Origin: Bolinopsis microptera
Taxonomy: Eukaryota; Ctenophora; Tentaculata; Lobata; Bolinopsidae
DNA length: 64,000 bases
Assembly: GCF_026151205.1 (NCBI RefSeq)
Contig: NC_087079.1
Location: 124,001-188,000 of the forward strand
Direction of reading: 5' to 3'
Positions 1 through 64,000 of this stretch are shown here, piece by piece; the first letter of the stretch is position 1; each line of letters opens with the position of its first letter. A program made the position numbers and the translations under genes. The notes below the pieces were generated by a model. It did no database searches. It was not told the origin of the DNA and was given only the letters and a program-made list of their open reading frames with translations.

Positions 1-52
1 AAGAATTCAAATTCCGTCATCAACAAATTTCTAACGTGTCCCCATGTTTCAG

Positions 53-117
53 TGCTAGCAGAGGACGCAATCAAAGCAGCTATCGCAGACTACAGGACTA
101 AGAATACCAAAGAATGA
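53..117 (+). CDS. terminal coding exon of an unidentified upstream gene
   Basis: A pyrimidine-containing tract ending in CAG at 50-52 is followed by an open frame of 21 codons ending in TGA at 115-117. The peptide includes LAEDAIKAAIADYRTKNTKE. It loosely resembles the C-terminal helix of acyl-CoA-binding proteins (an EDA-x-KA pattern), and a clear ACBP gene lies just downstream, so a tandem ACBP copy is possible. One short exon is not enough to name it. The rest of the gene lies left of the window. Confidence 0.4.
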
Positions 118-615
118 GATATTGAGAGCCGACCCTCCACATTTGCACTGATCGTCAAAGAATTAATTAGACCCTCTTAAAACTTTTGACTTTATGTGAT
201 AATTTGATACCATAGCCATTGCATGTTTGTTTATCTATTGTATTTGAATTCACAAAATGTGATGCTACGGTTAATTTATTACATGGGTGACAGTGTTCCT
301 TACTAAACAAAAGATTATTGCCATAAAATTGTTCAACATTTTAACAAGTTTTAGCAAATATTACACGCATTTCATTTCTCTTTGGATTGTTTTGTGAACA
401 AGACGTTAAGACTGTGTAACAATCAAAGATTCCAACAAAATTCTTTGTTTACGAATTTGTTTAAAGGAGAAAAGTACAGACCTGCTTTCACCTTATATAA
501 TTTCTCTTCGTTAAAACTTATTTGCATCCTGTAAGTGTAAGTCCTCTTCTGTATCCAGACCTACCCTCGGGCAGTCATGAACCCTGTTATAACAGTAACT
601 GCAGCACTGTACCAT

Positions 616-635
616 AGAGAGAGAGAGAGAGAGAG
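616..635. repeat. (AG)n microsatellite
   Basis: About ten AG dinucleotides in a row. The surrounding stretch 118-1181 shows no convincing coding exon, apart from possible short 5' exons of the downstream ACBP gene that I could not place. Confidence 0.9.
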
Positions 636-1181
636 GTATTATATAAGTCACACCATTACTCCACACACCGCACTGCGGTCTATACAGCACGATCAAGCCA
701 AAGTAATAACTAATACGGTTATTGTAGCGGAGGCAGTGCACGTGCTCTGATTGTGACTTTACCCCCGTGGTATCTGTACAGCATTGTGTTCGCTATTGTA
801 TCGCTCCTACACCCTGTAAATACTTGATTGGTCGAGTCTTCGTACTAGTAGAACAATAGCGGTGGCTTTTCTCCACAAGCCAAACTTTGAGTTTACTGAC
901 CGTTACAGTGTTTGTTCCGTTGCGTCTCTGATTACATTCAATTTGAAGTGGAGATACCCGCCAGTACAGTTCAGCTTTAATAATGACAGACACCGCAGCT
1001 CTAGTCAAGGTCAGGCCCCCAGATTAAAGATTATACTCATATCCTACAAGACTTCTTGTATTGTTTCTTAAAACAGATAGCGATTCTCCTATCAGATTGC
1101 TGTCATCTGACACCGACTCTTCATCACTGCTGTTTTAATGTGTCCTTCGAACAATAACACCGAGCTACATCACGTTACCAG

Positions 1182-2408
1182 GAGTTTGAAGCAGCTTGTA
1201 AGAGTATAGAGAACGCGGGGGAACCCGTGCGAACCAAGATCAGCATGAGGGACCTGCTGGAACTGTACGCTCTCTTCAAGCAGTCCAAAGTAGGCGACTG
1301 CAATACAGGTTTATATAAATACAGGTTTATATAAATACAGGTTTATATAAATACAGGTTTATATAAATACAGGTTTATATAAATACAGGTTTATATAAAT
1401 ACAGGTTTATATAAATACAGGTTTATATAAATACAGGTTTATATAAATACAGGTTTATATAAATACAGGTTTATATAAATACAGGTTTATATAAATACAG
1501 GTTTATATAAATACAGGTTTATATAAATACAGGTTTATATAAATACAGGTTTATATAAATACAGGTTTATATAAATACAGGTTTATATAAATACAGGTTT
1601 ATATAAATACAGGTTTATATAAATACAGGTTTATATAAATACAGGTTTATATAGATACAGGTTTATATAAATACAGGTTTATATAAATACAGGTTTATAT
1701 AAATACAGGTTTATATAAATACAGGTTTATATAAATACAGGTTTATATAAATACAGGTTTATATAAATACAGGTTTATATAAATACAGGTTTATATAAAT
1801 ACAGGTTTATATAAATACAGGTTTATATAAATACAGGTTTATATAGATACAGGTTTATATAAATACAGGTTTATATAAATACAGGTTTATATAAATACAG
1901 GTTTAACTACGAGTACGATCTGTTAGGTTCATGTCAGGATATTTTTTAGGGAGCGTGATTATTCTTTCACTGATTCAAGATGAAAGGGTCCCCACTCCCC
2001 TTAGTTCAGGCAAAATTGATATATCGTATAATTATTTGAACGTATTTATATATGAATTACCTTTCAGCTCGGCCGAGATACCCAAACTTTAAAGGAATGT
2101 CGCAGTGGGACGCCTGGAAGAGTAAAACAGGTTCCAGCGACCAGCACATTATTATCATCACGATTTCTATTTAGAATATTATAATAATTTCATAATATTA
2201 AAAACATAACGGTAAGTTTCATAAGAGCTAATCACGCTTTTATAAAAGAAAAGCCAACTTTGAAATGTGAATTAACGCGCCCATAATAAGAACGATTTTA
2301 TACTTATGATTTTGATTGCCTAAAATTTCAGGGATGACAAAAGAGGAAACGATGACAGGTTACTGTGATCTTGTGAAGAATATATTCATAACAATAGAGT
2401 CCGAGTAG
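1182..2408 (+). CDS. acyl-CoA-binding protein (ACBP family), three 3' exons
   Basis: Three exons join in phase: 1182-1308, 2068-2130 and 2332-2408 (TAG stop). The protein has the ACBP hallmarks: an EFEAAC helix start, YALFKQSKVGDCNT (the Y-x3-KQ-x2-GD acyl-CoA contact region), RPRYPNFKGMSQWDAW (the WDAW core) and a last helix MTKEETMTGYCDLVKN. The family is a soluble cytosolic four-helix protein of about 87 residues that binds medium- and long-chain acyl-CoA esters. The visible part (about 88 codons) covers nearly the whole domain. The start codon must lie in an upstream exon, because the CAG before 1182 looks like a splice acceptor and an upstream ATG at 1138 is out of frame. The first visible intron opens directly into a 16-bp minisatellite whose unit carries the donor sequence. 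Confidence 0.85.
1309..1900. repeat. 16-bp minisatellite, 37 units, at the ACBP exon-intron boundary
   Basis: The unit GTTTATATAAATACAG repeats without length change; 592 bp divided by 16 gives exactly 37 units. It begins at the exon end, so the genuine donor ACAG|GTTTAT is reproduced at every unit boundary. Two units carry an A-to-G variant (about 1654 and 1846), 192 bp or 12 units apart, which suggests that a block of units was duplicated together. Confidence 0.97.
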
Positions 2409-3652
2409 TGTTTAATATTGTTCATTAATTGCACATTCATGTGCGACCAAAATAAGATAGAACTATAATGAGCTCACAAACACCAAGGTTTAAATAATGC
2501 AATGTATAAAAACTTTAAGTTTTATTTCTTTATGTGTGACCGCAGTGATGAATTTAGTCGTTTTATACGGCAGTTTGCCATTTTGAAAAATTACGTTCTA
2601 AGCTGTGATCTCAGAACGGTGCTTTTCCATTTTCGTGGGACAAACCTTGATGAAAAAGTTTTACGTTAATGCTCATGTCTATAAGTATATTTTAAATGTG
2701 ATGGGCAGTCAATGGTAACCTTAGATTTAGAATTGCGACGCTCGAAAACATTGCAGCTTATTATGATATTATGATACGATGTCTGAGCGCTGTTTGACGG
2801 CATTAAGCTTTTACTTTCAATTTATTATTTGTTTATATTTAAGGGTTGTGACTAGTCCATTTTGAAACTGACATTTAAGTAATTGAAAAAGAAGAAGTTT
2901 GTTTTTTAAACAATCATAGAATTCAAATCAAATGAAAACAGAGCAAACAACTCAAAATATCCGTAAATTATCAGCAACTTTTTATTCCAATTCCTCATTG
3001 GATTACTAAACTGCAGTCTCAACTCTCAGACTAGACTTAATACTACCAAGAAGAAGCAAGAGTATTTTATGATTCTCAAAACTGAAAACCTTCCACATTA
3101 GAAATAAAGTTACTAACCTCATATATAAAATAAATACTACTTTCGTATCGGCCCTAATGAGAACAGCCTTGGTGCCTATAATATATGAATAACGATTCGG
3201 ACGGCAATGGGATGGTTTCAATTATATATTATTATTACTTATCTGCAAAATTACAGATTGGAAATTCCGGTCGCATATCCAATAAAAATATTGTGCGGTA
3301 AGGCTTGTCGTTTAACAAGAGCCGTTCGAATCAGGGCCGAATAAGTTAATATAAATTATCTACTTACTTCAGCTTATCAGTATAAAATAATCAAACAGTC
3401 AACACTGCAATAGATAGCTTAAATAAGAAAGTTACTCCATTGTGAGTGTATCTGATAGAGCTACTAGAGTCAAAGTAATAGTCAAACTGAATACTAGCCA
3501 AGTATCTTGCTCTATTTCTTCCATTTTAACTCAAATACCCAGATAAAGGTATTCTGATAAGGTAATACACGTGACCGACGGTCAACAAGCTCAGTAACAA
3601 ATAAAATAAATCACCAATGTAAAGATCAAAGCTAATAACAAACTACCCCACT
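2409..3652. other. convergent 3' intergenic region, no gene seen
   Basis: AT-rich sequence between the ACBP stop (+) and the EMC1 stop (-), where the 3' UTRs of the two convergent genes must lie. A minus-strand AATAAA is present near 2975-2980 and could serve EMC1, but that is only a motif match. No open frame with recognisable features was found. Confidence 0.5.
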
Positions 3653-6600
3653 TTATTTCCACTTTTTATTCAAAGCTTTATTTTCAGCTAGAGCTTGAGT
3701 CACTATCGTGGCGAAGCAAAGTCCCAGTAAAACTAGTCCTATAAGATAATAGTCGAAATCTTCGTTCAACATGTCGAATGTCTTGGCTGGAGTCACCTGA
3801 AAATAGAACTAGGTTAGGGATGATTGAGGTAATTTAAGGTTGATTGTCTTCATTAATTAGATAACATAAAAGAGAGATCTCCCCATCTTTTTTATATTTT
3901 TTTATATTTACTTTATTTACAATTGAAACTTCAAACTCAGCGCCATTGTATTCCAAATGAATCTTAATCAGCCGAGACTAAGGTGCTCTAGAATTAGATG
4001 CTAATGGTCTAGTTCTACTTTATTTTAATGTCACCAGGACAAACATCCGGACTTCAGTTGATTTCACTGGCCGAGAGTCTCTTAACTATTTGCAAGTGTC
4101 CACCCGCTGTCCTATATCAATCTAAAGGCAGCTGTGTTGACAGACGAGCCGGAACGAATTATGAAGTAGAAATTAATGAACTAGTACAGGTGTCTACTTG
4201 TTTTTACAACAAATAACAATTAACAAAATGAGAATGGAGATAATGACAAGGGATCTGGAGGTGCCTCGTGGGGTCGGCTTTTTAATGAAGACAAACTAAT
4301 ACCCAACTATAGAGTTTAATTAAAGGCTAGCTATTAAAGTCAAGGAGCACAGTTTATTGTATTATATATTGTTAAGTTCGCTGTTAGTACTTTGGCTTGA
4401 TCCGAGGAGATGCTGGGGAGAAGTAACTTTTGTCGAATCGCCTTAGTTGTGTTTGCAGCCTTACTGGCCATTTATACAACAAATAATGGTGAGCATATAA
4501 TTAGCAACTAATTAATTAACCTTCTAATCTTAATACCAAGCATCTAGGAGCGCAACGTAGAAAATATTGTGCACACAGTTTCCAAACCTGTATTTATTTT
4601 CCGTATTTGATTGCCTGGATTATCATAAAGGAATAAAACATAGCAATGTGCTGAGCAGCTATATTTTTGACAGGTCCATCACGAAAATCAATATTTCAGA
4701 GTGGAGAGATGTTTCCTTCGGGGAATATCTAGATGTGGAAATAGACCAAGGGTTAGAAATAAAGATACTGTACAATCCAGAGGATCCTAACAAGGTCGTC
4801 AGAGTTTACTTCTGTAACTCAGAAATAAACTGTTACTTTTTCGAGCTTCAGCTCGGTAGCGGTTTATACTTGTATCACGGATGTACTGAAGGCTACCTTG
4901 ATCTGCCAAAAGATGAAGAAAACAAACCTTGGATTCTCAAGATCTACAGAAGAAAAGCTCGGTTGATGATAGACTTGAATGGAGTAAACAGACTAGAGCA
5001 CGACACAACATTAGGAAGCTGTTCCGAATTCTGGAAAGCAAGTCAGATTTCCAATGTGAAGTTCGATGCAATCTCTCAAAACGTGATGACACAGTACAGG
5101 ATAGCAGTGCCACAGCAGAACGAGGATTTTACAGGTAAAATATACATTTTAAAATACTGAAAGTTAAGGAGGTAACGAAGGAGGGACGGATTTAGCAGGT
5201 CAACACTATACAAAATTATTAACATGGGCGGCATAGTATTAAAAGTGTCGATTCCTTCAGCAGGGAATAAAAAACAACCTTAACACAGATACTTTTAACA
5301 TAACCCCTTATATAATAGAGCAGCAGTAATTTAACACGTTTTACATCCTTCTCGTGAACCAAGCAGAGACACAAGTTCTTAATACACAAGCACGTATCTG
5401 GACGGAGGTGGCTTTAAGAGGGGCCGGGAGTGACACTTCGAGGAGGGAGCAGAACCTGTCTCCAAAGAGACTGAAGGAAGAGTGCACTGTAAGATGATGC
5501 AGCACAGAAATAGATCAGGTTAGCAGATATTCTAATTACTTTTTTGAGTTTACTCAGTGAACATCACACAAGGCTGATCTTTACTATTGCTACAAGGCCG
5601 GTCAGGGTCCCAATCTACAAAACTTTAAATACTATTTATTGGGGACACAGCACCTGAAACTAACTCTTATTTCAGGGGTTAAGACTGTTTGGAGAGAAGA
5701 AAGTATATGTTTAGAGAGAAGATAGGAACTCTTTGGAGTGAAGATGGGAACAACTGTAGGGTACAGACAGTGGTAACACTACAAAATACAGCACTGTTCA
5801 ACTAACTGATATTATCAGACTGTTTATATGAACATAAATCTGAGGTTGCAAATGATTTAATGACGAGTGCTTAAAGGACCATTGAATACGGGTTTTATTG
5901 TGGTTATATGACAGTATAAGTGTTTGTTATAGATTGTTCTAGTACATTTGCAGTTCTGTTTTGCGACATTTGTTGTTGCTTTTCCGTTCATTCAGAGGGT
6001 AAAACTTATTTTGAGTGCACTAAAGGATTTATAAACTTTGCTCTTAATTATTTGCTTGCGTAACATCTTAATACGATATAGTTAAGTTACTATTGGGGTT
6101 ACTATTATATACTCATACTGAAAATCCCCCGAGTTTCAATTAGACATATTATATCAATTAAAGTATCATACTTATGATTCCTTTTTGAATCATATGTATA
6201 TCAACTGTGGACACGTACCCTTGCAAAATAGAGGTCAGTTCCGTAAGCGAAGAGGAGAGATGTGGACTCAAGACCGGTAACACCCGTAACCATGCCAGTG
6301 ATATCTTGTAGCTGAAATCAGTACATATCATATCAGTCAACTACAGCAAACAGATAGATTTCAAATTTATCTAAAACATTATCTGATCTGTCAGTGAATA
6401 TCATGTGACATAATTGATTCCATTATTTATTGTGATCGAAGTAAATAACACAATTCAGAGTACCGTACCGTTTTGTTGTAGGTAACGTAAGACATGGGAG
6501 CTAGAGCGAGTTGCGGGGTGTAGGGTACCAGCTGTTCTTGTCTGTCCTCAGCTGTGGGGATGGTGGGTCTGCGGGGGTCCAGTAGGGCCTTGGGTACCAG

Positions 6601-9600
6601 AGCTATCCTGCCTCCTGATTCAGCAACTGAGCAGAGTTAGTAGTGTTAGTAGTGTTAGTAGTGTAGTTACCATGATTACGTGGTAGTTACCATGGTTACG
6701 TGGTGTGTAGAATGTGAAACTGGCTTACACAAGGTGTGTTTGACTTAAGTTGCTGGAAGTTCAGGGAGCATTTATTAACCCAGCTGTACTTATTGAGGGC
6801 TTGGAGTAATCCTTCAGTATAGTTTATTGACTACTACATGACATGACTTACAAAGTACAGCCCGGTTAGTGATGGACTTGAGAGTAGTTGTAACAGCGAC
6901 AGCAGAGAGAGGGGAGGTTGCGATGTAAGCTTGTTGGATTGAGAAGGAGGGGGTCCGGGGGAACAGGGACGAAAACTCAGTCCTGAGGGAAGGAGTAGTA
7001 TTAGTGAGGTACTGTTAGGTACAATAGTTACAAACTGTGGTTTATAGTTTCATTACACGGAGAAGTGAAATAATCTATTATTAAGTAATCAGATTTTTTC
7101 CGTTCACCCTTCTGTAAAAAGGCAATAGTGAAAGGTTACGAATGGACGTTTTTGCAGAAAAACGTGGATTTTGGAGATAGCGATAGGCGGGTCTGAATAT
7201 GTTGTCATCTGTCCTTACTTCCGTCCGTTACCATGACAACCAGCGCGCAGTGCAGCGCGCGAGGATTGCTTGCGGAGATGTGATATATAGATAGCCTGTG
7301 GTCAATGAATGCGCGGCGCGACTGTATTTCAATGTATATAACGGTGTAATGTATTGTATTAGGTTATAAGCCCAATTTGTACGTGGCATGCGTAGTATAA
7401 TGTACTAATGTGTATCAATATTATTATTATGAAGTGAGCTGATTGGAGCTTATATTTATAGTTAATGTTATAGTGAACGGAAATCTAGCGTCCGCCAAAA
7501 CGAAACATCGGGCGCAATTCTTGTTAAATTTTGAGAACTTAAGAAATACATAGCACAAACTTGTTATATAATATAAATAGCACTTAATAATAATGTGCTA
7601 GTATAAAAGCTAATTTAACTGCTACATACGTGTTAGGAGCGCTGGGTAGGAAGAACTCCACGACCACCACCTCGTATCTCCTCAGCTTGCTGCACCAGAT
7701 GTGGTAAAGTAACCAGTTCTCCACCACCAGGAGGTGCACTGGACCAGAGTACTGTTTGTGTCGGGCGTGGTACAGCTGGGTGCCGGATATCATGTCGTAC
7801 AGCTGCACGTCCACCAGAACTGAGAGGTGGAGTTAGTTTACTGGGGGGCCGGGGGGGGGGGGGGGGTTAGTTTAGCGGGGGGGCTGGTATTTAGCGGGGG
7901 ATTCTAGCCTACTTTAACAGACATAAAGGTGAGATTCAACATTTAGACCAATGTTGTGTTTCAGATATTCAAGCAAATCTACAGGTCAAATATAAGAACT
8001 TGTTATGCTTAAAAGGAAATTAAAAAAAAGTAAAAACCCTTATCTCCAGCTCCTGACTCTACTGCAACAGCCATCACATTGGGGTTGATGTACTTGTGAA
8101 GAACGGACCTGTCCCCTAGTACTCTACCTTGAGAGTAAACTGCGTCTGTGGTACAATGGGAATGTTAGATTAATACAGGCAAGAGCTGCAGTTATAATTT
8201 GTTGAGTGTTAAATGGGCAACTAGATACTAAGATACCTTGTACCGGAGCGCTGATGGGATTTAATTGTAATTATCATCTGTGTTTAAAACTAACCATTAG
8301 TAGCTTTACTTTTCACATCTAATATCTTGTCTCCTCTCAGATGAGCTGACCAAGTTTCTTCAACTCTTGTTCCTGCGATTAGAACGTTACTTACTATTTA
8401 CAGTGGCTATGATAGGCAAATTAGAACTATCAAAAGAAACCTCCAACAGTTTGTGCTATCTTATCAATAATCCATACATTACAAATTCAAACTCATCCAC
8501 AATCGACCAACCAAAAGCTGGCCCTGTTTTTTGCAACTTAAAACTTATATGATCAGCTTTTTCAGTCCTCTTCATTCTTTTCCTTAAATGTTGTTCCTAC
8601 CTTTGAGGAAAAATCCCTTGAGTTCCATCTGGTCAGGGTATACGAGAGTGAAATAGAGTGGGAGATGTTCCACTAGCTTGTGAAGTCGGGGAGGGTAGGT
8701 GTGTACCTGGAGTAATTAGTTAATTAGTTAATTAGTCTAGTTAATGAGTTAATTGTACGATATGCTAATTAGTTAATTAGTTAATTGGATGATAAGTCGA
8801 TTATATAATGAATGTGTAGATCATGGCCATATCTACTTTAATCAATTAGAAAATATCATCGCAATTTTAGGTTCTAACTATGTCTCATTATGCAAGACAT
8901 TTATGACATATTCTTTAATAGAAAGTTCTATTCAAAATGTAAAAAACCAGTACCTCGTTGTCATCCGTAAGAATCAGCATGACCTTGGCGAACTCATTAT
9001 CTTCTACAGCAGTCAGCTGAATCTGAAACCATATAAAATTAGAAAATTATGTAGATCAGTAGTTTAATTTCTAAACGACAAAATAGGAATAGCTTAATTC
9101 GACAACGAATTGAACACCGTTAAATCGTTAATAGTATTAACAACAATATTGTGTTGAATAAATAATATTGTGTTGTATAAAAAGACAGTTTCTATGTCTA
9201 AACCTGAGCTAGTTTAGACTCGAACTCTTGTCTGTACTGCAGTGATCCATCAAGGGGGTTCAGAACCGTCAGAACTGCTTTCTTACTGTCCTGTGGTAAC
9301 AGTGTTACGATGTAGAACACAGATAATTTAAGATTGAATGATTATGAAAATGTGTAACTAGCATCATCAAGGAGGGAATAACAACAACATTTAAAAAGGT
9401 TCCAACTAGAAGTAACTCACTAAAGAAGTGCCCAACACAGCAACCAGGGCTGGGAGAGGATAGTGAGAAGCTGATCTGATCATGTGCACTTGGTACTGTC
9501 CGTTGGAGAGCGGGGCGATGTTATCTAGATACCTGACAGGGGTTTGGTTGGTATTTTGGGGGTATTTAGCAGAGATTTTAGAGAGGTGGGAATTTATTTT

Positions 9601-12600
9601 GAAGTGAAAAGAAGTTGCAGAAGATTAGCTAAGGAGGTCATCTTATTGTGCCTATTCTACAACACAATGATAATCTTATCCCTGTACAACCAACAGCTTG
9701 ATCCAGAACACACGCTTTAAAAAACAAACCTGCTCCAAATAATACGAGCAGTGCCGGAATGCAGCACGTGCACTTTTCCACAGGTGGAGATTGCAAAGAT
9801 CAACTTGTTGAGGTTGAAAGAGTCCCGCTCCATCTCCGGAGACACATCAATAAGTGCCGTTCCAAAGTACAGGTTTATGAACTTCTGTTAGGGGAAAAGA
9901 GTTAAATTAATACTACTGTTAAAGGAAATACTACTCATTGGTTGAACATTCATATTTAGCAAACTTTTATTTGGATTAGCATTTTTATTTACTCTGGGTT
10001 ATCAGCAAACTCGCAGGTACCAAAGAAGACGACGATACCTAAATGAAATTAACAGAGAAACATGGAAACCTGGAGATCTTGCAGCTGCATGGTGATTCGT
10101 TCAGTCCACAGCTTGATAGGGTTAGTGTGGCGGTGAAGACTGACAGGGATAAAGGAGCTGGCAGGAAGGTCCAGTAAAGTAGCCGATACAACTGGGATAG
10201 TTTATACATTATACATTATTCACTTACACGAAACACAGTAAAGTAGCCGATACAACTGGGATAGTTTATACATTTACACAAAACACAAATGTTATGAATT
10301 ATAATCCTTCAATCTGGGACACTACACTTAAATGTCATGAATTTGAGAGAAGACAGCTACAAAAGGATGAAAATTGAGAAAAGACAGCTAAAAAAGACTG
10401 ACCAGAAGAGAGACTCTCCTCCCTGATCCAGCCACAAGTTTTGTTACTTCCAACAACTGTCACAGACTGATCCTTCCAAGTGAGGAACAAACCTGGCACC
10501 CTCACTGTTGTCACTGAGGGTACAGGTAAGTGAGGGGGGATTGATAGTCTAATTTGGTTAATCTATAGCTGCTACTCAATGATAATTTTAACTAGATCGT
10601 CGTAGCACATTTTTGGTTAAATAAGGCTGGATATGACGTACTCAGACTACAAGGATGAGAGGCAGTAAGAGTAGTCATGCTGAGAACACCTCCTCTTCCC
10701 TCTGCTAACTCTCCTAGAGAGTAGGAGTGAGCTTCGAACCCGTTAGAGAGCTGAACTAGAGACACAGTGTGATCTGCACGGGACACGAGGGCGATGTGAT
10801 CTGATCCTACCACTTGTCCTATAACGTCCTGAGGAATTTGTAGAAATTAGGAAATATTTCTCTTTAATTTCTGTGGAGAATTACCTTATTATGGATTAGT
10901 CTTTACAAGACCGTTAATTCGGAGGGAAATACTTTTTCCTATTTGCGAAAAAATGAATTTTGAAGGTAACAAAAAGTAAGGATATAGGGATAAGTTGACT
11001 GGAACACATGTGATCGTGAGGAGTAGATTAGTAGATAATATTCTTCTATTAGTAGATAATATTCTTCTATAAAATCTCCATTTTATTAACAGCTTTTCTG
11101 CGCAGGAAACTGTTGAAATATCTTAAACCCGGCATAAAGGAATATTCCATGTATAAAGCTGAATTTAACTCCTAAAACCAATTTCTATGATTTCAGTATA
11201 TATTTCAAAACCAACTTATCAACACGCTGCTATCAATTATTGGTTATCTCAATAACAATTAAGGTTTCCTGGCACGAGCTGACATAACCTGATAACCCCA
11301 CCTAAACTCAATCCTTTGAACTCCAACCTGACCAACAATCTTACCTCAATCTAACATTGGCCCCTTCTGAGTCGGGATGTTTCCATTTTATTTCATAGAA
11401 TATAATCTGGTAGGACAGACAAAGTTTATCAATTAATTTTCCTCGTTCAGTTTGTAATGCACAGTGATCTGGTGAGGAGATGTGTTTATCTTAAAACTGT
11501 GAGGTATAAAAACCTTGCAATTTCTTATCCGACTTTTTAAACTCCTTATCTCACGCCGCCGACCATTACAAATTGTTCTAAATCTGTCTCAGTCTACGTC
11601 ACTTGCATGACTTCAACAACTAATGAAATTCCACTCAATAAAACTATTGGCAAAGGTAACCTGACCTGTACTATACGGCTGTGTGCTTCAAAGATCATAT
11701 TGCAGTCTGGTAACCACGTTTTTCGTTTCAATGTAAGCCTCTGACACTAGAATCACATACATGTACATGTATTAAGACGCAATGAAACTACCGGACTACG
11801 ATATATGGGGACTTGCCACCCCATGGCAACATTAAAATATATCGACTCTGTTACATCGTTTCCTCAAATTATTTGTTATATAGTAGTGTTGAAAGTATTG
11901 ACTAGAATCACATACATTGTACATGCACCTTGTCCATGTCAACATCCACTTTAAACACACACACGCAGCTTGTCAAGGTGTCTTTATTCCTATTTAACAT
12001 TCCTTGACAGAGTTGTAACAGGTTGTACAGTAGTAAGAGTGTTAAGTTGTAGGTATCTAGAACTAGTGGGCATTGTGCGTATCAAGTAGGGTTTCTGTGC
12101 AGCTAGTACACATTGCACATCTTCTACTGTTCATTGTGCTGTATAGATCATTTTATTTTGAGGGACCATGTTTGTTCACTGGTTGCGGTATTTCTTGCTC
12201 TTCGTTTGACAATATTAAAATTCCTCTTTAAATTAGTCCGCCTTGGATTTTTTACAAGTCGTTGTACATAGTACATACATAAGAAAGTCTTATTATGTTA
12301 ATTTTTACAGTAACTGTATCGTTATTTCTAACATTTAAATTCGTCCCACAATGTTCATTATTTCTCGTTCAACACACATGTTAAGAGAATGCAAGGAAGC
12401 ATGCTAAGAATGTAACTTTATTTAATACACCCCTTGCAAACTGACCCCTCTACTCTTTATATTATGTGTAAAATGAGATGACGCTAAACACTTGAGTTAT
12501 CTTATTTCCCGTGAGTAATTCATTTAGATTTGTGTGTGTGTCGGCGTGTAGGAGTGTTTGCTGTTCCTATTAGTACTCTATTTGTTGTGTTGGCAACCCT

Positions 12601-15600
12601 GACCAGGAATGATGAAATGTACATACCTTCAATTCCTGAGAGTTCTGGCTATTCTTATTGTTATTTTGTTCATTACTTGTACTGCTGGATAAAAACATAT
12701 GTCCTGATGCTGGTACATAACGCCGACGCTGGGCTGTTGTACTACCTTTTGTGTTGATGCTATTTTAATTTTTAGGAAATTCGAGTTATTCAGAAATCTG
12801 TACACCTTATTCTAACAGATTTTAATGCTATATGACGTGACTGATGTGATCTGGTTTTGCTAAAAATAGCCGCTCTGATCACGTACTCTTTTACTCCCGG
12901 ATATTCAACCCTAAATAAGCGGCAATACATTTCAGTTTTCAGAACCTTAAATTACAAATTGAATTGGAAGTTGAGTAGGAGATTTTCTCATTCTCGTGGC
13001 AATGATTTAAATAATACGAGTCATAAGACAAAGTGACAATTAGGACATCATCTGTTTGCCTGTCATTTCATTTTGACTAAGTTGCTGCATTTAATCGTAT
13101 AACCTGTCAGAATTTTCCTACTATATTTAAATACTATCTTTTGTTGTCACGAACAGACGATTTTTCGGCAAATTTTTGATTTGTTATAACGCCAATCCAA
13201 TCACAAACGGCGAGCCAACAACTTAATAATATAGAAGTGCTATGTTACCCTATACCTGCAAGGGTAACCACTTCAGATCCTCATCACCACTTTTATCAGG
13301 CCATGTTCCAACTTGTGCTGCTAAGTTGTCTTTTAGTTCGGATACACAGTATACGAGATAGCGGCTTTTACTTACTGGATGAAAACAAGGAGTACACTAA
13401 CAATGGACTTCTCATTGCAGACAAGATCTCTCATCATATGGTGAATATTTGTGTTAGTGTTGTTATTGGTGTTAGTGTTGTTAGTAAATGTGCATTACCA
13501 CAACGTTATCATAGCTGAAGACAGTGAGATAATTGTTAGTCACTAATAATTATCTCACTAATAATGTTAGTGGTTTTTATTCGTGTTGCATGTCCCCTCA
13601 CTCCTTACTAATCCCCACCAAGAATCCTGACCAACAGATAGGTTCAGTGTGTGATGACAACTTTGACGACACGGCAGCCACCGTGATCTGTAGGGAGATG
13701 AAATTCAACACTTCTATATCCTTCGCTTCTGGGTCCAACACGGAGTACACTAGCTGGAGGATGAAGAAAGACTTTGATATCGTACTAGACGACATTACTT
13801 GTGAAGATCCAGGTACCTGGTACACGGTTGCTTTACGGCTGAACATAACCATCAACCATTCCATCATATTAATTAAATTTCATAGAGCTGTATAGAGCAC
13901 AACCCTCCTACCCCCATATTTGTAGCCCTGAATAACCCTCTCTCCCCAGATTTGTTGCGCCGAATAACCCTTCAATCCCAGATTTGTAGCCCTCAATAAC
14001 CATCTCTCCCCAGATTTGTAGCGCCGAATAACCCTTCAACCCCAGATTTGTAGCCCTGAATAACCCTCTCTTCCCAGATCTGTAGCGCCGAATAACCCTT
14101 CAACCCCAGATTTGTAGCCCTGAATAACCCTCTCTTCCCAGATCTGTAGCGCCGAATAACCCTTCAACCCTAGATTTGTAGCCCTGAATAACCCTCTCTT
14201 CCCAGATCTGTAGCGCCGAATAACCCTTCAACCCCAGATTTGTAGCCCTGAATAACCCTCTCTCCCCAGATTTGTTGCGCCGAATAACCCTTCAATCCCA
14301 GATTTGTAGCCCTCAATAACCATCTCTCCCCAGATCTGTAGCGCCGAATAACCCTTCAACCCAAGATTTGTAGCCCTGAATAACCATCTCTCCCCAGATC
14401 TGTAGCGCCGAATAACCCTTCAACCCAAGATTTGTAGCCCTGAATAACCCTCTCTCCCCAGATCTGTAGCGCCGAATAACCCTTCCACCCTAGATTTGTA
14501 GCCCTGAATAACCCTCTCTTCCCAGATCTGTAGCGCCGAATAACCCTTCCACCCTAGATTTGTAGCCCTGAATAACCCTCTCTCCCCAGATTTGTTGCGC
14601 CGAATAACCCTTCCACCCAAGATATGTAGCCCTGAATAACCCTCTCTTCCCAGATCTGTAGCGCCGAATAACCCTTCAACCCAAGATATGTAGCCCTGAA
14701 TAACCATCTCTCCCCAGATTTGCCGTTCTCCAGCTGTTCGATAGTAACAGAGCACGACTGCCAACACAAGCACGAGCAGGTGTTCCTGTGGTGCGGGTGT
14801 ACCCCTGGTGATTATGTGCGGCCCCAATATAAGGGTTGTGCTCCGTGCCCTGAGCAATCTGTGGGGTCTCAGGATGACATCATGTCTTGTGTTTGTGGGG
14901 TGGGGACAGTCTGGGAGTACGAGGCGTGAGTTATATATATTGTTAATTAAATAGGAAACTGGAGGGACAAGTAATCTTTTATTCAAAGTCCTTTGGCAAA
15001 TATCAAACTTATTTGAGTTTAAAATGAAAAATGAGAGTTCTTTGTCCAAAGCAGTAAGCATGTTTCAATAAACCGGCCCCCACTCTCAGTTGTAACGAAT
15101 GTCCAGTAGACACGTACAAAGACGCTGTAGACGAGTCAGCGTGTCAGAGCTGTCCGGAACACTCCACCTCTGAACCAGGAGCCGAGATCTGTACATGTGA
15201 TGCGAGCTATTTCTGGAACAACGGGAACTGCTTCAAGTGCCCTGCTCACACTGTTAGTTCTAGGGGCAGCAAGGCACTTATAGAGTGTATCAGGTACAAC
15301 TAGTCAAGTCTACTTTATTACATTGTAACATCAGGAGCTGTGTGATTTAAGTTATAATGTGATTTAAGTTATAACATATATGTATAATGTCCTGACACGC
15401 AGTGAACCTCACACCCCCTAACTGCCCAGTTGTCCGAGTGGAAGTTCCCCGATACACGGCAGTACAGCGTGCAGCTGTGCAGCAGGGCTGTACTGGAACA
15501 CTACACACTGTACCACGTGTGGTGTTAACACTTACAGTACACAACACTCTACTGCCTGCTCTCAGTGCCCGCAGAACACTGTGTCTGAAGCTGGTTAGTG

Positions 15601-18600
15601 GGATATTAACTATAGTAACTATAGTCACACTTCACATTTCACATGTTATCCTTTTAAACCAGTATTAAACCAACTATTTCATTGGATATTTCTCCCAAAA
15701 CCATATCTTGTAAGTTGTATTTTATCGATATAAAGTGGATCAGGTGAAAGTAAACCTGACAATTCCACAGGATCAGCACACTGTACGTACTGCCCACAAG
15801 GTCATGTTTGGCAGGACTACTCCTGTGTTAGCTGTCAGGACCTGGATCACGACTCCTGTCCGAGATGTCCTCCAGGGTACAGCATCACTCCAGGTAACCT
15901 GAACTAACACCTTAGTAACACCTTAGTAACACCTTAGTAACACCTTAGTAACACCTTACCCCACACGTCTGATTTATTAACAACCACTTGAGTTCTTATA
16001 ACCAACAAGTTCTGTTTCTCCCAATATTGGATAGTTGTATTTATTAATGCGTCCTTGTTTTAAGGTAACATGTGTATAGAAGACAGGGTGCCCGGACCCG
16101 AGAAACACAAGGCTGCTGCTAAGAACTGGTCCACAATAGTGCTGGGAATTGCACTTGTTGTGTTATTAGCATTCGTTATTATTCTAGTCTTCATGTGAGT
16201 GCAACACACAAATAACTTCTTTCTTATATGCAGCTATTCAAACACCAAATATACAAAACAATGGTCCCTACATCTTCTTGCAATTAAAATAACATACATC
16301 CAACACCTCTAACCATTTTCAGTTGAAAAAGTAATAAAACCCCTAAATCCTAACCCTACACCACTTATCCAGGTTGTTTAGAAACAGGAGACGAAGTCCC
16401 CCTAAGTCAGCAGCCCCGCTAGTTCCCTACCATGTAGTACGAGAGTCTGAGTCCTACTCTCCCTACGAGGAACCAATCTACGAGCGGCCTAATGCACCTG
16501 ATCAAAATGTCATATACGACGATCCACGAGCAGTGCAGTACGTAGAACCAGATGCAGATCCAATGTATGTGCAGAGTGATAGGGGGGAAGTGACTGAATA
16601 TGTGCAGGCAGAGACATGTGGTGAGCCGGGGTATTCTGTGTTCTGTGGTAATGCACAGGAACCTCAAGGGAACGGCTTTACTGACATAGATAATATCTAT
16701 GACAACATTTGAGAGCAATGGCGAGGAGGGGATTTTTAATTTTAACTTGAACGTTTTTATTTTTATCGCAAGGCGAAATTACTTTTGTATTATTGTGTAA
16801 ATTTTTTGTGTTTGAATGTTTGTTTTTATCTTATGTGTAAAACTGTTGAGGTTTTGTAGCTTTTAAAAGAATGTTTTAATGCATGAATAAAACCCAAGAA
16901 TTAAACTTTCAGGTCAGAATATTTAAGGTTTACTAGACGCAAACTCAAATTCATCGTGATTGACTACACATAACTCAAATGATGCGTTTTACTACTAGAA
17001 GGATAAGCAGAGAATACTCTCTTAGTTGAAGACGTTCACTGCAGATATAATATGTAGATAAATTCACAGTAAACGTAAAAAGTAGAATAACGATCACAAC
17101 TGACCTTGCTGATAGCTTTGACGGCCCGCATAGCTCCGTCCATAACAGCGATAACAGCAGACATTTGCTTTCCAGACACAATGTAAGTGGACTTTCCCGC
17201 AGCGCTAATCGAATCTACACTCCATGTAATACCTGAAAGTGAGCAGTAAAAAGACCCCATTTTCCTTTCTTAACACCGAATGTTTTATTCATAGACACTT
17301 TCAACTATCCAACAGAATTTAAAACTTACCAATATCTGAGAGTTTTACTTCAAGGAAGGAGTCTTCGCCGATCGTTTTGTAGAAAACTGAGTCACCTTGT
17401 AAACCGGCAATACTGTCTTCTGATGTCACAAGCCTGATTAGTGGTCAATTTTAGAAATAATTCCGGACCGTGTCCCGTGAATGCTAAGATATCTTGAAAA
17501 ACGGCATAAACTTCCATTTCAAATTATACAGCAACGAGCAGTGACATAATTATTGGCGTACAAACGTACGTGCGCGCGGACCTAGTACATACGGCTCTTA
17601 CATATCTAGAAAAACGTTTTCGCGTGTTCCTGAACAGAAGTACTTGAGACCAGAATTGCCGGATTTTTGCCGGATAATCGCGCTGCAAATTTCCCAAACT
17701 TTTCCAAAATATCACTTGAAATCATGGCCAACTGTCCGCAAAACTCGGCAAATATTTACAGGACAATACCAACTTCCACATACACCACTGTGAAGTAATA
17801 TAGACATAGCGATCACTAGGTAATACCTGAAACACAAGGATAAGTTTTGTTATTTGGCGCTGATTTTTTTGCCGGATTCTTGAATAACGGAAAATCGTAT
17901 TGATAGATTTTCTTTAAACTCTTCAAATAGTTAGAGCATTATAATACGGTCAATTTCAGGGAGTATAAAAAAATTTCTTCGTCTGTGAGTGGAGATACAA
18001 GGTCAAACACAAGAAAATATCTTCATTTGGCCAGAATTTTTGCCGGATTCTTGAATAACGGAAAATTTTATTGATAAATGTTCTTTAAACTCTTCAAATA
18101 GTTAGAGCACTATAATACAGTCAATTTCAGGGAGTATAAAAAAATTTCTTCGTCTGTGAGTGGAGATACAAGGTCAAACACAAGAAAATATCTTCATTTG
18201 GCCAGAATTTTTGCCGGATTCTTGAATAACGGAAAATTGTATTAATAAATGTTCTTTAAACTCTTCAAATAGTTAGAGCACTATAATACGGTCAATTTCA
18301 GGGAGTATAAAAAAATTTCTTCGTCTGTGAGTGGAGATACAAGGTCAAACACAAGAAAATATCTTCATTTGGCCAGAATTTTTGCCGGATTCTTGAATAA
18401 CGGAAAATTGTATTGATAAATGTTCTTTAAACTCTTCAAATAGTTAGAGCACTATAATACGGTCAATTTCAGGGAGTATAAAAAAATTTCTTCGTCTGTG
18501 AGTGGAGATACAAGGTCAAACACAAGAAAATATCTTCATTTGGCCAGAATTTTTGCCGGATTCTTGAATAACGGAAAATTTTATTGATAAATGTTCTTTA

Positions 18601-21600
18601 AACTCTTCAAATAGTTAGAGCACTATAATACAGTCAATTTCAGGGAGTATAAAAAAATTTCTTCGTCTGTGAGTGGAGATACAAGGTCAAACACAAGAAA
18701 ATATCTTCATTTGGCCAGAATTTTTGCCGGATTCTTGAATAACGGAAAATTGTATTAATAAATGTTCTTTAAACTCTTCAAATAGTTAGAGCACTATAAT
18801 ACGGTCAATTTCAGGGAGTATAAAAAAATTTCTTCGTCTGTGAGTGGAGATACAAGGTCAAACACAAGAAAATATCTTCATTTGGCCAGAATTTTTGCCG
18901 GATTCTTGAATAACGGAAAATTGTATTGATAAATGTTCTTTAAACTCTTCAAATAGTTAGAGCACTATAATACGGTCAATTTCAGGGAGTATAAAAAAAT
19001 TTCTTCGTCTGTGAGTGGAGATACAAGGTCAAACACAAGAAAATATCTTCATTTGGCCAGAATTTTTGCCGGATTCTTGAATAACGGAAAATTTTATTGA
19101 TAAATGTTCTTTAAACTCTTCAAATAGTTAGAGCACTATAATACAGTCAATTTCAGGGAGTATAAAAAAATTTCTTCGTCTGTGAGTGGAGATACAAGGT
19201 CAAACACAAGAAAATATCTTCATTTGGCCAGAATTTTTGCCGGATTCTTGAATAACGGAAAATTGTATTGATAAATGTTCTACGATGGCATCTGATACAA
19301 TACAATACAATAAGTGGAGCACAGAAAGATAAAACCGTATGTGTAACAGATTAATCTTGCCTTGTTTACTCTAAACAATGTGTAATCCTTTGTTGGGTCA
19401 TATTCCACTAAGGACTGAGGTTACCACAAACACGATGGCATCATTGTTTGGAATTGCCCTTGTACAGGCAACAATGTTACCAGATTGATAATTTGTTTAC
19501 CCATGCACAATAGAGGTACTGGAAGCTGTATATCCGGAGTAAACTTTGATGGAGGGAAAATTTTGAAAATGTCCTACCGATAGGACATTTTCAGATTTCA
19601 GCTTTCCGCGGCCCAAATTTCACTGTTTTCACTGAATTTTTCCTGAATGGCCATCTAGTAAAGTCACTGAGGATGGTACAAGACACGATTGAGGTACTGA
19701 AAGTTCTATTTCCAAAGAAAGGCTTCATAAACGGGAATTCATTAGAATAAAAGAAGAGATTTTGAGAGATTTTTTAAGAGAAGCTTTCCTGCTGTCTCCT
19801 TGACCAAAATATCGCGGTTTTGGCTAAAAAAGGACTGGAACCTGTATATATCCGGTAAAAACTTTGATGGAAGGAAAATTTTGAAAATTTCCTACCGGTA
19901 TAGCAGGACATTTTCAGATTTCAGCTTTCCGTGACCCAAATTTCACTGTTTTAACCAGTGGCGTAGTGTAGGGCCCCGCTGACCCCGCTGTGCGGAGGGC
20001 GCCATCTTTAATACTTTCAACACTACTATATAACAAATAATTTGAGGTATGAGATATGATAGACGAGCGTAAGTGTTGACGTGCAAAGGACTGCTGTGAG
20101 TGTACTTGAAGATTACTCATCCTCCTCCTTCTCATCAAAACTATTCTCATCAAAACTACTATCTGGACTGAAGGTTTTGCGTTTACAGTGTTTATTGTGC
20201 TTCTGAACATTGAACTCTTGATAATATAACTATGTCAAATAATCAGAGCTCAGACACTAGTCTCCACTCTTGTGAGCGCCCTTTAGAACATTTGAACTTT
20301 TCATTCCAGTCTGAAAAATCAGAGAACTGTAACAATTGTCTGTCAAAAGACATCAAGATTAACTTTTTAGAAAAAAAGTTGTCTTTATTGAATGAAATTA
20401 TCAGAACTAGTGATCTCATTGCTCAGTACAATGATAGTCTCATATCAGATCAAACTCAAATACAAGAACAGAGTTTTAAGTGTGAAAATTTGCTGCTAAA
20501 CTTATCAGAGGAGATTGAATGTGAGATCATAACCATTACCCCTCAGTCACACGTTGTTATCAATCAAGTAGAAGCGTTTGATGTAGATGACATTGTTGTG
20601 GAAGATGTTGTATCGGACAGTTTGTTTGTTGACAACGATGTCGTGGACAAGGTTGTTCCACAGGAGGTTGTTGGAAACGAGATTGTTATCAGTGAGATTG
20701 TTGTTCACGAGGTTATGGCAGACGAGGATGATGTGTCTGATCTCCCTGTATCTACTGCTACTGGTGAATCACGGATCAACACCCCTAAGCCCAGAGACAA
20801 ATATCCAAACTTGGTCCCTGCCCCTGTCTACGATCCTATAACACCGGGGCCAATGAATATATCTGTAACTTGCTCCCCATCACCAGTGAAACCAGTTACC
20901 CTACTAGATGATGGTCCATTCTCTAAATTTTCACTTGATCTATTAATGGAAGAACTTGAGTTCAGTCACGGTTTTAAAAACAGGAAATCGGTTTATTTTG
21001 GTGACTTTCCCTATGAGTATTCAGGTGCAACACATGACCCAAAAAGTGTACACAATGATTCCTACCTTGCTAAACTCAGCTCCTACATTAATGTGATATT
21101 ACCCAATTTCAGACACAATAGTATTCTCGTCAATCTATATGAAACTGGAGCAGAGTTCATGCCAGCTCATAGCGATTCTGAATCATGTATTGTAGAACAC
21201 TCTGATATTGTAACCATTTCACTTGGTGCGACGAGAATACTGCAAATTAGATCAAACGGCAGCAATGAAGTTGTGGGCTCTGTGCAGCTTCAGCATGGAG
21301 ATGTCTTCATTATGTCCAAATTGTCTCAGGCTGACTTTCAACATGAGATACTGCCAGACGAAATGTGTGATGAACCCCGGATCAGCATCACTCCAAGACT
21401 GATGAAGCCCCCTAGGATCACTCAGTCAACTGAGTTTGGTCTGCGTTCACCGCCCCCACCCATCCCTCATTCAGGACACAAACTGACAGACTCTTCTTCA
21501 CCTGCACTCTCAGTTTGCAAACAGTCAGCTAAAGCTTCACAAAAGTCTGTCCTATTCATAAGCAGCTCTATGTTCAGGTTTCTTGATGCGGACAAGTTAT

Positions 21601-24600
21601 CATCGTCCACTGTTAGTGCTAGTAAACTGTTTTATCCTGGGGCTGATGCCAAAGTAATGTTAAATAAACTAAAAACTGACCTACACTCTGTTCCATCCCC
21701 ATCTATTATTTATATTATGACAGGAACTAATATAATGTGAACACAGTCTATTTTGGCTCAAAGTCACTGAAGGATGCAGCGGGTGACATTAGTAATCTCT
21801 TAAATTATCTCAAGTCAGTGTATCCGAATGCAACAATTAATGTTCTCAATATTCTTCCCAGGAGTACAAAAGGCCGCAATGATGTTGTGGCAGAGCTGAA
21901 TAAGGTTATTCAGGATATGTGTAGCAAAGATTCTTGTTTTAATTACATTAGCACCCATAATTTATTTAACTATAATAGAAGTGGATTCAGGAAAGAATTT
22001 TATTTTGCCAGACCATCTGCAAAAATATCTGATAACTGTCACCTCAATACAAGCGGTGTTATTCGACTCAGTGGCGTAACTTTGCCTGTTGGCGCCCCCC
22101 TGCCGAAAAAAGCGCCCCCCTGTTGGCGCCCCTCTCCCCTTTTGGTGCCCCTCACTAAAATTGAACAAATTAGGTGATTTTAGGGGATACGCCGGTAAAA
22201 TCTCTAAAAAAATGTGTATCTAGAGCAAAACGCGCAGTTTTGCTAGTACTTTAGTTAAGTTTTCGAAATTGTCCCACATTCAAACGACGATTTGGCGCCC
22301 CCCTAAGACGGCGCCCCCCTGCACAGCGGGGTCAGCGGGGCCCTTCGTTACGCCACTGATTCGACTTGCTAAATTTCTGAAGTATTGGGCCCATAAGCAA
22401 GTTTGAATTTTCAGAAAGATTGTTACCATTTATTTCATCTAGATAAGGGATAATTACACATTGTTCCTCATGTTTATTGAAGTTTTAGAAAGTTTTGTTA
22501 TTATCTCATACAAATTTGCCAGTTCTGCAATTTATCTTATTCTGACAAGTTTATAGCAGCATAAATTGGAAAAATTTTCATGCTCTCACAGCAGTTCTTG
22601 CATTAACCCGTGCATTAGTAAAATCACAGTTTCATACCATGCCAAAAAGCTTGCAGTGGGACATTGCAACATGCAGGGAGGACTAACAGGTATGCCAAAA
22701 TGTCTTGAAATCCAAGATCTAATCTGGAAAGAGAAATTAGATGTTTTATGCCTGAATGAAACAAATCTTAAGTCGGATATTGACTCAGCCAGTCTAAACC
22801 TACCCAAGAATTTTACTTTTATCCGCAAAGACCGTTCTAACGACAATGGTCATGGGGGATGTGGCATTCTCATCAGTGAGCACATAAAGTTTAAAATGAT
22901 TCAACTAAACTTAGTTTTGCAATATGACCAAATCGAGGCTATTTGGATCCATCTTACAGATTGCAATATTTTCATCTGCTGTTTCTACAGATCTGAGTTG
23001 TTTAGTCCTCTTGACAAATTTTTAGATTATATGACAGACTGCATGATGAGTATAGGAAGTAAGAATGTTATTTGGCTGGGTGATGTAAATGTAGACCAAA
23101 ACAACATCAGCAGTATGAACTATAAGAAATTAGACATTACAATGAAAATGTTTGGAATGGTACAGGTAGTTCAGGATATTACCCGCATTGCTAAACTAGG
23201 AAACAGAATCACAAAGACCACAATCGATGTTGTCATAACAAACACTTACTCCAAGTTTCTTGACTGCAAAGTCCTTGATGATTGTATAGGAGATCATCAG
23301 GTCGTAAAGTTCATTGTCGATTTCAATGTGCATAAGGCCTCAAAATTCAAGAAGTTACTAATAAGAGATCACAGCAAAATGAATGTTACTGCTCTTAAAG
23401 AATTTTTGGAAACTTGTGATTATAGACCAATAATAGATTCAACTAGTCTGAATGATGCAGTTGATGGTTTAAACGAACATATTGATCACTACTATGATCA
23501 CTTCTGTCCAATTAAACAAATTAAGTGCCATAGTGATTACATCCATAAGCCATCTCCAGAATTTTTAGAAAGTAAGAAATTGAAAGGGAAACTTTACCGT
23601 AAATTTTTAACACACAACAAGAACAGACGTATACATCCAAATGGTCTTATACACTGTAATAAATGTGACTCATTATGGATGGCATATAAACGGCAGAGAA
23701 ACGATTCAACCTATTTGTCTAGAATTATTAGGAAGACTAACTTAGCAACAGAACTGAAAGCCAAGTGTGCCATGAATGATCTAAAGGGTGTATGGAAAAC
23801 GATAAAAACAGCATCAAATCTGCCTGTTAAAGCTAACAATATCAATAACAATCTTGATGCTGAAACCACCAATAAATATTTTGCTGAAATAGGTCCAAAG
23901 ATCCAAGCAGAAGTGCAGCTGGAAAATGAAAATGAATTTCTATCTTATCTACAAAATGAGCAGATTGACAACGAGACCAGCTTGAATAGCTTTACTGAAA
24001 TAACTGAGTCCAATATCTTAGACTATGTGGCAAGTATCCCTTGTAGCAAATCCACTAATGATCATATACCATTGAGAGTGTTTAGACAAATTTTACCTGC
24101 ATTTATTGCTCCATTAACACATCTTGTAAATTTGAGTTTATCCAGTGGCATCATGCCAAACAGCTGCAAGGTTGCAAAAGTCACCCCAATCCATAAGGAT
24201 GGTGATACTGAGAATCCTAGTAATTATCGACCAATCTCAATTTTACCGATTCTTGGAAAGTGCATCGAATTTTGTGTGAACTCCCAACTGACTCAATATC
24301 TTGATGAAAAGGGAATACTTTCAGAGCATCAATATGGTTTCCGTTAAGATCACTCTACAACTTATCTCATGTTAGATCTGTTTGATCGTATATTTACTGC
24401 TAAGAACAGTGCCAAGCATCCTGCAATTATCTTCCTGGACATCAGAAAGGCATTTGATACTGTTAACCATGATATTCTAATTCAAAAGCTGAAGCATTAT
24501 GGAATAAAAGATACTGCATTGAGCTGGTTTAGGAGCTTCCTCACAGATAGATTACAGCAAACTAGAGTTGGGAGTAGGATAAGCAGTGTACATTCATTGA

Positions 24601-27600
24601 ACTCTGGAGTGCCTCAAGGAAGTATATTAGGACCAATTCTATTCAGCATTTTTATCAATGACCTGCCTAATGCATGCCTATATTCTAAACCTTATCTATT
24701 TGCTGATGACGGTGCATTATATTTTGACAATATATCTAGAGGAAACTATGGTAACATCAAACAAGAGTTGAAATTAGTTATCAGATGGCTTCAGGCTAAT
24801 AAACTATCCCTGAATAATGAAAAAACAAAACTAATGATCCTTGACTCTAAGCCTAACCTTGATGCCATCCTTGTTGAATTTGTGATGACCTTACTTTGAT
24901 AATCTGTGAAACTAAATCCCATAAGTACCTTGGACTTATAGTTGACAGCAGATTGACATTTAATGAACATATTGATTACATTAAGAAAAAGATATCCAAA
25001 AGAATTGGTGCTATGTATAGATCAAAAAAACTTCTCCCTCTTAAGTTCAGGAAGATGTTTGCTAATGCACTTATGTTGCCACATTTTGACTACTTAGACA
25101 CCATCTGGTCAAGAACATATAAAAAACGACTAGGAGAGTTAGATATCATGTACAAAAAGGTTGCTAAAATAGCCCTAGATGTAAACATCAGAGAGAGGTC
25201 GGTTAATGTATACAAAAATATGGGATGGCTTCCTCTCCATTTGAGACGACAGGTTCATCTTAGCTCATATATGTACCGTATAATCAATGAAACATGTCCA
25301 AAGCATTTTATCAGGAAATTCTCGTATATTTCTGGTGGATCACGTGAGGCAGAAAACTGCAATCTTTATACTCCTAAATCAAGATCTCACAAGGAGTTTA
25401 ACTATCTAGGAACTAAGGCCTGGAACATATTACCAAAGTCCCTTAGAGAGTGTGACGACGTTAAGAAATTTTCTAAGTTATACAAAGAAACTCTTATGAA
25501 TATGGTGCTAACTGATGAGAATTACCAAGGGGATAACTCTTACGATAAATTCATGATCCCACCCAACACTAGCCAATGTATCTAGGCAGTTATGTTATTT
25601 CAGTTAAGTTATCTCAGTACATAAGTGAATCCAATCCAGCCCCTGCAATCAAAGTATTTCCATGCCTATTAAGCTATTACAGGAAATTAGGAACATCAGT
25701 GGAAAGGTGCACTGTCAATCATTATTGCTCCATACCTCCAGTCCTCCTGTTATGTGCAATTCTCACTGCTATGTATGCTCCTCATTTGTATCAATTATAT
25801 TGATGCTACATTGTTATAGAATATGAAATAATTTTCAACCGGTTTAATTTATTAACTTAGTGTAAATAGCAAGTTTGACAAAGGGATTACGTTTATTTTA
25901 CGCGGAGTTCGTTTAAGTTTAGTATTGTAAATAGTTAATTTGACGAAGGGAATACGTCTATTTTACCCTGAGTTATGTTTTAGTTCAATCTTGACACAAT
26001 TTTGAAATCATAATTTAATTATTTTATATATTATATGTATTGTCCATAACTAGGGTGGCCTGCTAACAGAACCATGATCTGCCTTGATTCATCCTTCAGC
26101 ACAGAGAAAAGCTCCTTTTTTTATACATTATGATTACAGAGGATCTGATATTTAGATATATATTGCTGTGCTGTAAAAATTGACTTTATTTATTTATTTA
26201 TTTATTTAGGGTGGCGCCAAATCGTCGTTTAAATGTGGGACAACTTTGAAAAATTTAACTGCAGTACTAGCAAAACGTTTCGATCTAGAAACACACTTTT
26301 TAAAAGATTTTACCAGTTTATCCTCTAAAATCACCTAATTTGTCCAATTTTACGTTTCTACTCTAAGAGGGGGAGGGGCGTTAACAGGGAGGCGCTTTTT
26401 CAGCGGGGGGCGCCAAAATGCAACGTTACTGCACTGGTTTTGACTGAATTTTTCTTGAATGATCGTCTATAAATATCACTGAGGATGGCACAAGACACGT
26501 TTGAGGTACTGGAAGTCAATACCTCAGTGCAGTGTGCGGTGTGTGTTCGATAAATAAAGTTCAACTTACTTAATCCCCTGAGTGGTCGACGGCAATGCAG
26601 CTTCAGCGACTTGTACAGTATCATGATTTGCATCGTATTTAATGCTCACTCCTTGAGCTGTTGAAGGGTCGAACAGAAATCCCTCAACTTTAGATCCGGA
26701 TCGCATAAATCCCGCAAACTTCATACTGGGCCTAAAAGAGGAAATAGCTGTGATACAGTGCAATTATTATGTTTACTAGTCTATAATCTGTTACATCAAA
26801 AAAAGGGGGGAAAAATCAAATGAATTTAAGACATCAGTTGATAGAACAGAATCTAAATTTGTAATAATTTACTCACGAGATATCGATAGGAGAAGAGCCA
26901 ATGTTATCATTTTTGCCCCAGTAAACATTGTTACGAGTGACCCTTATCATCTTTTCATACGACAGGGAGGCGTAGAAGAGGAGACCATCTTCTTCGTGGT
27001 GTGGTGTATCCAGTGTTAACATTCCTGGAGGAGAATATACATGATTTAAATTTAATTTGTTTTCAACAAAATGAACTACAGTGTTTTTAGAATCTTGATA
27101 TTATCCTTTTAAAAGTAATGTCAACTCACTGTCATAATACAAAGTAACACTTGTGCCACGTCGACAGTAGTCACATCTATGCAGTAAACGCTTGACTATT
27201 GTTGCAGGCAGGCTCATCAAATAGAATAGATGAGTTTTTACTGCCACATTCGAAACAAATCTATTTCATTTATGTCTGTACCCGAATGCCTACCTGTTAA
27301 GATATCCCAATGTCTGTACCGGTTGGTACTGTGGTATGTTACCACCTCCTCTCCGCATATCACAGGATCCACCGTCACTGTGTCCTCCTCATTGAACTTG
27401 CGTCTCCACATGATGGCACCAGTTTTTGGGTGCAGTGCTGCAAGGATGTTCTTCTTGGTAATCACTACAATAGCACGGGAGTCTGCAATGCGGTGCTCCA
27501 CTGCTCCCACATATCGCTGGTGCCTGAATAGAGTTGAATTTTAGATATGTACTATACAATCTAGATCCAGATACTTTCAGTGACTTAAATTATTTCTCGA

Positions 27601-27732
27601 CAGTAGAACATTCAGGATTTTAAAATAGAAAAATTAATTAACTAACCAGTCATAGAGCCCAATCTGATCCTCGTAGATAGATTGTACAACGGCTATTAGG
27701 ACCAGAACTAGAAGGACAGTCCTTTTGAACAT
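3653..27732 (-). CDS. EMC1: EMC1, ER membrane protein complex subunit 1 (complete, about 20 exons)
   Basis: EMC1 is the large subunit of the ER membrane complex that inserts tail-anchored and multipass proteins; it has a lumenal beta-propeller and one C-terminal membrane segment. The start at 27732 gives a hydrophobic signal peptide, then [17 protein letters not shown]. Exons, exact where splice signals were read: 27647-27732, 27294-27523, 26877-27024, 26570-26731, 17330-17433, 17105-17232, 10642-10828, about 10405-10521, 10070-10191, and approximately 9733-9883, 9422-9530, 9206-9291, 8953-9021, 8603-8706, 8050-8144, 7632-7819, 6852-6987, 6469-6634, then 6219-6311 and 3653-3796. Diagnostic family segments: [67 protein letters not shown] and the last exon [19 protein letters not shown], which is the membrane anchor. 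Two introns are very long: 17434-26569 hosts a satellite and a LINE, and 10829-17104 hosts another gene. Identity is secure; some inner exon edges are approximate. Confidence 0.93.
4410..5134 (+). CDS. putative secreted protein nested in the last EMC1 intron (partial)
   Basis: A short first exon (4410-4488) encodes a signal-peptide-like start, [20 protein letters not shown], and ends at a good donor (G|GTGAGC). A second exon of about 168 codons (probably 4631-5134, acceptor AAAG|GA in phase) ends at ACAG|GTAAAA, so the gene continues beyond 5134; I could not place the next exon. The body is rich in beta-prone segments with scattered cysteines ([36 protein letters not shown]). I do not recognise the family; it could be a lectin-like or other extracellular beta-sandwich domain. 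It lies on the opposite strand inside EMC1, between the penultimate and last exons. Confidence 0.55.
5135..6218. other. rest of the last EMC1 intron
   Basis: Possible downstream exon(s) of the nested secreted-protein gene fall here, but no frame gave a convincing match to its donor phase. No repeat structure stands out. Confidence 0.35.
7851..7866. repeat. poly-G tract in an EMC1 intron
   Basis: Sixteen G in a row about 30 bp from an EMC1 exon edge. The length is likely variable or prone to assembly error. Confidence 0.9.
8709..8785. repeat. AGTTAATT short tandem repeat next to an EMC1 exon
   Basis: Degenerate repeats of TTAATTAG start within a few bases of the acceptor side of the EMC1 exon at about 8603-8706. 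Confidence 0.75.
10172..10274. repeat. 64-bp-spaced duplication copying an EMC1 3' splice site
   Basis: A 39-bp segment beginning CAGTAAAGTAGCCGATACAA occurs at 10172-10210 and again at 10236-10274. On the minus strand it contains the acceptor CTATCCCAG plus the first 20 or so bases of the exon 10070-10191, so a decoy acceptor with partial exon lies 64 bp upstream of the real one. Confidence 0.85.
11830..11897 (-). repeat. short inverted copy of the LINE A 5' end
   Basis: Sequence including TTTGTTATATAGTAGTGTTG is the reverse complement of 20010-20054, the 5' leader of LINE A. It is a small relic in the same EMC1 gene. The rest of 10829-13302 is intron in which I see no exon. Confidence 0.6.
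13303..16712 (+). CDS. SRCR / ephrin-receptor-like single-pass receptor with tyrosine-rich tail
   Basis: Eight exons join in phase: 13303-13440, 13623-13812, 14718-14925, 15090-15293, 15430-15593, 15771-15893, 16065-16194 and 16373-16712, giving 498 codons plus stop. Order of parts: signal peptide ([16 protein letters not shown]), one SRCR-like domain ([20 protein letters not shown], then [17 protein letters not shown]), a run of cysteine-rich ephrin-receptor/TNFR-like repeats ([51 protein letters not shown]), one membrane helix ([19 protein letters not shown]) and a basic stop-transfer RNRRR. The cytoplasmic tail of about 110 residues has repeated Tyr motifs: YEEP, YERP, YDDP, YVEP, YVQS, YVQA, YDNI. 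pYxxP motifs are typical SH2 docking sites, so I infer a phosphotyrosine-signalling surface receptor, perhaps in immunity or recognition. There is no kinase domain. The gene is wholly inside an EMC1 intron on the opposite strand. Confidence 0.85.
13893..14717. repeat. about 63-bp minisatellite ending at the acceptor of SRCR-receptor exon 3
   Basis: Roughly 13 units of about 63-64 bp, each with two half-units (one with GTAGCCCTGAATAACC, the other with GCGCCGAATAACCC). Each unit contains CTCTCTCCCCAG|AT or a close variant. The last copy of that motif, at 14708-14717, is the real 3' splice site of exon 14718-14925, so the acceptor is part of the repeat unit. An apparent long minus-strand open frame over the array is a by-product of the repeat. 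Confidence 0.92.
15905..15957. repeat. 11-bp tandem repeat just after a donor site
   Basis: About five copies of AACACCTTAGT start about 12 bp after the donor that follows exon 15771-15893. Confidence 0.85.
16886..16891 (+). terminator. polyadenylation signal AATAAA of the SRCR receptor gene
   Basis: A canonical hexamer 170 bp after the stop codon, on the coding strand and before the next EMC1 exon. It would let the nested gene end inside its host intron. Confidence 0.6.
17850..19277. repeat. 171-bp satellite array with three-monomer higher-order period
   Basis: The marker GCCGGATTCTTGAATAACGG recurs at 17871, 18042, 18213, 18384, 18555, 18726, 18897, 19068 and 19239, exactly 171 bp apart. 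Monomers differ at two diagnostic places (AAAATTTTATTGATA, AAAATTGTATTAATA or AAAATTGTATTGATA; TACAGTC or TACGGTC). After a diverged first monomer these types cycle in threes, giving a 513-bp higher-order unit. The array lies in the large EMC1 intron. Confidence 0.95.
19500..19955. repeat. about 320-bp intronic repeat (two copies), target of the outer MITE
   Basis: The block with TATATCCGG...AACTTTGATGG and TTTCAGATTTCAGCTTTCCG occurs at about 19520-19830 and again from 19838. The second copy is cut at 19955 by a hAT MITE and resumes at 26437 (TGACTGAATTTTTC...). The intact first copy (19616-19640) shows the pre-insertion sequence. Confidence 0.75.
20232..22406 (+). pseudogene. LINE A ORF1: AlkB-like dioxygenase plus SGNH hydrolase, disrupted
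   Basis: Residues 1-230 are a low-complexity, partly coiled, acidic region. Residues about 250-392 form an AlkB-like 2OG-Fe(II) dioxygenase: N-x-Y at 301-303, HxD at H313/D315, distal H371, and R383-x5-R389 for 2-oxoglutarate. From about 436 comes an SGNH/GDSL-hydrolase-like domain ([18 protein letters not shown]) that is cut by a frameshift at 21735-21740 and continues in another frame with block V ([10 protein letters not shown]). A hAT MITE at 22069-22358 interrupts the last 16 or so codons; the frame resumes to TGA at 22404-22406. SGNH domains are known in CR1 ORF1 proteins; the AlkB domain is the unusual part. There is no PHD finger here, unlike LINE C. Confidence 0.85.
22069..22358. mobile_element. 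hAT-type MITE inserted in LINE A ORF1 (inner copy)
   Basis: 290 bp with terminal inverted repeats CAGTGGCGTAAC and GTTACGCCACTG and a perfect 8-bp target-site duplication ATTCGACT (22061-22068, 22359-22366). GC-rich ends (GGCGCCCCCCTG blocks) enclose an AT-rich centre. It is the same family as the outer MITE, in the opposite orientation. No coding capacity. Confidence 0.95.
22566..25585 (+). pseudogene. LINE A ORF2: endonuclease plus reverse transcriptase, broken
   Basis: The N-terminus has an APE-type endonuclease ([29 protein letters not shown]). It is followed by the RT ([45 protein letters not shown]) and a C-terminal tail ending ...SQCI. A TAA at 24345-24347 replaces a codon after YGFR, and a frameshift near 24890-24900 separates the thumb and C-terminal part. 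RT motifs place it with CR1/L2/Jockey-like LINEs. Confidence 0.9.
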
Positions 27733-28369
27733 CCTAAGAAAAGCTCGAGATAAATAATAAATCTGAGTGAGAGGTTAAATCCTATATTTTCTGTTTAAAT
27801 GATTTAAAGCAAAAGACTGACATTAAAAAACTCTGGCTAAAATTATTAACTAATGCTAAAAATATGTTTCATCAATGTGTTGTCTAAAAAAAATCAGAGA
27901 AGGATTGTGACTATTTGTTCTAGCAACACTTTTTTAAATATACATTAGCTTTTATGAAAAACATCTTGAAAAATCTACAGGATGAAGAAAGGTGACCAGT
28001 AACTCTGTTCATGTTGGTCTTGTAAAATTACTCATGTAATAAATATTGCCTTGACATGATTAATTTGAGTAGGCCAGGACTTCAATCTTACTATATTATT
28101 TTTGGATTCGCCCTGCAAAAAATGTAACTGAGAGCCACTCTCCCGGCCCTGGCAAGCCATAGATCTTTCTGGTTAATGATTTTGTTGTACAATCAACATC
28201 TAAAGGGACTGGTCAAAAACCCCAATTAAAGGGAAGCTCAAAAAGGTCTACTTAAAAGTCAGTGACATGGAACAAATTATAACGTTCAAGAATATAAATC
28301 TACTAATTGTGGGTATATTAAAGTATATTAAAATGTAGGTTTTTTTTCCGATTTTGACCCGGGGATATA
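27733..28369. other. EMC1 upstream region
   Basis: AT-rich sequence before the EMC1 start codon. The EMC1 promoter and 5' UTR should lie here, but no specific promoter motif is convincing. Confidence 0.35.
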
Positions 28370-29355
28370 CAGGGTGGGCCAAAAGTCAGAGGGCATACGT
28401 TGGCCTTAATAGCTCCGCCGTGTTTTATATTTGAGAGCTGTTGCTTTGCAGATGGCATACTGTACTTACTGGTTCGAGGATTCTGTCGTCAAAATTTGAA
28501 AATTCGAATATTTTAGACCACGCCCATTCAATATTAAAACACCTACCTTACTCGGGAATATAATGACTGGGATAAAATGGTGGGTTTTGGAAAATTCCGC
28601 CATATTTTTCCCGGTCATTAATTTTCCCAGTCATAAATTAACCCGCTATAATGTTCCCGAGTAATGTAAACTAATAGTAATACATTTTGATGCTTGGTGG
28701 GCTTTGGAAAATTCCGCCATATTTTTCCCGTCATTAATTTTCCCAGTCATAAATTAACCCGCTATAATATTCCCGAGTAAGGTATAGGCCATATTGTTTT
28801 CTCTGAACATGCTGAACGCCTAATTTTTTCAGAGACAGTAGATTATTAAATGTTGCTTATGATCTGAAAACATGAGGCAAAACGGATTAGAAATGACGAA
28901 GTTATCAAGCATTTTCGGCATTGTGACACGACACCGTGACACAACACCTTAATTCGGCACCCTTAACAATTCCCATAACATTTTACGGGTGGTTAATTGG
29001 GTCACCTAATCACGTGATTAGGTAAACCAATCACCTGATCACACGTCATGAATAAACTTGTTATGCTTCATATCTCAGTCATCTGAGAAGCTACAATTCT
29101 TTTTCCAGGACAAACGTATTTCGAATGGCCAAACACAATTCATTAAAATTTAGCTTGATCCGACTATTCAAACTATCAAATAAATGCAAAAATGAACCTT
29201 CATTTGAAAAAAAAAATGAACTCGAATATTTTTCGATTTGACAAATTCCTCGAACCAGTGGTGGTAAGTCATACCAGAAAGAATTGTTTCAAATGGGCAC
29301 TCAGTGACTGAGCTATTAAGGCCAACATATGTCCACTGACTTTTGGCCCACCCTG
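28370..29355. mobile_element. Tc1/mariner-type non-autonomous element, 986 bp
   Basis: Inverted ends of about 46 bp start CAGGGTGGGCCAAAAGTCAG and both contain TTGGCCTTAATAGCTC. The element is flanked by TA on both sides, the Tc1/mariner target duplication. Inside, an approximately 90-bp block (GGAAAATTCCGCCATATTTT...) occurs twice. No transposase frame is present. Confidence 0.88.
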
Positions 29356-29684
29356 TACTTTAACATGGTTGCCCATATTAATTAAGCGAACTAAGGTGGT
29401 CTCAACAAGTATGAGACAAGAAATCAAATTTATAACAATGAAATGCTCATTTTGTGAATTAACTTTCTGTCTTTGACTGTTAATTGGGTTGTGAAAGGAT
29501 AGGCAACAAACGGTACAAGGAATTCGCGGGCCTGAAAGCTTTAGTACACACTAAAACGCTAGTCAAGATGAGTTTTTGGAGACAAGGCTCTTACTTGGAC
29601 CAGATAACAACTGTTGGGAAAGATAAATTGTTGTTTCTAAAGAATGGCAGTTTTGTTGTGACAGAAGGTCGACACTCAATTTTT

Positions 29685-30190
29685 CAGGAGGTGACCGGGA
29701 CATGATTTCAGGCCTGACCAGGACCGGGACCGGGATACAAAATGTGACTTGACCGGGACAAGGACCGGGACCGGGACTGAGATTTAGTGAGATTATCAAT
29801 TTACCGGGACCGGGACCGGGATGAAAAATGGTACTTGACCGGGACCAGGACCGGGATAGCTCAAAATTGCCAATCCCGGTACCGGGAATTCCAGTCAATT
29901 ACTGGTTAATTTGTGATCATAATTTATTACTCAAACTTGTTTAGCAATTTTAAACATTGTTTGGCTCAGAGGATGTTTAAAGATGAAATTCACAATGAAT
30001 GAAAGGAAAAACTTAGAATCACAGTGAATGAAATTATGTTAAAGATCCCGGTCAAAATCCCGGCAATTTTGAGTGATTGACCGGGACCGGGACCGGAATG
30101 AAAAATGTGACTTGACCGGGACCGGGATAGCTCAAAATTGCCAATCCCGGTACCGGGATTCCCGGAACCGGGAATCCCGGTCACCTCCTG
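29685..30190. mobile_element. hAT-type MITE with CCGGGA iterons
   Basis: 506 bp with terminal repeats CAGGAGGTGACCGGGA and TCCCGGTCACCTCCTG and a perfect 8-bp target-site duplication CAATTTTT (29677-29684, 30191-30198). Each half is filled with GACCGGGACCGGGA repeats. The whole is nearly palindromic, with an AT-rich centre (29890-30040). No transposase. Confidence 0.92.
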
Positions 30191-30254
30191 CAATTTTTTT
30201 CATTCAAGGCTATAAAATGCAACTTGGAGGTGAAGGGCTGGTGGAATATTACAT

Positions 30255-33200
30255 ACATGTTACATGGCGAGATCTCCATCCAAAAGGATTAGTCTGCGTC
30301 GACTGCGTCATTACTTTGTATTATACAACTTCGGCGGGTAACATTTCTCCATCCCTTTCGGTCTGCAGCTAATCTTCTCATACAATCAATCGTGAGTCCA
30401 TTACGATCCAATCTCTGCTCAGCATCCTCAATGAATACATCATTTAAGCTCTTCCTAGGCCTGCCTCTTGATCTCTTCCCATGCTTGGGTTTCCATTCAA
30501 GTAAATAGTTGGGCAACCGATCTTCAGGCATTCTACTGACATGTCCAAACCAACGCAGCCGTTTTGTTGTTATTATGTCAGCAAGGGCAGTTATTGATGC
30601 CCTTCTTAAAACATCCTCATTACTTACTCGATGGAACCACCTCACTCTCAGGATTCTTCTTAAGCAGTACTGATGAAAAGACTCCAATCTTCTTGTCTGC
30701 ACTTGAGTCGTGTTCCATATCTCACATCCATAGGTCAGAATGGTAAGAACAGCTGCGATGTAGATTCGCATTTTGTTGTTAATGCTTATGTTCTTATTCT
30801 TCCAAATGTTGTTGAGTTGGTTAAAAGCTCCGGTTGCTTTTCCAATCCTGACACTTATTTCTTTATCAATCTTGCCATCTGATGTAATTTTGGCACCCAA
30901 ATAAGTGAATTGAGTGACCTGCTTTGCAGAGTTTCCATCGACAGTTATATCTATGGTCCTATTCTCTGGGAGTGGGTGCTGCGATGTATCTTTCCCAATG
31001 ACCATGATCTCTGTTTTCTTTGCGTTCATCTTTAAACCCCCAAGTCCACAGTATTTCGCAATATTGTCCGTAGTTTCTTGCAGTCCTTCAACAGTGTCAT
31101 CCATTCCTGCGATGTCATCAGCATAGTCAAGATCAATGACACATTTTTCCGGTTGTCTGGAACTTTGTCTGTACTGAAGTGTAAAACCACGGGATATATT
31201 CTTAAACTTCTCTGCAAGTTCTAATCCCCAGTTAAGTACAAGATTAAAAATAGGGGGCCCTTGCACATCACCTTGTCCAGTCCCCGAATCGACATCAAAC
31301 CATCTTGTCAATTCTCCATTGACACGAACTGCACTTTCAGTTGCTCTAAAGAACGCTTTGAAAACATTGATATATTTTGTCGGAAGACCATAATGTTCAA
31401 AAGCTTTCCAAATAAAGTCACGATTGATTGAATCAAAAGCAGCTTTAAAATCAATAAAGTTTATGTACAAAGGGACGTTGAATTCTATACAATTGTGTAT
31501 TATACAATGAAGTGAGTACAGCTGATCTATACAAGAACGGTTTCTCCTGAAACCACACTGATTCTCTCTGAGTAATTTTTCAAGCCCATTACTCAGTCTT
31601 TTTAACAACACAATTTGGAATAACTTTGATATAGTTGAGCGTAAAGTTATACCTCTGTTATTGTTGCAATATGTGAGGTCCCCTTTCTTTGGGATGATGG
31701 TGATTATTCCTTTTCTCCAATCATTAGGAATATCCTCACTTTTCCACACAGTTTCAAAAAGATCCTTTAACCAAGGCAGAAGTCCAGGAGAACCGTACTT
31801 TAACTGCTCATTTGAAATTTCATCAATTCCAGCACTCTTGTAGTTCTTCAACTTCTTGATAGCTTCCTCAATTTCAAACAAGGACGGTGGTTCATCATCA
31901 TTACTAAGGTATTCAAAAGAAAGTAACTTTTCATCCTGATCCAATATAGAGAAATCCACCGCATTTGCTGCTGGCGTCAAGAGTTCTTCAAAATATTCGG
32001 CCCAGCGATGTGATTGAGCTTCGGGATCTGATATAAGCGTCCCATTCTTATCCCGCACTGCCGCAGATCTGTTTACCCTCTTGTTTGTTAGGGATTTTAT
32101 TTTCTGCCAAACATCTCTTTGTTGACCCTGCTTGGCAGCATCTTCTAATTCCTCAGCTATTCTAACAGCCCAAGCATTATCATCTCTTTTACAGTTCTGC
32201 CTAACAAGACCGTTAATCCGTGAGTACTTAGCACGGTTCTCAGCAGTACTGGGTTTCTTTTTAATCTCCCCTCGTTCTTTTAGGAGATTCTTAGTATCCC
32301 TTGAGAGATGTTCTGTTCTCTTTTTCCGGCCCCTTTCACCCAGAACTTCAAATGAAACATCAGTTATTATATCTCTTAAATTTTGCCACTGTTCTTCTAA
32401 AGGAGAGTTTTCATGCTCCTGATCGTTGTTATAGTACTCTTCAGCTATTCTGTTACTATATTCCTGGCTCTTAGATCTATCACGCAGGTGCTCTAAAGCA
32501 GGCTGTCTTACACGCTTCTTTCTTTTCTGAGGACACTTAAGTTTAATAGATACATATCCTCTAACCAGATAGTGAGTAGTATTTATATCTGCTCCTCTCA
32601 TGCTCCTGACATCAAGCAAAGAATGGCTCCATCTCGTCGAAATACACATATGGTCAATTTGAGTGACGGTGTTACCATTTGGGGATCTCCATGTTGTCTT
32701 GTGGATATCCTTGTGTTCAAAGAGTGTGCCTCCAATCGTCAGCTGGTGCATAGTACAGAAATCTAGCATCCGTTTTCCGTTATCATTTGATTCTGTGTGA
32801 TATGAGTGTTTTCCTATAACACCAGGGTGAGCATCAGTATCCCTTCTAACACAAGCATTAAAATCTCCTAAAACTATTTTTATATCATGAGCAGGTAGTC
32901 CCGATTGAACATCATTCAATTCCTTGTAGAAAGAGTCTTTTAAACTGATTTCTGCATCCTCAGTTGGAGCATACACAACTGTAACACTAATGTTGATGTG
33001 TTTGCTATGTAAACGGGCAGTCATAACCCGTCCTGATACAGGGGTGTATGATATGAGAGTATTCTTCATCTTTTTGGAAAGAACAACACCAACTCCTTCT
33101 CTCCGTACTCCATCGCTCCTGCCAGAATAAACCAAAACAGCACCATTGCTCAAAGTCTGAGTTCCTGATCCAGCCATATGTGTTTCAGTTACCCCAAGGA

Positions 33201-33640
33201 GCTCTAGTCCATAATCATCAACACCTTTTCCTAATTGATAATCTTACTGGAATTACTGACAAGAGAAGTAACATTCCATGTACTGATACAGAGAGGATTC
33301 TTTACAATATTTACAGGATTAGACATACTTGACTGTCTGTTTACAAATGACAAATCTGATGAAGGAATTCTGTATTTACAGTGTTTACGTCGGCTCTTAC
33401 GGGAGTTGCAAACAGACATCAAGCTACTAGGGTCCTTTCGGCTTTGCCTAGTTGCCGTCATCACTCCACCTGCGCCTCCACGTATAATACTATTGAATGA
33501 CACTGTAGACGTTTCTGTAGCGGTTTGATTTAAGGTGGATGGTTTGCCGGACCTTCGCACCCGATCCAGAGGCAGCACCGACATCAAGAAGTTAGCGCTC
33601 CGTCCAGACACCAGCAAGCTGGTGGTTAGGTTCGATACGT
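30255..33640 (-). mobile_element. LINE D, RTE-like non-LTR retrotransposon, 5' incomplete
   Basis: One long frame with endonuclease and reverse transcriptase. The terminal RWFGHVSRMPEDRLP...GRPRK segment is typical of RTE-related elements. Flanking blocks of about 50 bp with ATAAAATGCAACTT at 30200-30250 and 34036-34087 are similar to each other. They may be an aged target duplication or a repeated flank. Confidence 0.8.
30289..33617 (-). pseudogene. LINE D endonuclease-reverse transcriptase polyprotein, one frameshift
   Basis: The upstream frame (33617-33231) ends ISTWNVTSLV, the first endonuclease motif. A frameshift near 33235-33240 separates it from the main 962-codon frame (33177-30289), whose in-frame sequence continues upstream as GLELLGVTETHM. 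Endonuclease motifs: VTETH, LGDFNACV, TQIDHM, TTHYLV. RT motifs: NRGITLRSTISKLFQ, FIDFKAAFDSINRD, GTGQGDVQGPPIF, LDYADD. A single apparent frameshift makes this a fairly young copy. Confidence 0.88.
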
Positions 33641-33892
33641 TAAATTAAAGCATGAAGAGCTTCTGAAGCCCATAGGGAATCAAAATTAAACCGTAAGTGA
33701 TCATGTCAGAGACAAGATCACCAAGCAAATGCTCGATTACACAGGGCAACCAAGACTTGGACAAAATGGTGAACCGTGAGTGACACACAGATGACCCTGC
33801 CACAAGACAGCATCACCGAGCACCACCCAGCAATTGCATCCTCTCGCCACCAATATTATGGGCTTTGTATCAATGGTTATAATAATTAAAAT

Positions 33893-34018
33893 AAAGTTAA
33901 ACTATTTGCTGATGACCTTAAATTAATCGGCAATGCTGCCATTGCGAAAGAGCGAACAAATCTTCTGTTTGTAACGATTTTGTAGAGCCAATCCGAGATA
34001 TCGTGCTGAACAAAAAGT
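33893..34018. pseudogene. chimeric relic: RT fragment joined to a GPCR last-exon fragment
   Basis: On the plus strand 33896-33950 reads KLFADDLKLIGNAA, an RT active-site fragment. It runs directly into about 70 bp that, on the minus strand, encodes LFVQHDISDWLYKIVTNRRF, a near copy of TM7/helix 8 of the GPCR last exon at 51550-51756. It may come from a GPCR paralogue or a transduced segment. A nearby block with ATGGGCTTTGTATCAATGG is also duplicated at 33846 and 34083. Confidence 0.6.
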
Positions 34019-34142
34019 GAAACAAATTTTTTGTCATTCAAGGATATAAAATGCAACTTGAAGTTGAAGGGCTGGTGAAATATTATGGGCTTTGTATCAA
34101 TGGTTATAATAATTAAAATAAAAAATAAAGTTAAACTATATA

Positions 34143-35001
34143 GTAGAGGCTCTTACGGGCAAAAAGACGTGTTTTCTGCTACGAGTTTAGAGACCTAACC
34201 GCTAATTGGACACAATAGTATGATGTCTAAGAATCGATAATATGTTAAGAAGTATAAATTTGGCCTTATTAGTCACGTGCTATACCAATGCGCGTTTTAA
34301 ACTTTGACAGTCTATTACTCTAAGGCAAATAAAGTAATTATATTCATATTTTGTCAGCAATAAGATTACATTGTTTTCTATTTGGTGTGAAAATATGAGC
34401 TAGAACGGACATAATCTCGCTGAGTTATAGCTGTTTGAAATTTATGATGAACGCGCGGATGCCAATTGATAACAACTAAATGCTTTTGAGCGTAGTGCGC
34501 GTCGAAAATTTGGCAAAAACGCTTGCGGAGTGACAATATTCAAGAAACTTCGATAAAGTATATGAAGTGGGTACTTCTCGGAAAGGAAAAATTCAGGCAA
34601 ACACGATGTGACTATTTTTGGGTTGATTTAATACAACTGCAAAAAATTATTCAAACTTCAAGCAAAAAAGTCAAAATTTTTACCACTTTTTTGGATTTTT
34701 ACCCCAAAAAAATAGAGGGATTTTTCAAATTTTTAAACCATCTTGTGCGGCTGTGTTTTAGCTATCTCCATGCAAGTTTTGCCGACATGCCAACAAAATT
34801 AACTTGTTCAAAATATCAAAAAACATGGTTTTTTGGCCTATTTTTTGGCCAAAAATCGGTTTTTTGCGATTTTACCCCCAAAAAGTCAGTCCAATCATCT
34901 TAAAACTACTTTTAATCGATTCTACGGTCAAAAATACGTATAGTAGGGTGTATCTGGGGTCCCTAGCGTATCAAGCAGACAATGCCCGTAAGAGCCTCTA
35001 C
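34143..35001. mobile_element. TA-flanked TIR element, 859 bp
   Basis: Inverted ends GTAGAGGCTCTTACGGGCA and TGCCCGTAAGAGCCTCTAC, each bordered by TA. The interior is AT-rich with no transposase; short F/K-rich open frames are not coding. Superfamily probably Tc1/mariner-like from the TA duplication alone. Confidence 0.85.
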
Positions 35002-35247
35002 TAATATTAGAAATCTAATATTTGGTCACTGAGATTTAACCCATCTAAATATGAATAAAATATTCAAACAATATACACATAATATAGCAATGACCCTATA
35101 TAAAATTCTGTAAAAATGGTACAAATTTAAAAACTGAGGTAAAAATAAAAATAAAACCCTTTGTAATAATATATATAAAATCCACTAAATCACATCACAA
35201 CAAAAAGCAGTTTAGACCCCCATCCAACTAGAGCACTCCATGACCTT

Positions 35248-36377
35248 TTAGGGTTTAAGAGTGTTGATCAGGTTAAGGTCCAAATCACTTATTGCCGTGG
35301 GTGGAAGGGTTCTGGTACCTCTGTACCCCCTGATAGAGATTATACAGGTTCTGAGTAGATCAAAACGCAGTCTGCGTCTGACAAATGACATCACATCACA
35401 ATACCGTTGGCCTTTCTTTAGGCTGATCTTTTCAGCGAGATGTTTTAGAAACTGTGAAGCCTCAGTTGCCATTCCTCCTGTAGTACTGAACACCAGTGGC
35501 GTGAATGTAGCCTTTTCAACATTGAGGACTCTGTCATTGTACTCACGTTTTTTGCTTTTCTCGTGAGATTGGTACATCTGTGAGATGCTCTTGTCACTGT
35601 TGGACTGGGCTTGAGGGTGAAGTACCCTTACATCTGTGAATGCCCTGTCCAGCGGCGACCAAAACGATCTCGCACTGATGTCCAGTCTTGCACCATCCTG
35701 TCTATTTGTTCCATTAGATAGTTCAAGTGTGTGAGGAACGGAGAGAAGCTGGGGCGGGGTTCTGTTTCAACGTCTTTGCAAACAGTGGTTAGGAGTTCAG
35801 CTATTGTATCTCTTAGTGAATTGTGTCTAAGTGAAACGTAGCCTCCAATTTTGCAGGTTAGAGTATGGTTGATATGATTTTGATTTCCACATACACATAG
35901 GGGACTTATGTTAGCTGTAGACAGTGTAAGATTATATCTGAGTGAGAGGGCATCAAAGAATTCTTGTTTGTTAAGGACGTACCCACATGCTTTTAGAGGG
36001 AGTGTGGATAACCAAATGGATGCTCCTTTTTCACTAAGGAGTTCTAATTGCCTTTGAGTTGATGGGGATACCTCATTCATAATAGTTTCACGTTGGTGTT
36101 TGTAAAGCTCTTCCTTACGCTTCTTTACTTCACTTATGATGTCATGCTGCAGTTCTTCGTTTAGTTGGAAAGTAGTAAGCTGTTGGAAAACTGCTTCTGT
36201 GAGCTGTTTTGTAGCATTTACTGAGTTAGTGTACTCCATCTCTGCTGTTGATGTGCAGTCTGGAATTCTCAGCCCGCCCATTCCTGCAGGAAGTGAAGCT
36301 ATTTGTCTGATTTGATCAGGCACAAAACTTTTGCCCATAATGGCTGGTATAAAGTCTTCCTTGACACAATATTCCAA
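35248..36377 (-). pseudogene. element E, C-terminal part of an unusual reverse-transcriptase protein
   Basis: It begins LEYCVKEDFIPAIMGKSF and runs through GMGGLRIPD, GASIWLSTLPLKACGYVLN, FFDALSLRYN, a cysteine/histidine cluster (CVCGNQNHINHTLTC, then GGYVSLRHNSLRD) and, after a frameshift near 35680, ARSFWSPLDRAFTDVRV to a stop at 35248. It continues the RT fragment at 48945-49571; the 12.6 kb between them is inserted LINE material. The RT carries GTTQGD and YADD, so this is a retroelement, but I cannot assign the clade with confidence (DIRS-like or an odd non-LTR lineage). Confidence 0.7.
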
Positions 36378-36699
36378 GTGTTTAAGTAAAACAAAATTTT
36401 TAAGTAAAACAAAATTTAAATTTTATTGCCATTACAATGAATAATGATATCATAATAAATATAAGTAGACATCCGATAATAAACTTGTTACATCCAGTAC
36501 AACCCAAGATGTCAGCCGACGCGACTTACAAAAATAAAGAAAGCTAGCATGTTATGTTCATTGTTCATAGTTTTTCTAACGAGCATGCTTAGCACTTAGG
36601 CTGTACTACGGAAATAGCTTTAATTCTACGTCATATTAAAAACTTTACATCATTTTTGAGATACAAAAATAAATTTTAAAATAAATAACTCTTTTGCTA

Positions 36700-36812
36700 T
36701 TTAGGCGCGGCACCGCGCTTGACCCACATGCTATACAGTGTGTAGCAACACAGCGCTGAAAACAGAAGCTGAATGAGCTATAACATATAAGCGGTGCGTG
36801 CGCCGCGCCTAA
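36700..36812. repeat. GC-rich inverted repeat
   Basis: TTTAGGCGCGGC at the left and GCCGCGCCTAAA at the right, about 90 bp apart, in AT-rich sequence in the 3' region of LINE C. It may be a tiny MITE or a hairpin; no target duplication was seen. Confidence 0.55.
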
Positions 36813-37081
36813 ACCTAAAACCATAAACTTTAAATATTGTCAAGATATTAAACGAGTTTTGCAAAATAATATAGCATGCTGACTTCGTAGGATATTACAA
36901 TTATACCAGTGCCAGTTCCAAATGTGAGTCAGCGCTTAAACCAAAAGCAGTTGGCAAAAGGAGCCAGTTGCCTGCAAGAGCTTTACTAGCACCCGATTTA
37001 CCACTTTTGGAGCACAAACTCAAACCTAAAACCGGCCAAGCACAAAAATATGTTATCGCCACGATTGGGTGGATTGATTCC

Positions 37082-37115
37082 CAGAATATTTATCAGCATG
37101 CTGATAAATATTCTG
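37082..37115. repeat. perfect 34-bp palindrome
   Basis: Symmetric about AGCATGCT; the half-site is CAGAATATTTATCAGCA. There is no loop, so it can form a cruciform or a 17-bp hairpin in RNA. It lies in the 3' region of LINE C. Confidence 0.9.
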
Positions 37116-37909
37116 CTGCAGCACGCGGCACTAATAGTATATGAAGTTCATTATCGAATTTTAGATATGCCCTGGATCGTTTAACACATATATAAAAGGT
37201 TATTAAAGAATAATTAATGTTTGGTTCGTATATAAATCGATATTAATCAATTATTTAAAATAGTATTTGTGTTTGTTATTATTAACTATTGAGTTGCGTT
37301 CGATTTAAATATTAAAACACTACTACAATACATTTCACAAAACAAAACGACGGGGACACAGAAAGGAGAAGGACAACACATCACACGTAAGGAAACTGCT
37401 GCTGTTGACGAGTATCTGATTATATTAATTATGGGTCTTTTGTTCATTAAAATAAGTGTGATCATACTTCTAGAGTATATTGGGCTGACACAGTTGCTGC
37501 AAGGTTAACATTGGGGTCCAAAACCGGGAGTGTGATACAACTTAATTTCGCGTTACGTAGTAATAATATAAGAGATACAAAATATAAAATATAAGTCACT
37601 GTAGGTTCACGGATATAGCGCGGCTTCATTTCATTATTCTGGCGCGGTAAATCACGCTGGGTAATGAAATGATAGAGTTATACAATATTTAAGTTTCGCG
37701 CGCTACGTTTACACAATATATTTGTGAGTCCGTCCCATGTTCCAGACGAACACTCCAGACAAGTCCAGACACCAGTGTAAAGCGGATGATCAGTGTTCTG
37801 TGTTATATGTGTGAATATATAGTTTCTATGTTTGACTGTGGTGTGTATTGTGTGTGTTATTTTGTGTGTGTAGTATGAAATCTATATGGACTAGTTTGTG
37901 TGTTCTTAA

Positions 37910-38098
37910 TTATAGGCACATGTCATTTCCATCAAAGTTGAGTTCTGACCATTCATCAGTGTTTCCAGCTTTTTGAGCATTGAGTAGCATAGATTTAATG
38001 CGACCTTTAACAAGTGCAATTGGGGACGAGAAGTCAATCTTACTAGAAGGTTTAAGGAATTTATTCCACATATTCGAGGTTTTATATACAAACAAATT
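37910..38098 (-). pseudogene. LINE C ORF2, C-terminal remainder beyond the LINE B insertion
   Basis: The frame reads FVYKTSNMWNKFLKPSSKID and ends ...DGNDMCL. It supplies the conserved C-terminal 'W-N-x-L' segment that is missing from the end of the ORF2 frame at 43463, in the same orientation. This shows that B inserted into C rather than lying beside it. Confidence 0.8.
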
Positions 38099-41000
38099 GG
38101 TTTTTTTTTATTAAATACTTTTCAAATTTTACAGAGTACAGCAATAGATGAATATAAAATAGAATCGTTCAAAATATCGCCCCCATCTGTAAAATATGAT
38201 GGGCACCCAAACACGGTAAACACATAGTGAACTATGTCCGCAGTAACTTGGACCCATTACATCGAATTAATCTAAATCCAAAAATTTATGAAAAACTATT
38301 TAATAACAAACAAATCCATGGTGAATAACTGTGGATATATAGTCAAAATTGGTATTTCAATACGTCAAATTCCAGATACATTAGATACAGGTCTGATATG
38401 GTCATTAATGTGTGAGGTGTGCGGGTGAAGTGTGATATGATGTTGAAAGTATAGGAAGGTAGATAAAAAATTAATAAAACAAAAATAATAATAATATGGG
38501 GAGAAAAGAGACTAGGCTAGGCTGTTGTTTCACTATCCAATAAACATTTCCATAGATGCTTAGTGACCTCAGCTTTGAAAACACTAGTAGACACAATCTG
38601 TCTTACCTGTAAAGGGAGTCCATTCCACAGTATATGAGTTCTGTAGAAAAATGATTTTGCCAGTGGGCTATTTGAGGTACATAAGGTGTGTGAATTCTGA
38701 CTTAACTTAGGTAAAATTGATGACACAATAGACAGACTGTCGAGGTGGCAACGTCTTAGTCGAGAAGTGCCCTGATATAAAGTGAGATAGTGAGGCAGCG
38801 ATACAGGAATTAGATTGTTCAGAACTTTGTGGAAAAAAATAAGATCATTCAAGTCAAACTTTTGAGACAAAGGGAGAATGTCGACAAGCTTGCACTTTTT
38901 GACATATTGCTCAGGTGGATAACTGCGGCCCTCTTCAGACAGAATCCATTTAATAGCTCTCTTTTGGAGACTTTCTAATTTATCACTAAGTGATTTATTA
39001 CAAGGGCGCCAGATTATGGAACAATTTTCGAATTGGCTACGAACTAGGGAGAGGTAAAGCGCCCGGCGACGTTTCAGATCAATGACAATATGGCCATCTC
39101 TTCTGACCATACCAAGTTGTTGGCAGGCCTTAGTATAAATTCTGTCGCACTGACTATTCCAACTTAGCTTAGGAGTAACATCGACTCCAAGATCTTTTTC
39201 TAACTCTACATACACAAGAGGAGAGCCATCAAGATTATATGCGAATGGAGGAGATAAAGATGGTTTTCCTGAAACAATAAGCACTTTACATTTTGCTGGA
39301 TGGAATCGCATTTTGTTTCTAAGTGCCCAGTCAGAGAGATAGTCTATATCCATTTGTAAATTGGTATTATCAGAAGATGAATGTATTTTACGCCAGATTT
39401 TTGTATCATCGGCATACAAAACAATATCAGTATTATCTGAAAGGCCAAGAGGAATATCATTGATAAACAATACAAAAAGTAAGGGACCAAGGATAGAGCC
39501 CTGGGGGACACCAGAATTAACTGAGAGGGTAGATGACATCTCATTACCAATAACCACTCTTTGGTAACGGCCTTGAAGGTAATTGGTAAGAAATTTGAGA
39601 AGTGTACCATCAATGTTATATAAGGTCTTTAGCTTATGAAGAAGGATATCATGATTTACAGAATCAAATGCCTTAGCAAAATCAAAATACACAACATGAT
39701 TGATAATGTTTTCGTTAAGAGACAATGCCAGGCTATCACAAAAATCAACCATATTGGTTGTGCATGACTTGTGCTCTAGAAAACCATGCTGCCTGGGATC
39801 AAGAAGGGTACTTGTCAAAGAAAGCAGTTTACGTTTAACAATGCGCTCAAAAACTTTCATGACTAAACAAGTAAGGGATATTGGTCTATAGTTTTCAACC
39901 TCACTTTTCTTACCTTTCTTAAATATTGGGACAACATTTGCAAGTTTCCATTCTTGTGGAATGTAGCCGCTGTTGTAGGATCCACGAAAAATGCATGTTA
40001 GAGGGTAAGCTAAACCTACGGAACAATTTTTTAGAATTTTACCGTGTATGCCATCTGGTCCCTGGGCTTTATTTGAATTAATATTTGAAAGAAGCTTACG
40101 AACATCCCGATGATCGAAGTCAATATCAAAATCAACATCATTGACATAGGAGATGTCAGTGTCATAAAGTGAAGGATCCGAAAACTGGTTATAAAAGAAA
40201 GAATTGAAAAGTTCAGCTTGATCTTTGGGATTGAACCGAAGCTGTCCAGAATAACTAACACAATTAGGAATACGGCAGGAGTTAGATTTATACTTAACAT
40301 GTGACCAAAACTTCTTAGTTATAAGCGCTGGATCATCACTATTAAAAAGATTATCTCTTATTTTGGCTGATGAGAGCCTCTTAAAATCTTTACGGCTAGT
40401 AACAAACTTTAACTCATCAGAAATAGAACCAGAAATTTTAAATTTAGCTCTGAGTCTATCTTTTTTACGGCATGAAGAAAAAAGTTCACTATCGAACCAC
40501 GGGGGTTGGAACTCTGATTTAATAATTACTTTAGGAATATGTATATCAACTAAATTCATAATGCAGTCTTTAACTAACTTCCAAGACGAATCAGGATCTA
40601 GGCATTCTAGGACTTGCCAATTAATCGAGCATAATTCACGATTAATCATGTCCCAGTTTGCTTTCTTAAAATTATAGATTTTACGTTTAGGAGTTTTCTT
40701 ACGGGAAAAGGAGCTTTTAATTGAAAAAGTGACAGGAAAATGATCAGATTTGCACACGGAATGAGGATCACAGACATTCAAGTTATCGATTGTGTTATCA
40801 TAATTACTGAGAAGAATGTCTAATGTATTACCACTTTTATGGGTGGGTGATGTGATCAACTGGGAGAGAGAAAGATCACTGAAAGAGTCTATGAAGGATT
40901 GCTCAATAGGTACGGTACTGGATGAAGATAGCCAGTCTGTATGGGGGAGATTAAAATCACCAATAACATAGATTTTAGGGGGATTCTTTTTGGAAACTAG

Positions 41001-43475
41001 CTTGCGAATATAACTAACTATGACATCATGATTAGGTAACCCAAGAGTTCCTACTCTATAACAAGTACAGATTACAATACTCTCTTTGTTAGGAAAAGAA
41101 ATTTTAACGGCAAGCATTTCTGCACCTAGGCTAACTGGTAGTCGGGTTGTAGTGGCGTCGAGATCAGACCGAACAGCCAAAAGAACACCACCTCCATTTT
41201 CCCTAAACTTTTTAGGGTTATTAGGATCTTGAGGATGAGTCTTTCTCGTGCGGTCATTGCGGAAGATTTCATATTGAGAAGAAGGAAAGATTTCGTTGCT
41301 AGAAATAGATTTTTTGAGCCAAGTCTCATTTAGGGCAATTATGTCAGGCTGCTCTATGTTAGCAAAGGATTGAAGTTCGGAAATCTTATTACCATCAAGA
41401 AGGGGATGGGAGGAGCTTAGGTTACTGAAAGGAATGAGACCTTGGACATTTTGGTAGAGTACAGATAGGGAGTTGGGACCTGGATTAAGCATAGAAGGAT
41501 TAACAAGAGTTATCAAAAGAAAGTTAAGAGAGAAAACCCAAAGAATGAATAAAGAGACTAGACGCCTGAGGCGGCTGGAATACTTGACTCTATTCATCTT
41601 ACCAGGGAGAAGAACATTTCTTATAAACCATGAGGAGATAATTACAAAGAAAAGTTTGATGTGGGAGCAAGCAAGAGATGGTATAAGATAACGTGGGCTG
41701 TCAAGGAGTAGAGAGGAATGATTATTAGAATCTAGGGGGAATACGGTGTTCATGGACCTAACCGTGGAGAGAAGAATTGGGAGAAAGTAAGTCATGATGA
41801 GAGAATAGAAGAGAAACATATGATTATGATAATTGTAGTTGATGTGTGGGGTGTATGGAGACTTAAATGTGTAAATTTTGTTAGGTATAAACGTGTTGAT
41901 ATGTATAAGTGCATTTCTTGACTGTGTACGAGGCCTTTTGCATGCAAAAAGACCTATTCTAAGTCTAAACGATTCATTGTCTAACATATTGGAAAATGGA
42001 CAGTGACCGAATGTACCTGAAATGGGAGGCATAAAATTGAGAAAAAGATTAAATCAGAGATTTGTTTGAGTTTTAATTTTAGGCGCAACGTCTTAATCAA
42101 AATATTAAATGGAAGAAAAGATCAAAGATTTAAATTCCCAGAAGATTATTTACAACCCTGTCAAAACTGTGTTCGTTTACAACAAACTTAAGCCAAGTGG
42201 ACAGTAAACCTACTCCTCTCATGTTGAGATGAAGCCAATCATGGTATAGAAGTTCATTACATGATCTAAAGTCTCGAGTTAAAAAGACTGAGAAACAGTC
42301 TAAGAACACGCAATTATTATTTAGGCATAAGTCTTTAAGTAGATTATTAAAATCTAGAACATTCTTTGCTATGTAGGAATATAAACATTTAATAGGAAGA
42401 CAACATTGGATAATTATAATTGCAGCGGGAAATAACTGCTTAGTGGTGTCAATTAATTCAGTAAGATACTTCCTAAGGAACTGAACCCCATACTTAGAAT
42501 GTTTAATGTCATTTGTACCAACACTCAATATAATTTTTTCAATATCGTCAGCTTCTGCAGCTGCATGAGTTTTATGAAAATTATGAATGTTTTCAGTGAT
42601 GTCTCTAATTTTTGCACCACTTTGAGACACATTGATTACTTTCCTTCCCCGGAATCCCAACTTATTTGTCCGTACGAATTTTGTCATTGACGTACCAAAC
42701 AGGACAGTGGTTTTCCTGCTCTTCGGTTTTCTTGGAGTATTTCGGTAGTAAAGGGTTGGTGTTGAGGTGGTGGTGGGCGGCATAGGAATTGTAGTGCGGG
42801 CAATCTGCTCCTTGACTACATTTGTATCTGTCTTCGGTATCTGGCAGCGAAAAGATAAGCTATACCGAGTCCCCTTAACTGAGCTCTCTGCACGAACCTT
42901 GTGAAGACAATATTCCTGACACCCCGGTTTCATAATATACAAACTACAGTCCTTTGGGGTGATATAGCATTTACTGTTACATCGCTTATCCCCATTTTCT
43001 GGAATTATGTCGATGGTCCTCTCAGCTCCAAATGAAACTACATAAATACCTTGCGACTGGTCAAGAGACACCTCGTCGTCGTTGTGGTACCTAGTTGCAC
43101 AAGAACCAGACTTGTACATGCTTGCTAGGCATGAGTTTAGCTTGCAGCCAAACTTGGAGTTGATATCATGCATAAGCTCTGATATCCCAGGATAATTTAA
43201 AATATCGATTGGCTCCTTAGTCGTGGTGTGTCCATTTGAGGAAGACCATACATATTCTTCTCCAGTGGAAGTGAGCCACTTTGTGGCAGTTTTCACAGCA
43301 GTTTGCTTGGCCATAAGTGTTTCAAGTTCAGACATCAACGTGCCATGTTGAACACTCTTGTTCTGAACAAAATCTGAATGCAACTCCAAGAAGTCCTCGC
43401 ATTTAACAGAATTTCTCTTAAGTTTCATGACATTCTCAACACTGGCCTTGAGAGCTTTCAGCTCATTTAATGAAA
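38099..43475 (-). mobile_element. LINE B, CR1/L2-like retrotransposon, intact frames, inserted in LINE C
   Basis: About 5.4 kb with ORF1 (43521-42130) and ORF2 (42032-38517) both open, ending in an A-rich tail (T run at 38101-38109 on the plus strand). The 5' end lies within the LINE C ORF2 frame, so the first residues of the ORF1 frame are borrowed from LINE C and this copy may be slightly 5'-truncated. It is the youngest element of the nest. I found no clean target-site duplication. Confidence 0.85.
38517..42032 (-). CDS. LINE B ORF2: N-terminal hydrophobic region, NPGP motif, endonuclease, reverse transcriptase (1171 aa, intact)
   Basis: Residues about 72-90, 124-141 and 158-177 are three strongly hydrophobic stretches, which is unusual for a LINE ORF2. 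NPGP at 183-186 (41475-41486) lies just before the endonuclease start (LSVLYQNVQGL). NPGP is the end of 2A ribosome-skipping peptides, but the upstream D-V-E residues are not kept. Endonuclease motifs: LNETWL, IGDFNLP, NTLDILL, KSDHFPV. RT motifs: [44 protein letters not shown]. The C-terminus has the HILWNGLP segment. The frame is complete, so activity is conceivable. The first 60 or so residues before the hydrophobic region may be a non-native extension. Confidence 0.92.
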   Translation of the reverse strand: MPPISGTFGHCPFSNMLDNESFRLRIGLFACKRPRTQSRNALIHINTFIPNKIYTFKSPYTPHINYNYHNHMFLFYSLIMTYFLPILLSTVRSMNTVFPLDSNNHSSLLLDSPRYLIPSLACSHIKLFFVIISSWFIRNVLLPGKMNRVKYSSRLRRLVSLFILWVFSLNFLLITLVNPSMLNPGPNSLSVLYQNVQGLIPFSNLSSSHPLLDGNKISELQSFANIEQPDIIALNETWLKKSISSNEIFPSSQYEIFRNDRTRKTHPQDPNNPKKFRENGGGVLLAVRSDLDATTTRLPVSLGAEMLAVKISFPNKESIVICTCYRVGTLGLPNHDVIVSYIRKLVSKKNPPKIYVIGDFNLPHTDWLSSSSTVPIEQSFIDSFSDLSLSQLITSPTHKSGNTLDILLSNYDNTIDNLNVCDPHSVCKSDHFPVTFSIKSSFSRKKTPKRKIYNFKKANWDMINRELCSINWQVLECLDPDSSWKLVKDCIMNLVDIHIPKVIIKSEFQPPWFDSELFSSCRKKDRLRAKFKISGSISDELKFVTSRKDFKRLSSAKIRDNLFNSDDPALITKKFWSHVKYKSNSCRIPNCVSYSGQLRFNPKDQAELFNSFFYNQFSDPSLYDTDISYVNDVDFDIDFDHRDVRKLLSNINSNKAQGPDGIHGKILKNCSVGLAYPLTCIFRGSYNSGYIPQEWKLANVVPIFKKGKKSEVENYRPISLTCLVMKVFERIVKRKLLSLTSTLLDPRQHGFLEHKSCTTNMVDFCDSLALSLNENIINHVVYFDFAKAFDSVNHDILLHKLKTLYNIDGTLLKFLTNYLQGRYQRVVIGNEMSSTLSVNSGVPQGSILGPLLFVLFINDIPLGLSDNTDIVLYADDTKIWRKIHSSSDNTNLQMDIDYLSDWALRNKMRFHPAKCKVLIVSGKPSLSPPFAYNLDGSPLVYVELEKDLGVDVTPKLSWNSQCDRIYTKACQQLGMVRRDGHIVIDLKRRRALYLSLVRSQFENCSIIWRPCNKSLSDKLESLQKRAIKWILSEEGRSYPPEQYVKKCKLVDILPLSQKFDLNDLIFFHKVLNNLIPVSLPHYLTLYQGTSRLRRCHLDSLSIVSSILPKLSQNSHTLCTSNSPLAKSFFYRTHILWNGLPLQVRQIVSTSVFKAEVTKHLWKCLLDSETTA

Positions 43476-43521
43476 ACGAGTTTAAACCCCGTTGCAGCGG
43501 GGTTAATAAAGTAGTTATCAC
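42130..43521 (-). CDS. LINE B ORF1: AlkB-like dioxygenase plus SGNH hydrolase (463 aa, intact)
   Basis: A helical N-terminus is followed at residues about 80-228 by an AlkB-like 2OG-Fe(II) dioxygenase: M-x-Y at 135-137, H146-x-D148, distal H207, R219-x5-R225. A Thr/Pro linker leads to an SGNH hydrolase at 271-450 with block I (GTSM 276-279), block III (GTND 335-338) and block V (D428-x2-H431 in HDWLHLN). The block I nucleophile serine is S278. Both domains are intact in one frame. CR1 ORF1 esterases are known; dioxygenase fusion is what I consider unusual. The first 15 or so residues come from the LINE C junction; a shorter start (for example Met32) is possible. Confidence 0.88.
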   Translation of the reverse strand: MITTLLTPLQRGLNSFSLNELKALKASVENVMKLKRNSVKCEDFLELHSDFVQNKSVQHGTLMSELETLMAKQTAVKTATKWLTSTGEEYVWSSSNGHTTTKEPIDILNYPGISELMHDINSKFGCKLNSCLASMYKSGSCATRYHNDDEVSLDQSQGIYVVSFGAERTIDIIPENGDKRCNSKCYITPKDCSLYIMKPGCQEYCLHKVRAESSVKGTRYSLSFRCQIPKTDTNVVKEQIARTTIPMPPTTTSTPTLYYRNTPRKPKSRKTTVLFGTSMTKFVRTNKLGFRGRKVINVSQSGAKIRDITENIHNFHKTHAAAEADDIEKIILSVGTNDIKHSKYGVQFLRKYLTELIDTTKQLFPAAIIIIQCCLPIKCLYSYIAKNVLDFNNLLKDLCLNNNCVFLDCFSVFLTRDFRSCNELLYHDWLHLNMRGVGLLSTWLKFVVNEHSFDRVVNNLLGI

Positions 43522-46500
43522 GTCGGGGTGACTTTTGAAATAAATTGTACATCGGTATTGGAGTGTGAAGTTTGATTATTTTAAACATTTCAAGTAGACA
43601 GTGGTACTTATACAAATTATGCACGCAGAGTATTTTGTTTCTGCTGAGAAGGGGTTTACTTGATTCTCGTTTATAGAAGTCGGCTCCAAGTTTTTGGGAT
43701 CCAATTGGGCGGGTTCTAGCACATGTTTTGAACTTATTACTGTATGCCTCTTGATCACCAAATAGAATACGAGTGCACTTTTTTTGAATTTTAAATATTG
43801 GTTCAAGCCTATTGTTCGATATGCCTCCCCACACTGAGATCCCATATCCTAGATGAGATTCGAAGAGGGTGTGGTAGAGGTCATTATACAGCTCTTTAGG
43901 TATAAATCTTCTCATACGGCAGAGTTTACCGACTTCACACTTTAATTTAGAACTAAGATATGCAGTATGAGGTTTCCAGTTAAGGTTTTTATCTATAATA
44001 ACGCCGAGGAATTTAGTTTCATCAACACGTTTAATGACTGTGTTATTCAACGTTAAAATAAGATCATTACTATTACTACTACTACTAGTTACATCCTTCT
44101 TTCCTGGTGTAAAGTGAATGTAACAGCATTTCTTGATGTTAATGTGGAGAAGATTGCATTCCATATAATTGTAAACAGAATTCATTATAGTATTAGCTTT
44201 TTGGTAGAGATTCTGGACAGATTTGTCGACTACAAATATATTGGTGTCATCAGCGAAAAGTATAAATTTTCCTAGGTCTGATGAGTTATAGATATCGTTT
44301 ATGTAAATTATAAACAGTAGCGGTCCTAAAACACTACCTTGTGGTACTCCACAAATAACAGGGAGTTTATCAGATTCCTCACCTAAAACTGAAACGTACT
44401 GCTGTCTGTTAGATAGGTAACTTCCAATAAGCTCGTTTGCGTTACCTCTTATACCATATTTGTCAAGTTTTATGAGAAGTTTATCGTGACTGATAGTGTC
44501 AAATGCCTTTGATAAGTCGATAAAGATACCTAATACATGTTGCTTTTCCTTTATATGGGAGTTTACATAGTCAACTGAGTAATTAAGGGCGTGGTTAGTT
44601 GAGTGACTCTTCCTAAAACCAAACTGGTTCTCAAACAAAACGTTCTGCGACACAAGAAAACTGTACAAACGGGAGTAGATTACTTTCTCAAATAACTTTC
44701 CGAACACAGCTAGGGTAGATACTGGCCTATAGTTTTCGAGATATTCTGTACCGTCTTTTTTGTATATAGGGCTAATTTTACCAATTTTCAGTCGGTCTGG
44801 AAAAGTTCCATTTCTCATGTGTTCATTAAATAATACTGACAGGAGTGGGCTTATAATCTTAGACGTTCGTTTGATGACGTGAATAGGGATGTCACTAGCT
44901 TTTCCATTCTTGAGTTCGCTAATGATTTTCTCTATTTCTTCTGGTGTACAATCGCTGAGAAATATACTTGAGGTATTTGGCCTTGGTAAGTAGTCCGTAA
45001 AGCATTGAATTGGACTTAGTCTAATTTGACCGGTTGTACTGTATGATTCATTCAACTTAGGGGCAAGAGATACAAAGTAATTGTTAAATTCGTTAGCTAT
45101 AATTCTACGGTTCATTATTTTCTCATTATTAATAACAAACGGGGGTTTAATTTCTCGTTTCCCTTTGCCGCGTATCTTATTGATTAGTTGCCATGTTTTC
45201 TTACTGTCACCTTGAACTTCATTAAATTTACCCATATTGTACGAAGTTTGAGCCTTTTCACGTATAACTTTGAGTTCTTTTCTATAATATTTATAAGTTA
45301 AGTACTCACTGCGCTTTTTGTTACATACTGCGCAGTGACAGAAGCCACCTTTTGTGTCAGTATCTCCTAGATTACACTTGACTTTGCGAGCTTTGACCCA
45401 GTTTTCGTATAGTTCGTGACAGTGATTTATTGATGTTATAATTGCTGGTGTAATCCATGGATTGTTTTGCATAGTGCGTTTTGTACATTTCGGGGTTTCT
45501 AACTTGAAACATTCGTCAAAAGCAACGTTAAATGTGTCAGCAAAGGTATCAAAACAATTTATTACAGTGTTATCAAGACTATTTGATAGTTTGTCGGTGA
45601 ACTTATCTACGTTAGAGTTACAGTAGTCATAGAACTGTTCATACTTAATCTTGCAATCGTTCTGGTCAAGGTGTGTGTTGAGTGCTAAGAATATGGGGTG
45701 ATGATGTGTGATTTTGTCTTTGAATGTGCCAGATGTTATAATGTTGTCTAAATCATTGGTAATGATGTTATCGATGCATGAAGGAATACAGCCGGGTTTT
45801 TCATGGGTCATTACAGATATGAGAGGATAGAAGCCTCGACTGTAAAGAACGTGTTCATATTTAGCAACCTTGTTGCTGTCGCCGTGAAGATTGATGTTAA
45901 AGTCACCAGCTATATACGAGTGTCTGGGGACTTTGTCCAGAGTGTCGGCTAGTTCACTTAGCGCTAAGTCAAAATTGCCACTCGGAGGGCGGTATAAAAC
46001 TCCAACAAAGGTGCTTGAGTTACCATTGTTGAATCTTAAAAATAGGATTTCTAGGTTTTCACTTACATAGGAGAGGGTATTATCGATTGTTGCATTTAGT
46101 GACTGGTGGATATAAATTGCAACTCCGGTGCCCTTCTTTTTCTCTCGAAAGGTTGCTTGGTAAAAACTATTGTATTCGGTTAATTGATACAAGCTACTTA
46201 ATTCAGGTCCTACATTTGTTTCAGCAAGTGCAATTATGGAAAACTTTTTGTTATATCGGCGAAGATCTATACACATAGTATCAAAGTTACTTTTGTTACC
46301 GTCTATGTTTTGAAACATCATTGACATTTGACCTTCGGTTAAAGTTTCTAGAGTTTGATTAATTTGACTTCTGTTAAGCTGAGAACAGCAGTTTAAAATT
46401 TGCGAGAGCTTAGTTATCGTATCGTCTAGATCGATTTCTTCGTCGGAGATATCATATTTGAACGGGTTGTATCGTTTAACAGCAAGATTTACACATGTAT

Positions 46501-46651
46501 TGCAGAGAAAGTTACCGCATAAATCGGTATTGACAATATTGTAGCATTTATGATGAGTTGCATGGTTACATTCGGAACACTCGACTATGGCTTGGCCCAC
46601 ATAGATACCCTTGCAGCAGTGTTTACATACCTCTTTAGTTAGAGTAGTCAT
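43463..46651 (-). pseudogene. LINE C ORF2: PHD-like finger, endonuclease, reverse transcriptase, cut by LINE B
   Basis: It starts at the ATGA overlap with ORF1. Residues about 9-53 form a PHD/RING-like zinc finger (CKHCC, CSEC, HHKC, CNTC). The endonuclease follows (FQNIDG, LAETN, AGDFNIN, CIDNII, THHHP), then the RT (YRPVSTLAVFGKLFE, FIDLSKAFDTISHD, GVPQGSVLGP, LFADD). The last residues after INPAATG belong to LINE B sequence; the true C-terminus is at 37910-38098. Without B the frame would be uninterrupted as far as I can see. Confidence 0.9.
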
Positions 46652-48876
46652 GACGGTTGGTAGCCGTCAGGATCACCAGATACTCGTTTATCAGCAGGAA
46701 GAGAGCGTGCAGTTATGTCACGAAATGATGTGGAGTCCACCTGATTCCCCCCTCGTCCAGCTCTGCGTCTGTCTCGACCACCATTAACTCTAAGAAGAAT
46801 AGTATTTTTAATGATTGCTGCTAACTTTGCAACCCCCCTCCAATTGAGGTGTAAGTAATCAGGTTTCTGGAACTTCGTCAACCTTTTTGACAAGTGTTGG
46901 CTTAATAGCCCGTTCTCATCAGCAAAGCTTGGAAACCCTTCTACCAGTCTCACACCAAAGTTGAAAGGGAGAAGCTGGGTTTGAATCAGATAGTTAAAGA
47001 AATTGACTCTTCTATTTAAATCAATACATTTAGTTGGCAGCAGCGGACATATATAAACATTAGTTTTTTTATTGACAGCTTGAATTTCAGCAATTTTACT
47101 AGTAAATTTATTGAACACTTGTTTGATGTCAGATGGAGTTTTGACATTATCCTGCCTAATATCATTGAGTCCGCAGAGAATGACAGTGTTTTTGTAGCCG
47201 CAGGATTCGTATGGGTCAATGTGGTCTACAGTAGGTGCGAAGACTTGTTTTCCAGGAAGGAACTTTCCAAAGGATCACTTAGGATCAAGTCCAAATTTAA
47301 GTCCACCAGTGTTCGAATCTCCCATGATGCATGTAGAAGCACGGTTTAGAGCACTAACAGATCTGAGGGTCACAGAGTATCGGACACCGGAGTCGACAGA
47401 TCCTGGTTCAATTCTGTGTTCGTACAAATCCTGACTTGCCCTGGTCATAGTGTATAGTGATCGTGGTGGACAAGACTGGTTGTGATAGGGTTCTGTGGTG
47501 CCAGTCTTGCTGAAAGTGACTGTGCAATGGTGACCTAGTGAAAGTGTATGTACTGATGAGTCAGGGTGAATGAGGGGTTCGTTGTCTGAGTGTTGTGGAA
47601 GGAAGCTTAAGTGACCATCATACCGATTGATGAGAATGCTGTTGACAGGTGGAGAGTTTGGATGATCATTGTTCAGTTGTGTTATGAGTGATTGGAGTTG
47701 GTCTGGCAGTTGGTCGGATGAGGGTAATGATTTTGTGCCAGTGTAGTGATATCTTTCTCCAAAAGCCAGAACAGATCGTCCATTCTCATTCTTGAACTCA
47801 GATGTGCGAGAATCAAGCAGTTCTATGAGATCCTTCTCTGTCTCCTCATCAATAAAATCGAGAGTGTGTTTAGAGACAGGCGGGCGACTGTGTGGGGGCA
47901 GCTGGGTTACAACCTGGGTGTTGAGCTCTTGTAATCCAGGGATGGTCAGTGGATGCTCTGAGGAATGCTGCAGATTTGCTGTTGATTGCTTCAGCTCCTG
48001 CTTGCATACCTCTCTGAGCTCTTGTGACACCCGTTCAAGGAGCTTGTCAGATTGATCTGATGTTGGTGAGGTGGTCATGTCTGATGATAGGGATGTGACT
48101 TGCTGTTTGAGTTCATTTAGTTGGTTGGTGAGTGAGTGGAAAGTCTTGTCATGAGTTTGTAAGGCAGTTGTGAGGTTTTCAATTGTGGTGTTGAGTGGTG
48201 GTGTGGGTGATTTATCCAGGGTAGTGGCCAACTGGTCTGAAAGGAGCTTTATATCTGAGTCTAAGGATTTCCAGGGCTGGTCTTTCAGGAGGAGGTGCTT
48301 AAGGCGTTGGTCAAATTGGCCAAGTGTGTCAATTCTGTTACTGAATTGAACAAAGTCAATATCCTTAATGAGCTTGCAACAATTGGCTAAGGGTTCTAGT
48401 TGTGATGAAATGAGTGCTGTTTCTGCTTCCAGGTTTGTCTGCTGTAGTGATAAAGTGTTTCTGCAGACGTGACAGACGTCAACTTGGGTGGATATAGTAG
48501 TAATAGGTGATACAAAACAAAAGGGACAGGGCCATTGTGTGAGATCATTGAGCATCTTACTATTTAGTCCATTAAGGCCTACGCAGTTCGCATGCCAGTA
48601 CTGTCCACACTTGGCACAGTCTAGTTTCCACGACGATTCCAGTGACTGGTCGCAGGGACATTTCCTCTTATCTCTGTGGGAGTGCTGGATGGCTGGCATT
48701 GCAATGTGTGGTGTAAGGTCCAGCTGGGGCGCTATTGAAGAAGCATCTAACTCTGATAGGGATGATGATGTGTGCTTCTTAGCAGTTTTTGTTTTATGTT
48801 GAGCTGGTGTAGAACTGGAACTGGAACTGGCGGAGAGGGCTTTGTTTCTCCCTTGCCTCTTAGCAATACCAGACAT
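46648..48876 (-). pseudogene. LINE C ORF1: PHD finger, coiled coil, AlkB-like dioxygenase, SGNH hydrolase (one in-frame TGA)
   Basis: Residues 73-120 form a PHD finger (CPCD, CAKC, HANC, CPFC) with an extra C-x2-C at 135-138. Residues about 150-300 are helical/coiled. About 360-507 is an AlkB-like domain: N-x-Y at 417-419, H429-x-D431, H487, R499-x5-R505. Directly after, at 518, comes SGNH block I (GDSN). A TGA at 47275-47277 stops the frame, but the same frame continues with block III (LCGLNDI) and block V (DYLHLNWRG) to TGA 46648-46650. This would be a protein of about 742 residues with one nonsense codon. The PHD plus SGNH combination is known for CR1-group ORF1 proteins; AlkB between them is the novelty candidate. 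Confidence 0.88.
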
Positions 48877-48944
48877 AGTAGAAATCAGCTATATCTATGA
48901 TCTAAAATAAACACAAGTGTGCAGCGGTAATGCAGTAAGAGCTT

Positions 48945-49571
48945 TCACAGCCAACAAAACAACGAAAACAGATGGTCGGAAATCCCTGGGGTTGTACGGC
49001 AAACAAAATTCCATCTTTTGGAGGTTCCGTAGATGAAAGCGGAGTAGGCTAGCTGGGGTTCGTTTGCAGCTATTTCGACGAGTCCAAGAATGTCTGCTTT
49101 CCAACTTTCGGTCTCCTTTAGTATGAACTCTTTTACCCCTTCTTCTGATCCAATATATGACCCAAGATAACGGTGGCCTTTGGTAGTGATCTGAACATCT
49201 GGAAAGAGTTCCTTAGCTTTGGTTGCATGCTCTGGTTTCACTATCAACCATGTCTTGCTGGGTTTTGGGTATTACCCATACATGGGACCATGATCTTTAA
49301 GGTCCTCCCACCATTTCGTGAGTTGATCAAGTTTACCCCCTGCTGCTGAGTCGTCAGCATACCAAACTTGTTTGGGATAAGTGTTTGGTTCCCTGTCTGA
49401 TTCTGGTTCTGTTTCAGCTTCTGTCTGTTTAACCTGGACTTCTCTGAGCAGAGGCATTAGGCTCAGTGCATACCATCCGAGTGCACAGGTATCTCCCTGT
49501 GTAGTTCCTTCCTGAGATTGTAAGTGGTCATCACTGTTGGCAATAACCCATCTAAATGCAAAGTAATGCAT
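48945..49571 (-). pseudogene. element E, reverse transcriptase core fragment
   Basis: The frame has GTTQGDTCALGWYALSLMPL, VWYADDSAAGG, WWEDLKDHGPMYGY and, after a stop/frameshift near 49250-49270, LIVKPEHATKAKELFPDVQ and HRYLGSYIGSEEG. It ends TTPGISDHL, where LINE C is inserted. The partner fragment is at 35248-36377. The 5' part of the element is missing, cut at about 49580 by another LINE fragment. Confidence 0.75.
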
Positions 49572-49599
49572 ATTGATCTTAATGATAATCCTAATTTAA

Positions 49600-50063
49600 A
49601 TTATTCTCTGGGTGGTTTTATTTTATGAACCTCAGAACAGGAGAAGGATTTGGGTGTTGTTACACGTGTGTCAGTGAAATGGGATGAGCAGATTAAGTCT
49701 ATATCTAAGGCTAACCAAATGATATGTCGGATAGTCAGGAATTTGATTACTAGAGATAAAACTGTGATGTTAACAATTTATAAATCTTTGATAAGAAATC
49801 ATTTTGAATACTGTGTACAGTTGTGGAATCCATCTGCTGCTCATGGTAGTTGGCTAATCATTTTTGCGTTGGAACCTGTCCGGTTTACTCGAATCAAATG
49901 GCAAATGCTTTTCAAAATAAAAAATATGGATCCGACCTACCTTCCTCAATATTTAAAAAAAACTACGAAACGGAATTTAACGGGTGATACTTGTAAAATA
50001 CTTGTTTCATTTATTAGGGACCGTCGACGAGTCCAACTCGGCGTGCGTCCTCGTAAGTTATAA
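49600..50063 (+). pseudogene. LINE ORF2 C-terminal fragment (CR1/Jockey-like)
   Basis: The frame starts within EKDLGVV and includes KWDEQIKSISKANQM, LTIYKSLIRNHFEYCVQLWN and YLPQYLKK, the connection region and tail of a LINE reverse transcriptase. It is 5'-truncated and on the opposite strand to element E. Confidence 0.75.
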
Positions 50064-50562
50064 ACCTACAAAATGGAATTTGCAACTTGAATTTTTTAAA
50101 TTATTGTATCCAGTATTCACGCGTTAAATATTCTAATGCTTCTACAGACCTACACAAATGCAAGTAAGTAGGTAAATATTTCATGCTAGGCATGTGGCAC
50201 CCATTACGGTGACCAGTTATTGAATTTTTGCTTTTTCGCCGTACTATTGCCCTTCACTTGTTTCACAAGTCAAGGCGCGGCGTGAGGCGGGCGTGTGCTA
50301 CTGCAAAAGCAAGGGCTCTGGATAAAGCAACCATTGCCCAGCTCCCCATTTAACCCTCACACACGATTTCTCGAAATAAAATTAATATAATATTTATGAA
50401 TTAAATTAAGAATGACTTAATTTTGTGTAGCTACAAGCTAATTGGCTTGGATTTAAATTTTTATAAAAATTGAAATAAAACCTAAATTAAAAATTAAACA
50501 ACAAATGATAAAAACGACAAAAATTTGTTTATGATTTTATTTATTTTCACTTGGGGACCTCT

Positions 50563-50690
50563 TGTCATACGTTGTATGACCCGCCGCGCACGAAGTGCGC
50601 GGCTCCCCCTGTAGCGTCGAAGACGCTACTATAGTGAAGCGACCGTGGGGGTCACCACGTGATACAAGGGACCTCAGGCTATTATGTTCA
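50563..50690. repeat. hairpin-rich GC island, possible small transposon
   Basis: Imperfect inverted GGGACCTC ends enclose several short hairpins (GTCATACGTTGTATGAC, CCGCGCACGAAGTGCGCGG, GTAGCGTCGAAGACGCTAC) in otherwise AT-rich sequence. No target duplication identified. The remainder of 50064-51549 is AT-rich with no gene seen. Confidence 0.45.
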
Positions 50691-51549
50691 TAAATAGAAA
50701 TTTGGCGGAATGACAGGCTGAGCGCGGCCCACTAAATTAATTTCTGTAGGTTTAGATGACCCGCGGGTCGAATTGATTCGTACACGTAACTCATTGACAA
50801 TGTTAATAATACCAATTAAATTGCAATATCACCCGTTCAAATAAATTTTATTTTAAACATTCAGTAGTTTCGCGCGCTTATTAATGATTAAGGCACGGCC
50901 ACGGATAACATATTTGTTAGATTATATATTCATACATGGTTTATAAATGAATGCATGAGCAAATATTCATGCACGAAAAAAAATATTGTATTGCAATGTA
51001 TAGTACTGCACTACTGCATATTAGGTTGCGCCGCGCATCAAAAATGTTTATTGCAACCCCAAATTACTATTAAGTCGGTACGAGCTGTATAAAATAAACA
51101 TCGTCAATCAATGTAATGATCTCAAGACTAGAAAATACAACTTTTCGCTTATTTTATATTTGTCTATCAAATTGGTTTTACATTAATACAGCATCACTTT
51201 AAAATTATTTTGAATTTAAAAACATATTTATATTTCATTCAATATAGTGAACTACAATTGAAAAACTGTGCATTGAGTAGCTAATTAAAGTGCATTCAGC
51301 ATTAGTGATTAGAGAATCAACAATAATCAAACGTTAATTTCTTTATGTAGCCAATTTTGGATGATGTGTCAACTTTGAACTTATACTAACTAGATCTCTG
51401 AACCAATAACTTTTGTTGTAAGGAATCGTAGATGTTAAAAGTTAAGGAATAAGTTGGTGGCCGTTATTGTAACACCAGGCACTGCATGTCTGCTTTTATA
51501 TAGGGTCAAATTTGTTACAGTCTAACTGACTCAAATTGAGAACGCAGAT

Positions 51550-54500
51550 TTAGATTGAAGGTCGATCAGCAGCTGTTTCAGAGTGGTCGTTGGAAGGTTC
51601 ATGTAAAATGTCATTGTTCGTATTTCCTTGTTCTACCATTGTGAAAGAGCGAACAAAACTTCTGTTTGTAACGATTTTGTAGAGCCAATCCAAGATATCG
51701 TGCTGAACAAAAAGCAGGGTGGCTGTTTGGATGAAGGTTTCTATTGTTAGTGTCAACTGAACATACCTGAAATTGTATGAGAAAAGTTTTTAGTACTAAT
51801 GCTACAACAATATTTTACTGTTGTTTTTCATTGAAACTGAATTTTATAAAGATTAATGACCTTGACCATAATTAGGAATATGGTCATGGCCATAAAGTAG
51901 TATTTAGTAGTATTAAGTGAGTAACAGAAATAAAATGACTCACATTGGATAATATCGGAGTGCCATATAAAGATTTTGGCCTACGTAGTCAAAATCATTT
52001 TTCAGGACCGAGCTTACATAATGATAATAGAACAATCCAACATAGTAATCATTCTGAAAGATTTTGTCAGTTACTGTTATCAAAAATATTTTTTTGTTTG
52101 GTCTAATGTAGAATTGTATAGATGGTCAATTATTAGTATCATTCAGGATCACAATCATCACCAGTTTTAAATAGCTCCAATTTAATTTATGTAAAGCATG
52201 ATTGTCATTTGATAGGGACAACATGACTGTCAACTATTAACTGACTGTCTACAAATTAACCCACCAAATCATCTGAATTCAGCATCCATTTTACCCCTTC
52301 TTCACAGTTGTATATGAAATAAAATAACCATATTGGACCTTCACACAATAAGAATATAACTGTGTATATCAGGATAATTATCAGCTTGGTAGAATCAGTG
52401 TGCTCTCTTGTTTCTCTTTCTTTTCGCTGTAGGATGTACCTGCAGGAAATATCATGCAATGACATGTTTTTTGAGAGGCTAAGGATACTGGATTGGGATC
52501 GTGTGGATCTCTCTATACCCCTTTTGTTCCTGAGGAGTCCAGTTTAAAGAATTTTCAATGTAAATATAAAAATATCTTATTTTGAAACATATTAAATTAC
52601 TGGTAAAGTAAGACCACAAGCATCACTAGGATGATTGCACAGCTTATAAGCGGGGGCAAGCAGAAGAGGAAAACTCCAATGCCAGGAAATGTCTTGTTTT
52701 CTGTAGTGTAGCAAAATCCAGATAAATTGTCCATGTAATACGCTTCTGAGACCACATAAGTACACAGCGCCCCAGTAACACTACAAAGTGGGTAGTTTAG
52801 TTTACATAGACTAAGAATAAGGAATTCAATAACTTTCCAAAAGTAGGATTCATTCTTAGAGTGTGTTATTCATAGTAGGGCCTGTCGTGATATCATGGAT
52901 CGCTTGGGTTCCACCAGGATCTGGTAGTCCTCATAATTCTGCGGCCTCTATGTGTCGTCATCTCGCACAACTCCGAAAAACCGTTGTGAGTTTGGCATGT
53001 GAAAATTTGCAGCCTTCCAGACATCGATTGGGTTAACGAGTAGTCGTACGTCACCTCAAGATCGGGTGACAGGGGGCTGAACAGGCCAGAACCCAATTGA
53101 TTGGGTCTGAGGTCACGTGATTATGAGCCTGAGGTCACGTGACTATGACGTCACCAGAGCTCGTTCTCCGTTTCCCGCTCTTTGGACCAGGTGAGCTTGC
53201 ATGCATGTGAAAGTGGGTGTAAGTACAGCTGTACTGTAGTTACATCCAATTACCCCTAATAGAACGAAGATTTATTTTCTGACAGAAAGCTAGAAATTTA
53301 CCAAAATATCGACTTTGTTCAAAATTTATTTTGATGACCACTCCTGACCTAAAATTGCACGAGAAATCGATTAAACTTGGTTTCAGAACTCAACAATGCT
53401 TCCTATTATGCCTTAAAATCCATGTTTTATCGATACAATAAACATTTTGATCCTGTGGATTAATTAGTAACAGGTAACAAATGCACAGAAAAAACCATCG
53501 CACTTACATTGCATTCTTAACGGGTCGATTTCGAGTGACCAATAATCGTCGTGATGATATTTATACGTCATGCGTTCCTGATCATCATCAGCAATCAAGA
53601 GAAAGGAGCGGCGGTTGCTTCAAATCAATGGTTTACGTTATTTTTGTGAATTCGACCCCTGTTTAACGGTTATAATCAGACTTTGTAATTGAATGTATTG
53701 AGGATATCTTTACAAATAAGAGGACCAGTAAATAAAATTGCCACAAGTGTTTCTCTCACTCACTTTCGATAAGACACAATGAAAATTCTTACTTAACCAT
53801 AAGATTCGGAATTTTTCAACCGTTGAAGAATATCGGAATTTTATAAAATGTAAGTTCAATTTTTACAAAAAATCAACGAATCGTATAAAATTCCATCTTA
53901 CACTCAGCTCTTATGGCAATTCTACACTCAAACTAGAACATTCTAAAAGATCGATTATTACGCTAAAACCCTGCTGTAAACAGTAAAACAGCGTACCAAA
54001 TTGGCCACTGTGTATGTGCTTGTAGTGATATTATATATAATATGTGTGAAAAGATGCCGATAATACTTCCAGATTATTTCTCGAATAAATTCATAAGTTA
54101 CTTTATAAAATAAATCATTATATTATTTTAAAAAGTAGTTGTCTTTTCCATTTATATTGTACCAATCGCCGACTCACTTTTTCCAATTAGCCTCACCAGC
54201 GCAACGTGAATTTTATTAGAAATCGTTAACAACATATTTTACTAAAATAGATCTGCTGGATTTGCAAAGTGCTAGTAACAATCGGGGATCGGATTGCCGG
54301 ATTTTAAAATTCAAAAAATTCCTAGGTAGTAGGTTTACGAAAATTGAAAAAACAGACACTTTAAAAAGCTGCCCAACTGAAATTGCACAAATTGCAATAC
54401 AATACTACCGTTTTCTCAGAAAAGGCAGTAAGTCCATATTTGCCATTTCGAGATATTGCGACTTTTGCGTTTATGGTTTTTTCTCCGCTTACTTTTTGCG

Positions 54501-56881
54501 TAAGATCGAAGGTAAACACGTTGAGTTATCAATAATTAGTCAAATTTTAATTTGTCAAAAAAATTAAAGCTTTGAGCCGTCCATAAGCTTAGATATAACC
54601 ATTTTTATGCCAAATAATCGAGCTTATTTTTGGACTTACTGCCTTTTCTGAGAAAACGGCAGAATACAAAGATATCATTGGAAATAACCGTCGCGTCATT
54701 CTAACAACTCATTCCTCATTTAACTGCCACCTAAAGGTTTTTATACATATAACTGATAAGACAATTGCAGCGGTATCATTCACAATTTTTCGATTAACCG
54801 TTCAAAGGTTGATAAGTGTGATTAGATTTTATAAAATTCCGATATTCTTCAACGGTTGAAAAATTCCGAATCTTATGGTTAAGCAAGAATTTTCATTGTG
54901 TCTTATCGAAAGTGAGTGAGAGAAACACTTGTGGCAATTTTATTTACTGGTCCTCTTATTTGTAAAGATATCCTCAATACATTCAATTACAAAGTCTGAT
55001 TATAACCGTTAAACAGGGGTCGAATTCACAAAAATAACGTAAACCATTGATTTGAAGCAACCGCCGCTCCTTTCTCTTGATTGCTGATGATGATCAGGAA
55101 CGCATGACGTATAAATATCATCACGACGATTATTGGTCACTCGAAATCGACCCGTTAAGAATGCAATGTAAGTGCGATGGTTTTTTCTGTGCATTTGTTA
55201 CCTGTTACTAATTAATCCACAGGATCAAAATGTTTATTGTATCGATAAAACATGGATTTTAAGGCATAAGGAAGCATTGTTGAGTTCTGAAACCAAGTTT
55301 AATCGATTTCTCGTGCAATTTTAGGTCAGGAGTGGTCATCAAAATAAATTTTGAACAAAGTCGATATTTTGGTAAATTTCTAGCTTTCTGTCAGAAAATA
55401 AATCTTCGTTCTATTAGGGGTAATTGGATGTAACTGCAGTACAGCTGTACTTACACCCACTTCCACATGCATGCAAGCTCACCTGGTCCAAAGAGCGGGA
55501 AACGGAGAACGAGCTCTGGTGACGTCATAGTCACGTGACCTCAGGCTCATAATCACGTGACCTCAGACCCAATCAATTGGGTTCTGGCCTGTTCAGCCCC
55601 CTGTCACCCGATCTTGAGGTGACGTACGACTACTCGTTAACCCAATCGATGTCTGGAAGGCTGCAAATTTTCACATGCCAAACTCACAACGGTTTTTCGG
55701 AGTTGTGCGAGATGACGACACATAGAGGCCGCAGAATTATGAGGACTACCAGATCCTGGTGGAACCTAAGCGATCCATGATATCACGACAGGCCCTATAT
55801 TCATAGCTCACCTGATTATCCAGCTACACGAAATGATGATATTAGCTAAGTATTTTCTTCTCCTCAAAATACTGCGGATATATTGAGAGTACCTGTCTAA
55901 AACCTTAAAGCAGACAAGGCAGCTCAAGAGTAGCACCCCCTGAAAGTTAGATGAGGTTATCTAAACAGTAGTATACTAGCACAATTGTGACATTCCTTCA
56001 ATTTACAAATTCCAGATCAGATTCAATCGGTATCTCAATATCTCAATATCGTATGTAAGTAAGATGCATTTATCATAATTACCTGCACTATTACAATGCT
56101 TTGAATGGGTCCCATAACATTGCAATATACAAAACTGTTATTGTTCTTCATGGTGGAGATTGATCTCTCTTGAACTTTGTAGTAGGTGGATGATACCCAA
56201 TTCGTTTGTAGAGCCAAACCTCCATGAAGCAAAGCAACAATGGACTGAAAAAATAAAAACAGCATAAAATTGACCCAACAAAACTCCCTACTTATACAAA
56301 ATAAATTAGTTGCAAAATTATTATACTTACCTCATAGTTGTCTACCCTAAATACGTTGAAGTGTGATCAGATACTACTACACAGTGAATATACCTTCACT
56401 AGATTGTTGAAGGTAAGGTGAGTGTACAGAGTGGTGCCAAAATCTCCCGTCTTTGTGAACCACTGCTTTCTCAGATAAGCCAAACCGAGCAGAGAATTGA
56501 AGATTACTCCTGCAATATGGAATTGTAGAGGAAGTTATTCATTAGGTTGTCATTTGTCTCTTCTTGGTGTGCAATATGTTTCACATCTTCACTGCTGTAC
56601 AGCATTGTACAAGAATGCTAGTCTCCATTACACTGATCTTAAATTATGATATTGTTCTTACTGCTCAGTAAATCAAAAGTGTAGATTTGTGTCTCAGTGG
56701 TTTCAATTGCAAATCGATCGCAATGTAGGGAATATATGGACTAGGGAAACACCGATAGTATAAGAATATTAATTAATCACTCACCAAACAGTGCCATTAT
56801 TGTAATGAAGAACATGTAAAATCTATCCAGTGCTTTGTAAGTCGACAGTTCTATTCCGTAGTAGTTTTGATAGTAGGTCAT
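51550..56881 (-). CDS. rhodopsin-type G-protein-coupled receptor, seven exons, 354 aa
   Basis: Exons: 56785-56881 (ATG), 56394-56509, 56083-56244, 55812-55939, 52601-52780, 52265-52439 and 51550-51756. All phases agree and the total is 355 codons with stop. Landmarks: TM1 FYMFFITIMALFGVIFNSLLG, TM3 end LLLSCLVCFKVLDRY (the DRY motif), TM4 NIIISCSWII, TM5 GVFLFCLPPLISCAIILVML, a basic third loop (QRKERETREH), TM6 LIIILIYTVIFLLCEGP, and TM7/helix 8 LFVQHDILDWLYKIVTNRSF. The TM6 CWxP is replaced by CEGP and TM7 NPxxY by HDILDWLY, so activation switches are unusual. Ligand unknown. A foldback transposon occupies the intron between TM4 and extracellular loop 2. Confidence 0.82.
52876..55797. mobile_element. 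foldback Mutator-like element, 2922 bp, about 972-bp inverted arms
   Basis: Ends TAGGGCCTGTCGTGATATC and its inverse, flanked by a perfect 9-bp target duplication TATTCATAG (52867-52875, 55798-55806). The 9-bp size is characteristic of Mutator/MULE transposition. Left arm 52876-53849 and right arm 54826-55797 are nearly identical, with a few substitutions and one 2-bp indel noticed. Identical open frames appear in both arms as mirror images and are not evidence of coding. The 976-bp spacer has no recognisable transposase, and itself contains a smaller inverted repeat (54409-54437 against 54631-54659). Confidence 0.93.
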
Positions 56882-57661
56882 ATCTATTGTGCTGTAAAGA
56901 GTACCAAGTAAATAATTACATTATCATTTTATCGAACTACCTGCTTATACAAAGAAAAACAGCACCAAACGGAGAAATCCGATTTTCAACAAAAGTCTAA
57001 CATCATAACGGTGAGGCCCACTGAATAAAAAGAAAGCAGGAAAGAAGTATGATTAAGAGTCTTATGTTTTTACTTGACATGCGAAAAATGCAAGACAATC
57101 ATTCCAGCAAAATAGTTGTATAGTCTTGTATTTCACATAATATCAGGTTTTATCATCAGGAATTTAATTATTTTGCGATTTTCCGGGTTAGTTTCTTGAT
57201 AAACATTATTTGACATAAAGACGACCTTTTGCCTCTAAACAGTTTCCAACCGCTAACCAGGCATGGTAAAGTCCCTCACTAAACGACCAATTCTGCAAAA
57301 CAGATCAAACTGGAATATGGATTATGAGTATAATATTTGTATTGATATTATGCAATATGAAAGCTTATTTTGATCCCAGATTCGACCACAAGTATAATAT
57401 ATTATAATTGCTATATATTGCTATATATATTATTATTGCTATATATAGCAAAGTAAGTACTGATCCGAGAGAAACTACTATATAATGTAAAATAAATTCA
57501 TAAGTGTATTATTATGAATATAATTTTGAATAGCATTTACTCATTATCCACCTTACAATTTAACATCTGCCCAACTTTAATCCAGCTTCTTGCTAAAGAT
57601 AGGTATCGAGTGGTAAAATTAGTCTAATCTTGGTTTTATGATTGCTTGCCAAAGAGCCCCC

Positions 57662-57676
57662 TCCCCCCCCCCCCCT
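57662..57676. repeat. poly-C tract upstream of ABCC copy 1
   Basis: A run of C with single interruptions about 105 bp before the start codon. Confidence 0.8.
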
Positions 57677-57780
57677 CTCCCTCCCCTCCAGACATATGTT
57701 ACACAATTAGCGTGTACTGTGTAAGGATAACATGTTATGTCCTCTAATTAATCCCAACTAACTTAACTATTGCAGTATTC

Positions 57781-58299
57781 ATGACAAGTCCTAAAGACAA
57801 TGAAGCTACAACACTGCGTCCTAACCCGGAGGAAAATGCTAATTTTTTCAGCAGATGTGTTTTCTGGTGGATTCAGGATATCCTAAAAAAGGGTTACAAA
57901 GCTCCGCTACAAGAATCCGACGTATTTGCCTGCCACACTAAATATAAATCAAAAACTATCACCGACCGCACAAAGTACTACTGGGACAAAGAACTGAAGA
58001 AAAGTTCACCTTCATTAACCAGAGCGTTGTTCAAGTCCAATGCCAAGGAACTCTGCATTATTCTCGCGCAATGTTTTCTGGAAGGTTTCTTCTTCCTGGC
58101 CCCACCTGTACTCATCGGCAGGATTTCCTCCTATTTCGACCCAGCCTCTACCACAACTCAAAAGGAAGCCCTAATGTACGGTGGAATGATGTTTATAGCT
58201 AACATTCTCTTTATAGGTCTGCGCAATTTCTTGTATTGGAACCTCCATACACTTGGACCTTCTCTGAGAATCCAACTGTCCTCTCTGGTCTACAACAAG
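57781..58299 (+). CDS. ABCC-type (multidrug-resistance protein) first coding exon, copy 1
   Basis: A 519-bp exon of 173 codons, preceded by an acceptor (TATTGCAG, 9 bp before the ATG), so a 5' UTR intron is likely, and ended by AAG|GTAGGA in phase 0. The protein starts MTSPKDNEATTLRPNPEENA, then FFSRCVFWWIQDILKKGYK and PLQESDVF, the N-terminal lasso and first helix of ABCC4-like full transporters. Two hydrophobic helices of TMD1 follow (CFLEGFFFLAPPVLIG, YGGMMFIANILFIG). No further ABCC exon is visible before the second copy at 63220. It is roughly 55% identical (by eye) to that copy. Confidence 0.8.
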
Positions 58300-58808
58300 G
58301 TAGGATCTTTATAAATGAAGTTTTTGTTCATTTGTTGTGAAGATAGTCAACATATTTTAGTCTAATAAAAATAAATGTACTTTTATTGTTGTTAAATAAT
58401 TTTAACATAATAAATACAAATTAATCTTGATCCAAAATCTCGTTAAGTAATCATACATAGGTCACAATTTTTCAATTTTTGACAATTTTGTTCATCGCCT
58501 ATAAGTAAGTGGTGTGTCCTGAGTACATGATGCGTCTCTCTTCAACACAGAACTAAAATAATCAAATTACTAGATATATAACCTAATAAAAATGTAACAA
58601 ATTCGATCTACGCTAGATAACCCTCTTTATAATTAGTTTTATGTTTTGATGACTTCTCCATAATTACTATATATCCATATAATCTATATATAAGTCATTA
58701 TTGTAGCCTGAACGGAACCCTTCGGTTTCAGTTCCTTGTTTAACACTGCCGTACTGTTTCGCATCAGAGTTCTCAGTTCCTCTTTAGAGTTTGTCCCAAC
58801 TTCGTCTG

Positions 58809-58952
58809 AAATATTCGAATTTTTAAATTTTGACGACGGAATCCTCAAACCAGAAGGCACAGTATGCTATCTGCCAAGCAACAGCTCTCAAATATAAAAC
58901 ACGGCGGAGCTATTAAGGCCAACGTATGCCCACTAACTTTTGGCCCACCCTG
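58809..58952. mobile_element. solo end of the Tc1/mariner-type element
   Basis: Matches the left end of the element at 28370 in reverse orientation (GGAGCTATTAAGGCCAACG, then TTTTGGCCCACCCTG followed by TA). It is truncated on the left. Similar sequence on either side (CGATCTACGCTAG at about 58607 and 59010) shows an old local duplication. Confidence 0.8.
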
Positions 58953-59561
58953 TAAATTAATCAAATTATTCCGCAGACTTACAACTTAACAAAAATATAA
59001 CAAAATCCGATCTACGCTAGGTAACCCTGTCTATAATTAGTTTATACACTATATATAGCGACATTATATTATTTTATATCCTAATATATTGTTTTTGTAA
59101 CAGGTAGCTTTTGCCACATGTAAGTTGGTCTGCACGGAGCCCCATAGTTTCAATTTCTTGCTTAACTAGCCGTACAGCAAGGATATCCACTGTGTTCACC
59201 AGGTTGGGCACATAACCAACTCTTCCCTGCCAAAGTCAACTATATACTATGGTTTTCTCGAAAGTATTTCCTTGTATTTGACTTTCGTCAAGAAAATAAT
59301 GTTACTTTCGGTTCAGATGTTATATAAGCTAGCCTTTATGTGGTGAGCTTATCATCGTTAAGTAACATACACAAATAGCTATGTCCCAGTCGGCCTTGTT
59401 TTTGCTCTCGTTTTTATATCCTCTTTTGTAAATTGTGTGACAACCTTGATAGGCTACCAGTAGGCCAACCCCCTCCCTCCCTCTACCCCCCCCCCCCCCC
59501 CCGCTACCATTCACCTTGTCCTGTCGTGAGATATCCAGCACCATATGACTTACTGACTGAC

Positions 59562-60533
59562 TTAAGGCGGGTGGTATTCCCGAGATCCATTGACAACAGT
59601 TCTCCACAGCTTTCTGTCCTCCATCAGTCTAGCTATCTCATCTACTGACTTCAGCCCAGTATCTGCTTTTAGGTTATCTAGTAGTGTTAAATGAGGTCGC
59701 CCCCTGTTAGTATGCCCATGACTCGGCTTCCAGAGGATCAGTTTGTTCAGTGTCAGCTCCGGATGTCGGTGAGCATGACCTGCAAGTCTGAGCCTTCGTT
59801 GGGTTATCTTGGAGCTGACTTTGGGAAGATCACCGTACAGGCTGTGGTTGCTGACATGGTCTCGATATTGGTTGATGTTAAGGGCCATTCTTAACATTCG
59901 CGTATAGCAACCATCAACCATCTTCTCTAGCCTTTTCGTCATTGTCCAAGTCTCGGAACCGTACAGTAGCACCGACTCCACTAGTGCTGTAAACACTCTG
60001 ATCTTGATAGACTTTCTAAGCTTAGAATTCCAAAGCTTTTTGAGTGTGTGGCATGCTCCCCATGCTCTTCCTTTCCTAACCCTGATATCACTCTCACTGT
60101 CTCTGATTCTAGAACCCAGATAAGTGAAGTCTTCCACATGCTCTATTGTACTGTTACCCAGGGACTTGATGGTATCAGGGTTCTCGATGTTCTGAGTAAT
60201 GAATTTGGTTTTCCCTTCATTCATTCTAAGTCCCACTGTAGCAGCAACCCTTTCTACCTCTAGCATCAGCGTCTCTGCCTCCTTTACAGTATCTGCTATC
60301 AGAGCAATGTCATCTGCAAAACCAGTGTTTTGCAGGGGATCTAGGGGTGCACCCCTAGATCCGCTGTGTTCAGTTACAACTCCATCACTGAAGTTGCATG
60401 CAGCCCCACCTCGAGCAGGATGTGGCTCTTCACCACGCACAGACGGTCTGAATGTACAGAGTTGAATCTGCAGCATCCTAGGTTTACCCGTAATAGAGCA
60501 AAACCTTTGGGGCCAAAGCACCATATGCGACAT
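59562..60533 (-). pseudogene. 5'-truncated LINE reverse transcriptase C-terminal fragment
   Basis: The frame carries TGFADDIALIAD, VEDFTYLGSRIRD, LYGSETWTMTKRLEKM, QRRLRLAGHAHRHPEL and RGRPHLTLLDNL, the palm-to-C-terminus part of a non-LTR RT. Sequence upstream of FADD does not fit the family and probably comes from rearrangement; a 26-bp palindrome sits exactly there. Confidence 0.8.
60337..60362. repeat. perfect 26-bp palindrome
   Basis: Half-site GGATCTAGGGGTG, no loop, at the junction where the LINE fragment loses similarity to RT. Confidence 0.9.
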
Positions 60534-60669
60534 CTGAAAAAATGGATATTATGAACGAATTTATGAATTGAAGTTTGGCTATTCTTGAAATCACGAATTA
60601 TTAATTAAGCAACAAAAATTGTTGATGGTTTAACTGTCAACATCCATCCTGAGAGAGGAAAGGTTCAAT

Positions 60670-61372
60670 CAGGGGTGTAGGAATGATTTTCTTCATTTTT
60701 TCTTCGCCACAGCCTTTTTTTTTTTTTTTTTGGCGCCAGAGCCTGAATTTCGAGGGTAAGGACAAAAGGAAATTGCAGCATGTGCGGTATTGCGATTTTT
60801 CACGTTTGCCGCGATAAAACGCGATTTTCAGATCCTGGCCTTCCTTTAAATCTGAGGACTAAATATCACGTTTTCTATAATTAGTATATGAAACCAATCA
60901 GTATCACATCCACAACCTTCCGAATATAGGTACGGACTTTAAAAAACCGAAAAATATACATATTTTCGGCTCAGAATGATCAGGGTAGCATGAAACATGA
61001 ACAAAAGTAATTTCCAGAAAAACTTTGAAAAATTTTGACTTAGAAAATTTTCGGTCCGAGTCATTCTCGATACGTACCTCTGAAAGCAGAGCTCCCGCTT
61101 CCGAGCTCGTATTGCGAAGGGGAGGCCTGCCTTCCGAGATCGCATTACAAATGAACCCTCGAATATCGAACTTCGAAAACCGAAAAAAATATTTTTGGCT
61201 CATAATGATCAGGGTAGCATATGAAACATGAACAAAAGTAGTTTCCAAGAAAACTTTGAAAATTTTTTTTCCCAAAAATTTTTTGAAACCTAAATTAAAA
61301 AGTTGGCCCTTTTTGGCCCCTTGTCCAGATTTCAGGGCCCCCCCCCCCTGCCCCCCGCTTCCTACACCCCTG
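60670..61372. mobile_element. hAT-type MITE, 703 bp
   Basis: Ends CAGGGGTGTAGGAA and TTCCTACACCCCTG with a perfect 8-bp duplication GGTTCAAT (60662-60669, 61373-61380). Inside, an approximately 130-bp block (GGCTCA-AATGATCAGGGTAGCA) occurs twice. Open frames across it are not convincing genes. Confidence 0.92.
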
Positions 61373-61517
61373 GGTTCAATGATAGCTTTATTAACAATAA
61401 CTGGAGCTTTCATAATGCTGATAGTTCATTTAATTTATTTTCTCTTGACGATGAATCATTTTGAGGTTTCAACATAAAGTCGTTAGCGGTTTCTCAATAT
61501 CCTGTTCCTATGCAACG

Positions 61518-61805
61518 TCTCAAACTATTTTCGTTTAGCAGTCTGTATTTTAATCTGACAGTGAGATGCGGCACCTGTAGCCAGGGCTACGTCTCAAACT
61601 ATTTTCGTTTAGCAGTCTGTATTTTAATCTGACAGTGAGATGCGGCACCTGTAGCCAGGGCTACGTCTCAAACTATTTTCGTTTAGCAGTCTGTATTTTA
61701 ATCTGACAGTGAGATGCGGCACCTGTAGCCAGGGCTACTATTTTCGTTTAGCAGTCTGTATTTTAATCTGACAGTGAGATGCGGCACCTGTAGCCAGGGC
61801 TACGT
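61518..61805. repeat. 74-bp tandem repeat, four copies
   Basis: Unit with TTTTCGTTTAGCAGTCTGTA and GAGATGCGGCACCTGTAGCC. Spacing is 74, 74 and 65 bp, the last copy having lost 9 bp. Copies look almost identical, so it is recent. 61806-63170 shows no gene; it is AT-rich upstream sequence of ABCC copy 2. Confidence 0.95.
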
Positions 61806-63219
61806 CACAAGACTTGGTTTTATGAAGCTCTGGTACTGTCTGTTTTTATCAATCATTACATAATCTAAATACAATAATTTGGGTTCATTCTATTTGTGTC
61901 TATTTCTTCATTCTAAAATTTCTATTTTTTCAATTTGAAGATCTCGACGTTATTTTAAAACATGTTGTAATTTAGCTGGTTTGACTGAAAAGTGAGGAGA
62001 ACCAAAGAAACACGCTGTTAATAAATAATCAACTAATTATTTATTTGGTTACTTGGATCAAATCAAACATTTTAAAAACACAAATTTGTGACACACCATG
62101 CCATTTTTGCCGACCTTCCTAGATCACAACTTTAGATCACACCTTCACTGTTCAATATTAAATAGTGAAGTTGTGATCACCTACTATCGTTGATGCGTAG
62201 GAGATAATTTCAAGTGCAAAGACTATATTTTTCACTATTTACTTGACGTCAACCCGTCTTTTCCACTCTAAAGATCACAGCGCCCACCCTATTTCCATGG
62301 TAACTTAGGTAATATTAGTTTATTTGGTAGGTACAGCGTATATTATACTAGTCTGTTCTGGTTGCACGTGCAAATCTGACTACCTATTTCATTATTTACT
62401 TGACGTCATATTACGGATATTGGAGTTTTGGTTTGAATTTTGTGATTAAATATATTATGATTAAATTAGGAAAAATTCACTACTTCAGAAGACAATTTTT
62501 GCAGCATTCGTCACTTTTTTGGAAATCTTTCTCGTTTATAGTGTTGGAAGCTTGGCTATTTGTAGAGTATTAATGATTATAAAACCGTTATCGTAACTGT
62601 TCAACTCAAATCTTCATCGAAACCATTCTTCAGATATCCCAGTCTGCTTTTAATTTATATCATAGGCTTTTCAATGTAAAGGTATAAATTAATGAGAACA
62701 GTGTTGATTATCCTCATGAATAATCATGCCCTACATTATTATTTACAATAATATGTTGATACTAATATCATACTTTTTGTAAAATAGTTGTAAATATTAC
62801 CCTCTCAATCATAAATTCTCAACTGCTCAAACCTCTAAACGATGATAGATAGGTATTGTCAGAGTGTAAAATTTAAGATAAAATCTAAAATACCAAATTA
62901 AAAGTGTAGCAGTAAAGTAACAATGCCTTTATACCTGGGTTCAGAAAGGATTGCTATTCACGCGACTAGAGAGGATCATATTTCAGGCTTCACAGAAAAT
63001 ACTGCTCAAATTTGCTTTTTTTGTTTGTTCTTTGCCATGTTTATTGTTTAATAGTATCGATTATCCTTTGTAGTTTATAGTTTGTAACAGTCAATCTAGT
63101 GGGTCGCTGTCCACTGAACATTTAGAATCTCCTTTACTGTTCACAGTAATCACTGATCTATCTCCGCTTGATTGTCTAACCTCAAGCAATTACTCCTTTC
63201 ACAGCGTGGATATTTACTG

Positions 63220-63738
63220 ATGACTTCTCAAGAAAAAGAAATCCACCCTTCCCACCCTACTAATCCTGAACAGAGTGCTACTTTTCTCAGTCGCATCCTT
63301 TTTTTGTGGATACAAGATCTCATGAAGAAGGGTTACAGAGCTCCACTACAAGAATCTGATATATTTCCCTGTCACCCTAACCTCCAATCTAGACGTGTCA
63401 CAGACCTTGTTAAATATTACTGGAATGTTGAGCTGAAGAAGAAATCCCCCTCTCTACCTAGAGCTTTTTTAAAAGCTAATGCTAAGCTTATCTTTCCTAT
63501 TACACTAATGTGTTTATCGCAGAGTTTCTTCTTTCTTGCTCCTGCTTTTTTAGTTTCCAAAGTTTCCTCTTATTTTGACTCTGCATCAAAGTTGACCTGC
63601 AGTGAAGTTGTGATTTACTGTTGTGCCATGTGTCTCATAAATCTTCTTTACATTGGTCTCAAAAGTGTGATGCACTGGAATTTGGAGAAGTTAGGCAAAG
63701 TTTTAAGAAACCAGGCCTCTGCTCTAGTCTACGATAAG
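63220..63738 (+). CDS. ABCC-type first coding exon, copy 2 (gene continues past the window)
   Basis: A 519-bp exon, exactly the length of copy 1, with the same phase-0 donor (AAG|GTAAAT) and an upstream acceptor (TTTCACAG) 15 bp before the ATG. It starts MTSQEKEIHPSHPTNPEQSA, then FLSRILFLWIQDLMKKGYRA and PLQESDIFPCH, matching copy 1 and the ABCC4-like N-terminus. TMD1 begins with SFFFLAPAFLVSKVSSYF and VIYCCAMCLINLLYIG. I chose the internal ATG at 63220 because it aligns with the copy 1 start. Later exons would lie beyond 64000. Confidence 0.82.
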
Positions 63739-64000
63739 GTAAATTCAACACTCGCTGTTTTTTGCAAGGATAAGATTAACTTATCAAATTTTTAAACTGT
63801 TCATTGGTGGATCCCAGAGCTTAATTATGTGTTATGTGCACTAAAAACCCGTGTTTACCACCCTTGATATCCCAGCTCCCACTCTATTACCATGGTAAAT
63901 TAGGTAATATTCGGTTATTTGGTAGGTACCTGGAACAGGGTATATAATCCTAATCTGTTCTGATGGCATTTAATTTTTACAATTTCACAAAATTGAGTCA

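Follow-up and report, generated by a model that had tools for sequence, protein, structure and literature searches.

Organization of LINEs A, B and C

The window, the whole 64,000-nt stretch of DNA analysed here, comes from Bolinopsis microptera (NC_087079.1, positions 124,001-188,000 of the forward strand) and contains three LINEs, A, B and C, each with an ORF2 encoding an endonuclease and reverse transcriptase (RT) downstream of ORF1. An initial annotation had placed an AlkB-like domain, followed by an SGNH region, in all three ORF1s. The AlkB domain is borne out by Pfam, PDB and family-profile matches, and the SGNH region is present downstream of it each time, clearly so in LINE B and below the Pfam cut-off in A and C. 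The ORF1s are of the esterase type (type IV), with the SGNH part in ORF1, weakly so in C; from the esterase and PHD architecture alone, the elements would be assigned to CR1/L2 (Jockey superfamily).

LINE A lies on the forward strand. Its ORF1 (20232..21740) comprises an N-terminal part, the AlkB domain and the start of SGNH, as judged from Pfam and an ORF of 508 aa beginning at 20214. The frame ends early at 21740, apparently via a frameshift inside SGNH; in 21 other copies, which are 98-99% identical over residues 1-500, the frame extends to 624-632 aa. The AlkB domain (20883..21413) carries HSDSE, a distal H and R-x5-R around a Pfam core at about 21012-21398 (PF13532, E 3.1e-17), and the family profile matches ALKBH3 at 3.4e-27. 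The approximate SGNH region (21546..22075) was read from the sequence, and its second part is out of frame in the window copy. PF13472 matches an open LINE A relative (L059) at 8.5e-5, below the Pfam cut-off, and the family profile matches the ZfL2-1 esterase (4c1b) at 3.7e-7. An apparent foreign insert follows at about 22094..22306; an inverted relative of it is found at 26206-26413, with inverted repeats of 77, 50 and 45 nt that are 78-90% complementary. ORF2 (22557..25585, endonuclease-RT) is spread over three frames, the first piece matching Exo_endo_phos (1e-4) and RVT_1 (0.004), both below the Pfam cut-off, and the later pieces being recognized by eye.

LINE B, on the reverse strand, is inserted into the 3' part of LINE C ORF2, as the junctions indicate. 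Its ORF1 (42130..43486) is 5'-truncated: the first codons are missing, and the letters upstream belong to LINE C. There are 25 other near full-length copies of this ORF1 without stops, at 93-98%. Truncated and stop-bearing copies occur in the same set. The AlkB domain (42835..43407) carries HNDDE, a distal H and R-x5-R. Searched singly, the ORF1 has no PF13532 match in Pfam, with PF03171 sub-threshold at 0.0048; its PDB match to human ALKBH3 has an E-value of 7.7e-8, the family profile reaches ALKBH3 at 3.5e-18, and PF13532 is present in many LINE B homologs. The SGNH esterase domain (42166..42720; PF13472, 3.3e-12) matches 4c1b at 3e-5 singly and at 1.7e-12 through the family profile. ORF2 (38517..42053) encodes the endonuclease-RT (RVT_1 1.2e-28, Exo_endo_phos_2 9.6e-13).

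LINE C is also on the reverse strand, with an ORF1 (46648..48876) made up of a PHD finger, a coiled-coil-like part, AlkB and SGNH. One in-frame stop occurs at 47275-47277; the relatives L010-L012 have this ORF1 as one 746-aa frame. The family profile was built from 16 relatives, with the window copy excluded. The PHD finger (48517..48660) is matched weakly in Pfam (0.017-0.03), and the profile reaches DIDO1-type PHD chains at 9e-5. The AlkB domain (47362..47760; PF13532, E 2.8e-13) has N-R-Y, HSDNE, a distal H and R-x5-R, and the profile matches ALKBH2 at 8.3e-9. The SGNH region (46648..47355, left edge approximate) contains the SGNH motif blocks GDSN, GxND and DxxH; PF13472 is below its cut-off at 0.021, and the profile matches two SGNH members, PatB and a DUF459 protein, at 3-4e-4 and a GDSL-like lipase at 0.065. 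ORF2 (43463..46666; RVT_1 2.8e-36) consists of a Cys-rich N-terminal part and the endonuclease-RT; its 3' end is interrupted by LINE B, and the remainder picks up at about 38100-37910. The window copies are damaged, and open copies of all three families are present elsewhere in the genome.

Conservation and structure of the AlkB domain

The curated cut-off of PF13532 (2OG-FeII_Oxy_2), 31.2 bits, is exceeded by A (63.9) and C (51.0), and chance resemblance to AlkB is ruled out by the Pfam matches together with those of the A and B family profiles. The annotation had also held that the three proteins share little else. Their AlkB domains are nevertheless detectably homologous (A-C 31% identity, 7e-16; A-B 24%, 8e-9; B-C 25%, 3e-5), and the SGNH region is common to A, B and C.

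The claim of a full active site holds for HxD, the distal H and R-x5-R in A, B and C. The M-x-Y strand described as the alternative to N-x-Y is absent, since in LINE B the alignment puts Ser (S-M-Y) opposite the N of N-x-Y. Across related elements the H, D and R positions are near-invariant: the metal H and D of HxD in 62/62 A, 89/89 B and 20/20 C rows, the distal H in 62/62, 93/93 and 19/19, the first R of R-x5-R in 62/62, 93/94 and 19/19, and the second in 62/62, 94/94 and 19/19. To say that every iron- and 2-oxoglutarate (2OG)-binding residue is kept is an overstatement, because the N-x-Y asparagine varies. It is present in all 20 C rows, 31 of 62 A rows and 4 of 89 B rows (the tyrosine in 15, 58 and 66, respectively), and most B rows have Ser or Thr at this 2OG-contacting position.

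It may be that the fold is retained as a non-catalytic nucleic-acid-binding module, given that ORF1 needs RNA binding and that neither RRM nor CCHC is matched by Pfam at E <= 1 in any of the three ORF1 frames; the loss of the N-x-Y asparagine in B would fit as well. However, among proteins whose identity to the query falls as low as 27-30%, the metal ligands and the two arginines are still near-invariant, which binding alone would not require, and this explanation appears distinctly improbable.

Structure prediction for A and B gives an AlkB-type double-stranded beta-helix in both cases. ALKBH2 and ALKBH3 are the first structural matches, with fold Z scores for ALKBH2 of 24 (A) and 23 (B) against about 16 and about 18 for ALKBH5/FTO. 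The best profile matches are ALKBH3, followed by ALKBH2, in A and B, and ALKBH2 in C. The A and B profiles match ALKBH3, ALKBH2 and AlkB but not ALKBH5 or FTO at E <= 0.01; the C profile has weak matches to N6-methyladenine DNA demethylases (0.002). Profiles and models point to AlkBs of the ALKBH2/3 type rather than the ALKBH5/FTO type. The residue that separates the metal Asp from the conserved Glu lines the base pocket and is variable, so substrates may differ between the families.

These comparisons bear on whether the domain could be an epitranscriptomic eraser that strips host-placed m6A from element (or cellular) RNA and so evades silencing. The variable position after HxD could shift specificity, AlkB D135I has been crystallised with m6A DNA, as far as the title of the structure entry indicates, and in vitro m6A in ssRNA is a substrate of the AlkB protein encoded by orchid Gypsy elements (PMC9289625). 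Neither ALKBH5 nor FTO, expected as the nearest relative of an m6A eraser, is the nearest match in sequence or structure, and the A and B profiles and fold Z scores favour ALKBH3/2. In addition, human L1 retrotransposition is reported, in the accessible part of one study, to be helped by m6A and suppressed by ALKBH5 (PMC7873242), so a LINE would not necessarily gain from m6A removal. An eraser role is thus considered unlikely.

Selection on the AlkB domain

The AlkB domain is under purifying selection in several families, with dN/dS of 0.05-0.17 in informative pairs. In 14 C-like pairs it is 0.127, against 0.28 for the linker; further values are 0.05 for L046-L047 (dS 1.11), 0.17 for L057-L058, 0.13 for L006-L060 (dS 1.67) and 0.17 for a Helitron pair (L039-L040). 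Close B copies (seven copies plus the window copy; 28 pairs, mean dS 0.019) give 0.66 with hardly any synonymous differences, and 0.39-0.78 is obtained for three near-identical A-like pairs at dS 0.01-0.02; these values rest on few changes and are not counted as support. The earlier view that conservation implies selection for catalysis is supported indirectly, through residue invariance and dN/dS.

The broken window copies could suggest a passenger, either a captured host gene fragment without benefit or a chance likeness. That reading is contradicted by dN/dS and residue invariance, and Pfam E-values to 3e-17 also argue against it, as does the abundance of open copies across several LINE groups and Helitrons; it is hardly credible.

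Distribution among LINEs and Helitrons

The phenomenon extends beyond the three LINEs first described, to many LINE families and to Helitrons. At least 151 PF13532 matches are found in the Bolinopsis microptera genome, nearly all in open frames among the matches listed. By BLAST, a LINE endonuclease lies downstream in 40 of 50 AlkB loci that were retrieved with room for one, a count that overlooked the ORF2 of L042, visible by eye. Outside the window, AlkB is encoded in six giant Helitron frames among the matches listed. One of these, L039, is a Helitron by its Rep-like domain and PIF1 helicase in one protein (Helitron_like_N 3.7e-22, PIF1 1.3e-20, AlkB 6.6e-22, SGNH 1.3e-6, the last sub-cut-off).

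As far as the A, B and C groups are concerned, the AlkB and ORF2 trees are concordant. L042 has its AlkB in the A group (85/89) and its ORF2 in the C group (90/87). The rows concerned are long and only partly filled, and an ORF1 swap there is only a lead. A single clade of all LINE AlkBs excluding Helitrons is rejected (p-AU 0.0067), so AlkB either passed from one element class to another or was captured at least twice. When a 777-aa LINE type is set aside, a group picked after the tree was seen, a Helitron-free LINE clade is not rejected (p 0.40). That type groups with four cellular-type rows including human ALKBH3 (98/95). A separate capture by it is unsupported, as all LINE and Helitron rows already lie on one side of a branch (87/89), which speaks neither for nor against one origin of the mobile AlkBs. 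No relatives turned up in viral contigs, whether these were scanned with the family profile of B or with individual domain sequences of C and A. In BFVD, the A model matches AlkB domains of many viruses, from which the direction of any recent viral transfer is not readable.

Possible roles and relation to known systems

LINE ORF1 protein coats element RNA, m1A/m3C-type lesions block RT, and Helitrons copy through single-stranded DNA. On bound single-stranded nucleic acid, AlkB would most probably demethylate, by oxidation, Watson-Crick-face methyl lesions (m1A, m3C), and their removal would unblock reverse transcription from the template; the SGNH part, in line with a proposal for ZfL2-1, probably acts on lipids or membranes. 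The presence of the same AlkB domain in Helitrons fits one shared job, that of keeping a single-stranded intermediate readable. ALKBH3 substrates are m1A, m3C and m1G, chiefly in ssDNA or RNA, in the available text of one source (PMC10816986). We infer catalysis, substrate and benefit, and give about an even chance to the ORF1 AlkB of A, B and C being an active ALKBH2/3-like demethylase on single-stranded element nucleic acid.

The target could instead be insertion-site DNA or cDNA, repaired or unmarked as a double-stranded substrate in the manner of ALKBH2, and not the RNA template. Both the A and B models have ALKBH2-DNA complexes as their best structural matches, and Helitrons share AlkB. 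The ALKBH2 and ALKBH3 matches are nearly tied, though, and strand preference is set by hairpin residues; this target seems quite unlikely. By the same token, models that match ALKBH2, a dsDNA enzyme, as well as they match ALKBH3 do not tell single-strand preference, on which the favoured single-stranded role depends.

No precedent for a LINE with an AlkB domain was found in the literature searched, the nearest being the orchid Ty3/Gypsy element Gypsy_Pa_2799. As far as its available description goes, this too is a retrotransposon encoding an AlkB (2-ODD) with conserved metal and 2OG residues, but it is a plant LTR element with a separate ORF2, ALKBH5-like and active on m6A in vitro (PMC9289625), whereas A, B and C are non-LTR elements with AlkB, ALKBH2/3-like by sequence, within ORF1 beside an SGNH esterase. 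ZfL2-1 (CR1/L2, esterase-type ORF1) has the SGNH esterase seen by the A and B profiles, and A, B and C have AlkB in addition; the word "dioxygenase" occurs nowhere in the ZfL2-1 paper, one of whose figure legends assigns transposon esterases to chordates, cnidarians and sponges (PMC3905857). LINE ORF1 proteins are known to bind RNA and to carry PHD and esterase domains. In the available portion of a survey of 448 Jockey-superfamily elements, esterase ORF1s are confined to vertebrate groups, AlkB is not mentioned, and base demethylation is absent from the surveyed domains (PMC4120745).

Plant RNA-virus replicases have likewise captured AlkB in an RNA-copying parasite, and protection of RNA against methylation has been proposed for them, as an accessible extract states (PMC544882). 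The LINE A model has structural matches to viral polyproteins. These replicases differ from LINEs in lacking RT and SGNH. Human ALKBH2 and ALKBH3 share the fold and the metal and arginine residues and are the best profile and structure matches, but are cellular standalone repair enzymes, whereas the LINE AlkB is fused and its N-x-Y Asn is often replaced. A platyfish Helitron has captured an SGNH hydrolase, and AlkB is not mentioned in the available text (PMC4021074); here, SGNH and AlkB share a frame with the Rep-helicase part.

The data suggest LINE families that demethylate or unmark their own genetic material. More tentatively, AlkB, usually with SGNH, may be a weapon that unrelated mobile elements of this animal lineage, many LINE families and Helitrons, have in common, exchanged between classes or captured repeatedly and clearing methyl blocks or host marks from single-stranded RNA/DNA intermediates. 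AlkB is present in a copy-and-paste element that moves through RNA as well as in a rolling-circle DNA element, which points to shared pressure on such intermediates. With a LINE-encoded AlkB under selection, one could test directly whether retrotransposition is limited by RNA/DNA methylation; the domain may also be a further natural enzyme able to remove blocks to reverse transcription. If the elements do share such a weapon, it would reveal an unseen nucleic-acid-methylation front in the conflict between host and transposon.

The AlkB-bearing LINEs and their copies

LINE A (20232-25585) is on the + strand. LINE C (- strand, from 48876 to about 37910) and LINE B (- strand, from 43486 to about 38100) form a nested pair, in which the 3' part of the LINE C ORF2 is interrupted by a 5'-truncated LINE B insertion. 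In all three, ORF1 is followed by an endonuclease-reverse transcriptase (RT) ORF2. The window copies of A, B and C are alike damaged, and open copies are known for each. LINE A has 21 further copies that span residues 1-500 at 98-99% identity, in frames of 624-632 aa. Mnemiopsis leidyi is the sole organism named among the homologues of A, and the genome is probably that of a ctenophore. LINE B has 25 further near full-length, stop-free copies (93-98%) besides truncated and stop-bearing ones, and LINE C has three, with 746-aa frames (98-99%).

Several other features occur in the window. Two related GC-rich stretches in inverted orientation, one inside LINE A (22094-22306) and one just past its end (26206-26413), probably belong to a small repeat family. 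An open frame built from repeats of a short peptide unit (14420-15064, - strand) is probably a minisatellite. Two RT-bearing stretches (30289-33243 and 59562-60548, both - strand) have sub-threshold DUF6451 matches and no AlkB match. Two mutually related frames (57748-58314 and 63172-63795, both + strand) have no Pfam match and resemble the N-terminal part of an MRP-kind ABC transporter.

Active-site conservation

Residues were counted in aligned rows only, among the homologues found (62 for A, 93 for B and 23 for C) plus the query of each family. The initial annotation held that every iron- and 2-oxoglutarate-binding residue is kept. For the metal ligands and arginines this is borne out: the first His and the Asp are invariant where aligned (A 62/62, B 89/89, C 20/20), as is the distal His (62/62, 93/93, 19/19), and the first (62/62, 93/94, 19/19) and second (62/62, 94/94, 19/19) Arg of R-x5-R are nearly so. 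It is overstated for the Asn of N-x-Y, which is present in 20/20 C rows but only 31/62 A and 4/89 B rows, the B position being mostly Ser or Thr. A Glu two residues after the metal Asp is also conserved (A 62/62, B 88/89, C 20/20). Because the residue between them is variable, the base pocket may differ from family to family.

Abundance, linkage and Helitrons

The 264.65-Mb assembly (232 contigs) contains at least 151 matches to PF13532 (587 candidates, 150 scored), and nearly all of those listed are free of internal stops. Among 66 fetched loci, 50 have AlkB and at least 1.4 kb downstream; in this sample, which is heavy in the C family owing to the way the loci were fetched, contains a few overlapping loci and includes the window's own LINE C (L009), AlkB is followed on the same strand by a LINE endonuclease in 40 loci, a Helitron Rep region in two and neither in eight. 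The last group comprises three standalone ALKBH-like frames (L001-L003), two Helitron-type AlkBs (L005, which coincides with L039, and L063), L016, L032 and L042, although in L042 an ORF2 is present by eye. For two B-like groups (L061 and L062), a B-type ORF2 was found via downstream pieces. At L003, the AlkB frame (1063-1950) is followed after about 700 bases by a separate SGNH frame (2662-3438), and the 1.5 kb beyond the AlkB match gave no LINE endonuclease.

Six giant frames (2225-3388 aa) match both PF13532 and Helitron_like_N, a pairing judged from equal contig, strand and frame length. These Helitron polyproteins (L039:1303-8679, L040:383-8998 and G000 C3, C9, C10 and C12) carry SGNH and AlkB N-terminal of the Rep-helicase part, with repetitive, proline/alanine-rich linkers. 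In the two that were read, L039 (also analysed with Pfam, its SGNH match being below the cut-off) and L040, SGNH precedes AlkB, the opposite of the LINE order.

Origins and possible exchange

In an AlkB tree of 26 rows, including 19 LINE rows, Helitrons and cellular-type rows, a 98/95 branch places the Helitrons with 17 of the 19 LINE rows. The remaining two belong to a 777-aa LINE type and fall with the cellular-type rows, and a LINE-only AlkB clade is thus rejected (p-AU 0.0067). AlkB has therefore either passed between LINEs and Helitrons or been captured on several occasions, and the data favour neither. A single origin of all mobile AlkBs (branch 87/89) is neither shown nor rejected, and the tree gives no backing for a capture by the 777-aa type on its own.

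In the 777-aa type (L046, L047 and L065), AlkB is nearest the cellular-type rows and sits at the ORF1 N-terminus, followed by a long middle part and then SGNH-like motifs recognized by eye, with no Pfam SGNH match; the endonuclease is dissimilar to those of A, B and C. AlkB and ORF2 trees are concordant for groups A, B and C as well as for the pairs L045/L048 and L064/L066, and discordant in branching within B and within C. L042, with an A-like AlkB and a C-like ORF2, is a possible ORF1 exchange between LINE lineages.

Selection

Summed over the 14 C-like pairs whose dS was usable, which come from two subfamilies and are not independent, dN/dS is 0.044 for PHD, 0.28 for the linker, 0.127 for AlkB and 0.164 for SGNH. 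For AlkB it is 0.05 in the 777-aa pair L046-L047 (dS 1.11), 0.17 in the B-like pair L057-L058, 0.11-0.13 in A-like pairs such as L006-L060 (dS 1.7-2.2) and 0.17 in the Helitron pair L039-L040. Close copies lend no support to selection: the values of 0.66 among B copies (mean dS 0.019) and 0.39-0.78 in three near-identical A-like pairs (dS 0.01-0.02) count against it, from few changes. Drift after insertion is expected in young element copies.

Possible function

A full-text PMC search, outside which most subscription journals and Repbase reports lie, gave no LINE or Helitron with AlkB among the matches listed; an earlier description in those sources is possible. The available text of a survey of 448 Jockey-superfamily elements names PHD, RRM, CCHC, transposase-22 and esterase domains, with 0 occurrences of AlkB (PMC4120745).

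The lesions m1A, m3C and m1G stall reverse transcriptases. We infer catalysis, substrate and benefit to the element as follows. AlkB in ORF1 would demethylate the element's own single-stranded nucleic acid, a reading with which the ALKBH2/3 character, the ORF1 fusion and the sharing with Helitrons fit; ALKBH3 acts on these three lesions, chiefly in ssDNA or RNA (PMC10816986). The SGNH partner of AlkB may act on lipids, by analogy with the ZfL2-1 SGNH esterase, for which a lipid target has been suggested (PMC3905857). The main rival is that AlkB erases m6A, because an orchid Gypsy element provides a precedent (PMC9289625), although human L1 reportedly benefits from m6A (PMC7873242). A wider interpretation rests on the module shared by LINEs and Helitrons: tentatively, and at somewhat below an even chance, AlkB, usually with SGNH, may be a shared weapon of LINEs and Helitrons, transferred between the two classes or captured repeatedly, that clears their single-stranded intermediates of methyl blocks or host methyl marks.
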